DNA of 64,000 bases from Lichina pygmaea (lineage: Eukaryota > Ascomycota > Lichinomycetes > Lichinales > Lichinaceae): contig OY730175.1 in NCBI GenBank assembly GCA_963422465.1, forward strand, positions 2,728,001-2,792,000. The letters are read 5' to 3'. Below the pieces are notes generated by a model. The model saw only the letters and a list, made by a program, of their open reading frames with translations, was not told the DNA's origin and did no database searches. The position numbers were made by a program, and so were the translations under genes. Positions 1 to 64,000 of this stretch are shown one piece after another (positions within the stretch are counted from its first letter, which is position 1; every line of letters begins with the position of its first letter).

Positions 1-592
1 TCTTGAGAACTTTGAGTTCTTCTCTGCTTATGCTGTACAGAGGTCCAGAGAGTGCCTGGGTTCCTGGTTCCATCTTGATCTTGTGGTCAACTCCTGGGTG
101 TAGAGAAGGAAGCTTGTCAGCGTCATCCTTGCTGAAGACATCCAGGAACTTGTGGTACTGAGCAGGGAGAAGTGTGGCAGGATCCACACACTTCTTTGGC
201 TTCAACACCTGCTCAATGTCTCTCAGAGAAACACTGAACACCTGGTGATCTGGCTTGGCAGCAAGGAGAGAAAATGTGGCAGCATTGATAGGGATTAGCG
301 TGGCAGAAAGAGACTTGGGATCCTGAGACTTTCCAGTAGACATCTTGGCTTCAAGATCTAAAGAGATTGGATAGCTATTGTTTGACTTGAGGCATGCAGA
401 TCAGCAGTGATCTGACTTGAACATGATTGAGGTGTTTGTCCAATCAATGTGTGGCCTGTGCTTCTGGAGCCATGGCATCCCCAGAATCACATCATAGTGA
501 AGACCAGGAGACACAAAGAGAGAGACTTCTTCCTGGTGCACACTATGTGCTGTGGTCATGATTGTCTTGGTGAGATGTGTGGTTTGTGACAT
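1..592 (-). pseudogene. Protease and reverse transcriptase N-terminus of Gypsy Z
   Basis: The 592-401 part encodes the C-terminal half of an aspartic protease with the typical VILGMPWL flap segment. The 5' side of the protease is frameshifted. From about 380 to 1 the frame matches the connector and start of Gypsy reverse transcriptase seen intact at 21314-22264. The catalytic RT motifs lie outside the window. Confidence 0.8.
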
Positions 593-899
593 CTTGCCAT
601 CAAATAATCACTATGTGCGTGGGTAGGGGAGAGGTTCTTGGTGAAGAGATTACGCAAAGGAAGCACCAATGCAGCCAAATGCTGAACAGCCAGAGTCAAT
701 AAGAGTATTGCACTTGAATTTCCCATCTAGGATACAAGGAAGAAACAAGCACTTGCTGTCCAATTGCTGTTCTGGAGACAGATAGCCAACATGGAGATTC
801 TTTTCATGTTCTTGGGTGTGATGATGACCAAGGACTACTTGTTTTCTGACTCTGGAGTAGTCTCAACAGTGGCAGACTTGGTGGTGGTTGTGGTGGTGG

Positions 900-1791
900 C
901 AACAACAGGTATACTTTTCACTGGACAGAAGGTTGAGACAAGACCTTGGTTCCCACAGTAGAAGCAGAGGTCTTTGCTTTGGCGATGTTCTCACCCTTCT
1001 GGTGTCAGCTTAGAGTGGCTGAGTTCCATGGTAGGACTTGGTGGCCATGGCGTGAAGGCTGGCTTGATGAACCCTGGATGCAGAACTGAAGCTCCTGACT
1101 GTGGAACTGAGGCTTGGGTGGGAGGTGCTTGATGTGGACAGTGAAAGTTGGCAGAAGTGGTACACAACTGGTTGTCCTGCAGCTGGCATTCCTCAACAAG
1201 CTTCTGATAGCTGATGTCCTTGAGGTTGATGCTGACAAGCTGCTTGGCAAGCTCTTCAGAGACAGTGCATCAAAGATGGCACTTCAAGACCTTGTTGTTG
1301 AAGTCTGTGTGTGGAGCATACTGATTGAACTGCGTGAAGAACTTGGCAAAGGAATGGTTGGCCTGACACAAGGTGATGAGCTTTCTCTCAGCTAGGAACT
1401 CTGGGTCTGGGTCAGAGAAGGTGTTCCGGAGATCTTGGACAATGTTGTGCTAGTCAATGTACTGGCCAGCCATGATCTTAGCTGAGATGTAGGACTGCGC
1501 AGTGCCAGTTGTGTGTGAAAAGATGTACGCAATCCACAATGTTTCCGTGGGGTACCAGTCAGTGTTGAGTGTCATCTTGAGTGACAGTGATGTGATGAAG
1601 CTCTCAAGCTTCTCATGCGTGATTTCCGTGTTTCCGCCATCGCCACTGAAGATCTCTGGGTTAGCAGTACGTTCAGACTTGGACTTGGGAGTGGTGTTGG
1701 TAGCTTGAATTTGTATAAACTCTGCAAACATGTTGCGGAGGAACTTGTTATTTCCAGCAACTACCATGGCTTGGTCTGGTTGTTGAGACAT
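900..1791 (-). pseudogene. Gag of Gypsy Z, degraded
   Basis: This is the retrotransposon capsid/nucleocapsid protein, expected to form cytoplasmic virus-like particles. The start at 1791 (MSQQPDQ) is well placed just after the LTR and leader. The retrotransposon-gag region (FSGDGGNTEIT, then DTYW-like helices) reads to about 1450 before a TAG stop. Homologous Gag continues downstream to about 1260 and into a Pro-rich stretch. The CCHC knuckle near 920-970 has leucine in place of histidine. The reading frame is interrupted more than once, so no full-length Gag can be made. Confidence 0.8.
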
Positions 1792-1849
1792 GACAAGAAC
1801 ATGAACATGGCTTGGTGAAGTGTGTTATGGTTGGGTAGGTCTTTCGTAG

Positions 1850-2162
1850 TGTGACAAGGCAATGGCAGAGCAGAACTCAAGCCTAACTGATTCAGTAACC
1901 TTGACCTGACTTGGCTTGAGACTTGAGACTTGGATTGATGTACAAGATGAAAGACAAGGAAGGAAAAGAGAAAAGAAGAAGAGAAGCTGAGGGAGCAGGA
2001 GAAGTTCTTATAGGCAGGGGATACAGCAGAGCAAACAGGCAACAGTGCAGATGGAACTTCCCGGCAAGGTGTGTGACTAGCAAACAGGCAACAGTGCAGA
2101 TGGAACTTCCCAGCAAGGTGTGTGACTTGTGCCAGATATGCAACTGGGCCAGAACTGTGACA
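1850..2162 (-). repeat. 5' LTR of Gypsy Z (family A, long form)
   Basis: The LTR starts TGTCACAG and ends TTGTCACA when read on the minus strand, and is 313 bp long. It carries a tandem duplication of about 46 bp near its start, giving the long LTR form also seen in Y (19519-19831). A CTATAAG TATA-like box follows the duplicated part. Shorter LTRs of the family (for example 42488-42754) have a single unit. Confidence 0.9.
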
Positions 2163-3439
2163 GGCAGGTCCTGTTCCTCTGGCTCTGGCTGTAGGGGAAG
2201 AGGGAAGAATTGAGTCCTGAAAGCTTCTGTTTTCTCTTCAAAAGACTTTGCCAGCTGTCCTTGTTGTCCTATAAGTTCTGGGACTATTGGTAGGTCAGGA
2301 ACTTTGCCAGCTTTTTCTTTTCCCTATTTGGCAATTCTCCAGTAGTCCTGGGTTTCTGCTAGCTGGTGGAGATGTGTTCTGAATGTCTTTCTTTGGGCTT
2401 GTCTGATCAGACTTTTTTTCTTTTTAGTTATCTCCTCTAGTCTGGTGGTTTCCTCTTGGCCTTGGAGTACTTTTCTTCTTACTTTTCTTTCCTCCTGGAT
2501 TATTTCTTTGATTTCCTGGTTCCACCATGGTACTGCATACCTGGACTCTTTGCAAGGTTGGGTTGTCTTGTTTGCAATTTCTTGGAGAGTTTTGTCCAGT
2601 CTTTCCAGGTAATCATCCACTTCTTTCTTGCTAGTTAGAGATGGAATAGGTGGTAGGTTATCAGCTTCTTGTCTTGCTTGACTAGCATCCAGAGTTCTCC
2701 AGTTCTTTTTGTCTGTTCTGGTTTTTCTTGGAGTCTCCAGACTGAGAATTGTGTGCACTGGTCTGTGGTATGACCCTGTGTGGAATCTCATGTTAATTTG
2801 TGAGTAAATAAGAGAATTAAGTAAAGAACTTGAAATAAAAGAAAGATGAATTGCTGATGAAGGTGGTTCTAGAAGAGTTCTTGCTCTTGTTGGTGTGTAG
2901 GGAGCTATTGCCAGCTCTAGTCCTTATTTGTCTGTTAGGTCCTTGAAGGATAAGGCCAGTTCTGAGTATAGCTGGCTTGACTTTGACCAACTTGGGTGGT
3001 GGAGATTTGAGTCTGTCAGGAGAATATGTTCACCCTCTTTTTGGATAGCTTGTTCCAGTAGGTCTAGAAGAGTCTGAGCTGACTCTCTATAGTTCCTTTG
3101 GCTTGTGGGTGTGAAATAGAGGTTGTGGATCCAGAATGACTTTGTTTGAACTCTTATCTCCAAGGAGACTAGATCTTTACTCCAGAAAATTGGGCTTATA
3201 GATGACCGCAAAATTCTTCTGTTAACAAGAACAAGTGTTCTCCCTAGCTCCTGGCTTTGTAAAGAGTAGAAGGCTGAGAACATTGTAGAGATGCTTGATT
3301 CTTGGTGGGGGTTTTTCCAGAGTTCTTGCAGAGTGATGATGTCCACTTCCTGTAGTCTAGGGTTTGCCAGTAGAAGTTCTTGGCATATCTGGCTTTTCTG
3401 GACATTGTACTGGAGAAGGTTAAGTGTGGAGTAACTCAT
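2163..3439 (-). pseudogene. LINE U ORF2, endonuclease region
   Basis: The frame starts at 3439 with LLQYNVQKS, the N-terminal motif of apurinic-like endonucleases (exonuclease-endonuclease-phosphatase fold). It then shows LQELW (catalytic Glu) and LTDSNLHHPSW (catalytic Asp). A stop follows at 2924, and a further open stretch at 2791-2324 carries the linker before reverse transcriptase. Gypsy Z truncates the rest. The protein would nick target DNA for target-primed reverse transcription, but this copy cannot do so. Confidence 0.85.
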
Positions 3440-3965
3440 TAATCCTCTTGGCTAGAGTCTTCCAAGATCTCAGTAGCTTTTTTTCTGGGTATGTTGATTT
3501 GGAACTCTGAGTTCTGTGCAAGTGGGAAAGTGGGGAGCTGAGTGTTCCGTCTTGAGCTTGAGCATGCTCTTAGTACTTCCTGTTGTTTTCTTTTCTTAGC
3601 TTCTTGTCTGTCTTGTAGACTTGGCTCTTTTTCTTGTGTTGAGGGAGTCTGAGGTAGAGCTAGTCTGGGAGCTGTTGTGTACCTCCCTGGTCTTGCTAGC
3701 TATACCTCTCTTGCTTTCTGGATTGCTTCCTGTTTTTTCTGGCAGGACTTTGACCAGGCTGGGTGGTTTCCCTTGCAGTTTGCATATTTTGGTGTTAGAG
3801 TTTCTGGAGAAGTCTGGCAGTCTCTTCTGGCATGCTTCCCTCCACAGACTGTGCACTGGGCTTGGGCTTGGCAAGTGCGTGCTTGGTGTCCAAACCTAGC
3901 ACATTTGTAGCACTGGGTGACTGATGTTGCTAGCAGGGCTGGTTCTACTTCATGTAGAGTGTATC
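3440..3965 (-). pseudogene. LINE U ORF1, zinc-knuckle C-terminal part
   Basis: This continues ORF1 after the chromovirus, beginning with YTLHEVEPALLATSV. Three cysteine knuckles follow: CYKCARFGHQARTC, CTVCGGKHARRDC and a degenerate CKGNHPAWSKSC (its first Cys position reads YANC). A stop occurs at 3700 and the tail is frameshifted. The knuckles bind RNA in gag-like LINE proteins. Confidence 0.85.
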
Positions 3966-4378
3966 TGTTAAGGCCCAGGCCGGAACGGCTGAGCTGACCG
4001 AAGCGAGTGTACAGAGGTACACGGAACAATGTTCACCCGACCCGGTGGACGAGGTGGACGATGTGTAACCAGCTCGTCCAGCTCGTCCACAGGAACAATG
4101 TTCACCCGACCCGGTGGACGAGGTGGACGATGTGTAACCAGCTCGTCCAGCTCGTCCACGCAGAAAGCTGATACCCCTCGGGAGGACCCCCCCCCCTCAG
4201 GCTCCTGTATATAAGAACCCAGATAGCCGGAGAGAATAGCTCTCCAGGCTGAACGCACATTACGAGCGACAATAGCAAGAGAGTTACCCCACTTGCTATT
4301 CATCTATTGAGTCCCTGCCCTCCTCGGTCGAAGACAGGACCACCCATATTCTGTGTGAACGTGGACTGGCCTTTAACA
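3966..4378 (+). repeat. 5' LTR of the chromovirus
   Basis: The LTR runs from TGTTAAGG to CCTTTAACA and is 413 bp. It holds two 69-bp tandem units (4023-4091 and 4092-4160), a C-rich run near 4190 and a TGTATATAAG TATA box near 4205, the presumed promoter for the genomic RNA. No clear tRNA-type primer-binding site follows at 4379. Confidence 0.95.
4023..4160 (+). repeat. Two 69-bp tandem units inside the 5' LTR
   Basis: The two 69-bp units are almost identical. Each unit contains a GTGGACGAGGTGGACGA stretch and, about 15 bases later, its near-complement TCGTCCAGCTCGTCCAC, so each can fold into a long hairpin. The 3' LTR has the same pair at 9968-10105. The position upstream of the TATA box fits duplicated enhancer elements, which is inference. 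Confidence 0.9.
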
Positions 4379-4416
4379 GTTTCAGCCTCTAACATATAGG
4401 ACACCGGCTCAATACG

Positions 4417-5961
4417 ATGGCAGATCCACGCAGCCCTACCCTTTCGCAGGCAGGCCAACCTCAGGCTGCGCCTCAGGCGCAAGCCCAGGAACCACCTGTC
4501 CCTACCACCCTCACCTTACCTCCAAAGCCGTTGAAGGTAGGTACGCCGAAGAGGTACGATGGATCATGAGGGGGATTGGAATTATTCTTCTCTCAGCTTG
4601 AGCTTTACTACGGATTCAACGCCGCACAATTCCCTACGGAACAGGAGAAGGTGCTGTTCGCAGCTTCCTACCTGGACAGACCGACATTTGCCTGGTTCAA
4701 TGTCTACCTACGAGACTTCCTCGACAACAAGGAAGACCCCTCTAGCATGGAGACCATGACACGGCAGATCATTGGGAGATTCTCTACCTTCAAGACCCAG
4801 ATGAAGAAGACCTTCGGGGTCATTGATGAAGAACGAGACGCGGAACGAAAGCTCCAAGCACTACGGCAGACAGGGTCAGCATCAGACTTTGCGGCGAAGT
4901 TCCAACAGCTGTCAGTGAGGACACAATGGGGAGACAGTGCCTTGACAGCACTATTCTACCAAGCTCTCAAGGAACGAGTCAAGGATGACATCGCACGAGG
5001 AGACTGACCCACCGACCTCGAGGATATGATCGACACAGCGGTACACATCGACAACCGACAGTTCGAACAAGAACTCGAGAAGCGAGGCAAGCATGCAAGG
5101 CCATGGGGCAAAAAGACAGCGCCAGCACAAGACAAGTACGGCTTGACACCCATGGAGATCGATGCAACAACACCACAGGCAACAAAGAAGAAAGAAACAC
5201 AGAAGTGTTACAATTGCCAGAAGGTAGGACACCTTGCAGCCAACTGCCAAAGCAAGAAGAAGAAGGAAGGCAAGGGTAAGCAGTTGAATGCCACCGGTGC
5301 CTGGAAAGGCAAGGGCATTCAGGAGCCACCGAGAGCTCCCAGAGGCACGCTACCCATGAACCGGTCAGAAGCAACACTCCTCGGACAGGAGGACAATCTC
5401 AGACAGCACATCGAAAGACTGGAGAACGATCTGCAGAGGTCACTGGAGGACCTGCACACAATCCAAGACCAGATCGATAAGGTTCATTGGGAGGATGACC
5501 TGATCTCCGAATTTGACACAACAGACTACGAGATTGACATAACCGGCATGCCACCAGTTCCCGAGACACCACTACTCCGACGACAGGATGCGACCTTGTC
5601 GGAGGACGGCAAAGCAAGAGTGACGCGATGGGTGGACGACACCATCAGCATCTCACAGCCCCGAGACATCGCAGCGCAAGTGGACCTTCACCAGGCTACG
5701 ACACCAGCCTGCGGACGTCCTTATTGGAAAGGATGCGAGGACCACCACTGCAAGGAACATCTCCTAGAGAAAAGGAGAAGGCACTACTTCCCTGGCCCAG
5801 AATACCACAAGAAAGCCTGGAGCATCAAGCACCAGCTAAGCCAGCAAGGGAAAGAACGCGATGATTGCGGAGAAGACGCATGGGAGCTATGCTTCACTGA
5901 AAAATGCGAAAGACACGCGGCAGAACGCCAGGCTCAGGGCCTTGGTTGTTCAAAAAACTAG
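4417..5961 (+). pseudogene. Gag of the chromovirus (two in-frame TGA)
   Basis: The start is ATG 4417, 38 bp after the 5' LTR. The frame is continuous to TAG 5959-5961 except for TGA at 4567-4569 and 5005-5007; at both places an Arg (CGA) codon is the expected residue. A Pro/Gln-rich N-terminus is followed by the retrotransposon-gag fold (ELYYGFNAAQF to FYQALKERVKDD) and one CCHC knuckle (CYNCQKVGHLAANC) near 5205-5250. A coiled, acidic C-terminal part follows. The product forms particles and binds RNA. Gag ends immediately after a slippery heptamer, so pol is reached by -1 frameshifting. Confidence 0.9.
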
Positions 5962-5992
5962 CAGTGCTCTTCAAATCCGGAGTCGGAAGAGC
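5952..5992 (+). promoter_or_regulatory. -1 ribosomal frameshift signal between gag and pol
   Basis: A canonical slippery heptamer A AAA AAC lies at 5952-5958 in the gag frame, directly before the gag stop TAG. After a 7-nt spacer, GCTCTTC (5966-5972) can pair with GAAGAGC (5986-5992) to make a 7-bp stem with a 13-nt loop. The pol frame is -1 relative to gag and is open across this point. Heptamer, spacing and stem all match known -1 frameshift sites; function is inferred. Confidence 0.8.
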
Positions 5993-8900
5993 AGGCAAGA
6001 CAACACTCCGGAGAGAAGGGGTCGAGCAGAGCCTTGACGCGACAGCCTGCAGTCCGCATTTTCGCATCAGGATGAGAGTCAACGGGCACCTGACAAACGC
6101 CATGATCGACTCTGGAGCTACTGGCAACTTCATGTCAGAAAGTTTTGCCAGGAAGCACAAGATCCCGACTCAGGAAAAGAGGAATCCATACCAACTAATG
6201 GTAGTAGACAGGACACCACTCTCCAACGACCAAGGACGAGTGATGAAGGAGACCAAGAACCTACGACTGTGTGTCGACAGTACGACAATCGGATCAGAAG
6301 AATTTGACTTGGTCCAGATACCACATGAAGTTATATTGGGTCTTCCGTGGTTGGAAAGTCAAAACCCAAGGATCGACTGGAAAAGAAGGCACCTAGTCTT
6401 TCCGAAGAGGAGTCTGGCAACTCGAGCAGAGCCAGAGAAAGTGAGAATCAAAGAGATCTCATATGCAGGGTGGAAGAAGCACCACCAGCAAGAGCAAGCC
6501 TATGTGGCTTGGATGAAGCCCCGAAACCATCAACTTTGCACCACGCATGACGCCGTGGGCGAGACTCAGGCACCGCAGCTGCCAAGTGAGTATAAAGACT
6601 ACCAGGAGATGTTTGGTGAGGAAGCGGTCGCGACACTACCGGAACACCAAGAGTGGGATCACGAAATTCCGCTGGAAGACGGAAAGAAACCCACACATGG
6701 CCCTATTTACGCTCTATCAGCAAAGGAGCTTGAGGCCCTAAGAGATTACCTGGACGAGAACCTAGCGAAAGGGTTCATAAGACCTTCAACATCACCGGCC
6801 AGATACCCGATATTGTTTGTGCCAAAGAAAGACGGCAAATTACGACTGTGTGTCGACTACCGGCAGCTTAATGCGATCACGATTAAGAATCGCTACCCGC
6901 TACCGTTAATATCGGAAATCCAGGACTGAATCCAAGGAGCCAAGTGGTTTACCAAGTTCGACATCCGAGGCGCTTTCAACCTGGTTAGGATGAAAGATGG
7001 CGAAGAATGGAAGACAGCCTTTCGTACGAGGTACGGGCATTACGAGTATACCGTTATGCCATTCGGCCTTACGAATGCACCGGCGATGTTCCAATCGCTC
7101 ATTAACGCCATCCTCCGACAATACCTGGATATATTTGTTACCGCTTATATTGACGATGTCTTGGTTTACACCAATGGAACCCTGGAGGAGCACAGACAGC
7201 ATGTCAAGAAGATCCTACATGCGCTCCAAGAAGCAGGAATGAGGTTACGCCTTGATAAGAGCGTCTTCCACGTGAAAGAAGTGGAATATTTGGGATCGAT
7301 CCTGACGACGGAAGGAATCCGTATGGACGATACAAAGATCACAGCAGTACGAGACTGGCCAACACCCAAAAACCTCAAAGAAGTCCAATCCTTCCTAGGA
7401 TTTGCGAACTTCTACCGACGATTCATCAAGGAGTACTCAAGGACAGCAGCACCCTTGACTGAACTAACAAAGAAGGAAGAAACCTTCACATGGGGGAACA
7501 GCCAAGAGAGAGCGTTCCAGGAGCTGAAAGAGAAGTTCACCTCCGCACCCATACTGGCATCATTTGATCCCGGACGGCGGATCATCATGGAGACAGATGC
7601 CTCAGACCAAGCACTTGGATCTTGCTTGTGTCAACCAGACGCCGAAAACCGCCTACACCCTGTCGCATACCGATCGAGAAAGTTCTCTGGCCCAGAACTC
7701 AGGTACGATGTTCACGACAAGGAGTTGTTAGCGATTGTCGACGCATTCCAGGAGTGGAGACCTTACCTGGAAGGAGCAAAGTACACAGTGGACGTGTACT
7801 CAGACCACAAGAACTTGGCTTACTTCACGACAACGAAGAAGCTAAACAGACGACAAGTCTGATGGGCGGAGCTTTTAGCTTCATACGACTTCCAGATCTT
7901 CTATCAAAAAGGATCAGAAAACGCACGAGCGGACGCGCTTAGCAGGCGGCCTGATATGATGACAGACGACACGACAGAAGAGCGCCCAATCCTAGTGACA
8001 AAAGGACAAACTCTGGTCTATGCTCAACCTCAGTTAGCGAGAACTGAAGAAATGGGTGCACTCCTGACCCTAGGCCACAACGTTGCGGCCACGAACAAGG
8101 AAGAAGTGCCAGAGAGCGCACAAGAGGACGTGATTTGACAACATCACGATGGACCTCTACACGGACATCCTGGGCGAGACAAGACCCTGGAAAAGATCCG
8201 GAGATGTTACCACTTCAACGGAATGAAGCGGAAAGTGACAGAATTTATTCGCAACTGCGAAGAGTGTGCGAAAAACAAACCGTCACGCCACAAACCCTAT
8301 GGAGAGAGTCAACAAATAGACCTCCCAGAAGCGGCTTGGGATACTATCACAATGGATTTTGTGGTGAAGCTGCCAAGGTCAGAGGACCCGGTAACAAAGG
8401 TGAAATATGACAGTATCTTGGTGGTTGTTGACAAACTCACCAAATACGCTCACCTGATCCTGTGGCGAGAGACAGGAACAGCGAGCAAACTCGCCAATGT
8501 CCTGCTCAAAGAATTGGTTAGCCAGTGAGGGCTACCCACGAAGATTATCTCGGATCAAGACAAACTCTTCACCTCGAAATTCTGGAACATGTGGACAAGA
8601 CAGCTAGGGATAGACACGAGGATGTCTACTGCCTACCATCCACAAACAGATGGACAAACTGAGAGAACAAACCAGACGATGGAACAGTACCTACGCCACT
8701 ACGTCAACCACCGACAGGACGATTGGGTAGAACTGCTACCAATGGCTCAGTTTGCGTACAACGATCAGCAACACAGCGTGACGGGCATGACGCCGTTCTT
8801 TGCGAACTACGGCAGAAACCCCCGCTGGGAAGCGATGGCGGCTGGAAGTGGCACTTCAACAAACATCGAAAAACTCACTGCTATGCATGAGGAAATGAAG

Positions 8901-9473
8901 ACTGCAATTGAATCTGCACAAAAGACAACAAGCCACCACCTAAACAGCAAAAGGTTGAAGGGACCAACCCTGGAGAGGGGGGATAAGGTCTATTTGTCAA
9001 CAAAAAACCTGCGCTCGAAGCGACCAAGCAAAAAGCTGGATCATGTACGAATCGGACTGTTTGAGATTGAGAAGCGCACTGGAGAAGTCAACTACCGACT
9101 GAGACTGCCAAAAAAGGCACGGATACACCGAGTATTCCATGTCTCGCTGCTCGAGCCAGCACCCAGCGACGCAGCAATCAAAACAGAATGGCACTTCGAG
9201 GACGACGAAGAAGAGTACGATGTTGAAAGGATCCTAGACAGCCGGAGAAGCGGACGGAAAATTGAATACCTGGTCAAGTGGTTAGGGTATGACAATGAGG
9301 AGAACTCGTGGGAACCCACCGAGAACTTCAGCCCTGCGACGAACGAGAAACTGCGGAGTTTCCACCGACAAAACCCGCAGAAGCCAGGATCGATGGAGAC
9401 AAAGGCTCAAGAGAAGCCAAAGCCTCCGAAGAGAAGAAGTCCTCCAAAGGCGGCAGGGACTCCACACGCGTAG
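5959..9473 (+). pseudogene. Pol of the chromovirus (PR-RT-RNase H-INT-chromodomain)
   Basis: One frame runs from the frameshift site to TAG 9471-9473, broken only by TGA at 6927, 7860, 8136 and 8526. Domains in order are an aspartic protease (DSG at 6108-6116 and VILGLPWL), reverse transcriptase (YIDD at 7146-7157), RNase H (ETDASDQALG, then [12 protein letters not shown]) and integrase. The integrase has its H...H and CEEC zinc site and the D, D, E positions in TMDF, SDQD and TDGQTERTN. A GPY/F-like module follows, then a chromodomain at about 9210-9330 (VERILDS, YLVKW, SWEP). The chromodomain is expected to bind methylated histone H3 and direct integration to heterochromatin. Each stop replaces an expected CGA arginine. 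Confidence 0.93.
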
Positions 9474-9858
9474 CCTCCTGCTCGAGATCCTCCTGATCCT
9501 TGATCGCAGCAAGCTCACACTTGATGGCCTCACCCTCCTTCTTGGACAACACACCCAACTGACGACGGAGACGAAGTTTGCGAGGAAGGAGAACGGACTC
9601 CTGCTCCTCGATCTCCTTCAGTTGAGCCTCAAGCTGAGTGCGCTCAAGCTCCATCTTCTCCCACTCCGACTCCGCGAGATGGAGATCGCAACGGCGACCC
9701 TTCTCAAGGCACCGACCGCAAAATGTGGACTCTGAACTGACGACACACTTGGCACAGTCACGACGACATGCGCTGCATGAAACTTTGGATACCTTGCCCA
9801 TCTTGCCAACACGAGAACCGAGGACTCCACGACGATTACAACAAGATGTCCGGGTCAT
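9328..9858 (-). CDS. Antisense ORF with Zn2Cys6-like cluster inside the chromovirus
   Basis: A 176-residue open frame reads opposite to pol, overlapping its last 146 nt and filling the gap before the 3' LTR. Residues of about 28-57 carry six selected cysteines with spacing C-x2-C-x6-C-x8-C-x2-C-x6-C, the spacing of fungal Zn(II)2Cys6 DNA-binding clusters, plus one extra Cys inside the first loop. A charged, Leu-rich helix likely to coil follows (about residues 62-115), then an acidic Ser/Leu-rich tail. The frame is open although pol has six stops. It could be transcribed from the 3' LTR or an internal promoter. Whether it is a captured host gene or a Gag/Pol regulator is unknown. Confidence 0.65.
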   Translation of the reverse strand: MTRTSCCNRRGVLGSRVGKMGKVSKVSCSACRRDCAKCVVSSESTFCGRCLEKGRRCDLHLAESEWEKMELERTQLEAQLKEIEEQESVLLPRKLRLRRQLGVLSKKEGEAIKCELAAIKDQEDLEQEATRVESLPPLEDFFSSEALASLEPLSPSILASAGFVGGNSAVSRSSQG

Positions 9859-9895
9859 GGTAAGAGAAGGGAGAGGATCTGGGGACAGAACCTTT

Positions 9896-9910
9896 GGAGG
9901 GAGGGGATGG
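9896..9910 (+). promoter_or_regulatory. Polypurine tract of the chromovirus
   Basis: The purine-rich run GGAGGGAGGGGATGG directly abuts the 3' LTR. This is the position used to prime plus-strand DNA in LTR retrotransposons. Confidence 0.8.
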
Positions 9911-10323
9911 TGTTAAGGCCCAGGCCGGAACAGCTGAGCTGACCGAAGCGAGTGTACAGAGGTACACGGAACAATGTTCACCCGACCCGGTGGACGAGGT
10001 GGACGATGTGTAACCAGCTCGTCCAGCTTGTCCACAGGAACAATGTTCACCCGACCCGGTGGACAAGGTGGACGATGTGTAACCAGCTCGTCCAGCTTGT
10101 CCACGCAGAAAGCTGATACCCCTCGGGAGGACCCCCCCCCCTCAGGCTCCTGTATATAAGAACCCAGATAGCCGGAGAGAATAGCTCTCCAGGCTGAACG
10201 CACATTACGAGCGACAATAGCAAGAGAGTTACCCCACTTGCTATTCATCTATTGAGTCCCTGCCCTCCTCGGTCGAAGACAGGACCACCCATATTCTGTG
10301 TGAACGTGGACTGGCCTTTAACA
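9911..10323 (+). repeat. 3' LTR of the chromovirus
   Basis: This 413-bp copy matches the 5' LTR with about four differences, all transitions at CpG sites (for example CTCGTCC to CTTGTCC in both tandem units). The target duplication GTATC follows at 10324-10328. Confidence 0.95.
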
Positions 10324-11205
10324 GTATCCTAGAACTACTCCTTTCTCAATTAGGAGGTTTGCTTGCTCTGGAGTAGCTAGATCCAGATGTAGAGATGTGA
10401 CTGGCTTCTGGAGGAGTTTGGCTTTTCTGGACCAGTAGGTTCTTAGGATGTTGACCTTACTTTCCATCCCAGGGTTTTGGGAGAAGATTGCCTTTTTTGT
10501 TTCCTCCAGGTTTTCTGGCTTGAAGTCTTTTGTCTGCACTCCATGGACTAGCACTGGAAAGATTCTGGGTGATATCTTGGCCTCTGCTGTAAAGAGAGCT
10601 GGGATCCAGTCCTTGTTTTCCTCTAGCTGAGTCTTGGCTTGAGGAGTTTCCAGAGAGATTATAATATCTTCTGAGGGTAGTTTTCTGGCTGCTCTTATTT
10701 CTTTTTGGTAGGAGAGTGGTGTTTTCTTCTTGAGAGCTTCCATAAGCTGGGCTGGTGTTCTGTTTGCTAGCTGGCCAGTCTGAGTTCCAGGTCTGATAGT
10801 GATTTCACTGTGGATTCTGGTTGGAACAGGGATTTCCTGTCCTACTGTTTTCTGGGCTGCCTGGGCATATGTTGGCTTAGTGTTTTGTTTTTGGACTTGT
10901 TTCTCAATGCTGTCCAGTCTCTCAAGTATCTTCTGGAGACTCTGGGAGTTAGGTGAGTGAGTGGAGACATCTTTGTCCAGTGCTTCTGCCACTTTGGACA
11001 GAATACTATCCCATGCTTTTTTGATGTGTTGGGGAGCTTTTGTGTGGATAAGCTATTCTTCCACTAGCTGGGGAGGTGTCAGCCTCTTCTCTTCTTCTTT
11101 TTCTTGAGTCTGGGATTGGTCTGTCAGCGAGTTAGCCACTGGGGGTTGCTGGGAGCTTGGAGAAGGCTGGTTTTCTTTCTCTTTCTCTGGTTTTTTCTTT
11201 GACAT
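10324..11205 (-). pseudogene. LINE U ORF1, N-terminal part
   Basis: The likely start is the MSKKKPEKEK methionine at 11205, aligned with the MAPKKKKP start of the other LINEs. A stop at 11053 interrupts the frame, after which 224 residues (10992-10318) encode the gag-like core with ARKLPSEDI, PVLVHGV and LDLATPEQAN motifs. The frame is cut by the GTATC-flanked chromovirus insertion and resumes at 3965. The family role is nucleic-acid binding in the LINE ribonucleoprotein. Confidence 0.85.
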
Positions 11206-11887
11206 TATGTGATTTTGAGTGTCTTCCAGCAGTTCTTTTTGGCTGGGATTGCTGAGGCTCTTTTGGAGGCTTCTCCCAGTTGTTCGCAAAGGGTCACCTG
11301 GTTCCTAGCAGTAGTTGCACAATTCCGGGACCACTCCACAAGACTGTACTTTCCTGGGCAGTCTTTTCCAACTAGACTCTAGGGAAATCTGGTTGTATTA
11401 ACTCAAGCTAGGGACCACACCCCCTGCCTGAGCTTTCCTAGAGTTTTTCAACTCTACCAGCACTAGAGGCAAGCTCTAAACTATTCCTCTTATCCTGGGA
11501 GCCCTGATCTCCTTGTTGGTGGGTGTTTCTCACTTTTAGGAGAGGTTTCGTGTTTTATCTCTGATAGACTGGGAGTGCTGGCTTAATCCTGAGTTTTAGT
11601 CTCAGGGCTGATTGTTCCAAGGTAGGTAGGGCTTTGCCCAGTCCTTCAGAATACCTCTGGTCCCTCTCACTCTTGTTGTGGCTGGGTGGTGGGTAGTTGA
11701 AGCAAGAAGACGTGAGTTCTGGGATCACAACTTTTAACCAATAGGCCTGATTCAGAAAAGTGATAGGTTTTCACTCTTGGGAAGTGGGTGGTTTCAGCAA
11801 GCTTCACGACTGGTTTCCAGGACTTATGACCAAATCCGCTGATTGTCAAAAGTGATGGTCCTTTGATGATGTGGTACTGGCAAGAGT

Positions 11888-14215
11888 GGCAGAAACACCA
11901 GTAGTAGGAGAATGTACAGTCTCATGAAGTTCAGAAATATAGAATAGAAAAAGAATAGGCAACAAAGGGGAACCTTGGGGAACTCCACAGTGAATAGGAA
12001 TAGAAGAGGGCTCAGAGTCATCAAAAAGTAGGGTGGTGGTACGTCTGGTACAGAAAGAGAAGATCCAAGAAGTTAGCCAGAGAGGGATCTCTTTTCTCTC
12101 CAGAATCTTTTGAGGAATCTCTGGGAGAACTCTGTTATATGCTCCTGAGATGTCCAGAGAAAGTAGAGATGCAACCATGCCTTCTTTCCAGACTTTTTCC
12201 ACTTGGGAAGTTAGAAGGAAAAGTGCTGATTCAGTTGATCTGCCTTTCCTGAACCCCATCTGGATTTCTGGCAAGAGTTTAGCCTCTTCTGCTACCTTGC
12301 TTAGTCTGGCTGCTGTAATAGCTTCCATCAGCTTGCCAGTTGTGTTTAGCAGAGCTATAGGGCGCCAGGCTTTAGCTTGGTTATAGATTCCCTTGCCAGG
12401 TTTTCTTAGACAGACTGTTTTTGTATTCTTGAATTTCTCTGGAAAGTATTCCAGTCTCCAGCATGTTGATGTGAGAACAGCTATAGCTTGGCAGAACTTG
12501 GGACCCAGAGCTTTCAGAAATCTATTTAGCAGCTTGTCTTTTCCTCCTGCTGTAAAAGGTTTCTTCTTGTTCAGAATTTGCTCCACTTCTTCAGTGGTAA
12601 CCTCCTGAGAAAGCTGGATCTCTGGGGTACTCTGGTGACTTTCTGTACTTGGTTCTGGAACACGTGCTTCTGGAAAGAATTGAGCTGAGAAAGATTTTGT
12701 CTTCTCCTCAAAGCTTTTGGCTAGTCCTTCTTGAGTCTCCAGATCAGGGACCAGAGGAAGATCAGGGGTCTTGTTAGTTTTTGATTTTCCCTACTTTGCA
12801 AGCTTCCAGAATTTTGAGAAACTGGCTAGCTCATGAACTTGTTTTCTGAAGGTGTTCTGTTTGCCTTCTCTGACAGCTTTCTTCTTGAGCTTAGTTGCTT
12901 CTTCTAGCTCTTCTTGGCTTGCCTGTCCTCTGAGCACTTGTCTTCTTATTCTTCTTTCCTGCTTAACTTTGGTTTGGATCTCTTGGTTCCACCAGGGGAC
13001 TGAGTGGCTAGATTGCTTCTGGAGTTCTGTGCATCTGTCTGCTATTTCTTGGAGAAAGTGGTTAAGATATTCCAAGTACTTATCCACTTCATGTTTATCT
13101 TGAAAGTGGAAGGGCAGCTGCAAATTATTACACTCTTGTTTTGCCAGATTTGTGTCCAGTGTTTTCCAGTTTCTTTCTGGTCTCCAGGTTTTTCTTGGTG
13201 AGTCCAGGTCCAGGCTAGTTAGCACAGGTCTGTGGTCAGACCTATGAAAGAACTGCAAAGCAATTTTAGAAAAGATTAGAGAGTTAGAAAGAGAAGAAGA
13301 TATAAAGGAAAGATCAATAGGTGAACAGGGCTTGTGGGAAAGAGATCTAGCTCTTGTGGGTGTAAAAGGTGCAATAGCTAACTCCAGATTTGAGTTTTTC
13401 ATTAGAGTTTGGAACTTGTGTGCAGTGTCAGAATATAGTCTTCTTTTCTTTGACCAGTCAGGGTGGTGAAGATTTGAGTCTGTAAGAAGAATATGCTGCC
13501 CTTTTGCTTGTAAAGTATTTCGGAGTAGACAGAGAAGAGCTTCTGATGCTTGTAGGTAGTTCTCTTGACTTGAGGGAGTGAAGTATAGATTATGCACCCA
13601 CAGAGAAGTAGAGGTGTTTTCCAGATGAATTTCAAGAGAAACAAAGTCTTTGTGACAAGGCAATAGCAGAGCAGAACTCAAGCCTAACTGATTTGGTAAC
13701 CTTGACCTGACTTGGCTTGAAACTTGAGACTTGGATTGATGTACAAGACGAAAGACAAGGAAGGAAGAAAAAGAGGAAAGAAGAGAAGAAGCTGGAGAAG
13801 TAGGAGAAGTTCTTAAAGGCAGGGGATCAGGCAACAGTGGAGCAAACAGGCAACAGTGCAGATGGAACTTTCCAGCAAGGTGCGTGCAGATGGAACTTCC
13901 CAGCAAGGTGCGTGACTTTTGCCAGATATGCAACTGGGCCAGAACCGTGACAGTCTTTACTCCAGAAAGTAGGGTGGAGAGATGACAGTTTCAGGTTTTT
14001 GTTAATAAGAAAAAGAGTTCTACCAATCTCTGGAGAATATAAAGGAAGAAAAGAAGAAAAAACAGTTGAGGTACTGCTTTGAAGGTGAGGATTCTTCCAG
14101 GGTTCTTGAAGTGCAATAATATCTACTTCTTGAAGAGTCGGGGTTGCTAGAAGTAGCTCTTGGACTGATTGGCTTTTCTGCACATTGTATTGAAGAAGTG
14201 TGAACTTTGTATTCT
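11888..14215 (-). pseudogene. LINE V ORF2 (endonuclease and RT), interrupted
   Basis: The endonuclease start (MQKSQSVQELLLA, LQEPW) is at 14183. The solo LTR at 13651-13957 cuts it after FWSKD, and the frame resumes with FVSLEIHLEN, LTDSNLHHPDW and the histidine motif SDHRPV. A stop lies near 12790. The RT fingers and palm (MGFRKGRSTESALF, SLDISGAYNRV, CGVPQGSPL) occupy 12586-11900. The catalytic FADD block is lost at the junction with LINE U. Confidence 0.85.
13651..13952 (-). repeat. Solo LTR of Gypsy family A
   Basis: This isolated LTR is 302 bp, from TGTGACAAGGC to CCGTGACA in plus orientation, with the target duplication GTCTT at 13646-13650 and 13953-13957. No internal Gypsy sequence is present, so it is a solo LTR left by recombination. 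LINE ORF2 reads on at both sides. Confidence 0.95.
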
Positions 14216-15614
14216 TTATGTGGACATTTCATCTTCAAAGATCTTGAAGAGGTTGACTGACTGCTTTCCCCCTGTGTTTGTTGATCTTGTAGACAGAATT
14301 TGCACTTCTGGACACCCTCCTCTGAGTCTCTCTGAGCTTCTAGTTGGCTCTGTGGTTTTCCATCTTTTTCTCCCTGGAAGAGTCTGTATGAAGAGGAAAG
14401 TAACTGGAGACTGTGTGACTGGCACAGTGGTAGCAGTGGAGATCTCATACTTCTCTGGGCGGGAAATCCATACCTCTCTTGCCTTCTTGACTGCTTCTTG
14501 GCGTACTGGGCATGTGCTAGCCCAGGCTGGGTGAGCTCCTTTGCAGTTGCTGCATTTTGGCTTTAGCAGTTGCTCAGGGATTTGGCAGGTTCTTCTTTCA
14601 TGCTGGCCTCCACAGGCACCACATACAGCTTGATTCCTGCACAGGTGAGCTTGGTGTCTATACCCAAAGCACTTGAAGTATTGTGCCACCAATGTGTTAG
14701 CCAGAAAAGGCTCTGCCTCATGCAATCTGTGGCCCAGCACTACTCCACTCTCAATTAGAACATTGGCCTGTTCCGGGGTGGCCAGATCCAGGTGGAGTGA
14801 AGTAACTGGTTTCTTTTGAGCTATAGCCTTCTTTGACCAGTAGGCTCTTAGAATAGTGATTTGCTTGCTCAGGGATAGGTTGCTGTTCTGGATAGTCTGG
14901 CGAGTTTTTTCCAGGTTTTCTGGCTGGATGTCTGTGGTTCTGACTCCATGAATCAACACTGGGAATCTCTTGGGTTGGATAGTTGCTTCCTTGGTAAAAA
15001 TAGCTGATCCAGGCAGAGTCTTTCTCTACAAAACTCTTAGTCTCTTTGGTTTCAGTGTTAATAAGAATATCCCCTGAGAGAAGTTTTCTCACTGCTCTGA
15101 CTTGTTTATTATAGAGACTGGGGAGTCTATCTTGGAGAGCTTGAAAAAGCTGGATGTGAGTCCTGTTGGCTATATCAGGTGTCTGGTTACCAGGGTGGAC
15201 AAGAACTTCCTTCAGAATCCTTGGAGCTAGAGGGATTTGAGCTGGGATATGTTTCTGAACAGCCTGGGTATATGATGGCTTAGATTCTTGCTTGTCTAGC
15301 CACTTGTTAATATTCTCCCACTCCTGGAAAATCTTGTTGGTCAGACCAGTGGGGAGAGACTGGGTTTTGGTGGACTGGGCTTCATTAGTACAAGAGTTTT
15401 TCTTAATATTCTCCCAGCCTTTCAGTACAGATTCTGGGGTAGCTTGAGTCTTGAGCTATGAGTCCAGTAGGTTGTAGTCATTCTGGAGAGCTGGATAGGG
15501 GGTAGAAGAACTAGGCTGAGTACCAGCAGAACTGGGAGCTGGCATTGTTGGAGAAGGTGTTGTTTTTCTGGTAGTGTTCTGGGAGGAGTCTGGTTTCTTC
15601 TTTTTGACAGGCAT
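14216..15614 (-). pseudogene. LINE V ORF1 (gag-like, zinc knuckles)
   Basis: The start at 15614 reads MPVKKKKPDSS, matching the MAPKKKKP start of the intact copy at 25264. Stops and frameshifts separate an N-terminal part (to about 15456) from a core with PVLIHGVRT-type, LDLATPEQAN and three knuckles (CFGYRHQAHLC, CGACGGQHERRTC, CSNCKGAHPAWASTC). The end at 14216 overlaps the start of ORF2, as in the intact element. It is defective through several indels. Confidence 0.82.
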
Positions 15615-16242
15615 AGGGTAGGTAGCCTGCATAGTGGGTTGTTCACAAATGGTCACCTGGTTCCTAGCAGTAATTGCACAATCCTGGGACCACTCCCCAA
15701 GACTGTACTTTCCTGGGCAGTCTTTTCCAACTAGACTCTAGGGAAATCTGGCTGTATTAACTCAAGCTGGAGACCACACGCCCTGCCTGAGCTTTCCTAG
15801 AGTTTTTCAACTCTACCAGCACTAGAGGCAAGCTCTAAACCATTTCTCTTATCCTGGGAGCCCTGATCTCCTTGATGCTAGATGTTTCTCTTAAGAGAAG
15901 TTCAAGCTGTTATCTCTGTCTGACTGGGAGTACTTGCTCAATCCTGGGACCACACCCCAAGACTGAGTGTTCCTAGGTAATTGGGGCCTGTCTCCAGTCT
16001 TTCAGAATCTCACTGGCCACTCTCTGCCTTGTTATAGATAGTCTGTTGGTTGTTGTAGTTGAAGATCAAAGATTCAGAGATCACAACTTTTGACAAACAG
16101 GCTGGGTTACCCAAAGTGATGGGTTTTCACCTTAAGGTTTTGGTGGTTCCCAACAGATACTCGCTTGGTTTCCAGAACTTCTGGCAAAGTCCGGTGATTA
16201 TCAGACGTGATAGTCCTTGAACGTAGTGGTACTGGGAAGAGT

Positions 16243-16937
16243 TTTTATCCCATGTCTTACAGCCCAGGACAGACATTTGAGATGTGTGTTCTTCAACTTC
16301 AGAAGGTTGCTTTTCAGAGAGTGACCAAAACCAAGCAGATTTGTATCATCTGCAAATCCCAGAGCAGAATCACCAGAAGAGGAAGTATGCACTGTTTCAT
16401 GCAGTTCAGAAATATAAAATAGAAAAAGAATAGAGGATAGAGAAGAATCTTGGGGAACTCCACAGTGAATAGAAATAGGGAAAGACTCAGAGTCATCAAA
16501 AACAAAAGTGGTAGAGCACTTGGTGCAGAAACTGTAGATCCAGGAAGTTAGCCAGGAAGAGATACTTTTTCTTCCTAGAATTTGCTGTAGAATCACAGGT
16601 AGAACTGTGTTATAGGCTCCTGAGATATCCAGAGAGAGAAGAGATGTAACTATACCTTTCTTCCAGACTTTCTCCACTTGGGAGGTCAGAAGGAAAAGTG
16701 CTAACTCTGTTGATTTTTCTTTCCTGAAGTCTATCTGGATTTCTGGTAATAGACTAGCTTCTTCTACTACTTTGCTTAGTCTGGCTTCAGCAATAGCTTC
16801 CATCAGTGTACCTGTTGTGTTCAGCAGAGCTATAGGGTGCCAGACTTCAGCTTGGTTGTGGGTTCCTTTGCCAGGTTTCCTCAAGCAGACTGTTTTTACA
16901 CTCTTGAACTTTTCTGGGAAGTACTCCAGTTTCCAGC
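16243..16937 (-). mobile_element. LINE 'W', RT part downstream of Gypsy X
   Basis: Minus-strand LINE ORF2 begins with WKLEYFPEKFKSVKT and runs through MGF-like, SLDISGAYN and FADDTNLLGF RT motifs. It is cut at 16243 by LINE V. The segment is flanked on its 5' side by CCAGC (16933-16937), the reverse complement of GCTGG at 42483-42487. Together with 41731-42487 it forms one LINE split by Gypsy X. Confidence 0.88.
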
Positions 16938-17201
16938 TGTGACAAGGCAATGGCAGAGCAGAACTCGAGCCTAACTGATTCAGTAACCTTGACCTGACTT
17001 GGCTTGAGACTTGAGACTTGGATTGATGTACAAGACGAAAGACAAGGAAGAAAAAAAGAAAAGAAGAAGAGAAGAAGCTGGGGGAGCAGAAGTTCTTATA
17101 GGCAGGGGATACAGCGGAGCAAGCAGGCAATAGTGCAGTTGGAAGTTCCCGGTAAGGTGTGTGACTTGTGCCAGATATGCAGCTGGGCCAGAACTGTGAT
17201 A
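16938..17201 (-). repeat. 3' LTR of Gypsy X
   Basis: This is a family-A LTR of 264 bp in minus orientation, short form with a single 46-bp unit. A C-rich run just beyond 17201 is the complement of the polypurine tract. The flanking CCAGC is its target duplication, whose partner GCTGG is at 42483-42487. Confidence 0.9.
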
Positions 17202-19518
17202 TTACCCCTGTCCATCACATGGCAAACTCCTGTGAGCCTCAGGCCACTTGTGAGTGTAGTTCTGTGGCTGTGGTTTCCTTGGGTATTTTGTATGGAAGTT
17301 GTAGATAGTGTCTTTGGTGTTGTCAAGATACTCAATAGGCTCTTCAGTGGTATCTTCAATTGGCCATCCAGACTATTTGACCAGGTACTTGAACTTCTGT
17401 CAAGATGTTGCTGGCTTAGAGTCAAGGATTTCTTCAACCTGGAACTCTTCATCTGTGTCTTGACCAATAACAGGGCCAGGGTGTTCATTTGATTGGCCAG
17501 GGATAGGATTAGCAGGTGTCAGATGTAGAAGGGAAATGTGAAAGACAGGGTAGATCTTGAGTGTGTGGAAGCTTCAGATAGCAGGCACAGCTTCCAACTG
17601 TCTTCAACACCTTGAATAGTCCAATCCACTTGTCGTCAAGCTTTTTCCATGGGTGGCGTGTCCTGATGTTCTTGGTATTCAGCCAAACAAGATCTCCAGT
17701 TTGATAGGACAGTGACAGGACTTGATGCAAATTGGTGGTGTGAGCTTGAGCTTCCTGGGATAGTCAGAGTTCAGCTTGCAACTGTTCCAGAATCTGCGTT
17801 ATTTCTCCAGAGATTTCCATAGCATCTTGGTTGCAGACTTCACTCATGGGTGTGATGCTGAGCTCTAGATGGAACCCTTTGTTGGCAAAGAACAGTGACA
17901 TACCAGAGGAATCAGACTGGGAGTTGTTCTGCGTGAACTCTGCCAGAGGAAGCTATTGGACTCAGTCATCTTGGAGATAGTTGACATAGGATCTCAGGTA
18001 GTGTTCAAGCTCCTGATTCTCTTGTTCTGTCTGACTATCTGTCTCTGGGTGGTGTCCTGAGGATAGTCGTAGCATGATGTCAAGATGGGCACAGAGTGCT
18101 TTCCAGAATAAGCTGACAAACTGACCTCCTCTGTCTGAGAGAATACTCCTGGGTAAGCCATGGGTACAGACAACAAACTGGATGAACATCCGGACAAGAT
18201 GTGAGGTTGTCATCTCAGCACATGGCACAAAGTGGTGTTCTTTGGTGAGACAGTCAGTGATGACCCAGATGTGCTTGGCACCAGGGAAGCAGGCATCTCT
18301 TGACTTGGGCAAGTCAGTAATGAAATCCATAGCCAGATTCTGCCAACGTTGCTGAGGCATGGGAAGAGACAGTAGCTCTTCTTGGTGATCACAGGCAGGC
18401 TTTGCTCGAGAGCAGACATGACAATTCCTGATGTACTGCTGTATGATGTTCACTATCTTTGGCCAATAGTACCAACAAGACAGGAGATTGTGGGTCTTGG
18501 CAATCCCAGTGTGGCCAGCCATTGCTTGGTCATGGGCTTCTTGGAACAGGTGTAGGTGTAGCTTATTATTCTCAGGGATCCAGAGTCAGTTCTTGTAGAA
18601 GAGATAGTCATTTTCCAAGCTGCAGTCTGAGAGAGACACTTCTTGACTGTGCCTAACACTATCCCTTAGCATCTGTGACACTGTTGCCACTGGATCACCT
18701 TCAGCAAGGTTGTTATAGGCAGCTTGGATGACGTCTGAAAGAGGTGCAGCACTAGGTTCAGTGTCAACTGGTCCAGCTTCTGAACATCTCAGGATCTGGA
18801 TAGGCTTGACTTGAACCTCTGAATATGCAAGATTCTTGGGCTTGAGGACGACTTGCTCCATGAAGTCTTGACAGGGATCACTGTCTGACAGGAGGTCTTG
18901 GGAATGTCAAGTGAGAGTGTTGGCCTTGCACTGACTGCTGGGACAGTAGCTGATCTTGAAATTGAAGTGTGACAAGAACTTGCTCCAACAGACTTGACAG
19001 TGGGAAAGACACTTTGATGACATGAAGTACTCCAAGTTCTTGTGATCAGAGATCACCTTGACAGGTTCTGGAGATCCTTCAAGCTCTGCTCGCCATTCTT
19101 CAAAGGCACAGACAATTGCCAGTAACTCTTTGTCATAGATCTTGTAGTTGCATTCTGCCAGCAGGTGGTGGCATGACAAGAAGGCAACAGGGCATAGAAC
19201 TCCTTCATGATCTGGCTGTGACAGGACAGCACCAGAGATGTAGTCAGAAGTGTCAGTCTTAACAACACACTCCTTCTCCAGATCAAAGTGCTGCAGGATG
19301 GGTGCAGTGCTGAACACTTTCTTGATACTTTCAAACAAGCACTGCTCTGGGGTTTCCCACTTGAAGGCAACATTCTTCTTGGTCAGAGCTGTGAGTGGGG
19401 ATGCAAGCTTGGCAAAGTCTTTGATGAACCAGTGGTAGAAGTTTGCAAAGGCAATGAAGCTCTGCACTTCCTTGAGACTAGCAGAAGGATTCCACTCCTT
19501 GATGGCGTCAGTCTTGGC
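17202..19518 (-). pseudogene. Gypsy X pol 3' half: RNase H, integrase, chromodomain
   Basis: From 19513 downward the frame shows the RNase H region ([45 protein letters not shown]). Integrase follows (18522-17962) with a CHVC zinc pair and the D, D, E residues in MDFITDLP, SDRGG and ETDSQTEQ. A degraded chromodomain (VEEILDSK-type) lies near 17330-17460. Several stops and shifts separate the parts. The 5' half of this element is at 42488-45363, and TTGGC at 19514-19518 is the target duplication of Gypsy Y. Confidence 0.88.
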
Positions 19519-19831
19519 TGTCACAGTTCTGGCCCAGTTGCATATCTGGCACAAGTCACACACCTTGCCGGGAAGTTCCATCTGCACTGTTGCCTGTTTG
19601 CTAGCCACACACCTTGCTGGGAAGTTCTATCTGCACTGTTGCCTGTTTACTCTGCTGTATCCTCTGTCTATAAGAACTTCTCCTACTCCCCCAGCTTCTC
19701 TTCTTCTTTTCTCTTTTCCTTCCTTGTCTTTCATCTTGTACATCAATCCAAGTCTCAAGTCTTAAGCCAAGTCAGGTCAAGGTTACTGAATCAGTTAGGC
19801 TTGAGTTCTGCTCTGCTATTGCCTTGTCACA
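19519..19831 (+). repeat. 5' LTR of Gypsy Y (long form)
   Basis: This 313-bp LTR runs from TGTCACAG to TTGTCACA, with two 46-bp units at its start and a CTATAAG box. The flank TTGGC (19514-19518) matches, as reverse complement, GCCAA at 45359-45363. Confidence 0.93.
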
Positions 19832-19884
19832 CTACGAAAGACCTACCCAACCATAACACACTTCACCAAGCCATGTTCACATCC

Positions 19885-20790
19885 TTGTCATATCTCAACA
19901 ACCAGACCAAGCCATGCCAGTTGCTGGAAATAACAAGTTCCTTCACAACATGTTTGCAGAGTTCATGTGAATTCAAGCTACCAACACCACTCCCAAGTCC
20001 AAGTCCGAACACACTGCTGACCCAGAGATCTTCAGTGGCAATAGCGGAAACACAGAAATCACGCATGAGAAGCTTGAGAGCTTCATCACATCAATGTCAC
20101 TCAAGATGACACTCAACACTGACTGGTACCCCACAGAAACATCGTGGATTGCGTACATCTTTTCACGCATGACTGGCACTGCGCAGTTCTACATCTCAGC
20201 TAAGACCACAGCTGGCCAGTACATTGACTGGCACAACATTGTCCAAGATCTCCAGAACACCTTCTCTGACCCAGACCCAGAGTTCCTAGCTGAGAGAAAG
20301 CTCATCACCTTGCGTCAGGCCAACTGTTCCTTTGCTGAGTTCTTCACAGAGTTCAATCAGTATACTCCATGCACAGGCTTCAACAAGAAGGACTTGAAGT
20401 GCCATCTTTGATGTGCTGTCTCTGAAGAGCTTGCCAAGCAGCTTGTCAGCATCAACCTCAAGGACATCAGCTATCAGAAGCTTGTTGAGGAATGCCAGCT
20501 GCAGGAGAACCAGTTGTGTGCCACTTCTGCCAACTCTCACTGTCCACGTCAAGCACCTCCCACCCAAGCCTCAGTTCCACAGTCAGGAGCTTCAGTTCTG
20601 TGTCCAGAGTTCATTAAGCCAGCCTTCACACCACAGCCACCAAGTCCTACCATGGATCTCAGCCACTCTAAGCTGACACCAGAAGAGTGAGAACATCGCC
20701 AAAGCAAAGGCCTCTGCTTCTACTGTGGGAACCAAGGTCATGTCTCAACCTTCTGTCTACTGAAAAGCATGCCTGTTGTTGCCACCACCA
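19885..20790 (+). pseudogene. Gag of Gypsy Y, degraded
   Basis: The expected start codon at about 19892 reads ATA instead of ATG. A TGA near 19968 and a stop at 20409 break the capsid region (EITHEKLESFITS, then FSDPDPEFLAERKLITLRQ). A frameshifted Pro/Gln region leads to an intact CCHC knuckle (CFYCGNQGHVSTFC) near 20710-20755. The product would be the particle protein, and this copy is defective. Confidence 0.82.
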
Positions 20791-21073
20791 CGACCACCAC
20801 CTAGTCTGCCACTGTTGAGACTACTCCAGAGTCGGAAAACAAGTAGTCCTTGGTCATCATCACACCCAAGGACATGAAAAGAATCTCCATGTTGGCTATC
20901 TGTCTCCAGACCAGCAATTGGACAGCAAGTGCTTGTTTCTTCCTTGTATCCTAGATGGGAAATTCAAGTGCAATACTCTTATTCACTCTGGCTGTTCAGT
21001 ATTTGGCTGCATTGGTGCTTCCTTTGCACAATCTCTTCACCAAGAACCTCTCCCCTACCCACGCACATTGTGA

Positions 21074-22620
21074 TTGTTCAACAGCAAGACATCACAAACC
21101 ACACATCTTGCCAAGACAATCATGACCACAGCACATGGCGTGCACCAGGAAGAAGTCTCTCTCTTTGTGTCTCCTGGTCTTCACTATGATGTGATTCTGG
21201 GGATGCCATGGCTCCAGAAGCACAGGGCAAACATTGATTGGACAAACACCTCAATCATGTTCAAGTCAGATCACTACTGATCCGCATGCCTTAAGTCAAA
21301 CAATAGCTATCCAATGTCTTTGGATCTTGAAGCCAAGACGTCTGCTGGAAAGACTCAGGATCCCAAGCCCCTTTCTGCCACACCAATCTCCATCAATGCT
21401 GCTGTATTTTCTCTCCTTGCTACCAAGCCAGATCACCAGGTGTTCAGTGTTTCTCTGAGAGACATTGAGCAGGTGTTGAAGCCAAAGAAGCATGTGGATC
21501 CTGCCACACTTCTCCCTGCTCAGTACCACAAGTTCCTGGACATCTTCAGCAAGGATAACGCTGACAAGCTTCCTCCTCTACGCCCAGGAGTTGACCACAA
21601 GATCAAGATGGAACCAGGAACCCAGGCACTCTCTGAACCTCTGTACAGCATGAGCAGAGAAGAACTTGAAGTTTTCAAGAAGTACCTGACAGAGAACCTA
21701 AACAAGAGCTTCATTCAAGCATCTTCATCACCTGCTGCTGCACCAGTCCTCTTTGTCAAGAAGCCAGGAGGTGGATTGCATTTCTGTGTAGACTACAGAG
21801 CACTTAACACCATCACTGTCAAGAACTGTTACCCCCTGCCACTGATCCGGGAGATATTGGACCAGCTTTGCAAAGCTGTGTGGTACACCAAGCTTGACAT
21901 TGTTGGTGCCTTCAACCGTATCTGGATGAAGGAAGGTGAAGAATGGAAGACTGTGTTCCGCACACACTCAGGCCTCTACGAATACTTTGTCATACCCTTT
22001 GGTCTTGCCAATACTCCAAGCATGTTCCAGAACTACATCAATGATGTTTTGGGACCTGACATCCTTGATGTCTTTGGCACTGCCTATGTGGATGATATCC
22101 TTGTCTACAGTCAGACACTCAAGGAACACCAGAAGCAGGTCAAGCTTGTTCTCAGTCAACTACAAGATGCAAGCCTGCAAGTTGACATCTCCAAGTGTGA
22201 CTTTGAAGTGCATCAAGTCAAGTACCTTGGCCTCATCATTCAGTCTCCCACTGAAGATGGCTGACCCAGATCTGTGAGCATGGACCCAGCTAAGACTGAC
22301 ACCATCAAGGAGTGGAAGCCTCCTGCCAGTGTCAAGGAAGTGCAGAGCTTCATTGCCTTTGCAAACTTCTACCACCAGTTCATCAAAGACTTTGCCAAGC
22401 TTGCATCCCCACTCACAGCTCTGACCAAGAAGAATGTTGCCTTCAAGTGGGAAACTCCAGAGCAGTGCTTGTTTGAAAGTATCAAGAAGGTGTTCAGCAC
22501 TGCACCCATCCTGCAGTACTTTGATCTGGAGAAGGAGTGTGTTGTTGAGACTGACACTTCTGACTACATCTCTGGTGCTGTCCTGTCACAGCCAGACCAT
22601 GAAGGAGTTCTACACCCTGT
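21074..22620 (+). pseudogene. Protease and reverse transcriptase of Gypsy Y
   Basis: The protease part includes VILGMPWLQKH at about 21190. RT is continuous from 21314 to TGA 22262, with KPGGGLHFCVDYRALN, LDIVGAFN and the catalytic YVDD (about 22085). RNase H starts at 22274 (FKWETPEQ, TDTSDYISG) and is cut at 22620 by a SINE. This is one of the least damaged RT copies of family A in the window. Confidence 0.88.
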
Positions 22621-23070
22621 CGGGGCAGCATAGTGTAGTGGGAAGCTGGTGAGAGTTTCCCACTACGTGGCACCCATGACCCGGAACTAGTGGTGTCAGG
22701 CCTGGAGAACCTGACTAAACTAGTTGTCAGTTCAAATCTGACCCACCCCACATTCTGCCACAAAAACCCCTGAGATTCATAGAACTTGTCTAAGATGTAC
22801 TCCTCGCAAGATGTATGAAAACCCCCAAGAAATAGCTCACCTAATATCCATCAAGATCCACAAAACCCTTATTACTGTGGTTTTCCTATTTTCCCTATAG
22901 GGTTTGGGGTTTTCCCACAGTACGTACACTATAAACCACAGGGTGTACGGTAAATGCGTGAGGTCTCCGAGTCAAGTCTACCAGAGACAAAAATCCTTCA
23001 AGAAGTTCTGCATGGCTTAACAGCCAAATCAGTGTAAGAATCAAATCAAATCAAAATCAAAATCAAAAAT
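22621..23070 (+). mobile_element. tRNA-derived SINE, copy 1
   Basis: This 450-bp element is flanked by an 11-bp duplication, CTACACCCTGT at 22610-22620 and CTACGCCCTGT at 23071-23081. The 5' domain has a Pol III A-box (TAGTGTAGTGGG) and B-box (AGTTCAAATCT), an acceptor-like stem and a T-stem GTCAG/CTGAC. The 3' end repeats ATCAAA. The last ~45 bp before the tail match the 3' end of the local LINE. It splits RNase H of Gypsy Y. Confidence 0.93.
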
Positions 23071-23081
23071 CTACGCCCTGT

Positions 23082-25054
23082 TGCCTTCTTGTCACACCGC
23101 CACCTGCCAGCAGAATGCAACTACAAGATCTACGACAAAGAGTTGCTGGCAATTGTCTGTGCCTTTGAAGAATGGTGAGCAGAACTTGAAGAATCTCCAG
23201 AACCTGTCAAGTTGATCTCTGATCACAAGAACTTGGAGTACTTCATGTTGTCAAAGTGTCTTTTCCACTGTCAAGTCTGTTGGAGCAAGTTCTTGTCACA
23301 CTTCAATTTCAAGATCAGCTACTGTCCCAGCAGTCAGTGCAAGGCCAACACCCTCACTTGACATTCCCAAGACCTCCTGTCAGACAGTGATCCCTGTCAA
23401 GACTTCATGGAGTAAGTCGTCCTCAAGCCCAAGAATCTTGCACATTCAGAGGTTCAAGTCAAGCCTATCCAGATCCTGAGATGTTCAGAAGCTGGACCAG
23501 TTGACACTGAACCTGATGCTGCACCTCTTTCAGACATCATCCAAGCTGCCTATAACAACCTTGCTGAAGGTGATCCAGTGGTAACAGTGTCACAGATGCT
23601 AAGAGATAGTGTCAGGCACAGTCAAGAAGTGTCTCTCTCAGACTGCAGCTTGGAAAATAACTGTCTCTTCTACAAGAACTGACTCTGGATCCCTGAGAAC
23701 AATAAGCTACACTTACACCTGTTCCAAGAAGCCCATGACCAAGCAATAGCTGGCCACACTGGGATTGCCAAGACCCACAATCTCCTGTCTTGTTGGTACT
23801 ATTGGCTAAAGATGGTAAATATCATACAGCAGTACATCAGGAATTGTCATGTCTGCTCTTGAGCAAAGTCTGCCCATGATCACCAAGGAGAGCTGCTGTC
23901 TTTTCCTGTGCCTCAGCAACATTGGCAGGATCTGCCTATGGATTTTATTACTGACTTGCCCAAGTCAAGAGATGCCTGCTTCCCTGGTGCCAAGCACATC
24001 TGGGTCATCACTGACTGTCTCACCAAAGAACATGACTTTGTGCCATGTACTGAGATGACAACCTCGCATCTTGTCTGGATGTTCATCCAGTTTGTTATCT
24101 GTACCCACGGCTTACCCAGGAGTATTGTCTCAGACAGAGGAGGTCAGTTTGTCAGCTTATTCTGGAAAGTACTCTGTGCCCATCTTGACGTTATGCTACA
24201 ACTATCCTCAGGACACCACCCAGAGACAGATAGTCAGACAGAACAAGAGAATCAGGATCTTGAACACTACCTGAGATCCTATGTCAACTATCTCCAAGAT
24301 GACTGGGTCCAATGGCTTCCTCTGGCAGAGTTCACACAGAACAACTCCCAGTCTGATTCCTCTGGCATGTCACTGTTCTTTGCCAACAAAGAGTTCCATC
24401 TACAGCTCAGCATCAGACCCACGAGTGAAGCCTGCAAACAAGATGCTATAGAAATCTCTAGATAAATGACCCAGATTCTGGAACAGTTGCAAGCTGAACT
24501 CTGACTATCCCAGGAAGCTCAAGCTCACACTGCCAATTTGCGTCAAGTCCTGTCACTATCCTATCAAACTGGAGATCTTGTTTAGCTGAATACCAAGAAC
24601 ATCAGGACACACCACCCATGCAAAAAGCTTGACAACAAGTGGATTGGACTATTCAAGGTGTTGAAGACAGTTGGAAGCTATGCCTGCCATCTGGAGCTTC
24701 CACACACTCTCAAGGTGTACCCTGTCTTTCATGTTTCCCTTCTACGTCTGACACCTGCTAATCCTATCCCTGGCCAATCAAATAAACACTCTGGCCCTGT
24801 CATTGGTCAAGACACAGATGAACAGTTCAAGGTTGAAGAAATCCTTGACTCCAAGCCAGCAATGTCTCAACAGAAGTTTAAGTACCTGGTGAAATAGTCT
24901 GGATGGCCAATTGAAGATACTACTGAAGAGTCTATTGAGCATCTTGACAACACCAAAGACACCATCTACAACTTCCATGAGAAATACCCAAGTAAACCAC
25001 AGCCACGGAACTACGCCCACAAGCAGCCTGAGGTTCACAGGAGTTTGTCATGTG
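23082..25054 (+). pseudogene. RNase H end, integrase and chromodomain of Gypsy Y
   Basis: After the SINE, RNase H resumes ([11 protein letters not shown]-type, [16 protein letters not shown]). Integrase (23790-24460) retains the MDFITDLP, SDRGGQF and ETDSQTEQ catalytic blocks but has stops. The GPY/F-like region (GSYACHLELPHTLKVYPVFHVSLL) and a chromodomain (FKVEEILDSK, KYLVK, EHLDNT) follow at 24658-25000, so family A is also a chromovirus family. Stops near 23660, 24463 and 24896 disable it. Confidence 0.85.
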
Positions 25055-25068
25055 AAGGAGGGGGGTAA

Positions 25069-25234
25069 TGTCACAGTTCTCACCCAGTTGCATATCTGGC
25101 ACAAGTCACACACCTTGCCGGGAAGTTCCATCTGCACTGTTGCCTGTTTGCTAGCCACACACCTTGCCGGGATGTTCCATCTGCACTGTTGCCTGTTTGC
25201 TCTGCTGTATCCCCTGCCTATAAGAACTTCTCCT
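25069..25234 (+). repeat. 3' LTR of Gypsy Y, first part
   Basis: The LTR starts TGTCACAG after the tract AAGGAGGGGGGTAA, has the long-form duplication, and stops after AGAACTTCTCCT (25223-25234), where LINE sequence begins. The missing remainder, starting with the same 12 bases, is the reverse complement of 45364-45522. Confidence 0.93.
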
Positions 25235-25263
25235 CACCCAACCAGTGCCAAACAATCTCTAAC

Positions 25264-26670
25264 ATGGCTCCCAAGAAGAAAAAACCCACCTCTTCAGAAA
25301 GTAACACCAGAGCTACACCAGCTATACTCTCCCAACCAGCTTGCAGTCTGCCTAGCACCCAGTCCAGCTCTCCTACCCTCCAACCAGCTCCCCAGAATGA
25401 CTACAAACTAGTAGACTCCTGGATCAAAACCCAACCAGTCCCAGAATCTATTCTGAAAAGCTGGGAAAATATCAAAAAGAACTCCTTCTCTACAGAAGCC
25501 CAGTCTAGCTCTACTGGCCTCACCAACAGAATCTTCCAGGAGCTGGAGAATATCAACAAGCGGCTGGACAAACAAGAAGCCAAGCCATCATATGCCCAGG
25601 CTGTCCAAAAATCTATTCCAGCACAAATCCCTCCACCTGCAAGAATTCTCAAAGAAGTTCTTGTACATCCTGGTATCCAGCCACCTGACATGGCTAATAG
25701 AACTCACATCCAGCTTTTCCAGGCTCTTCAAGACAGACTACCCAGCCCCTACAACAAGCAGGTCAGAGCAGTAAGGAAACTTCCTTCAGGGGGTATCCTT
25801 ATTAACACAGAAAGCCAAGAGACTAAAGTCTTCCTAGAGAAAAACCCTGCCTGGGTATCAGCTATCTTCACAAAGAAAGCAACCATCCAGCCCAAGAGAT
25901 TCCCAGTTCTGATCCATGGAGTCAGAACAGAAGATATCCAACCTGAAGACCTGGAGAAAACCTGCCAGATAATCCAGAACAGCAACCCATCTCTGAGCAA
26001 ACAAATCACCATCCTGAGAGCCTACTGGTCTAAGAAGGCTATAGCTCAAAAGAAGCCAGTTACCTCTCTCCACCTGGATCTGGCTACCCCTGAACAAGCC
26101 AATCTTTTGATTGAGAGTGGGCTAGTGCTGGGGCACAGGATGCATGAAGCAGAACCTTTCCTGGCAGACACAGTCATTGCACAATGTTTCAAGTGCTTTG
26201 GCTATGGGCACCAAGCACGCTTCTGCAAGAACAAAGCTGTGTGTGGTGCCTGTGGAGGCCAGTATGAAAGGAGAGCCTGCCAAGTTCCTGAACAGCTTCT
26301 CAAGCCAAAATGCTGCAACTGCAGAGGAGCTCACCCAGCCTGGGCCAGTGTCTGTCCAGTACGCCAGGAAGCAGCCAAGAAGGCAAGAGAAGCATGGAAC
26401 ACAAACCCAGGAAAATATGAGATCCCAACAGCTACCTCTGTTCCAGCTCTACAACCCCCCCCAGTTATGTCTTTCCCTCTCTCTCAGTCTCTACCAGGAG
26501 GGAAAAAATGTAAAACAGCTGAGCCAAGCAGAAGCTCAGAGAGACTCAGAGGTGCACTCCCAGAAGTGCAAATTCTTTCTTCAAGATCAGCCAACTCTGG
26601 AGGAAAGCTACCAGCTAACTCCTTCAAGATCTTTGATGCTGAGATGTCTGCATGGAAGACACAAAGCTGA
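25264..26670 (+). CDS. LINE ORF1, gag-like RNA-binding protein
   Basis: 468 residues, starting at the ATG of MAPKKKKPTSS; an upstream in-frame ATG at 25189 lies in the LTR and is not a credible LINE start. A Ser/Pro-rich N-terminus is followed by a short coiled stretch (ELENINKRLDKQEA), a core with VRKLPSGGI, FPVLIHGVRT and LDLATPEQANLL, and three zinc knuckles. The first is intact (CFKCFGYGHQARFC), the second has Tyr for His, and the third is CCNCRGAHPAWASVC. It is expected to coat LINE RNA. Its stop at 26668-26670 lies just inside ORF2, which starts at 26652. Confidence 0.9.
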   Translation: MAPKKKKPTSSESNTRATPAILSQPACSLPSTQSSSPTLQPAPQNDYKLVDSWIKTQPVPESILKSWENIKKNSFSTEAQSSSTGLTNRIFQELENINKRLDKQEAKPSYAQAVQKSIPAQIPPPARILKEVLVHPGIQPPDMANRTHIQLFQALQDRLPSPYNKQVRAVRKLPSGGILINTESQETKVFLEKNPAWVSAIFTKKATIQPKRFPVLIHGVRTEDIQPEDLEKTCQIIQNSNPSLSKQITILRAYWSKKAIAQKKPVTSLHLDLATPEQANLLIESGLVLGHRMHEAEPFLADTVIAQCFKCFGYGHQARFCKNKAVCGACGGQYERRACQVPEQLLKPKCCNCRGAHPAWASVCPVRQEAAKKAREAWNTNPGKYEIPTATSVPALQPPPVMSFPLSQSLPGGKKCKTAEPSRSSERLRGALPEVQILSSRSANSGGKLPANSFKIFDAEMSAWKTQS

Positions 26671-29600
26671 CACTTCTCCAGTATAATGTGCAAAAAAGCC
26701 AATCAGTCCAAGAGCTACTGCTAGCAACCTCAGCTCTCCAAGAGGTGGACATTATTGCACTTCAAGAGCTCTGGAAAAACCCTCACCTAGAAACAAGCAC
26801 TTCAATTGTTTTCTCTTCCTTTCTTCCTCTCTACTGTTCAGAGATTGGCAGAACACTTTTTCTTATTGATAAAAATCTGAAACTCTCTTCTCTTCATCCT
26901 ACCTTCTGGAATAAAAACTTTGTTTCTCTTGAAATCTACTTGGAAAACTCTCCTACTTCTCTTTGGGTACATAATCTCTACTTCACCCCATCAAGTCAAG
27001 AAAACTACACAGAGGCATCAGAAGCTCTTCTCTGTTTACTCCAAAATACTTTACAAGAACAAGGACAACATATTCTTCTCACAGACTCAAATCTTCACCA
27101 CCCAGACTGGTCAAGGAAAAGAAGACTGTACTCTGAGACTGCAAACAAGTTTCAAGACCTAATGAAACATTTAAATCTGGATTTAGCTATTGCACCTTTC
27201 ACCCCTACCAGAGCAAGATCTCTTTCTGAAAAACCATGTTCTGCTATTGATCTGTCTTTTATTTCTTCTTCTCTTTCTAACTCTCTGATTTTCTCCAAAG
27301 TGGCTCTTCAGTTCTTTCATGGGTCTGACCACAGACCTGTACTAACCTGCCTGGACCTGGATCCTCCAAGGAAAATCTGGAAACCAGAAAGAAACTGGAG
27401 AACACTGGACTCAAACCTTGCAAGAGGAGAGTGTGAGAAGCTACACCTGCCCTTCCACTTCCAAGACAAATATGAAGTGGATGAGTACTTGGAGTATCTT
27501 GACAACTTTCTCCAAGAAGTAGCAAGCAAATCCACACAGCTCCAGAAGCAATCTGGCCACTCAGTTCCCTGGTGGAATCAAGAGATCCAAAACAAGGTTA
27601 AAGAGGAAAGAAGAGTAAGAAGAAAAGTGCAAAAAAGGCAAGCAAGCCAAGAGGAACTTGAGCAAGCAACTAAGCTCAAGAAAAAGGCAGTCAGACATGG
27701 AAAACAGAACACTTTCAGACACCAAATCTATAAGCTGGCCAGCTCTTCAAAGTTCTGGAAGCTTGCAAAGTGGGGAAAGTCCAAAGCCAACAAGACTCCT
27801 GATCTTTCTCTGGTTCCTGACCTGGAAACACAAGAAGGAATAGCCAAAACCTTTGAGGAAAAGACTAAAGCCTTCTCACAGCAGTTCTTTCCAAAAGCTC
27901 TAGTTCCAGAACCAGGCTCAGAAAGCTCCCAGACTATCTCTGAGATACAGCTCTCCCAGGAGGTAACATGTGAAGAAGTGGAGCAAATTCTGGCCAAGAA
28001 GAAACTTTTCACAGCAGGAGGGAGAGATAAGCTGCCAAATGGATTTCTGAGAGCTCTGGGGCCTAGGTTCTGCCAAGCTCTAGCTATTCTGACTTCAACA
28101 TGCTGGAAACTAGAGTACTTCCCTGAAAGATTTCAGAGTGCAAAAACAGTCTGCTTGAGGAAACCTGGCAAGAGAACCTACAATCAAGCTAGAGTCTGGC
28201 ACCCTATAGCTCTGCTAAACACAACAGGCAAGCTGATGGAAGCTATTACTGCAGCCAGACTAAGCAAGATAGCAGAAGAAGCTGGACTATTGCCAGATAT
28301 CCAGATGGGCTTTAGGAAAGGAAGATCCACAGAAGCAGCACTTTTCCTTCTAACCTCCCAAGTGGAAAAAGTCTGGAAGGAAGGCATGGTTGCATCCCTA
28401 CTCTCACTGGATATCTCAGAAGCCTATGACAGAGTTCTCCCCAAGATACTACAGCAAATTCTGAAAAGAAAAGAAATACCTGCCTGGCTAGCTTCCTGGA
28501 TCTACTCCTTTTGTGATAAGCACTCTACCACTCTTGTCTTTGATGATTCTGAGTCTTGTTCTATTCCTATTCATTGTGGAGTTTCTCAAGGTTCTCCACT
28601 ATCCTCCATTCTTTTTCTATTCTACATTTCTGAATTGCATGAGACTGTGCATACTCCCTCTTCTGGTGTATCTGCCCTGGGGTTTGCAGATGATACAAAT
28701 CTGCTTGCTTTTAGTCACTCCTTGAAAAGTAACCTTCTGAAGTTAAAGAAAACACACCACAAATGTCTATCCTGGGCTGCAAGACATGGAATAGTCTTCT
28801 CACCTGAGAAATATGAAATACTTCATTTTTCCAGAAGAAGATCAGACAATCTTCAGCTCAAGCTCAGACTGGGGAATGTGATTCTCAAACCAAAAGAAGA
28901 AGTGCGAGTACTTGGAGTGTACCTAGATGCAAAGCTCCACTGGCACAAACACCAGAGGATTATTCTTCAAAAAGCACAGAAAGCACTCTCTTCTTTTTCT
29001 AGAACTTCCTATTCTACTTGGGGCTTTCCAGTTCACACATCATGTCTGGTGTACACTGCTATACTGAGATCTCTACTGAGCTATGCAGTGGGGATCTGGT
29101 TTAACTCTCTAAGAAAATTCTCCAATATCTCTTCTCTTGTTTCATTTCAAAACAGATGCCTAAGACTTATTGGGGGTGCTTTCAAAGCCACTCCTTCTTT
29201 TCTATTAGAGAGTGAGCTTTTTCTTCTACCTCTAGACCTATACTTTAAATTTCGCACTGCCTGTTTTCTTTCTTCTATTCAAAACTCCCCTCTCAAATAC
29301 TTTCTTGACAGTATCTTTTCCACTATTTCCAGCTATACCTCTCTCTTGAAGAAACCTTTAAAGGAATCCTCAACTATCTCTCCTAAGTGGAAATTCACTT
29401 GGTTAAGTCAAATAACTACTAACCAGGCTAGTTCAAAGAAAGAACTACAAAAGCTCTTTACTAAAGAGTGGGAAGACCAATGGGAAGAGAAGAAAAGAAG
29501 AAGCTATCCAGGCTGGCAGACTTTCTGTCAAAAGCCACACAAAAACAATCTGAAGCTCTACAAAGAGTTACAGAAAGCTGAGGCAAGTCTGCTACTGCAA

Positions 29601-29894
29601 ATCAGGACTGGAAGAATTGGTCTGGCAAGTTTTCTTTTCAGAGCTGGAGTTCCTGACTTCCCTACCCCACTATGTGTGTGTGGCCAAGCAGAAGAAACTG
29701 CAAAACATATCACCTCTTCATGCTCTCTTTATTCAAGACAAAGACAACAAGTCTCTTTTAATCCTCAAGACTTCACCACTATTATTTCAAACCCAGAGCT
29801 ACTACAGAAGTTCTTGTACTGGTTTATGTCTTTGAAAAGACTAAACCAGTTTAATCTAGCTTTCAAACTCCACTATTCCCAATCCAATACCTAG
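26652..29894 (+). CDS. LINE ORF2, endonuclease-reverse transcriptase
   Basis: 1080 residues. Residues 1-235 form the endonuclease, with N12 in LQYNVQ, E39 in LQELW, DSNLHHPDW and the S225-D226-H227 motif. The RT occupies about residues 440-780, with MGFRKGRSTEAALF, SLDISEAYDRV, QGSPL and catalytic FADD at 678-681. A thumb and long linker follow. A C-terminal Cys-His motif (C1008-x-C1010, then H and C in AKHITSSC) closes the protein. I see no RNase H block. The 19-nt overlap with ORF1 suggests reinitiation. The protein performs target-primed reverse transcription, and no stop or shift is visible. Confidence 0.93.
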   Translation: MEDTKLTLLQYNVQKSQSVQELLLATSALQEVDIIALQELWKNPHLETSTSIVFSSFLPLYCSEIGRTLFLIDKNLKLSSLHPTFWNKNFVSLEIYLENSPTSLWVHNLYFTPSSQENYTEASEALLCLLQNTLQEQGQHILLTDSNLHHPDWSRKRRLYSETANKFQDLMKHLNLDLAIAPFTPTRARSLSEKPCSAIDLSFISSSLSNSLIFSKVALQFFHGSDHRPVLTCLDLDPPRKIWKPERNWRTLDSNLARGECEKLHLPFHFQDKYEVDEYLEYLDNFLQEVASKSTQLQKQSGHSVPWWNQEIQNKVKEERRVRRKVQKRQASQEELEQATKLKKKAVRHGKQNTFRHQIYKLASSSKFWKLAKWGKSKANKTPDLSLVPDLETQEGIAKTFEEKTKAFSQQFFPKALVPEPGSESSQTISEIQLSQEVTCEEVEQILAKKKLFTAGGRDKLPNGFLRALGPRFCQALAILTSTCWKLEYFPERFQSAKTVCLRKPGKRTYNQARVWHPIALLNTTGKLMEAITAARLSKIAEEAGLLPDIQMGFRKGRSTEAALFLLTSQVEKVWKEGMVASLLSLDISEAYDRVLPKILQQILKRKEIPAWLASWIYSFCDKHSTTLVFDDSESCSIPIHCGVSQGSPLSSILFLFYISELHETVHTPSSGVSALGFADDTNLLAFSHSLKSNLLKLKKTHHKCLSWAARHGIVFSPEKYEILHFSRRRSDNLQLKLRLGNVILKPKEEVRVLGVYLDAKLHWHKHQRIILQKAQKALSSFSRTSYSTWGFPVHTSCLVYTAILRSLLSYAVGIWFNSLRKFSNISSLVSFQNRCLRLIGGAFKATPSFLLESELFLLPLDLYFKFRTACFLSSIQNSPLKYFLDSIFSTISSYTSLLKKPLKESSTISPKWKFTWLSQITTNQASSKKELQKLFTKEWEDQWEEKKRRSYPGWQTFCQKPHKNNLKLYKELQKAEASLLLQIRTGRIGLASFLFRAGVPDFPTPLCVCGQAEETAKHITSSCSLYSRQRQQVSFNPQDFTTIISNPELLQKFLYWFMSLKRLNQFNLAFKLHYSQSNT

Positions 29895-30066
29895 ATTCTC
29901 TTCTCTTACCAGAAACTTCAAGATTTCTTTTGTTACATTCCCTAGTCACACTCTGCCTTCAGTTTTTATCCCTTCAAAGGTTTTCTGAAGGAGTTCACTA
30001 TTAGCTAGAAGATCTGCATGGCTGTAAAGCTACTACCAGTGTAAGAATCAAATAAATAAAATAAAA

Positions 30067-33000
30067 AATGTGCAAAAAAGCCAATCAGTCCAAGAGCTAC
30101 TTCTAGCAACCTCAGCTCTTCAAGAGGTGGACATTATTGCACTTCAAGAACTCTGGAAAAACCCTCACCTGGAGATAAGCACCTCTACTGTTTCTTTTCT
30201 TCCTCTTTACTGTTCAGAGATTGGTAGAACACTTTTTCTTATTAATAAAAACCTGAAACTCTTTTCTCTTCATCCTACTTTCTGGAGTAAAGACTTTATT
30301 TCTCTTGAAATCTACTTGGAAAACTCTTCTACTTCTCTTTGGGTGCATAATCTCTACTTTACCCCATCAAGTCAAGAACACTATACAGAGGCATCAGAAG
30401 CTCTTCTTTTTTTACTCCAAAATGCTTTACAAGTACATGGACAACATATTCTTCTCACAGATTCAAACCTCCACCACCCAGACTGGTCAAAGAAAAGAAG
30501 ACTGTACTCTGACACTGCAAACAAGTTCCAAGGTCTAATGAAAGATTTAATCCTGGATTTAGCTATTGCAACTTTTACTCCCACCAGAGCAAGATGTCTT
30601 TCAGAAAAACTATGTTCTGCAATTGATCTGTCTTTTATTTCTTCTTCTCTTTCTAACTCCCTGATTTTCTCTAAAGTGGCTCTCCAGTTCTTTCATGGGT
30701 CTGACCACAGACCTATACTAACTAGCCTGGACCTGGATCCTCCAAGGAAAACCTGGAAGCCAGAAAGGAACTGGAAGACACTGGACTCAAACCTTGCAAG
30801 AGTAGAGTGTGAGAAGCTACAGCTACCTTCCCACTTTCAAGACAAAGATGAAGTGGATAAGTACTTGGAGTACCTGGACAACTTTCTCCAAGAAGTGGCA
30901 AGCAAATGTACACAGCTCCAGAAGCAATCTGGTCACTCAGTTCCCTGATGGAACCAAGACATCCAAAACAAGGTTAGAGAGGAAAGAAGAGTAAGAAGAC
31001 AAGTTCTCAGAGGACAGGCATCCCAAGAAGACCTTGAGCAAGCAACTAAGAACAAGAAAAAAGTGGTCAGAGAGGGAAAGCAGACGACCTTCAGACAACA
31101 AGTCTATCAGCTAGCCAGTTCTTCAAAATTCTGGAAGCTTGCAAAGTGAGGAAAAACAAAAGCCAACAGGACTCCTGATCTTCCCCTGGTCCCAGACTTG
31201 GAAACTCAAGAAGGACTAGCTAAAACCTTTGAGGAGAAGACAAAAGCATTCTCAGCCCAGTTCTTCCCCAAAGCACTTGTTCCAGAACCAAGTACAGAGA
31301 GTTCCCAGAGTACTCCAGAGATCCAGCTTTCTCAGGAAGTTACTGCTGAAGAAGTGGAACAAATCCTGAACAAAAAGAAACCTTTCACAGCAGGGGGAAA
31401 AGATAAGCTGCCAAATGGATTTCTGAAAGCTCTGGGTTCCAAGTTCTGCCAAGCTATGGCTGTTCTTACATCAACATGCTGGAGACTGGAATACTTTCCA
31501 GAGAGGTTCAAGAATGCAAAGACAGTCTGTCTAAGAAAAGCTGGTAAAGGATGCTATAACCAAGCTAAAGCCTGGCACCCTATAGCTTTGCTAAACACAA
31601 CTGGCAAGCTGATGGAAGCTATTACAGCAACCAGGCTAAGCAAGGTAGCAGAAGAAGCTAGACTTTTGCCAGAAATCCAGATGGGCTTCAGGAAAGGAAG
31701 ATCAACTGAATCAGCACTCTTCCTACTAACTTCCCAAGTGGAAAAAGTCTGGAAGGAAGGCATGGTTGCATCTCTACTTTCTCTGGATATCTCAGAAGCC
31801 TATGACAGAGTTTTACCTAAGATTCTCCAAAAAATCCTAGAGAGAAAAGGAATTCCTCTCTGGCTATCTTCCTGGATTCTCTCTTTCTGCACCAGTCGTT
31901 CTACCACTCTTGTGTTTGATGACTCTGAGTCTTCTGCTACTCCTATTCACTGTGGAGTTCCCCAATGTTCCCTTTTATCTCCTATTCTATTTCTATTTTA
32001 CATTTCTGAACTTCATGAAACTGTACACTCTCCTTCCACTGGTGTTTCCGCTCTGGGATTTGCAGATGATACAAATCCGCTTGCATTTGGACACTCTCTA
32101 AAAAGCAACCTTCTGAAGTTAAAGAACACACACCTCAAATGTCTATCATGGACTGCAAGACATGGAATAGTCTTCTCTCCTGAGAAATATGAAATACTTC
32201 ATTTTTCCAGAAGAAGATCAGACAATCGTCAGCTTAAGCTCAGACTGGGGAATGTGATTCTAAGACCAAAAGAAGAAGTGCGAGTATTAGGAGTGTACCT
32301 GGATGCAAAACTCCACTGGCATAAGCACCAGAGAATTATTCTTCAAAAAGCCCAGAAAGCACTTTCCTCTCTTTCTAGAACTTCATATTCTACTTGGTGT
32401 TTCCCAGTCCTCACATCACGTCTTGTGTACACTGCAATACTCAGATCTTTATTGAGTTATGCTGTGGGGATCTGGTTCAATCCTCTAAGAAAATCTTCTA
32501 ATATCTCTTCTCTTAGCACATTCTGGAACAAATGCCTGAGACTTATTGGAGGTGCCTTCAAAGCCACTCCATCTTTCTTATTAGAGAGTGAGCTTTTTCT
32601 TTTACCTCTAGATCTCTATTTCAAATTTCGCACAGCCTGTTTTCTCTCTTCTATTCAAACCTTCTCTCTGAAAACACTTCTGGACAATATCTTTTCCAAT
32701 ATCTCCCACTATGCCTTTTCTGTGAAGAAACCTTTAAAGGAATCCTCAACTATCTCCCCCTATTGGAAGTTCACTTGGTTAAACCAATTAACTACTAACC
32801 AGGCTAGTTCAAAGAAACAACTACAGAAACTCTTTGTTAAAGAGTGGGAAAACCAATAGGAGGAGAAGAAAAGAAAACGCTACTCCGGGTGGCAGGTGTT
32901 TTGTCAAAAGTCTCACAACAACAACCTGAAGCTCTACAAAGAGCTACAGAAAGCTGAGGCAAGTCTACCACTACAAACCAGAACTGGGAGAATTGGCCTG

Positions 33001-33445
33001 GCAAGTTTTCTATTCAGAGCTGGAGTTACAGACTTTCCTACCCCTTTATGTGTGTGTGGTCAAGCAGAAGAGACAGTGAAACATATCACCTCTTCATGCT
33101 CTCTTTATTCAAGTCAAAGACAGCAAGCTCCTTTTAATTCTCAAGATTTCACTTCTATTATTTCAAACCCAGAGCTTCTACAGAAGTTTCTATACTGGTT
33201 CATGTCTTTGAAAAGACTGAACCAGTTTAATCTAGCTTTCAAACTCCACTATTCACACTCTAATATCTAGAAGTTTTCTTTCTACCAGTCACTACAAGAT
33301 TTCCTTTTGCTACATCCTCTAGTCACCCCCAGTCTTCAGTTTTTATTCCTCTAAAGGTTTTCTGAAGAAAATCACTCTTAGCTAGAAGATCTGCATGGCT
33401 GAAAAGCTACTATCAGTGTAAGAATCAAATAAAAAAATAAAAAAA
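30067..33445 (+). mobile_element. LINE-D, 3' part (ORF2 and tail)
   Basis: This LINE starts at the beginning of ORF2 (ATGTGCAAAAAAGCC) and ends with an A-rich tail before ACATGGCTGTATC (33446-33458). The same 13 bases lie at 51806-51818, directly before a 5' LINE piece that ends in AATGTGCAAAAAA (51890-51902). The two pieces are thus one LINE-D insertion, split by another LINE and now 18 kb apart. Confidence 0.9.
30070..33270 (+). pseudogene. LINE-D ORF2, three premature stops
   Basis: The sequence is collinear with the intact ORF2 at 26652-29894. Stops at about 30946 (TGG to TGA), 31148 and 32857 break it into open pieces of 292, 553 and 124 residues. The endonuclease motifs are present. 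RT retains MGFRKGRSTESALF and FADDTNPL. The C-terminal Cys-His motif is kept. The copy is non-functional. Confidence 0.9.
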
Positions 33446-33611
33446 ACATGGCTGTATCACTGGCACCTGTAATATTACCTATGCCACAGAGAGCTACACT
33501 CTCTTCTCCCACATGTCTGGTACATCTGGAACATCTCTCTATCCAGAGAGGTGTCTTACACCAGAATGAAAGTATCAGTAGTATGATAGGTTTTTGATCA
33601 CTACTTGACTG

Positions 33612-33930
33612 GAACATCTATAACTTCACAACATAGTGACTAAATTGAAATGTAAGCAGCTTAATTGATTCTCCTACTTCTCTACTATAATCCCTGAAGG
33701 TATAGACTTCTCTAGATTTTTGTGGTGTTGTTGAGAAGCTATAGTAGTTGTCACTCACAGAACAGATTCTCAACAACATCAATTTGAAACACCTGCAACT
33801 CCACAACTAGATAGACAAGTGATAATTTTTATGTCTATCTGATTCCCCTACTCTTCTACTATCATCCCTGATGCTACAGACTCTCCCGGATTCTGCTAGT
33901 ATTGTTGAGTAACTACTGTAGCTACTATAG
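33612..33930 (+). repeat. Diverged tandem repeat, ~175-bp unit
   Basis: Two units align in order: AACTTCACAAC and AACTCCACAAC, then the shared CTACTATAATCCCTGA-like and CTACTATCATCCCTGA-like segments, then TTGTTGAG. They are about 175 bp apart and strongly diverged. No coding potential is apparent. Confidence 0.5.
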
Positions 33931-34132
33931 CCATGTTAGCTACTATAGAAACTTGAGTCACCCACTTCACTTCTCTCAGACATGTGATCTTTTGGTCACT
34001 CTTCCTTGTTTTGTAGATATATTACTTTCATTGCTTGTAAAAAGGTCTGCAATCTCAGAAATGATAGTGTAGAATTAGAGGAATCAATTAAGCCAGTTAC
34101 ATTTTCATGTAGTCATTGTGTTGTGGAATTAT

Positions 34133-34548
34133 TTTGATTTGATTTGATTCTTACACTGATTTGGCTGTTAAGCCATGCAAAACTTCTTGAAGAATTTTTG
34201 TCTCTGGTAGACTTGACTCAGGGACCTCACGTATTTACTGTACACCCTGTGGTTTGTAGTGTACGTACTGTGGGAAAACCCCAAACCCTGTAGGGGAAAT
34301 AGGAAAACCACAGTAATGAGGGTTTTGTGGATCTTGACGGATATTGGGTGAGCTATTTCTTGGGGGTTTTTTATACATCTTGCGAGGAGTACATCTTAGA
34401 CAAGTTCTATGAATCTCGGGGGTTTTTGTGGCAGAATGTGGGGTGGGTCAGATTCAAACTGACGACTAGTTTAGTCAGGTTCTCCAGGCCTGACACCACT
34501 AGTTCCGGGGGAAACTCTCACCAGCTTCCCGCTACACCATGCCGCCCC
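34133..34548 (-). mobile_element. tRNA-derived SINE, copy 2
   Basis: This minus-strand copy of 416 bp has a perfect 13-bp target duplication, GTTGTGGAATTAT, at 34120-34132 and 34549-34561. The tail (rc of ATCAAATCAAA) is at the left, and the tRNA-like head with A- and B-boxes is at the right. It is inserted into the right arm region of the inverted-repeat relic. Confidence 0.95.
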
Positions 34549-34734
34549 GTTGTGGAATTATAGGCATTGCAGTTGATTCTATCAAGAAAACCTTTCATAC
34601 CGCTGATACTTTTATTCCGGTGTTAGACACCTCTCTGGATAGAGAGGTGTTCCGGACGTACCGGAGGTGCGGGAGGAGGGGGTGTAGCCCCCCGTGGCAC
34701 AGGCACTGCAATCATAGGTTGTGGTGGTAGATCT

Positions 34735-35665
34735 CACATGTCTTGACATCTGCTCCTTCGACAATACCCTTGTCGAGTATTCAGTTTGCTGCTGCCAGCT
34801 TATAGGTGTCCACCAGTAGTGATGAGTAGTCCTTTCCTTGTGCTGCCTGAGGCTATGCCACTTTCACAATCCTGAGTCCTGGGTGCAGGGTGTGATTCTG
34901 CCGGGTGAGGGCATTGATCACCTGTTGCTGTTGCTCCGTGTCGATGGACTTGGTCCTGACTCCGTGAACCAGCACGGAGTAGACTTGTCGCGATACCTCT
35001 GCCAACTTCCCAATACTGACCAGCCGCTCTGTTGACCACTCCACCTCATTCTTTGCTGCGACCATAGAGGTGTGGAGCATGTAGTCGCCGCTGGGTAGTC
35101 ACCGTACGCCCAGTACTGCTCTGCCACCAGTATTCCTGAAGTGGTTGATCTGTTCCTTCAGCTCCCCACACAACACCCGGTGTAGGTGTTCTGCTTCCAC
35201 TGTGTTCTTGATCTTGACTAGCACCACCTTATGGGGCCTTGCCTCAGTGTCTGCTGGCAGTCCTCTGTGAGCCTGCTGCGCAACCTCTGCGTAGGTCCTG
35301 GGTCCTTGCTTGCCTGCCGCTAGCTGACCTTTCTCCAGCTTGCCCAGCCGAGCCTCAACTCTTCCTAGGACTGTTAGTACTTCCTTACCAATCTCCTGGT
35401 TCTGATGCTGCTGCTGCGGGCCCTGCGGCGCCGCTGTATTGTTGTCATCGCACCTCCTGCGCGTTGTCTCCGGGTTCACGTTCATGTTCGTGATTGTGTC
35501 GGAGATCTCGTCGAGCGATCCCAGGAACTCCACCACTTTTTTCAACAGTCCAAGACTTGATCTCTCGTCTGAATAGAGGTCTCCCGAGGTGTCTGCTGCA
35601 TCTATGTGTGCCTTTACATCGTGGTATAGCTTCGCCGACAAAAAGTCGGTTTTATCGCTTGACAT
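34735..35665 (-). pseudogene. GC-rich LINE ORF1 relic next to the trehalase promoter
   Basis: A minus-strand frame starts with MSSDKTDFLSAK at 35665, has a TYAEVAQ segment, and reaches a TGA at 35099-35101 where Arg (CGA) is expected before LPSGDY. The same frame continues to a TAG at about 34853 with SVLVHGVRTKSID, the counterpart of PVLIHGVRTEDIQ in the other LINE ORF1s. Weak similarity (KLAAAN, ILDKGIV) continues to about 34735, and no zinc knuckles are present. It is a second, CpG-retaining Tad-like family. It could be mistaken for a host gene, but the ORF1 motifs argue against that. Confidence 0.75.
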
Positions 35666-35991
35666 GGTTGTTTTGGGTGTCTGTTACTTATATACAGTAT
35701 GAATGTAGGAAAGTGACGTGGAAAGCCACGTGACAAGGGGTACCCACAATCACTTTCTGTACTTCTCCGGCAGCTGCTTGGCCAGGGTGATTTACATTCT
35801 CAACTTCTCCAATCGTAGTCGACACTGGTCCGCGGGGAATTTGGCACGGTGGGCTTGGCGTGAAGTCGAGGTCACGGTGGCGGAGCCAGCCAGGTCAGAA
35901 GACACGGAGGCCATACTACTTCTTGACGGGAATAGTGAGCGAGAGAGCGCAGGGGCGAGCACACAAATCACATCGAGACAACAAGGCAATC
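35666..35991 (+). promoter_or_regulatory. Upstream region of the trehalase gene
   Basis: About 325 bp separate the divergent LINE relic from the trehalase ATG. It contains a stress-response-type core AGGGG (35736-35740), an E-box CACGTG (35727-35732) and a short inverted repeat ACGTGG-AAAG-CCACGT around 35715-35730. Stress elements of this type control neutral trehalase in yeasts; their use here is inferred. A TATATACAGTATG stretch near 35690 could be the LINE/promoter boundary. Confidence 0.5.
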
Positions 35992-38852
35992 ATGAACGTT
36001 CAGCCAAGCCGTCAGCCTCGACGGCGCTCGAGCGATATGGACCCATTCTCAGCTGCTCACATCTACTACGGCGCCGACGCTGACCAGAGGCACCGCGATA
36101 CAAGGCGAAGGAGCTTTTCGACGGTCCGTGGCTGTTTCTCTCGCCGCCCCTCGCTCTGGGGAGCCCCGGGCCTCCTTGTGTGAGGGGTACCTGCACTCGA
36201 TTGTGGCTGTCGCATGGTATCACTGACTAGACCATTTCATCGTGCAGATGATCAAGACCGGCGTTGTCAAGCTGTGGGATAGCGAGGGCTGGAAGGACAT
36301 GCGCCGGAGAGGCAGTCATGGTACGTATACAAATCCATCCTTCCCTGGTTGCCCTTCGCGCCGCCGCCGGCATGCCCCAGGAATGCAACTCTTGAAAGCT
36401 GGATGGGCTAATTATTCGACGCTAGATGAATCGACATTGCCGACCCGGAAGTTCATCATCGATGTTGAGGCGACCCTCAAGAGTCTGCTGGCACGGGAGG
36501 ACACGGACTCGAACATGCAGATCACCATCGAGGACAACGGGCCCAAGGTTTGTTACCCGTTCATCGTTCTTTGGTAACGCAGAGGAGGGGGTGGCTTGGG
36601 TATGGGGTGCGGCGTGAGGGGTGCGAGCCACCTCAGTATTGATGATGATCATGATGATGATCATGATGATGGCAGTGGTGATGTTCCAGGGGGCTGATCT
36701 GATGGCCGCATGCGGCCTGGCGAGTAGGTGCTCTCGCTCGGTACGGCAGCGTCGAGTGGCTTCCGACGGTTCGACGTGCGAGGCACGTACATGCTCTCGA
36801 ATCTGCTGCAGGAGTTGACCCTGGCCAAGGACTTTGACAAGACCCACATCGTCCTGGACGAGAACCGCCTGAACGAGAACCCAGTCAACCGCCTATCGCG
36901 CCTGATCCGGACCCACTTCTGGGATCAACTGACGCGCCGCATCGAGGGGTCCACCATCGACGTAGTCGCTGCCGATCCCAAGGACCGCACCGCGAGGCCC
37001 CGTCCGCGCATCTATGTGCCCCGCGGCGTGCCAGAACAGCACGAGTACTATCGGCGCGTCGCTGAGGACCGACCCGAGCTCGGCTTGGACGTGCAGTGGC
37101 TTCCCGATAGCAAGATCACACCCGAGTACGTGCGCGACCTGAACAGCAAGCCCGGCATGCTGGCGCTCGCCATGGACGAGCAGCCTGACCCGCGAACCGG
37201 CACTTCGACCCTGCGTGGCCTCCCCTTCGTCGTGCCCGGCGGCCGCTTCAACGAGTTCTACGGCTGGGACAGCTACATGGAGTCGCTCGGCCTCCTCGTC
37301 AACGACCGCGTCGACCTCGCCCGATCCATGGTACTGAACTTGTGCTTCTGCATCCGCCACTACGGCAAGATCCTCAACGCGAACCGCTCCTACTACCTGT
37401 GCCGTTCACAGCCGCCCTTTCTCACTGACATGGCCCTGCGCGTGTACGAAAAGATCCGGCACGAGCCCGGTGCCCTCGACTTCCTGCGCACCGCCATGCT
37501 GGCCGCCATCAAGGAGTACTACACCGTCTGGATGGCCGAGCCGCGCCTCGACCGCATCACCGGCCTCTCGCGCTACCGACCCGAGGGCGTCGGCGTGCCG
37601 CCGGAGTGCGAGGCCTCGCACTTCACCCACCTGCTTGAGCCCTACGCGCGCAGGCACGGCATGGCCTTTGACGACTTCATCAGCGCCTACAATGCCCAGG
37701 CCCTGGACGAGCCCGAGCTGGACGAATACTTCTTGCACGACCGCGCCGTGCGCGAGTCGGGCCACGACACGAGCTACCGGCTCGAGCGCGTCTGCGCGAA
37801 CCTGGCCACCGTCGATCTCAACTCGCTGCTCTACAAGTACGAGGCCGACATCGCGCGTACGATCCATAATATCTTCGGGGACCGCATTCTGGTTCCGGCG
37901 GAGTACTCGCCCGCAGACGTGCCACGCGACCACGTCGAGACGTCGGCCGTCTGGGACCGCCGCGCCAAGCGTCGCAAGCTACTAATCGACAAGTACCTGT
38001 GGAACGAAGAGAAGGGCATGTACTTCGACTACGATACAGTCATTCAGCGCCAGGCCACGTACGAGAGCGCCACGATGTTCTGGGCCATGTGGGCCGGTCT
38101 GTCGTCGCCGCGCCAGGCCGCCGTCCTCGTGACCAAAGCCCTGCCCAAGTTCGAGGTCTACGGTGGCCTCGTCTCGGGCACGAAGGAATCGCGCGGCGTC
38201 GTCGGCATCGATCGGCCCAACCGCCAGTGGGACTACCCGTACGGCTGGGCGCCGCAGCAGATGCTCGCCTGGATCGGCCTCATGCGTTACGGCTACCAGG
38301 ACGAAGCCGAGCGACTCGCGTACAAGTGGCTCTTCATGGTCACCAAGGCCTTTGTCGACTTTAGCGGCGTCGTCGTCGAGAAGTATGACGTCACGCGCCC
38401 GGTGGACCCGCATCGAGTCGACGCCGAGTACGGCAATCAGGGTCTTGATTTCAAAGGTGTCGCACGTGAAGGGTGAGTAGCAGTGTGGCATTGGTATCGG
38501 CGTCAGCAACATTCCCTTCTTTTGTGATGGGGGTTTGGGAGAGAGGTAGAGGGATGGACGACGTTGGCGACCCTCCCCCTTCTCTCGTCTCTCTATATTC
38601 TTGCCGCTCTTTTCTGCTCTCCATTCCTCTCCACCCAACATCATACACTCTATTCATATGCTGACAGAGTCTTACACACTCACGGTACTTAGATTCGGAT
38701 GGGTAAACGCCAGCTACGTCTTCGGCTTGCAAATAGTTAACGCACACATGAAGCGAGCTCTCGGTGCTTGCACACCCTTTGAAATTTTCCAGAAAGCCAC
38801 AGAACTAGACCAGGATCTCTTCCGGGCCAACATTTACCCTGAATGGAAGTAA
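35992..38852 (+). CDS. NTH1: Neutral trehalase (GH37), five exons
   Basis: The enzyme hydrolyses cytosolic trehalose to two glucoses. Proposed exons are 35992-36123, 36248-36320, 36426-36547, 36728-38472 and 38693-38852; they join in frame to 743 residues, the usual family length. Introns begin GT and end AG. The first donor is weak (GTCCGT), and GTGTGA at 36178 is an in-phase alternative. The N-terminus has [11 protein letters not shown] and the phosphorylation-type site RRRGSH (Ser67), formed across the exon 2/3 junction with DE. An EF-hand-like calcium loop is at residues 94-105. Signature 1 [14 protein letters not shown] is at 279-292 and signature 2 [10 protein letters not shown] at 609-618. 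Likely catalytic residues are D456 (ESGHD) and E660 (VEKYD). In yeast this enzyme is activated by protein kinase A and 14-3-3 proteins. It is the only clear host gene, has GC-rich codons and shows no damage. Confidence 0.95.
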
Positions 38853-39762
38853 GCTTAGTACTGTCACTCGGCGAATAATCCCCTTCATCCACTCAGCCAC
38901 ATCATCTTTTTGGTCACAAAATGTCGCGGACAAGGGAGGTTGTGCGCCCAAGCCACCAGCGGTCGTTCATCAAACTGCAGGCTTGTGGCTTATTGTTGTG
39001 ACAGCTGTCACACTCTATCATGACCAAGTGGGGTTCCAGTTATTGCATCCCTGTTGTGGCCACACAGCCAAGCCTGGCTTAGTCAGTAGTGTTAGTCAGC
39101 TGGATAGAGAGCTACAGTCAGGTCCAGATAGTCTCAATCCACTCCCCTATTCAAGCTACCAAGAAAATATGGACTGGGTACAACAGGATCATATAAGTCA
39201 TCTAGAAAGTATATATACTATAGCTAGTGTTACAAAAGTCATGTGCCTGAGAATAGTGATGATGATTGAAGAGATAATAACAGCAGTGATAGCAAAGACA
39301 GTTGATTGATTGATTGAAGTCTTCCACTGTTCTAAAACTAGCTGACTAGATTATGCTGGGAGTAGCAATAGTAATTTGAAAGAATAAAACTGTCTTCAGA
39401 GCAAAAACTCTTCCTTCTTCTCTATTCCAGGATCTCTTACTGTGGATGTTGTGCTTGTGTGTACATGTGTTGTAGATCTTGTAGTCACTGACACAACTAC
39501 TCTGCTTCTGTCTCCCCCCTACCCTCTGCACCCCTTCCATAGGCTGTGGCATCCAAAGTAGTCTGCCCCTGGAGTTACCTTCAGAGCCAGCCCTTCTTTG
39601 CTGTAGGCTGTGGAAAGACTACAGTGGGAGCTCTTGGTTGTTTCTTCCCTGCCACCAGAGAATACTGCAGGGGTGGAGTATCCAGCTCTATTGGCTCTGC
39701 CTGTGTCAACACTCAGTGCTGGCTGTGGCTGTGTGGACTTCCTTGGCTCTGTAGAAGTCTGC
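38853..39762. other. Intergenic, no gene recognised
   Basis: Downstream of the trehalase stop about 100 bp resemble ordinary 3' flank. From about 38985 the sequence becomes CpG-poor like the decayed repeats. A 16-bp palindrome TGTGACAGCTGTCACA lies at 38997-39012. Only short open frames without recognisable motifs occur, so this is probably an old unclassified repeat. Confidence 0.6.
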
Positions 39763-39975
39763 TGTTAAAGCCCAGGCTGGAACAGCTAAGTGAGTGTACA
39801 GAGGTACACAGAACAATGTTCACCTGACCTGGTGGCAGTGGTGGCAGAGATGTGACCAGCTCTGCCAACTCTGCCAAAGTGGCAGAGGTGGCAGAGAAGA
39901 GTGCTTCTTATCCAACTCTGCCACACAGAAAGCTGATACTCTTTGGGGAGAACCTCCCCCCTCAGACTTCTGTAT

Positions 39976-40517
39976 TTTTTATTTTATTGTATTTATTTGA
40001 TTCTTACACTGGTAGTAGCTTTACAGCCATGCAGATCTTCTAGCTAATAGTAAATTCCTTCAGAAAACCTTTAAAGAAATAAAAACTGAAGGCAGGGTGT
40101 GACTAGAAGCTGTAACAAAAAGAATCTTGAAGTGTCTGGTAGAGAGAAAAGATCTAGGTGTTGCGGTGGGAATAGTGGAGTTTGAATACTAGATTAAACT
40201 GGTTCAGTCTTTTCAAAGACATAAACCAGTGTAGGAACTTCTGTAGAAGCTCTGGGTTTGAAATAATCATAGTGAAGTCTTCAGGATTAAAGAGAGCTTG
40301 TTGTTTTTGTCTTCAATAGAGAGAACATGAAGAGGTGATGTGTTTTGCAGTTTCTTCTGCTTGGCCACACATACATAAAGAAGTAACAAAATCAGAAACT
40401 CCAGCTCTGAATAGAAAACTTGCTAAACCAATTCTCCCAGTTCTGGTTTGTAGTAGCAGACTTGCCTCAGCTTTCTGTAGCTTTTTGTAAAGCTTCAGGT
40501 TGTTTTTGTGTGGTAGG
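39976..40517 (-). mobile_element. 5'-truncated LINE fragment in the LTR
   Basis: The last ~540 bp of a LINE lie on the minus strand: an A-rich tail at the left, then the 3' UTR and the ORF2 C-terminus (ASLLLQTRTGRIGLASFLFRAG, CMCGQAEETAKHIT). The target duplication CTTCTGTAT is at 39967-39975 and 40518-40526. Confidence 0.93.
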
Positions 40518-40734
40518 CTTCTGTATATAAGAGAACCCAGATAGCCAGGGAGAATAGCTCTCCAGGCTGAACACACAATACCAGAGACAATAGCAAGAGA
40601 GTTACCCACCTTGCTATTCATCTATTGAGTCTCTGCCCTCCTTACCCAGACATGTCAACCACCCACATTCTATGTGAACATAGACTAGCCTTTAACAGTT
40701 TCAGTCTCTAACATATAGAACACCAGCTCAATAC

Positions 40735-41730
40735 AATAGCAGATCCACACAGCTCTACCTTTTCACAGGCAGACTGTGCCCAAGCTGCACCTCAGGCACA
40801 AGCCCAGGTTCTGCCTACTCTTACCTTACCTCCAAAGCTCTTGAAGGTAGGTACACCAAAAAAGTACAATAGATCACAAGAGAGCTTGGAATTATTCTTC
40901 TTTTAGCTTGAGCTTTACTACAGGTTTAACACCACACAGTTTCTGACTGAACAGGAGAACATACTGTTCACAGCTTTCTACCTGGATGGACTAATGTTTG
41001 CATAGTTCAATGTCTACCTACAAGACTTTCTTGACAATAAGGAAGACCTCTCAGACATGGAGACCTTGACATAGGAAATTATCAGAAGTTTCTCAACCTT
41101 CAAGACCCAGATGAAAAAGACTTTTGGAATTATTGATGAGAAACAAGACACAGAACAGAAGCTCCAAGCACTACAGCAGACAGGGTCAGCATCAGACTTT
41201 GTGGCAAAGTTCTAACAACTGTCAGTAAGGACACAGTGGGGTGACAGTGTCTTAACAGCACTGTTCTACCAAACTCTCAAGAAACAAGTCAAGGACAACA
41301 TCACACATAGAGACCAACCCACTGATCTTGAAGATATAATTGACACAGCAGTATATATCAACAACTAACAGTTTGAATAAGAACTCAAGAAGTGAGGGAA
41401 GTATGCAAGACTATAGGGCAGGAAGACAACACCAGTACAAGACAAGTATAGTCTGATGCTTATGGAGATTGATGCAACAACACCACAGACAACAAAGAAG
41501 AAAGAAACATGGAAGTGTTACAATTGCCAGAAGGTAGACCACCTTGCAGCCAACTGCTGAAGCAAGAGAAAGGAAGAAGGCAAGAGTAAGTAGTTGAATA
41601 CCACCAGCACCTGGAAAGACAAGAGTATTCAGAGGCCACCAAGAGCTCCTGGAGGCACACTGCCCATGAACTGGTTGGAAGTAACATTTCTCAGACAGAA
41701 GAAAAATCTTAAACAGTATATTGAAAAACT
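40735..41730 (+). pseudogene. Gag relic of the decayed chromovirus
   Basis: The region aligns with chromovirus Gag: ELYYRFNTTQF-like text, QTGSASDF near 41185 and the zinc knuckle CYNCQKVDHLAANC near 41517-41560. The start codon is ATA. Many stops and no long open frame remain. It would be untranslatable. Confidence 0.85.
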
Positions 41731-42487
41731 GCCTGGATCTGGACTCATCAAGGAAAACCTGGAAGCCAGAGAGAAACTGGAAAACACTGGACTCAAACCT
41801 TACAAGATCAGAGTGTGAGAAGTTACAGCTGCCCTTCTACTTCCAAGACAAATATAAAGTGGATAAGTACTTGGAGTATCTTGACAAATTTCTCCAAGGA
41901 ATAGCAAGCAAATCCACACAGCTCCAGAAGCAATCTGGCCACTCAGTCCTCTGGTGGAATCAAGAGATCTAAAACAAAGTCAAAGAAGAAAGAAGACTAA
42001 GAAGAAAAGTGCAAAGAAGGCAAGCAAGTCAAGAGGAACTTGAGCAAGCAACCAAGCTCAAAAAAAAGCAATCAGAGATGGAAAGCAGAATACCTTCAGA
42101 CACCAAATCTATGAACTGGCCAGCTCTTCAAAGTTCTGGAATCTTGCAAAGTAGGGAAAGTCCAAAGCCAACAAGACTTCTGATCTTTCTCTGGTTCCTG
42201 ATCTAGAAACCCAAGAAGAAACAGCTAAGACTTTTGAGGAAAAGGCTGAAGCTTTCTCACAGTAGTTCTTCCCAAAAGCTCTAGTCCCAGAACGAAGCCA
42301 AGAAAGCTTCCAGACTATCCCTGAGATACAGCTTTCCCAGGAAGTAACATGTGAAGAAGTGGAGCAAATTCTGGCTAAAAAGAAATCTTTCACAGAAGGA
42401 GGAAAAGACAAGCTGCCAAATAGATTTTTGAAAGCTCTGGGGCCCAGGTTCTGCCAAGCTCTAGCTACTTTGACCTCAACATGCTGG
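41731..42487 (+). mobile_element. LINE 'W', part upstream of Gypsy X
   Basis: 5'-truncated LINE ORF2 starts at LDLDSSRKTWKPERNW and ends at ...STCW/GCTGG, interrupted by stops. GCTGG at 42483-42487 is duplicated as CCAGC at 16933-16937, where the same ORF continues (WKLEYF...). Gypsy X is therefore the insertion that splits it. Confidence 0.88.
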
Positions 42488-42807
42488 TGTCACAGTTCTG
42501 GCCCAGTTGCATATCTGGCACAAGTCACGCACCTTGCCGGGAAGTTCCATCTGCACTGTTGCCTGCTTGCTCTGCTATATCCCCTGCCTATAAGAACTTC
42601 TCCTGCTCCCCCAGCTTCTTGTCTTCTTCTTTTCTCTTTTCCTTCCTTGTCTTTCATCTTGTACATCAATTCAAGTCTCAAGTCTCAAGCCAAGTCCGGT
42701 CAAGGTTACTGAATCAGTTAGGCTTGAGTTCTGCTCTGCTATTGCCTTGTCACACTACGAAAGACCTACCGAACCATAACACACTTCACCAAGCCATGTT
42801 CACGTCC

Positions 42808-44220
42808 TTGTCATGTCTCAACAACCAGGACAAGCTATGCCAGTTGCTGGAAATAACAAGTTCCTTCACAACATGTTTGCAGAGTTCATGTGAATTCAAG
42901 CTACTAACACTACTCCCAAGTCCAAGTCTGAACACACTGCTGACCCAGAGATCTTCAGTGGCGATGGTGGAAACACAGAAATCACGCATGAGAAGCTTGA
43001 GAGCTTCATCATGTCACTGTCACTCAAGATGATACTCAACACTGACTGGTACCCCATGGAAACATCACAGATTGCGTATGTCTTTTCATGCATGACTGGC
43101 ACTGCACAGTCCTACATCTCAGCTAAGATCACGGCTGGCCAGTACATTGACTGGCACGACATCATCCAAGATCTCCGGAACACCTTCTCTGACCCAGACC
43201 CAGAGTTCCTAGCTCAGAGAAAGCTCATCACCTTGTGTCAGGCCAACTGTTCCTTTGCTGAGTTCTTCACAGAGTTCAATCAGTATGCTCCACGCACAGG
43301 CTTCAACAACAAGGAGGGGTGGCATGGTGTAGCGGGAAGCTGGTGAGAGTTTCCCACTACGTGGCACCCATGACCCGGAACTAGTGGTGTCAGGCCTGGA
43401 GAACCTGACTAAACTAGTTGTCAGTTCAAATCTGACCCACCCCACATTGTGCCACAAAAACCCCCAAGATTCATAGAACTTGTCTAAGATGTACTCCTTG
43501 CAAGATGTATGAAAACCCCCAAGAAATAGCTCACCCAATATCTGTCAAGATCCACAAAACCCTCATTACTGTAGTTTTCCTATTTCCCCTACGGGGTTTG
43601 GGGTTTTCCCACAGTACGTACACTACAAACCACGGGGTGTACGGTAAATGCGTGAGGTCCCTGAGTCAAGTCTACCAGAGACAAAAATCCTTCAAGAAGT
43701 TCTGCATGGCTTAACAGCCAAATCAGTGTAAGAATCAAATCAAATCAAAAATCAAAATCAACAACAAGGCCTTGAAGTGCCATCTTTGATGCGCTATCTC
43801 TGAAGAGCTTGCCAAGCAGCTTGTCAGCATCAACCTCAAGGACATCAGCTATCAGAAGCTTGTTGAGGAATGCCAGCTGCAGGACAACCAGTTGCATGCC
43901 ACTTCTGCCAACTCTTGCCGTCCATGTCAAGCACCTCCCACCCAAGCCTCAGTTCCACAGTCAGGAGCTTCAGTTCTGTGTCCAGGGTTCATCAAGCCAG
44001 TCTTCACACCACAGCCACCAAGTCCTACTATAGATCTCAGCCACTCTAAGCTGACACCAGAAGAGTGAGAACATCGCTGAAGCAAAGGCCTCTGCTTCTA
44101 CTGTGGGAACCAAGGTCACATCTCAACCTTCTGTCCAGTGAAAAGCATGCCTGTTGTTGCCACCACCATGACCACCACCAAGTCTGCCACTGTTGAGACT
44201 ACTCCAGAGTCGGAAAACAA
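42808..44220 (+). pseudogene. Gag of Gypsy X, interrupted by a SINE
   Basis: The capsid region matches that of Z and Y (FSDPDPEFLAQRKLITLCQ), with a TGA near 42890. The SINE at 43315-43757 splits it within GFNNK|ALKCHL. The distal part carries the knuckle CFYCGNQGHISTFC near 44093-44135. A deletion has joined the end of Gag to the distal protease at about 44285 (LSPEKHGPHIDWTNTS). Confidence 0.85.
43315..43757 (+). mobile_element. tRNA-derived SINE, copy 3
   Basis: 443 bp, with a perfect 12-bp duplication TCAACAACAAGG at 43303-43314 and 43758-43769. It has the best preserved tRNA-like head: a 7-bp acceptor stem GGGGTGG (43316-43322) with CCACCCC (43437-43443), T-stem GTCAG/CTGAC (43420-43436), A-box TGGTGTAGCGGG (43325-43336) and B-box AGTTCAAATCT (43424-43434). 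The 128-nt head is too long for a plain tRNA and contains an extra hairpin. The tail is ATCAAA-like. Confidence 0.95.
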
Positions 44221-44291
44221 GTAGTCCTTGGTCATCGTCACACCCAAGAACATGAAAAGGATCTCTATGTTGGCTATCTGTCTCCAGAAGC

Positions 44292-45334
44292 ATGGGCCAC
44301 ACATTGATTGGACAAACACCTCAATCATGTTCAAGTCAGATCACTGCTGATCTGCATGCCTCAAGTCAAACAATAGCTATCCAATCTCTTTGGATCTTGA
44401 AGCCAAGATGTCTGCTGGAAAGCCTCAGGATCCCAAGCCTTTTTCTGCCACACCAATCCCCATCAATACTACCGCATTTTCTCTCCTTGCTGCCAAGCCA
44501 GATCACCAGGTGTTTAGTGTTTCTCTGAGAGACATTGAGCAGGTGTTGAAGTCAAAGAAGTGTGTGGATCTTGCCATACTTCTCCCTGCTCAGTACCACA
44601 AGTTCCTGGATGTCTTCAGCAAGGATGACGCTGACAAGCTTCCTTCTCTACACCCAGGAGTTGACCACAAGAGCAAGATGGAACCAGGAACCCAGGCACC
44701 CTCTGGACCTCTGTACAGTATGAGCAGAGAAGAACTTGAAGTTCTCAAGAAGTACCTGACAGAGAACCTGAACAAGAGCTTCATTCAAGCATCTTCATCA
44801 CCTGCTGCTGCACCAGTCCTTTTTGTCAAGAAGCCAGGAGGTGGATTGTGTTTCTGTGTAGACTACAGAGCACTCAACACCATCACCATCAAGAACTGTT
44901 ACCCCCTGCCACTGATCCGGGAGATGTTGGACCAGCTTTGCAAAGCTGTGTGGTACACCAAGCTTGATATTGTTGGTGCCTTCAACTGTATCCAGATGAA
45001 GGAAGGTGAAGAATGGAAGACTGTGTTCCGCACACACTCAGGCCTCTACGAATACCTTGTCATGCCCTTTGGTCTTGCCAATGCTCCAAGCATGTTCCAG
45101 AACTACATCAATGATGTTTTGGGACCTGATATCCTTGATGTCTTTAGCACTGCCTATGTTGATGACATTCTTGTCTACAGTCAGACACTCAACAAACACT
45201 GGAAGCACGTCAAGCTTGTTCTCAGTCAACTACAAGATGCAAGCCTGCAAGTTGACATCTCCAAGTGTGACTTTGAAGTGCATCAAGTCAAGTACCTTGG
45301 CCTCATCATTCAGTCTGCCACTGAAGATGGCTGA
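44292..45334 (+). pseudogene. Protease remnant and reverse transcriptase of Gypsy X
   Basis: The RT frame is open from 44390 to TGA 45332, with KPGGGLCFCVDYRALN, LDIVGAFN and YVDD near 45155. Upstream only the last ~20 residues of protease remain. The frame ends where the Y copy also has a TGA (22262), so this stop may be a family feature or shared decay. RNase H lies on the other half. Confidence 0.87.
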
Positions 45335-45363
45335 CCCGGATCTGTGAGCATGGACCCAGCCAA

Positions 45364-45522
45364 TGTGACAAGGCAATAGCAGAGCAGAACTCAAGCCTAA
45401 CTGATTCGGTAACCTTGACCTGACTTGGCTTGAGACTTGAGACTTGGATTGATGTATAAGACGAAAGACAAGGAAGGAAAAGAGAAAAGAAGAAAAGAAG
45501 CTGGGGGAGCAGGAGAAGTTCT
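45364..45522 (-). repeat. 3' LTR of Gypsy Y, second part (displaced)
   Basis: In minus orientation this is the end of a family-A LTR, starting with AGAACTTCTCCT (rc of 45511-45522) and ending TTGTCACA next to TTGGC. It completes the LTR that breaks off at 25234 and shares with it the 12-bp LINE target duplication. Confidence 0.93.
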
Positions 45523-48357
45523 TTTATTTTTATTTTTATTTGATTCTTACACTGGTAGTAGCTTTACAGCCATGCAGATCTTCTAGCTAATAGTGAACTC
45601 CTTCAGAAAACCTTTGAAGGGATAAAAACTGAAGGCAGAGTGTGACTAGTGAATGTAACAAAAGGAATCTTGAAGTTTCTGGTAAGAGAAGAGAATCTAG
45701 GTATTGGATTGGGAATAGTGGAGTTTGAAAGCTGGATTAAACTGGTTTAGTCTTTTCAAAGACATAAACCAGTACAAGAACTTCTGTAGTAGCTCTGGGT
45801 TTAAAATAATAGTGGTGAAGTCTTGGGGATTAAAAAAGACTTGTTGTCTTTGTCTTGAATAAAGAGAGCATGAAGAGGTGATATGTTTTGCAGTTTCTTC
45901 TGCTTGGCCACACACACATAGTGGGGTAGGGAAGTCAGGAACTCCAGCTCTGAAAAGAAAACTTGCCAGACCAATTCTTCCAGTCCTGATTTGCAGTAGC
46001 AGACTTGCCTCAGCTTTCTGTAACTCTTTGTAGAGCTTCAGATTGTTTTTGTGTGGCTTTTGACAGAAAGTCTGCCAGCCTGGATAGCTTTTTCTTTTCT
46101 TCTCTTCCCATTGGTCTTCCCATTCTTTAGTAAAGAGCTTTTGTAGTTCTTTCTTTGAACTAGCCTGGTTAGTAGTTATTTGACTTAACCAAGTGAATTT
46201 CCACTTAGGAGAGATAGTTGAGGATTCCTTTAAAGGTTTCTTCAAGAGAGAGGCATAGCTGGAAATAGTGGAAAAGATACTGTCAAGAAAGTATTTGAGA
46301 GGGGAGTTTTGAATAGAAGAAAGAAAACAGGCAGTGCGAAATTTAAAGTATAGGTCTAGAGGTAGAAGAAAAAGCTCACTCTCTAATAGAAAAGAAGGAG
46401 TGGCTTTGAAGGCACCCCCAATAAGTCTTAGGCATCTGTTTTGAAATGAAACAAGAGAAGAGATATTGGAGGATTTTCTTAGAGGGTTAAACCAGATCCC
46501 CACTGCATAGCTCAGTAGAGATCTCAGTATAGCAGTGTACACCAGACATGATGTGTGAACTGGAAAGCCCCAAGTAGAATAGGAAGTTCTTGAAAGAGAA
46601 GAGAGTGCTTTCTGTGCTTTTTGAAGAATAATCCTCTGGTGTTTGTGCCAGTGGAGCTTTGCATCTAGGTACACTCCAAGTACTCACACTTCTTCTTTTA
46701 GTTTGAGAATCACATTCCCCAGTCTGAGCTTGAGCTGAAGATTGTCTAGTCTTCTTCTGGAAAAATAAAGTATTTTATATTTCTCAGGAGAGAAGACTAT
46801 TCCATGTCTTGCAGCCTATGATAGACATTTGAGGTGTGTGTTCTTTAACTTCAGAAGGTTACTTTTCAAGGAGTGACCAAAAGCAAGCAGATTTGTATCA
46901 TCTGCAAACCCCAGGGCAGATACACCAGAAGAGGGAGTATGCACAGTCTCATGCAATTCAGAAATGTAGAATAGAAAAAGAATAGAGGATAATGGAGAAC
47001 CTTGAGAAACTCCACAATGAATAGGAATTGAACAAGACTCAGAATCATCAAAGACAAGAGTGGTAGAGTGCTTATCACAGAAGGAGTAGATCCAGAAAGC
47101 TAGCCAGGCAGGTATTCCTTTTCTTTTCAGAATTTGCTGTAGTATCTTGGGGAGAACTCTGTCATAGGCTTCTGAGATATCCAGTGAGAGTAGGGATGCA
47201 ACCATGCCTTCCTTCCAGACTTTTTCCACTTGGGAGGTTAGAAGGAAAAGTGCTGCTTCTGTGGATCTTCCTTTCCTAAAGCCCATCTGGATATCTGGCA
47301 ATAGTCCAGCTTCTTCTGCTATCTTGCTTAGTCTGGCTGCAGCAATAGCTTCCATCAGCTTGCCTGTTGTGTTTAGCAGAGCTATAGGGTGCCAGGCTTT
47401 AGCTTGATTGTAGGTTCCCTTGCCAGGTTTCCTCAAGCAGAATGTTTTTGCACTCTTAAATCTTTCAGAGAAGTACTCCAGTTTCCAGCATATTGAAGTC
47501 AGAATAGCTAGAGCTTGGCAGAACCTAGGCCCCAGAGCTCTCAGAAATCCATTTGGCAGCTTATCTCTCCCTCCTGCTGTGAAAGGTTTCTTCTTGGCCA
47601 GAATTTGCTCCACTTCTTCACATGTTACCTCCTGGGAGAGCTGTATCTCAGAGATAGTCTGGGAGCTTTCTGAGCCTGGTTCTGGAACTAGAGCTTTTGG
47701 AAAGAACTGCTGTGAGAAGGCTTTAGTCTTTTCCTCAAAGGTTTTGGCTATTCCTTCTTGTGTTTCCAGGTCAGGAACCAGAGGAAGATCAGAAGTCTTG
47801 TTGGCTTTGGACCTTCCCCACTTTGCAAGCTTCCAGAAGTTTGAAGAGCTGGCCAGCTCATAGATTTGGTGTCTGAAAGTGTTCTGTTTTCCATCTCTGA
47901 CTGCCTTTTTCTTGAGCTTAGTTGCTTGCTCAAGTTTCTCTTGACTTGCTTGTCTTTTTTGCACTTTTCTTCTTACTCTTCTTTCCTCTTTAACCTTGTT
48001 TTGGATCTCTTGATTCCACCAGGGGACTGAGTGGCCAGATTGCTTCTGGAGCTGTGTGGATTTGCTTGCTATTTCTTGGAGAAAGTTGTCAAGATACTCC
48101 AAGTACTCATCCACTTCATATTTGTCTTGGAAGTGGAAGGGCAGGTGTAGCTTCTCACACTCTCCTCTTGCAAGGTTTGAGTCCAGTGTTCTCCAGTTTC
48201 TTTCTGGTTTCCAGATTTTCCTTGGAGGATCCAGGTCCAGGCAGGTTAGTACAGGTCTGTGGTCAGACCCATGAAAGAACTGAAGAGCCACTTTAGAGAA
48301 AATCAGAGAGTTAGAAAGAGAAGAAGAAATAAAAGACAGATCAATAGCAGAACATGG
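45523..48357 (-). mobile_element. LINE 3' part fused to the GC-rich module
   Basis: On the minus strand the LINE begins in ORF2 (CCATGTTCTGC at 48357) and runs to a tail of AAT and AAAA repeats at 45523. Upstream it is joined without a gap to the GC-rich block 48358-49493. It is nearly identical to 54386-57195, including two shared nonsense codons. Confidence 0.9.
45697..48357 (-). pseudogene. LINE ORF2 (part), two nonsense codons
   Basis: The frame covers the end of the endonuclease (SDHRPV near 48265), the linker and RT with FADDTNLLAF. TAG is at 46816-46818 (Trp in the intact copy), and TGA is at 46684-46686 (CGA in the intact copy). The thumb and the C-terminal Cys-His motif follow in an open stretch of 325 residues. 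It cannot give a full protein. Confidence 0.9.
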
Positions 48358-49493
48358 CCACAGTTGAGCTATGCCGAGGTATAGCGCAGAGTCGACATCC
48401 TGTGCAGGGTCTCTGCCACGCTTCCCCGCAGTCCTGAGGCTTTTTGCGCTCCGCCACGTACGCTCACCCCTAGGTCCTGCTTCAGAGCGCCGGGTTGCCA
48501 GCCCGGAGCCCACGCTCCAACTGCAGTTTTCTCCTTGAGTCCGTCATTTGCAGCCTGAGCCTGCACTCTGTACGGACCGGCATGCGCTTCCGTCCTCTCG
48601 GGCCATATAGACAGTCTTGTAGTAGGCCCAGACCCTACTGCCATCACTGCCATTATATGCCACGCCCCGCAGCTCTCGCTGTTTCGTGTTACCTCTGTAG
48701 ATCTCTCGTACAGAGGCCGACCATGCCTCGCAGGCTCTACGGACCCTGCAGGCCATGCCAGCACCTGCAGGACTGTCTTTCCAGCCCACTAACCAAGTAG
48801 AGAGGAGTCTCAATCTGCCCGCTGTCGCCTGTGGGGCCCCGGTTGTATGTGGTGACCCACCGGAGAACCTCTGAACAGAGAATCTCCGGTGCCCCGGCCC
48901 CGGTCCGCAGGCAGTCCGAAGGGAACCCGTGGCAAGGCCTTAGGCAAAACCATCAAGCCAGCACTTTGGCTATCACACGGCCCTTAGGCACTGGAGCGGC
49001 GGGCTTCCTCCGGGCTGCCTGCTCGCCTTCTTGAACACGTATTCCCTGTTCGATTAACAATACCGCGGTGCAGATATCGCTCCCCTCCTAGAACAAGATC
49101 CTCGACGCATTAGCTGCTGGAGACTCTGCTAGGGGGGTTGTGCGATGAAAACTCCTCTCGACTACTCCAGAGGTGCCCTGTCGGATGCCTAGACTTCACA
49201 TCCACCAGCTGCAGGGCTGGCTTCGGGCTGTAGCGTACACGGTAGACATCTGTCAGGTGGTTTTCATAACCAGTTTGGTCGCAGTCCTCTGTTCTGCTGA
49301 TGTCGCTTCACGGGGGTGTCCAGGGTGCCTGCGCGACACCTCCGGTGGCCCATCACTCCACGGGCACCAGCAGCTCGACCGGTGACTCAATTAGCTCTTG
49401 ATGCAGCGACTACAAGCAGCTTGGGAGACTGCCTGCCATCGCTGCACCGAGGTTCCCAGCCTGCACCACGTGGAGGTTTGAGTCGTCGCAGGC
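48358..49493 (-). other. GC- and CpG-rich module at the 5' end of a LINE insertion
   Basis: This 1.1-kb block differs sharply in composition from everything around it. Read on the minus strand it begins GCCTGCGACGACTC directly after the target duplication AAGTCAAATAACTA (49494-49507) and ends at the LINE ORF2 junction, so it is the 5' part of that retroposed unit. It holds a stem (CACCGGAGA ... TCTCCGGTG, about 48860-48894) and only short open frames, the longest being 131 codons at 48369-48764 minus. No family was recognised. Its composition resembles the trehalase locus, so a host transcript is possible. Confidence 0.6.
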
Positions 49494-49532
49494 TAGTTAT
49501 TTGACTTAGCCAAGTGAACTTCCAATTAGGAG
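49494..49532 (-). mobile_element. LINE-C, 5' end piece
   Basis: This 39-bp piece of LINE ORF2 (minus strand; AATTGGAAGTTCACTTGG) ends in AAGTCAAATAACTA. The LINE continues with the same 14 bases at 57211 on the plus strand. Its 5' flank, AATAGTGTAGCTAT (49533-49546), matches as reverse complement the flank of the LINE-C tail at 57864-57877. Confidence 0.85.
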
Positions 49533-49871
49533 AATAGTGTAGCTATAGTGCTCTTGCTTCACAAGTGCTGCAAATGCTTGCACACTGACTATGCCAATCA
49601 ATAGAGGTGTTGCTGCCCTGTCACTTTGTCAGAGTCACCACATCCAGTCAGCCCAATAGATGTCTGGGTCATACTTCTTCAGCCACAGCATACTGAGGAC
49701 AATGTTGTATCTGGCTATATCAGCCACAACAAGCTTCTCTGCAGACTTCTTAACAGCTTCTTGTGTATCAGTTATCTTTAACAGTGGTTTGACAATGTGG
49801 AAGGTCTACAGGCAGTTTCTATTGATTGTGCAGACAGTTGGGGCTGTAGTGCTCTTGACTGGCAGTATACT

Positions 49872-50123
49872 CTACTTCTTGGCACAAAACCCTGTGATGA
49901 AGTTCCTGGTTACCCTAGTATCAACTAAGACTTCCAGTGTCACAACCCCACTGGCAAGACTCTGTACCTCCACCAGCAAGACAACATGCTTATTTGTGTC
50001 TAGTTCACAGCTTGCCAGAATTGACACTATGTTGAGGCGGCCAGATCTTTTGCCTCTGGAGTTTCCTTCAGCTTCACTTTGGAGAAGTGGCACTGCTTCT
50101 GTGTGTGGCTTCTCTTGCTGCAA
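49872..50123 (-). pseudogene. Protease start of Gypsy G3
   Basis: The frame contains VTLEVLVDTRVTRNFITGFCAKK. This is the LVDSGAT-RNFI block of retroviral-type aspartic proteases with the catalytic D-S/T-G changed to D-T-R. The reading frame ends there. Catalytic activity is not expected. Confidence 0.8.
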
Positions 50124-51414
50124 TTACAACAAAATAGTGGCTCTGATAACCTCTTGGTCTTCCCCTGGGGTGTTGCACTGTCCTTCTGGTTAGCACAATC
50201 ACTTTTGTCTCTTGAGGCACTAGCTGTGTTGGCACCTGCAGTGTTGGAGCCACTGCTCCACAACTTGCCAGAGGTCTTCCTCTGGCTACGTGAACCACCT
50301 TCACCTTCTTTGCCTTGGTAAGAGGTTGAGTCATCAGCTATGTGGTCAGCTGATTTGACTTGATAGCAAGGTTGACTGTACCACTGTAGGTCTGTGTCAG
50401 AGTGCTGCTGGCAGTGATCCTTCAGAGAAGCTCTGGCCACAGGTTTGTCAGGAAGTGCAGGATGTGTTGCAGCTTCACAAAGGTGATGCCAACAAGCTTC
50501 TCAGTTTTTTCCAGGCACTGTGTGAACTTCAAGACTTTTTTGTGTGGCTTTTGAGCCAGGTTCTTCCACTTCTTGTAGGCTTTGACTATCTGTACAGCAG
50601 CCAGATTGATCATGTCAATCAGTATTTCTTGAAAGCTGTCCCACATCATGTCCACCTGAGGTGTCTTATTCTCCCACCAGCTCCACACATACTGCATGTT
50701 GTCTTGCAGATGGAATACAGTGAAGAAGATCTTCAATAAGTCTGTGGTGTAGCTTTTTAAGTAGATCTCAAACACCAAATTACATTGGTGAATAAACTTC
50801 TCAAGCTTGGGTAACAAAGTCCCACTGTATTTGTCTGGTGGGACAATGTAAGGGTGGTTCTCCAGAGCACCCTCACAGAGATGTTTAGCCCCCACGAAGA
50901 CATCTTTGAAGATGCTGTCAGAGTGGTGTCTGATCAGAGCTACACTTCTGCCAGCTTCCACCTCAGCTACACATCACTGAAGGCAGTTGATCTTCTTGTC
51001 TATTTGAAGAACCTTGAGTCTAGCTTTAAGCTCACAAAGCTGCTCACACTTAAGCTGCACCTCTTCCTCTAAGTGAGGTGTTGCAGGTGACTCAGGCTCA
51101 GCTGCTTGGTCTTTGCCCTTATCTACCCAACCTGCATAGCCACTTGCAGTAGCCTGTACAGAGATGTCAAAAGTGATGCCTGAAGTGCCTGAGAGCCCAG
51201 CAACCTTGTCTTGCAATAGTCAGATTACCAGGTGACCTGCAGGTCTTGCTGCAGAAGCTGTGTTATTATTGTCTGACAACTTCTCTGCAGAGCTTCCATT
51301 GTCTGGTGATGGACTTCCATCATGATGATGTGATAGACTTGAAGCAGCAGCCATGTTGGCACCCTGGTGGGCCACCACACAGTGGGTTGTTACACTCTGT
51401 TGCTGGTCAGTCAT
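50027..51414 (-). pseudogene. Gag of Gypsy G3
   Basis: The start is MTDQQQSV at 51414, with stops at 51220 and 50974. A coiled segment (HLEEEVQLKCEQLCELKARLK) and a capsid-like domain (YIVPPDKYSGTLLPKLEKFIHQC to FVKLQHILHFLTNLWPELL) follow. After a frameshift a Ser/Lys-rich part carries a CCHC knuckle CNCSKRSHTQKQC near 50095-50140. The protein differs strongly from the two other Gags in the window. Confidence 0.8.
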
Positions 51415-51818
51415 GATCACAAAGATTTCATGATCAAATCACCACTCTGGGCTACTTCCTTTAAGGAAAGAGTTGTCAGAACTGTAAGGGTGCTAGAGTC
51501 TTAGCAGGACAGAGTCATGATAAAAGCCTGTTCCCTAGGCAGCTACTGAAAGATGCCTGGAAGATGTCAACAAGTAAGCCTGTAGAGTATCACTCAATAG
51601 ATAGAGTCTGACAACTGGCCTCTCAACCAGTGTTGGGAGAGAGGCCTGCTTATATGAATCTTGCTTAATGATTATGTGACTTGGTATGTACATGTCACAT
51701 GACTGCTAAGTCACATGACTGCTAAGCAAGATGACATGCAGCCAAACCCAGTCAGGCACTCACACAAGCTGTGTGGCTTCTGACAGATCACAGTATGCTG
51801 TTGCTACATGGCTGTATC

Positions 51819-51902
51819 GCCAACCCTTTCAAGATTTTTGAAGATAAGATGTCTACATGAAAGACTCAAAGCTCACACTTCTCCAGTATAATGTGCAAAA
51901 AA
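51819..51902 (+). mobile_element. LINE-D, 5' end piece
   Basis: The piece starts directly after ACATGGCTGTATC and reads FKIFEDKMST-like ORF1 C-terminus, then the ORF1/ORF2 junction. It ends with AATGTGCAAAAAA (51890-51902), after which a full-length LINE 5' end begins. Its continuation is at 30067. Confidence 0.88.
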
Positions 51903-52409
51903 CAAAAAAACTCTTCCCAGAACTATGTTCTTCAAGGACCATCATTTTTGACAAACACCACAATTTGTCATATGTTCTGGAAAACAGCTGAGTTCCTCTC
52001 TGAAACCACCCAAACCTTAAGGTGAAAACCCATCACCTTTGGGAATCACACCTGTTTGTCAAAAGTTGTGATCTTGAATCCACAGTCTTCTTCTTCTTCA
52101 ACAACCAGCAATCTACCCACAACCAGAGAGAGAGAGTCTTAGGATAAGAGGAATGGTTAGAGTCTGACTGACTCTGGAGCTAGCAGAGTCTTTGGCTCAA
52201 GGAAAGTCTAGATAGGGGGTCTGGTCCCTAGTCTAGGTTAATACTTCTAGCTTTGCCCAGAGCTTAGTTGGAAAAAGCTGCCCAGGAAAGTCTAGTCTTG
52301 GGGATTGGTCCCAGGACTAGATTATTACTGCTGGGAAACCAGGTGACTCTTCTTTCTGGGAGTACTCTGCAGACAGAAAACACCCAACCAGTGCCAAACA
52401 ATCTCTAAC

Positions 52410-53801
52410 ATGGCTCCCAAGAAGAAAAAACCCACCTCTTCAGAAAGTAACACCAGAGCTACACCAGCTATACTCTCCCAACCAGCTTCCAGTCTGCCTA
52501 GCACCCAGTCCAGCTCTCCTACCCTCCAACCAGCTCCCCAGAATGACTACAAACTGGTAGACTCCTGGATCAAAACTCAACCAGTCCCAGAATCTATTCT
52601 GAAAAGCTAGGAAAATATCAAAAAGAACTCCTTCTCTACAGAAGCCCAGTCTAGCTCTACTGGCCTCACCAACAGAATCTTCCAGGAGCTGGAGAATATC
52701 AACAAGTGGCTGGACAAACAAGAAGCCAAGCCATCATATGCTCAGGCTGTCCAAAAATCTATTCCAGCACAAATCCCTCTACCTGCAAGAATTCTCAAAG
52801 AAGTTCTTGTACATCCTGGTATCCAGCCACCTGACATGGCTAATAGAACTCACATCCAGCTTTTCCAGGCTCTTCAAGACAGACTACCCAGCCCCTACAA
52901 CAAGCAGGTCAGAGCAGTAAGGAAACTTCCTTCAGGGGATATTCTTATTAACACAGAAAGCCAAGAGACTAAAGTCTTCCTAGAGAAAAACCCTGCCTGG
53001 GTATCAGCTATCTTCACAAAGGAAGCAACCATCCAGCCCAAGAGATTTCCAGTTCTGATCCATGAAGTCAGAACAGAAGATATCCAACCTGAAGACCTGG
53101 AGAAAACCTGCCAGATAATCCAGAACAGCAACCCATCTCTGAGCAAGCAAATCACCATCCTGAGAGCCTACTGGTCTAAGAAGACTATAGCTCAAAAGAA
53201 GCCAGTTACCTCTCTCCACCTGGATCTGGCTACCCCTGAACAAGCCAATCTTTTGATTGAGAGTGGGCTAGTGCTGGGGCACAGGATGCATGAAGCAGAA
53301 CCTTTCCTGGCAGACACAGTCATTGCACAATATTTCAAGTGCTTTGGCTATGGGCACCAAGCACGCTTCTGCAAGAACAAAGCTGTGTGTGGTGCCTGTG
53401 GAGGCCAGCATGAAAGGAGAGCCTGCCAAGTTCCTGAACAGCTTCTCAAGCCAAAATGCTGCAACTGCAGAGGAGCTCACCCAGCCTGGGCCAGTGTCTG
53501 TCCAGTATGCCAGGAAGCAGCCAAGAAGGCAAGAGAAGCATGGAACACACACCCAGGAAAATATGAGATCCCAACAGCTACCTCTGTTCCAGCTCTACAA
53601 CCCCCCCCAGTTATGTCTTTCCCTCTCTCTCAGTCTCTACCAGGAGGGAAAAAATGTAAAACAGCTGAGCCAAGCAGAAGCTCAGAGAGACTCAGAGGTG
53701 CACTCCCAGAAGTGCAAATTCTTTCTTCAAGATCAGCCAACTCTGGAGGAAAGCTACCAGCTAACTTCTTCAAGATCTTTGATACTGAGATGTCTGCATG
53801 A
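52410..53801 (+). pseudogene. LINE ORF1 with one stop
   Basis: This is collinear with the intact ORF1 at 25264. The single visible break is TAG at 52608-52610, a Trp (TGG) codon in the intact copy. Downstream from 52836 the frame is open with all three knuckles (CFGYGHQARFC, CGACGGQHERRAC with its His present, CCNCRGAHPAWASVC). ORF2 starts at 53798, overlapping its end. Confidence 0.9.
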
Positions 53802-56800
53802 AAGACACAAAGCTGACACTTCTCCAGTATAATGTGCAAAAAAGCCAATCAGTCCAAGAGCTACTGCTAGCAACCTCAGCTCTCCAAGAGGTGGACATTA
53901 TTGCACTTCAAGAGCCCTGGAAAAACACTCACCTAGAAACAAGCACTTCAACTATTTTCTCTTCCTTTCTTCCTCTCCACTGTTCAGAGATTGGCAGAAC
54001 ACTTTTTCTTATTAATAAAAATCTGAAACTCTCTTCTCTTCATCCTACCTTCTAGAATAAAGACTTTGTTTCTCTTGAAATCTACCTGGAAAACTCTTCT
54101 ACTTCTCTCTGGGTACATAATCTCTACTTCACCCCATCAAGTCAAGAAAACTACACAGAGGCATCAGAAGCTCTTCTCTGTTTACTCCAAAATGCATTAC
54201 AAGAACAAGGACAACATATTCTTCTCACAGACTCAAATCTTCACCACCCAGACTGGTCAAAGAAAAGAAGACTGTACTCTGAGACTGCAAACAAGTTTCA
54301 AGACCTAATGAAACATTTAAATCTGGATTTAGCTATTGCACCTTTCACCCCTACCAGAGCAAGATCTCTTTCTGAAAAACCATGTTCTGCTATTGATCTG
54401 TCTTTTATTTCTTCTTCTCTTTCTAACTCTCTGATTTTCTCTAAAGTGGCTCTTCAGTTCTTTCATGGGTCTGACCACAGACCTGTACTAACCTGCCTGG
54501 ACCTGGATCCTCCAAGGAAAATCTGGAAACCAGAAAGAAACTGGAGAACACTGGACTCAAACCTTGCAAGAGTAGAGTGTGAGAAGCTACACCTGCCCTT
54601 CCACTTCCAAGACAAATATGAAGTGGATGAGTACTTGGAGTATCTTGACAACTTTCTCCAAGAAATAGCAAGCAAATCCACACAGCTCCAGAAGCAATCT
54701 GGCCACTCAGTCCCCTGGTGCAATCAAGAGATCCAAAACAAGGTTAAAGAGGAAAGAAGAGTAAGAAGAAAAGTGCAAAAAAGACAAGCAAGTCAAGAGA
54801 AACTTGAGCAAGCAACTAAGCTCAAGAAAAAGGCAGTCAGAGATGGAAAACAGAACACTTTCAGACACCAAATCTATGAGCTGGCCAGCTCTTCAAACTT
54901 CTGGAAGCTTGCAAAGTGGGGAAGGTCCAAAGCCAACAAGACTTCTGATCTTCCTCTGGTTCCTGACCTGGAAACACAAGAAGGAATAGCCAAAACCTTT
55001 GAGGAAAAGACTAAAGCCTTCTCACAGCAGTTCTTTCCAAAAGCTCTAGTTCCAGAACCAGGCTCAGAAAGCTCCCAGACTATCTCTGAGATACAGCTCT
55101 CCCAGGAGGTAACATGTGAAGAAGTGGAGCAAATTCTGGCCAAGAAGAAACCTTTCACAGCAGGAGGGAGAGATAAGCTGCCAAATGGATTTCTGAGAGC
55201 TCTGGGGCCTAGGTTCTGCCAAGCTCTAGCTATTCTGACTTCAATATGCTGGAAACTGGAGTACTTCCCTGAAAGATTTAAGAGTGCAAAAACATTCTGC
55301 TTGAGGAAACCTGGCAAGGGAACCTACAATCAAGCTAAAGCCTGGCACCCTATAGCTCTGCTAAACACAACAGGCAAGCTGATGGAAGCTATTGCTGCAG
55401 CCAGACTAAGCAAGATAGCAGAAGAAGCTGGACTATTGCCAGATATCCAGATGGGCTTTAGGAAAGGAAGATCCACAGAAGCAGCACTTTTCCTTCTAAC
55501 CTCCCAAGTGGAAAAAGTCTGGAAGGAAGGCATGGTTGCATCCCTACTCTCACTGGATATCTCAGAAGCCTATGACAGAGTTCTCCCCAAGATACTACAG
55601 CAAATTCTGAAAAGAAAAGGAATACCTGCCTGGCTAGCTTTCTGGATCTACTCCTTCTGTGATAAGCACTCTACCACTCTTGTCTTTGATGATTCTGAGT
55701 CTTGTTCAATTCCTATTCATTGTGGAGTTTCTCAAGGTTCTCCATTATCCTCTATTCTTTTTCTATTCTACATTTCTGAATTGCATGAGACTGTGCATAC
55801 TCCCTCTTCTGGTGTATCTGCCCTGGGGTTTGCAGATGATACAAATCTGCTTGCTTTTGGTCACTCCTTGAAAAGTAACCTTCTGAAGTTAAAGAACACA
55901 CACCTCAAATGTCTATCATAGGCTGCAAGACATGGAATAGTCTTCTCTCCTGAGAAATATAAAATACTTTATTTTTCCAGAAGAAGACTAGACAATCTTC
56001 AGCTCAAGCTCAGACTGGGGAATGTGATTCTCAAACTAAAAGAAGAAGTGTGAGTACTTGGAGTGTACCTAGATGCAAAGCTCCACTGGCACAAACACCA
56101 GAGGATTATTCTTCAAAAAGCACAGAAAGCACTCTCTTCTCTTTCAAGAACTTCCTATTCTACTTGGGGCTTTCCAGTTCACACATCATGTCTGGTGTAC
56201 ACTGCTATACTGAGATCTCTACTGAGCTATGCAGTGGGGATCTGGTTTAACCCTCTAAGAAAATCCTCCAATATCTCTTCTCTTGTTTCATTTCAAAACA
56301 GATGCCTAAGACTTATTGGGGGTGCCTTCAAAGCCACTCCTTCTTTTCTATTAGAGAGTGAGCTTTTTCTTCTACCTCTAGACCTATACTTTAAATTTCG
56401 CACTGCCTGTTTTCTTTCTTCTATTCAAAACTCCCCTCTCAAATACTTTCTTGACAGTATCTTTTCCACTATTTCCAGCTATGCCTCTCTCTTGAAGAAA
56501 CCTTTAAAGGAATCCTCAACTATCTCTCCTAAGTGGAAATTCACTTGGTTAAGTCAAATAACTACTAACCAGGCTAGTTCAAAGAAAGAACTACAAAAGC
56601 TCTTTACTAAAGAATGGGAAGACCAATGGGAAGAGAAGAAAAGAAAAAGCTATCCAGGCTGGCAGACTTTCTGTCAAAAGCCACACAAAAACAATCTGAA
56701 GCTCTACAAAGAGTTACAGAAAGCTGAGGCAAGTCTGCTACTGCAAATCAGGACTGGAAGAATTGGTCTGGCAAGTTTTCTTTTCAGAGCTGGAGTTCCT

Positions 56801-57040
56801 GACTTCCCTACCCCACTATGTGTGTGTGGCCAAGCAGAAGAAACTGCAAAACATATCACCTCTTCATGCTCTCTTTATTCAAGACAAAGACAACAAGTCT
56901 TTTTTAATCCCCAAGACTTCACCACTATTATTTTAAACCCAGAGCTACTACAGAAGTTCTTGTACTGGTTTATGTCTTTGAAAAGACTAAACCAGTTTAA
57001 TCCAGCTTTCAAACTCCACTATTCCCAATCCAATACCTAG
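53798..57040 (+). pseudogene. LINE ORF2 with nonsense codons
   Basis: The endonuclease start (LTLLQYNVQKSQ) is at 53798. The frame is broken by TAG near 54053, TAG at 55919-55921 and TGA at 56051-56053. All domains of the intact ORF2 are present, including SDHRPV, MGFRKGRSTEAALF, FADDTNLLAF and the C-terminal Cys-His motif. The last two stops are also in the 45523-48357 copy. Confidence 0.92.
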
Positions 57041-57210
57041 ATTCTCTTCTCTTACCAGAAACTTCAAGATTCCTTTTGTTACATTCCCTAGTCACACCCT
57101 GCCTTCAGTTTTTATCTCTTCAAAGGTTTTCTGAAGGAGTTCACTATTAGCTAGAAGATCTGCATGGCTGTAAAGCTACTACCAGTGTAAGAATCAAAAA
57201 AAAAAAAAAA

Positions 57211-57863
57211 AGTCAAATAACTACTAACCAGACTAGTTCAAAGAAAGAACTACAAATACTCTTTACTAAAGAGTGGGAAAACCAATAGAAGAAGAAGAAA
57301 AGAAGAAGCTACACTGGGTGGCAGGTGTTTTGCCAAAAACCTCACTACAACAACCTGAAGCTCTACAAAAAGTTACAGAAAGCTGAGGCAAGTCTGCTAC
57401 TGCAAACTAGAACTGGGAGAATTAGTCTAGCAAGTTTTCTTTTCAGAGCTGGAGTCTCTGACTGTCCTACCTCTTTATACATTTGTGGTCAAGCAGAAAA
57501 GACAGTAAAGTATATTATCTTTTCATGCTCTCTCTACTCAAGTCAAAGACAATATACTCTCTTTAACCCCCAAGATTTCACTAGTATTATTTCAAACCCA
57601 GAGCTTCTACAGAAGTTTCTGTACTGGTTCATGTTTTTACAAAGACTAAACCAATTTAATGTGGCTTTCAAACTTCACTATTCACACTCCAACATCTAGA
57701 AGCTTTTCCTACCAGACACTACAAGATTTTCTTTTGCTACACTTCTAGTCACCTCCCTGTCTTCAGTTTTTATTCCTTTAAAGGTTTTTTGAAGAACTTC
57801 ATTATTAGCTGGAAGATCTGCATGGCTGTAAAGCTACAAACAGTGTAAGAATCAAATGAAAAA
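57211..57863 (+). mobile_element. LINE-C, 3' part
   Basis: LINE ORF2 C-terminus (IRLASFLF-like, CGQAEKTVKYI), 3' UTR and tail, starting with AAGTCAAATAACTA and ending before ATAGCTACACTATT (57864-57877). Both flanks have partners near 49494-49546. The ORF contains stops near 57287. Confidence 0.88.
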
Positions 57864-59559
57864 ATAGCTACACTATTAAGGTGGCTGAGCTTGCACAATC
57901 TTCAAGTGACTGCAGACCCATCTTGCAGGCTACCCATGAACCTAAACTTCCACCACAGTACTGAGAGTTTGCTTATGTCTTCTCTGAGACTGAGGCCAAC
58001 AAACTCCCAAAACACAGACTCCAGAATCATGTGATTAACCTGGACAAAGATAAAACACTTTCTTTTAAACCTCCTTACAACCTCTCCTCTACAGAGTTGT
58101 GGGTACTGCAGGACTACATTAAGAAGAACCTTGAAAAGAGGTTTATCCGGCAGAGTATATCACTATCAGGTGCCTCTATCCTATTTTTTAAGAAGAAAGA
58201 TGGGAGTCTGTGGCTGTGTGTTGATTATAGAGATTTAAATATAATAATAATTAAGAACTGGCATCCTCTACTATTGATCAGTGAAGCACTTGACTGTCTT
58301 GTCAGTGGGAAGGTGTATCCCAGACTGGATATCTGGTCTGTGTACAATCTGATTTACATCAAAGAGGGAGATAAGTGGAAGACAGTGTTCAGAACCTGTT
58401 ATAGCCACTTTGAATATCTTGTTATACTGTTTGGCCTTGCCAACACTCCAGTGATGTTCCAGGGCTATATCAATCAAACTCTGCATGACTTCCTAGACAA
58501 GTTCTGTATTGTATACCTCAACAACATTCTGATCTATTCTGAGGTTGAAGCAGATCACAAGGAGCACATCAAGAAGATTCTTTCAAGACTTCATGACACT
58601 GGTCTCTACTGCAAACTCAAGAAGTGCAAGTTCTCAGTCAAGAAAGTTGGATTTGTCAGATTTGTTGTTTCACCAGATAGTGTTACAATAGAGGATGACT
58701 GTGTGGCTACAATCAAAGACTGGCCAGAGCTATGGACCCACCATAACATTCAAGTGGTTATTAGGTTTGTGAACTTCTACAGACAGTTTATCAAAAATTT
58801 CTCAAAAGTCACCAGTCCTCTGACTGAGCTACTGAAGAGTGGCAAAGCAGGCAAGTTTAAGAGTAAGGTACTGCAAATAACTGATAAGGCAAAAGTGGTG
58901 TTCAACACTCTTAAAGTAGTCTTCCAGACTACCCTGGTGCTCTGTCACTTCAACCCTGATAAGCTAATAAGACTGGAGGTTGATGCCTCAGAGTTTGCTA
59001 TTACAGGGATTTTATCTTAGCAAGATGGCAGTGGAGACATTGGAATATCTGCTACAATCAATCCTTCTCCAAAGAAGAAGAGGAAGATCATGAAACTAGG
59101 ACAGAGTGCCAAAACTGTCAAGACTGCCACAAGGTCTTGCAACAGCCTGTCCACAGAGCAGTACTGGCATCCAGTCACATTCTGGTCAAGGAGAATGCAG
59201 TCTGCTGAACAAAACTATAGTGTCAGTGAACAGGAGTTGCTGGCAATAGTTATGTTGTGCAAGTATTAGTGCCACTATCTAGAAGGTGTGAGGTATCTGT
59301 TTACTGTTCTTACAGATCATAAGAATCTGAAGTGGTTTCTTATAAAGAAATCTCTCACCAGCCATAAGGCATGCTGGTGGGAAGCTTTGTCAGTGTTTGA
59401 CATCAATATCATCTACTGACCCAGGAAGCACAATCCTGCAGACAGACCTTCAAGGTGCTCTGACTACCAGGAGTCCACACAGCCTGGCAGGTACTTTTGA
59501 ATTCAGGCCACCCAGGATCTGCAATGCAGACACACATCACACTATAGATCTGACAATCA
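57864..59559 (+). mobile_element. Gypsy G3, RT and RNase H half
   Basis: This half carries connector, RT (58031-59020) and RNase H up to about 59450, then unclassified sequence until LINE-E at 59560. The upstream half (Gag-protease) is at 49533-51805, inverted. No LTR was found on this side. Confidence 0.85.
58031..59445 (+). pseudogene. Reverse transcriptase-RNase H of Gypsy G3, catalytically dead
   Basis: 330 residues are open to TAG 59018. Motifs include FFKKKDGSLWLCVDYRDLN, LDIWSVYN and FGLANTPVMFQGYIN. The catalytic box that should read Y-x-D-D is YLNN (58514-58525), so both metal-binding Asp residues are Asn. RNase H follows with WHPVTFWSRRMQSAEQNYS and QELLAIVMLCKY, then stops. It is probably an old relic decayed by G-to-A changes. 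Confidence 0.9.
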
Positions 59560-60232
59560 ACTCTTCCCAGACCTATGTTCTTCAAGGAGTATTATTTTTG
59601 ACAAACAACACAATTTCTTATATGTTCTGGAAAACAGCTGAGTTCCTCTCTGAAACCACCCAAACTTTAAGGTGAAACTCTATCACCTTTGAGAATCACA
59701 GCTGTTTGTGAAACATTATGATTCTGGAATCCACAATCTTCTTCTCCAACAACCAGCAATCTACCCACAACCAGAGAGAGAGAGTCTCAGGATAAGAGGA
59801 ATAGTTAGAGTCTGACTGACTCTGGAGCTAGCAGAGTCTTTGGCTCAAGGAAAGTCTACATAGGGAGTCTGGTCTCTAGTCTAGGTCAATACTTCTAGCT
59901 TTGCCCAGAGCTTAGTTGGAAAAAGCTGTCCAGGAAAGTCTAGCCTTGGGGATTAGTTCCAGAACTAGATTATTACTACTGGGAAACCAGGTTACTCTTC
60001 TCTCTGGCAGTACTCTGCAGACAGGAAACACCCAACCAGTGCCAAACAATCTCTAACACAGTTCCCAAGAAGAAAAAATCTACTTCTTCAGAGAGCAACA
60101 CCAGAGCTACACCAGCTATACTCTCCCAACCAGCTCCCAGTCTGGCTAGCACCCAATCCAGCTCTCCCACCCTCCAACCAGCTCTCCAGAGTGACTACAA
60201 ACTAGTAGACTCCTGGATCAAAACCCAACCAG
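59560..60232 (+). mobile_element. LINE-E, 5' UTR and ORF1 start
   Basis: The common LINE start box (CTCTTCCCAG) is at 59561, followed by a 5' UTR like 51911-52409. ORF1 begins at about 60058, but its ATG is ACA. The text runs to SWIKTQPV and is cut at 60232 by an LTR. The remainder is not in the window. Confidence 0.88.
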
Positions 60233-60507
60233 TGTCACGGTTCTGGCCCAGTTGCATCTCTGGCACAAGTCATGCACCTTGCCGGGAAGTTCCATCTGCA
60301 CTGTTGCCTGCTTGCTCTGCTGTATCCCCTGCCTATAAGAACTTCTCCTGCTCTCCCAGCTTCTTCTCTTCTTCTCTTCTTCTTTTCTCTTTTCCTTCCT
60401 TGTCTTTCATCTTGTACATTAATCCAAGTCTCAAGTCTCAAGCCAAGTCAGGTCAAGGTTACTGAATCAGTTAGGCTCAAGTTCTGCTCTGCTATTGCCT
60501 TGTCACA
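60233..60507 (+). repeat. Family-A LTR with unmatched flanks
   Basis: A complete 275-bp LTR (TGTCACGG to TTGTCACA). The left flank is ACCAG in LINE-E ORF1, and the right flank is AGACG in the RNase H region of Gypsy Q. A normal solo LTR would have identical 5-bp flanks, as at 13651. It most likely arose by recombination between LTRs of two insertions. Confidence 0.9.
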
Positions 60508-61980
60508 AGACGTAGTCAGAAGTGTCAGTCTCAACAACACACTCCTTCTCCAGATCAAAGTGCTGCAGGATGGGTGCAGTGCTGAACACCTTCTTGATGC
60601 TTTCAAACAAGCGCTGCTCTGGGGTTTCCCACTTGAAGGCAACATTCTTCTTGGTCAGAGCTGTGAGCGGGGATGCAAGCTTGGCAAAGTCTTTGATAAA
60701 CTGGCGGTAGAAGTTTGCAAAGGCAATGAAGCTCTGCACTTCCTTGAGACTGGCAGGAGGCTTCCACTCCTTGATGGCGTCAGTCTTGGCTGAGTCCATA
60801 CTCACAGATCTGGGTCAGCTGTCTTCAGTGGCAGACTGAATGATGAGGCCAAGGTACTTGACTTGATGTACTTCAAAGTCACACTTGGAGATGTCAACTT
60901 GCAGGCTTGCATCTTGTAGTTGACTGAGAACAAGCTTGACATGCTTCCAGTGTTCCTTGAGTGTCTGACTGTAGACAAGGATGTCATCAACATAGGCAGT
61001 GCTAAATACATCAAGGATGTCAGGTCCCAAAACATCATTGATGTAGTTCTGGAACATGCTTGGAGTATTGGCAAGACCAAAGGGCATGACAAGGTATTTG
61101 TAGAGGCCTGAGCGTGTGCGGAATGCAGTCTTCTATTCTTCACCTTCCTTCATCCAGATACAGTTGAAGGCACCAACAATGTCAAGCTTGGTGTACCACA
61201 CAGTTTTGCAAAGCTGATCCAATGTCTCCTGGATCAGTGGCAGGGGGTAACAGTTCTTGATGGTGATGGTGTTGAGTGCTCTGTAGTCTACCCAGAAACA
61301 CAATCCACCTTCTGGCTTCTTGACAAAAAGGACTGGTGCAGCAGCAGGTGATGAAGATGCTTGAATAAAGCCCTTGTTCAGGTTCTCTGTCAGGTACTTC
61401 TTGAGAACTTCAAGTTCTTCTCTGCTTATACTGTACAGAGGTCCAGAGGGTACCTGGGTTCCTGGTTCTATCTTGATCTTGTGGTCAACTCCTGGGTGTA
61501 GAGGAGGAAGCTTGTCAGCATCATCCTTGCTGAAGACATCCAGGAACTTGTGGTACTGAGCAGGGAGAAGTGTGGCAAGATCCACGCACTTCTTTGGCTT
61601 CAACACCTGCTCAATGTCTCTCAGAGAAACACTAAACACCTGGTGATCTGGCTTGGCAGCAAGGAGAGAAAATGCGGTAGTATTGATGGGGATTGGTGTG
61701 GCAGAAAAAGGCTTGGGATCCTGAGGCTTTCCAGCAGACATCTTGGCTTCAAGATCCAAAGAGATTGGATAGCTATTGTTTGACTTGAGGCATGCAGATC
61801 AGCAGTGATCTGACTTGAACATGATTAAGGTGTTTGTCCAATCAATGTGTGGCCTGTACTTCTGGAGCTATGGCATCCCCAGAATCACATCATAGTGAAA
61901 ACCAGGAGACACAAAGAGAGAGACTTCTTCCTGGTGCACGCCATGTGCTGTGGTCATGATTGTCTTGGCAAGATGTGTGG
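60508..61980 (-). pseudogene. Protease end, RT and RNase H start of Gypsy Q
   Basis: RT is open from 61759 to a stop at 61133, where TGG of EEWKT is TAG. It then resumes with MPFGLANTPSMF and YVDD near 60980. RNase H (FKWETPEQRLFESIKKVF) covers 60805-60503. The protease flap block lies near 61870. The organisation is as in X and Y. Confidence 0.85.
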
Positions 61981-62099
61981 TTTGTGATGTCTTGCCATCA
62001 AACAATCACAATGTGCGTGGGTAGGGGAGAGGTTCTTGGTGAAGAGATTGCGCAAAGAAAGCACCAATGCAGTCAAATAGTGAACAGCCAGAGTGAATA

Positions 62100-63190
62100 A
62101 GAGTATTGCACTTGAATTTCCCATCTAGGATACAAGGAAGAAACAAGCACTTGTTGTCTAACTGCTGGTCTGGAGACAGATAGCCAACATGGAGATCTTT
62201 TTCATGTCCTTGGGTGTGATGATAACCAAGGACTACTTGTTTTCCGACTCTGGAGTAGTCTCAACAGTGGCAGACTTGGTGGTGGTTGTGGTGGTGGTAA
62301 CAACAGGCATACTTTTCACTGGACAGAAGGTTGAGATGTGACCTTGGTTTCCACAGTAGAAGCACAGGCCTTTGCTTTGGTGATGTTCTCACTCTTCTGG
62401 CGTCAGCTTAGAGTGGCTGAGATCCATGGTAGGACTTGGTGGCTGTGGTGTGAAGGCTGGCTTGATGAACCCTGGACACAGAACTGAAGCTCCTGACTGT
62501 GGAACTGAGGCTTGGGTGGGAGGTGCTTGATGTGGATGGCGAGAGTTGGCAGAAGTGGGACATAACTGGTTGTCCTGCAGCTGGCATTTCTCAACAAGCT
62601 TCTGATAGCTGATGTTCTTGAGGTTGATGCTGACAAGCTGCTTGGCAAGCTCTTCAGAGACAGTACATCAAAGATAGCACTTCAAGGCCTTGTTGTTGAA
62701 GCCTGTGTGTGGAGCATACTCATTGAACTCTGTGAAGAACTCAGCAAAGGAACAGTTGGCCTGACACAAGATGATAAGCTTTCTCTGAGCTAGGAACTCT
62801 GGGTCTTGGTCAGAGAAAGTGTTCCGGAGATCTTGGACAATATTATGCCAGTCAATGTACTGGCCAGCCGTGATCTTAGCTGAGATATAGGACTGCGCAG
62901 TGCCAGTCGTGCGTGAAAAGACGTACGTAATCTGTGATATTTCCGTGGGGTACCAGTCAGTTTTGAGTGTCATCTTGAGTGACAGTGACATGATGAAGCT
63001 CTCAAGCTTCTCATGCATGATTTCCGTGTTTCCACTATTGCCACTGAAGATCTCTGGGTCAGCAGTACGTTCAGACTTGGACTTGGGAGTAGTGTTAGTA
63101 GCTTGAATTCACATGAACTCTGCAAACATGTTGCGAAGGAACTTGTTATTTCCAGCAACTGGCATAGCTTGGTCTGGTTGTTGAGACATG
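62100..63190 (-). pseudogene. Gag of Gypsy Q
   Basis: The start is near 63190 (MSQQPDQAMPVAGNN), with a TGA near 63110 as in Y and X. The capsid text continues with MHEKLESFIMS and ends at a TGA near 62668. A shifted Pro-rich part and a CFYCGNQGHISTFC knuckle follow near 62320-62370. It is defective. Confidence 0.85.
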
Positions 63191-63247
63191 ACAAGAACAT
63201 GAACATGGCTTGGTGAAGTGTGTTATAGTTGGGTAGGTCTTTCGTAG

Positions 63248-63524
63248 TGTGACAAGGCAATAGCAGAGCAGAACTCAAGCCTAACTGATTTGGTAACCTT
63301 GACCTGACTTGGCTTGAGACTTGAGACTTGGATTGATGTACAAGACAAAAGACTAGGAAGGAAGAAAAAAAGAAAAGAAGAAGAGAAGAAGCTGGGGAAG
63401 CAGGAGAAGTTCTTATAGGCAGAGGATCAGGCAACAGCGGAGCAAACAGGTAACAGTGCAGATGGGACTTCCCGGCAAGGTGTGTGACTTGTGCCAGATG
63501 TGCAACTGGGCCAGAACCGTGACA
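63248..63524 (-). repeat. 5' LTR of Gypsy Q
   Basis: A 277-bp short-form LTR in minus orientation, from TGTGACAAGG (63248) to CCGTGACA (63524). The outer flank starts CAAGC. The partner flank was lost with the 3' end. Confidence 0.92.
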
Positions 63525-63730
63525 CAAGCTACCCCTGTCACCTGACCACACTTAGTCAGCTGCTTAGCTAGCAGCTTCTACATAGTGCACTTGTCACTGA
63601 GGATTAGGATTCTCAGTGATCAATCTACACATCCACCTGCAGGCACCTGACAGCTCTGCTCTGACTCAGTTCCACAGCTCTACTAGAGACTCTATTATTT
63701 CCCTCTCTGTTCCAGACTTTAAATACTATA
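63525..63730. other. Unclassified spacer
   Basis: About 200 bp of CpG-free sequence without an open frame or a recognisable repeat lie between the Q LTR and the SINE. Confidence 0.5.
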
Positions 63731-64000
63731 GAGGCAGCATGGTGTAGTGGGAAGCTGGTGAGAGTTTCCCGCTATGTGGCACCCATGACCTGGAACTAGT
63801 GGTGTCAGGCCTGGAGAACCTGACTAAACTAGTCATCAGTTCAAATCTGACCCACCCCATGTTCTGCCACAAAAACCCTCAAGATTCATAGAACTTGTCT
63901 AAGATGTACTCCTCGCAAGATGTATGAAAACCCCCAAGAAATAGCTTACCCAATATCTGTCAAGATCCACAAAACTCTGATTACTGTGGTTTTCCTATTT
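63731..64000 (+). mobile_element. tRNA-derived SINE, copy 4, cut by the window edge
   Basis: The tRNA-like head (GAGGCAGCATGGTGTAGTGG, B-box AGTTCAAATCT) and the first half of the body match the three other SINE copies. The 3' tail and target duplication lie outside the window. Confidence 0.92.

Follow-up and report, generated by a model that had tools for sequence, protein, structure and literature searches.

Permuted target-site duplications at three LINE copies of the fungus Lichina pygmaea are consistent with two LINE-mediated inversions, and a W repeat is found fused to LINE tails

The involvement of transposable elements in inversions has been described for inversion 2z3 of Drosophila buzzatii, in which Galileo copies in opposite orientation, exchanged target-site duplications (TSDs) and chimeric copies were the authors' criteria for ectopic recombination (PMC2775673). 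In Magnaporthe grisea, chimeras of WEIRD and MGL sequences have been described as MINE elements (PMC2104539). HDV-like ribozymes are placed at the 5' end of the non-LTR elements R2, R4 and L1Tc (PMC3774820), and variant HDV ribozymes exist in fungi (PMC5640933). The locus described here resembles Galileo 2z3 in that its LINEs are found in opposite orientation with exchanged TSDs, and differs from it in that the element is a LINE in a fungus, that three copies and putatively two exchanges are involved, that the segments measure 15.5 and 2.4 kb, and that the case is known from the present arrangement alone (PMC2775673). No report of this case was found among the top-ranked matches in the mostly open-access literature on inversions mediated by transposable elements with exchanged duplications, on WEIRD and MINE, on HDV-like ribozymes with fungi or retrotransposons, and on Lichinomycetes genomes.

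The window, i.e., the whole stretch of DNA analysed, comprises 64,000 nt of L. pygmaea (assembly GCA_963422465.1, OY730175.1:2,728,001-2,792,000, forward strand). It contains three LINE insertions, as a sequence-only reading had proposed, and the copies at the segment ends lie in alternating orientations, LINE1 (+), LINE2 (-) and LINE3 (+), as an inversion requires. LINE1 (25235..30066, +) is near full-length, and its EN/RT frame (26652-29894) is open, with domain matches to RVT_1 and Exo_endo_phos_2. LINE3 (51903..57209, +) is full-length with an interrupted RT frame, and other full-length copies begin at LINE3 positions 1-15. LINE2 is not the plain LINE that had been supposed, its LINE part (45523..48357, -) being a 5'-truncated copy fused to a separate repeat of 1136 nt, the W unit (48358..49493, -), which forms its 5' part. 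The copies delimit two segments, S1 (30067..45522, 15.5 kb, joins a and b) and S2 (49494..51902, 2.4 kb, joins b and c), both inverted relative to the inferred ancestral order. The trehalase gene (36248..38849, +; Pfam PF01204) lies entirely within S1, with 699 of 699 P0001 residues matched at 36248-38473, a stretch that reads through an intron, and at 38694-38849.

It was verified by string search of the window that all seven flank pairs claimed in the sequence-only reading are present, at or within one base of where they had been placed. TSD a (AGAACTTCTCCT) occurs at 25223..25234 (+), 5' of LINE1, and at 45511..45522 (-), 3' of LINE2. TSD b (AATGTGCAAAAAA) is found 3' of LINE1 at 30067..30079 (+), where it is also LINE-D sequence, and 5' of LINE3 at 51890..51902 (+). 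TSD c (AAGTCAAATAACTA), which is also LINE-C sequence, flanks the 5' side of LINE2 at 49494..49507 (-), and its partner, 3' of LINE3, is located at 57210..57223 (+) rather than at 57211-57224. The duplications are thus permuted across LINE1, LINE2 and LINE3 in a clean three-cycle, a-b, c-a, b-c. The seven pairs are real but collapse into three joins, with a carrying pairs a, Y and X, b carrying pairs b and D, and c carrying pairs c and C, and are not seven independent tests of the order. The outer 13- and 14-mers have two occurrences each in the window, and the inner strings occur 8, 4 and 5 times because they are located within repeats, string a in a Gypsy LTR and strings b and c in LINE coding sequence. 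Since the LTR site of string a is a LINE insertion hot spot, where L025 and a copy at C2:178k were also inserted, this string alone proves little. When 35 five-prime flanks were compared with 39 three-prime flanks of LINE copies, nine cross matches were obtained: the three window pairs, two from a reciprocal pair on contig C5, three at the LTR hot spot and one that was partial and not flush.

The older elements that enclose the LINEs are split at the same places. LINE-D is divided into a 5' piece (51819..51902, +; outer TSD ACATGGCTGTATC at 51806-51818) and a 3' piece (30067..33445, +; outer TSD at 33446-33458), and LINE-C into a 5' piece (49494..49532, -; outer TSD ATAGCTACACTATT at 49533-49546) and a 3' piece (57210..57863, +; outer TSD at 57864-57877). 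LINE-C is inserted in Gypsy Z, whose upstream side (49533..49652, -), which probably reaches further into S2, becomes collinear with the sequence from 57878 onward only once S2 is turned; the downstream side (57878..59020, +) carries an RT frame at 58031-59020. The main part of Gypsy Y (19519..25234, +; TSD TTGGC at 19514-19518) is separated from the end of its 3' LTR (45364..45522, -; TSD at 45359-45363). Gypsy X is found in two parts (42488..45363, +, TSD GCTGG at 42483-42487; and 16938..19518, -, TSD at 16933-16937), as is LINE-E (41726..42487, +; 16246..16937, -).

Elsewhere in the window, uninterrupted sequence spans the ancestral joins a, b and c at 8, 4 and 4 places and the joins of Y in X and of X in E at 2 and 5, some of these places belonging to the nest itself, for example the 5' LTR of Gypsy Y; for the three present-day joins, the spanning places number 0, 0 and 0. 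The outer join of LINE-C is spanned by three other genomic copies with 83-84% identity, and one frame runs open across it, except for one stop further on. Among the 41 listed matches to the outer join of LINE-D, the right half of which coincides with the border of a different repeat, there is no spanning copy. The empty target sites that were seen are paralogous copies only. Because the rejoined flanks give continuous elements, the pattern is more than chance. Among the eight possible orders and orientations of S1 and S2, only one satisfies joins a, b and c, while the other seven satisfy none or one of them. This order, which the sequence-only reading had also reached, runs left flank, LINE(+), S1 reversed, LINE(-), S2 reversed, LINE(+), right flank. 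With this order the split elements become whole again at the tested joins, the LINE-D outer join excepted, and relative to it the segment with the trehalase gene is flipped, as had been claimed. The flank pattern, the restored elements and the uniqueness of the ancestral order are demonstrated, and the three-cycle together with the continuity of the elements corresponds to the exchanged duplications expected of an inversion by ectopic recombination.

The present order is reached most briefly by two inversions, each between LINE copies in opposite orientation, an interpretation that is supported, and very probably they arose by recombination between copies, a mechanism already known. Three LINE copies, A(+), B(-) and C(+), would have been inserted independently, nested in older elements: copy A in an LTR of Gypsy Y, which sat within Gypsy X and this within LINE-E; copy B in LINE-D; and copy C, the chimera of W and LINE, in the LINE-C that lies within Gypsy Z. 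S1, 15.5 kb with the trehalase gene, would then have been flipped by homologous recombination between the inverted copies A and B, and S2, 2.4 kb, by that between the inverted copies B and C. The outcome would be the a-b, c-a, b-c arrangement of the duplications, and either flip may have been the first. We infer here that the crossing-over was reciprocal, that it occurred in the organism and not in the assembly, and that the path had two steps. The window can be read as a stratigraphy, in which the nesting gives the order, the swapped duplications give the breakpoints and the private alleles suggest exchange after insertion, and in which the trehalase gene would have been turned around without being broken.

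Regarding these alleles, LINE2 and LINE3 differ at three sites over 2.7 kb, and LINE1 diverges from both by ~2%. Twelve alleles are exclusive to LINE2 and LINE3, none of the other sampled copies (18-28 per site) having them, which is the highest exclusive sharing of any pair among 31 copies, the next pair sharing three; therefore, sequence was probably exchanged after insertion. This sharing ends at LINE position 5101, and at 5196 a private allele is common to LINE1 and LINE2. The S2 exchange appears to have been accompanied by gene conversion over 2.2 kb or more, the tract ending close to the 3' end of the LINE, between positions 5101 and 5196. As to chimeric copies, the pair at S2 thus has 12 exclusive alleles ending at 5101, and the pair at S1 only the one at 5196, which is possibly a coincidence.

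A second reciprocal swap was detected on C5, where L033 and L041 are inverted, with ~8.5 kb between their facing 3' ends, and show one difference over their shared 1.15 kb and two exclusive shared alleles. Swapped TSDs are not the norm of this LINE family, since matching TSDs were found in 8 of 9 testable solo 5'-truncated copies, the exception being L033. This census omits L026, L030, L039 and L044 (5' ends could not be placed), L036 (5' end beyond the locus), L049 (5' flank formed by the tail of another LINE) and L031 (a W chimera, whose match is 13 nt long), and counts as matching L025 (10 nt) and L051 (by eye, two mismatches), for both of which a stricter filter returned no match. Outside the window, 11 of 20 full-length copies have a matching TSD (two of them, C2:3487k and C2:178k, with one mismatch) and nine do not, in a non-random sample made up of the 12 best 3'-end matches and eight copies chosen on C1 and C2 for ends ~5.3 kb apart. 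A swap partner was found for only one of the nine discordant copies, L041, so that rearrangement or TSD loss other than by local inversion is also common. TSD strings could not be used to trace partners across the genome, those of L024 and L032, both 14-mers, occurring 286 and 178 times. Taken with the C5 signature, the nine discordant copies suggest continued rearrangement of this genome by young LINEs.

The sequence-only reading had admitted that misassembly would leave the same pattern, near-identical LINEs having been confused and S1 and S2 misoriented while the organism keeps the ancestral order. The near identity of LINE2 and LINE3 over 2.7 kb would allow this, a collapsed repeat node would also leave two near-identical copies with swapped flanks, the family is large (124 five-prime ends with up to three mismatches and 356 three-prime ends with up to one mismatch genome-wide), and a read-length limit would produce the observed lack of matching TSDs, which affects 9 of 20 full-length copies and 1 of 9 truncated ones. 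Such an error is now less likely and, on the whole, improbable. Telomere repeats cap 14 of 14 ends of contigs C1-C7 despite abundant repeats of ~5 kb, which presumably required reads longer than the LINEs; the C5 swap counts against misassembly since it involves only ~1.2 kb of shared LINE; LINE1 is ~2% divergent from its partners; 11 of the 20 full-length copies kept matching TSDs; and the alleles shared by LINE2 and LINE3 look like exchange after insertion. There are no N bases in the window, nor in the examined loci except the first 400 bases of C8.

A single complex event, either a three-break repair or template switching at the three LINEs, would also be expected to give a clean three-cycle, but it seems highly improbable, because two simple inversions are enough and the unequal allele sharing between pairs (12 versus 1) suits separate events. 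Scarcely credible is the notion that independent insertions reused preferred targets within repeats, for even with the LTR hot spot and the genomic abundance of the L024 and L032 TSD strings it leaves unexplained that half of each target is missing at its own LINE, that these halves lie in the right register at other LINEs and that the enclosing elements D, C, X and Y are interrupted at those very points, and it is largely refuted by the copies that span the rejoined flanks.

Examination of 40 W three-prime ends gave 37 different junctions, mostly with LINE sequence, so that W, like the 5' part of MINE, is a constant 5' unit joined to a 5'-truncated LINE at variable positions. In one set of 20 ends, 11 match the window's LINE downstream (L121 over 36 nt only), eight have matches only to what follows W in other copies and L123 matches nothing; among the first 20 copies, L002, L007 and L012 continue into the window's LINE, and in ten more W is followed by a LINE-like tail of either of two further types. 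The LINE tails after W are thus of at least three kinds, and of five frames tested two gave an RT domain, one a zf-RVT match below cut-off and two no match. Duplications surround the whole chimera, as in MINE: a comparison reaching 1.5 kb from W gave matches of at least 10 nt for 13 of 20 copies, 11 of which end immediately before GGCC; L006 gave a 9-nt match only, and six copies, including that of the window, gave none. These chimeras resemble MINE in having a 1.1-kb non-coding 5' part on a 5'-truncated LINE at many positions, some used twice, with flanking duplications, and they differ from MINE, as described in that report, in the at least three kinds of tail and in the HDV-like fold at the 5' end of W (PMC2104539). 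The LINE part begins with CC in 24 of the 40 chimeras, compared with GCC*A/U in the MINE paper (PMC2104539). No similarity of W to WEIRD was found at the two published primer sites (~40 nt compared), where the primers match W no better than shuffles do (PMC2104539).

The predicted HDV-like ribozyme fold lies at the 5' end of W (the 49493 side in the window copy) and recurs in other copies. The structure was drawn on one of the sequences and then scored: the nested P1-P4 pseudoknot pairs 95.7% of cells, against 31-35% for slid structures. Covariation adds slight support, shuffled columns pairing 95.4% against 95.7%; two two-sided changes were found, both in the diverged L031, a number reached by 5 of 500 shuffles, and 20 of 23 sequences lack one of the P4 pairs. 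Scores against Rfam RF00094 were 40.9 (L044), 40.1 (L003), 36.5 (L052) and 28.9 bits (window copy), L031 giving no match, and because they lie below the gathering score of 50 bits the fold is named HDV-like and not RF00094. As in R2, R4 and L1Tc, the predicted cleavage site falls at the 5' end of the element, while here the fold heads a separate unit and not the LINE itself (PMC3774820). W shares with the fungal variant ribozymes the HDV fold in a fungus and a nucleotide between P2 and P3, and departs from them in a G.U rather than C-G at the cleavage site; no LINE chimeras are mentioned in the passages compared on those variants (PMC5640933).

On balance, we lean towards W being a self-cleaving structured RNA of ~1.1 kb, whose 5' end would be set by the predicted ribozyme and onto whose 3' end reverse transcriptases of several LINE families would repeatedly jump from a half-copied LINE. 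If so, a WEIRD/MINE-type system would exist in a second, distant fungal lineage, fungal HDV-like ribozymes would be tied to LINE chimeras, and the W chimeras would provide a connection, open to testing, of self-cleaving RNAs with template jumping by LINEs. That W is an extrachromosomal RNA with no chromosomal gene is very unlikely, given that the circular fold is not rod-like by eye and that the ribozyme match occurs on one strand only. A viroid-like circle was likewise not favoured, the fold being branched by eye, and an exact 28-base piece of the W head had no match in viral_contigs. The sense strand of W is more stable than 20 shuffles (circular, -509.5 versus a mean of -457.9 kcal/mol).

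The present order of LINE1 (25235-30066, plus strand), LINE2 (45523-49493, minus strand) and LINE3 (51903-57209, plus strand) very probably arose through two LINE-mediated inversions. The eight placements of the intervening segments S1 (30067-45522) and S2 (49494-51902) were enumerated with both outer flanks held fixed. Only the order with both segments reversed and their succession kept, the single ancestral order advanced by the sequence-only reading, brings S1 end 45522 to the left flank (join a, 25234/45522), S1 end 30067 beside S2 end 51902 (join b) and S2 end 49494 to the right flank (join c, 49494/57210); the remaining seven satisfy one join or none.

The seven flank strings underlying that reading are all present, although one sits one base off its assigned position, and all seven pairs exist, but they amount to three joins on which the nested pairs ride. 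By string search, the three inner strings each recur within the window because they are located inside repeats; string identity alone is therefore weak evidence, and continuity of elements across the joins was tested instead. Join a, in the LTR of Gypsy Y, is spanned uninterrupted at eight other places in the window, and joins b (LINE-D) and c (LINE-C) at four each; the older insertions of Gypsy Y in Gypsy X and of Gypsy X in LINE-E are uninterrupted across their joins at two and five other places in the window, respectively. Within the window, no place spans any of the three joins implied by the present order. The permuted duplications at the three LINEs are real.

Three further genomic copies span the LINE-C outer join (83-84% identity), and one reading frame is open across it, with stops on both sides further out. 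No copy spanning the LINE-D outer join occurs among the 41 matches listed, and the LINE-D pair therefore rests on a 13-base duplication together with LINE-D continuity. The tested edge on the LINE-D side (33476-33578) is a repeat edge with many genomic copies, several being TIR-like inverted pairs about 700 bp apart. The site 25223-25234 and its equivalents at two other LINE copies (L025 and C2:178k) form a LINE insertion hot spot in the Gypsy LTR, and in L043 and L051 the LINE inserted adjoining the same target-LINE position, about 2447, a possible further hot spot. Direct repeats at 3966-4383 and 9911-10328, 98.8% identical and flanking Gypsy-like frames, resemble the two LTRs of a young Gypsy element.

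The trehalase gene (36248-38849), placed by the earlier reading on an inverted segment, does lie wholly inside S1 and is relocated unbroken; its closest named relative (83%) belongs to Phylliscum demangeonii, a lichen fungus, which makes a lichen-forming fungal host probable. The inversion mechanism is already known from the Galileo inversions (PMC2775673); the window stands out for how completely it can be read and for having, among the recombining LINE copies, a chimera headed by an HDV-like ribozyme fold.

LINE2 and LINE3 differ at only three sites over 2.7 kb and have in common 12 alleles that no other sampled copy carries (18-28 others cover each site), far more than any other pair, the next sharing three. 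Judged from these alleles, this points to an exchange of sequence once both were in place; a conceivable alternative is that the two derive from a single source copy outside the sample. LINE2-LINE3 sharing stops at LINE position 5101, and at position 5196 LINE1 and LINE2 have a private allele absent from LINE3. This would suit an S2 exchange accompanied by an extended conversion tract, with the S1 exchange placed near the LINE 3′ end, the latter indicated by one site.

A second swap was detected on contig C5 (C5:1058922-1073712), where flank comparison of two inverted copies, L033 and the full-length, unmatched L041, showed the 5′ duplication of each to equal the 3′ duplication of the other. 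They have about 1.15 kb in common with one difference and two alleles seen in no other of 31 copies; three other pairs also share two or three private alleles, so this count alone is unremarkable. The near-identity of LINE2 and LINE3 could instead come from a collapsed assembly node, but the telomere-capped contigs and the short homology shared at the C5 swap argue against this. The genome (32.5 Mb) is in eight contigs, with telomere repeats at all 14 ends of C1-C7, the window being G000:C7:2728001-2792000; the first 400 bases of C8 are N, and no other N was found in the 252,762 bases of loci inspected. The window LINE family has 124 five-prime and 356 three-prime ends genome-wide, so many that telomere-to-telomere closure would be hard without reads exceeding LINE length.

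As a control, flanks were taken from 30 loci, obtained by scoring 40 of 1,045 candidates in a LINE 3′-end search, and from eight additional full-length copies selected on contigs C1 and C2. Matching duplications surround eight of nine solo 5′-truncated copies with both ends in hand. Outside the window, 20 full-length copies were compared, of which 11 have matching duplications (L051 entered by eye, with two mismatches) and nine lack them. When the flanks of eight unmatched full-length copies were compared with the window's elements, both were placeable in four (L027, L028, L043 and C2:2049k), all with flanks in different elements or clashing orientation; in the other four, at least one flank had no useful match to those elements. 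Among the nine unmatched full-length copies, a reciprocal partner was identified only for L041; a search by string is hopeless, the targets being repeats themselves. At C2:4883588-4883950, two full-length LINE five-prime ends are arranged head to head with a spacing of about 300 bp, and the plus-strand copy has no matching duplication.

The 5′ part of LINE2 is W (48358-49493, minus strand), a 1136-nt non-LINE repeat with constant ends, found genome-wide as 225 five-prime (at most three mismatches) and 139 three-prime ends (at most one). Forty three-prime ends examined fall at 37 junction positions, three pairs coinciding, and CC directly follows W in 24. Among the first 20 W copies, three run on into the window's LINE and 10 bear tails of two further kinds, GGAATACCA and GGAATTCAATC; an RT domain was found in two of five frames tested. 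In a second set of 20 ends, 11 match the window's LINE downstream (one over 36 nt only), in eight the only match lies downstream of other copies of W, and the sole end without a downstream match, L123 (C2:4321906-4322106), is a candidate W source gene or unknown LINE. These chimeras, W followed by a 5′-truncated LINE, resemble WEIRD/MINE as presented in PMC2104539; W has no detectable similarity to WEIRD at two known primer sites, the WEIRD sequence compared.

The W 5′ end has an HDV-like ribozyme fold, which pairs in 95.7% of cells versus 31-35% when slid; covariation is slight, with two two-sided changes, both in the diverged copy L031, which gives no match to the HDV ribozyme model. Three copies with the first G of GGCC match that model at full length with 36.5-40.9 bits, below its gathering score of 50, and the window copy, in which A replaces this G, scores 28.9. 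Duplications of at least 10 nt (within 1.5 kb) were found around the whole chimera in 13 of 20 cases, and 11 of these 13 end immediately before GGCC; the insertion 5′ end therefore corresponds there to the predicted cleavage site.
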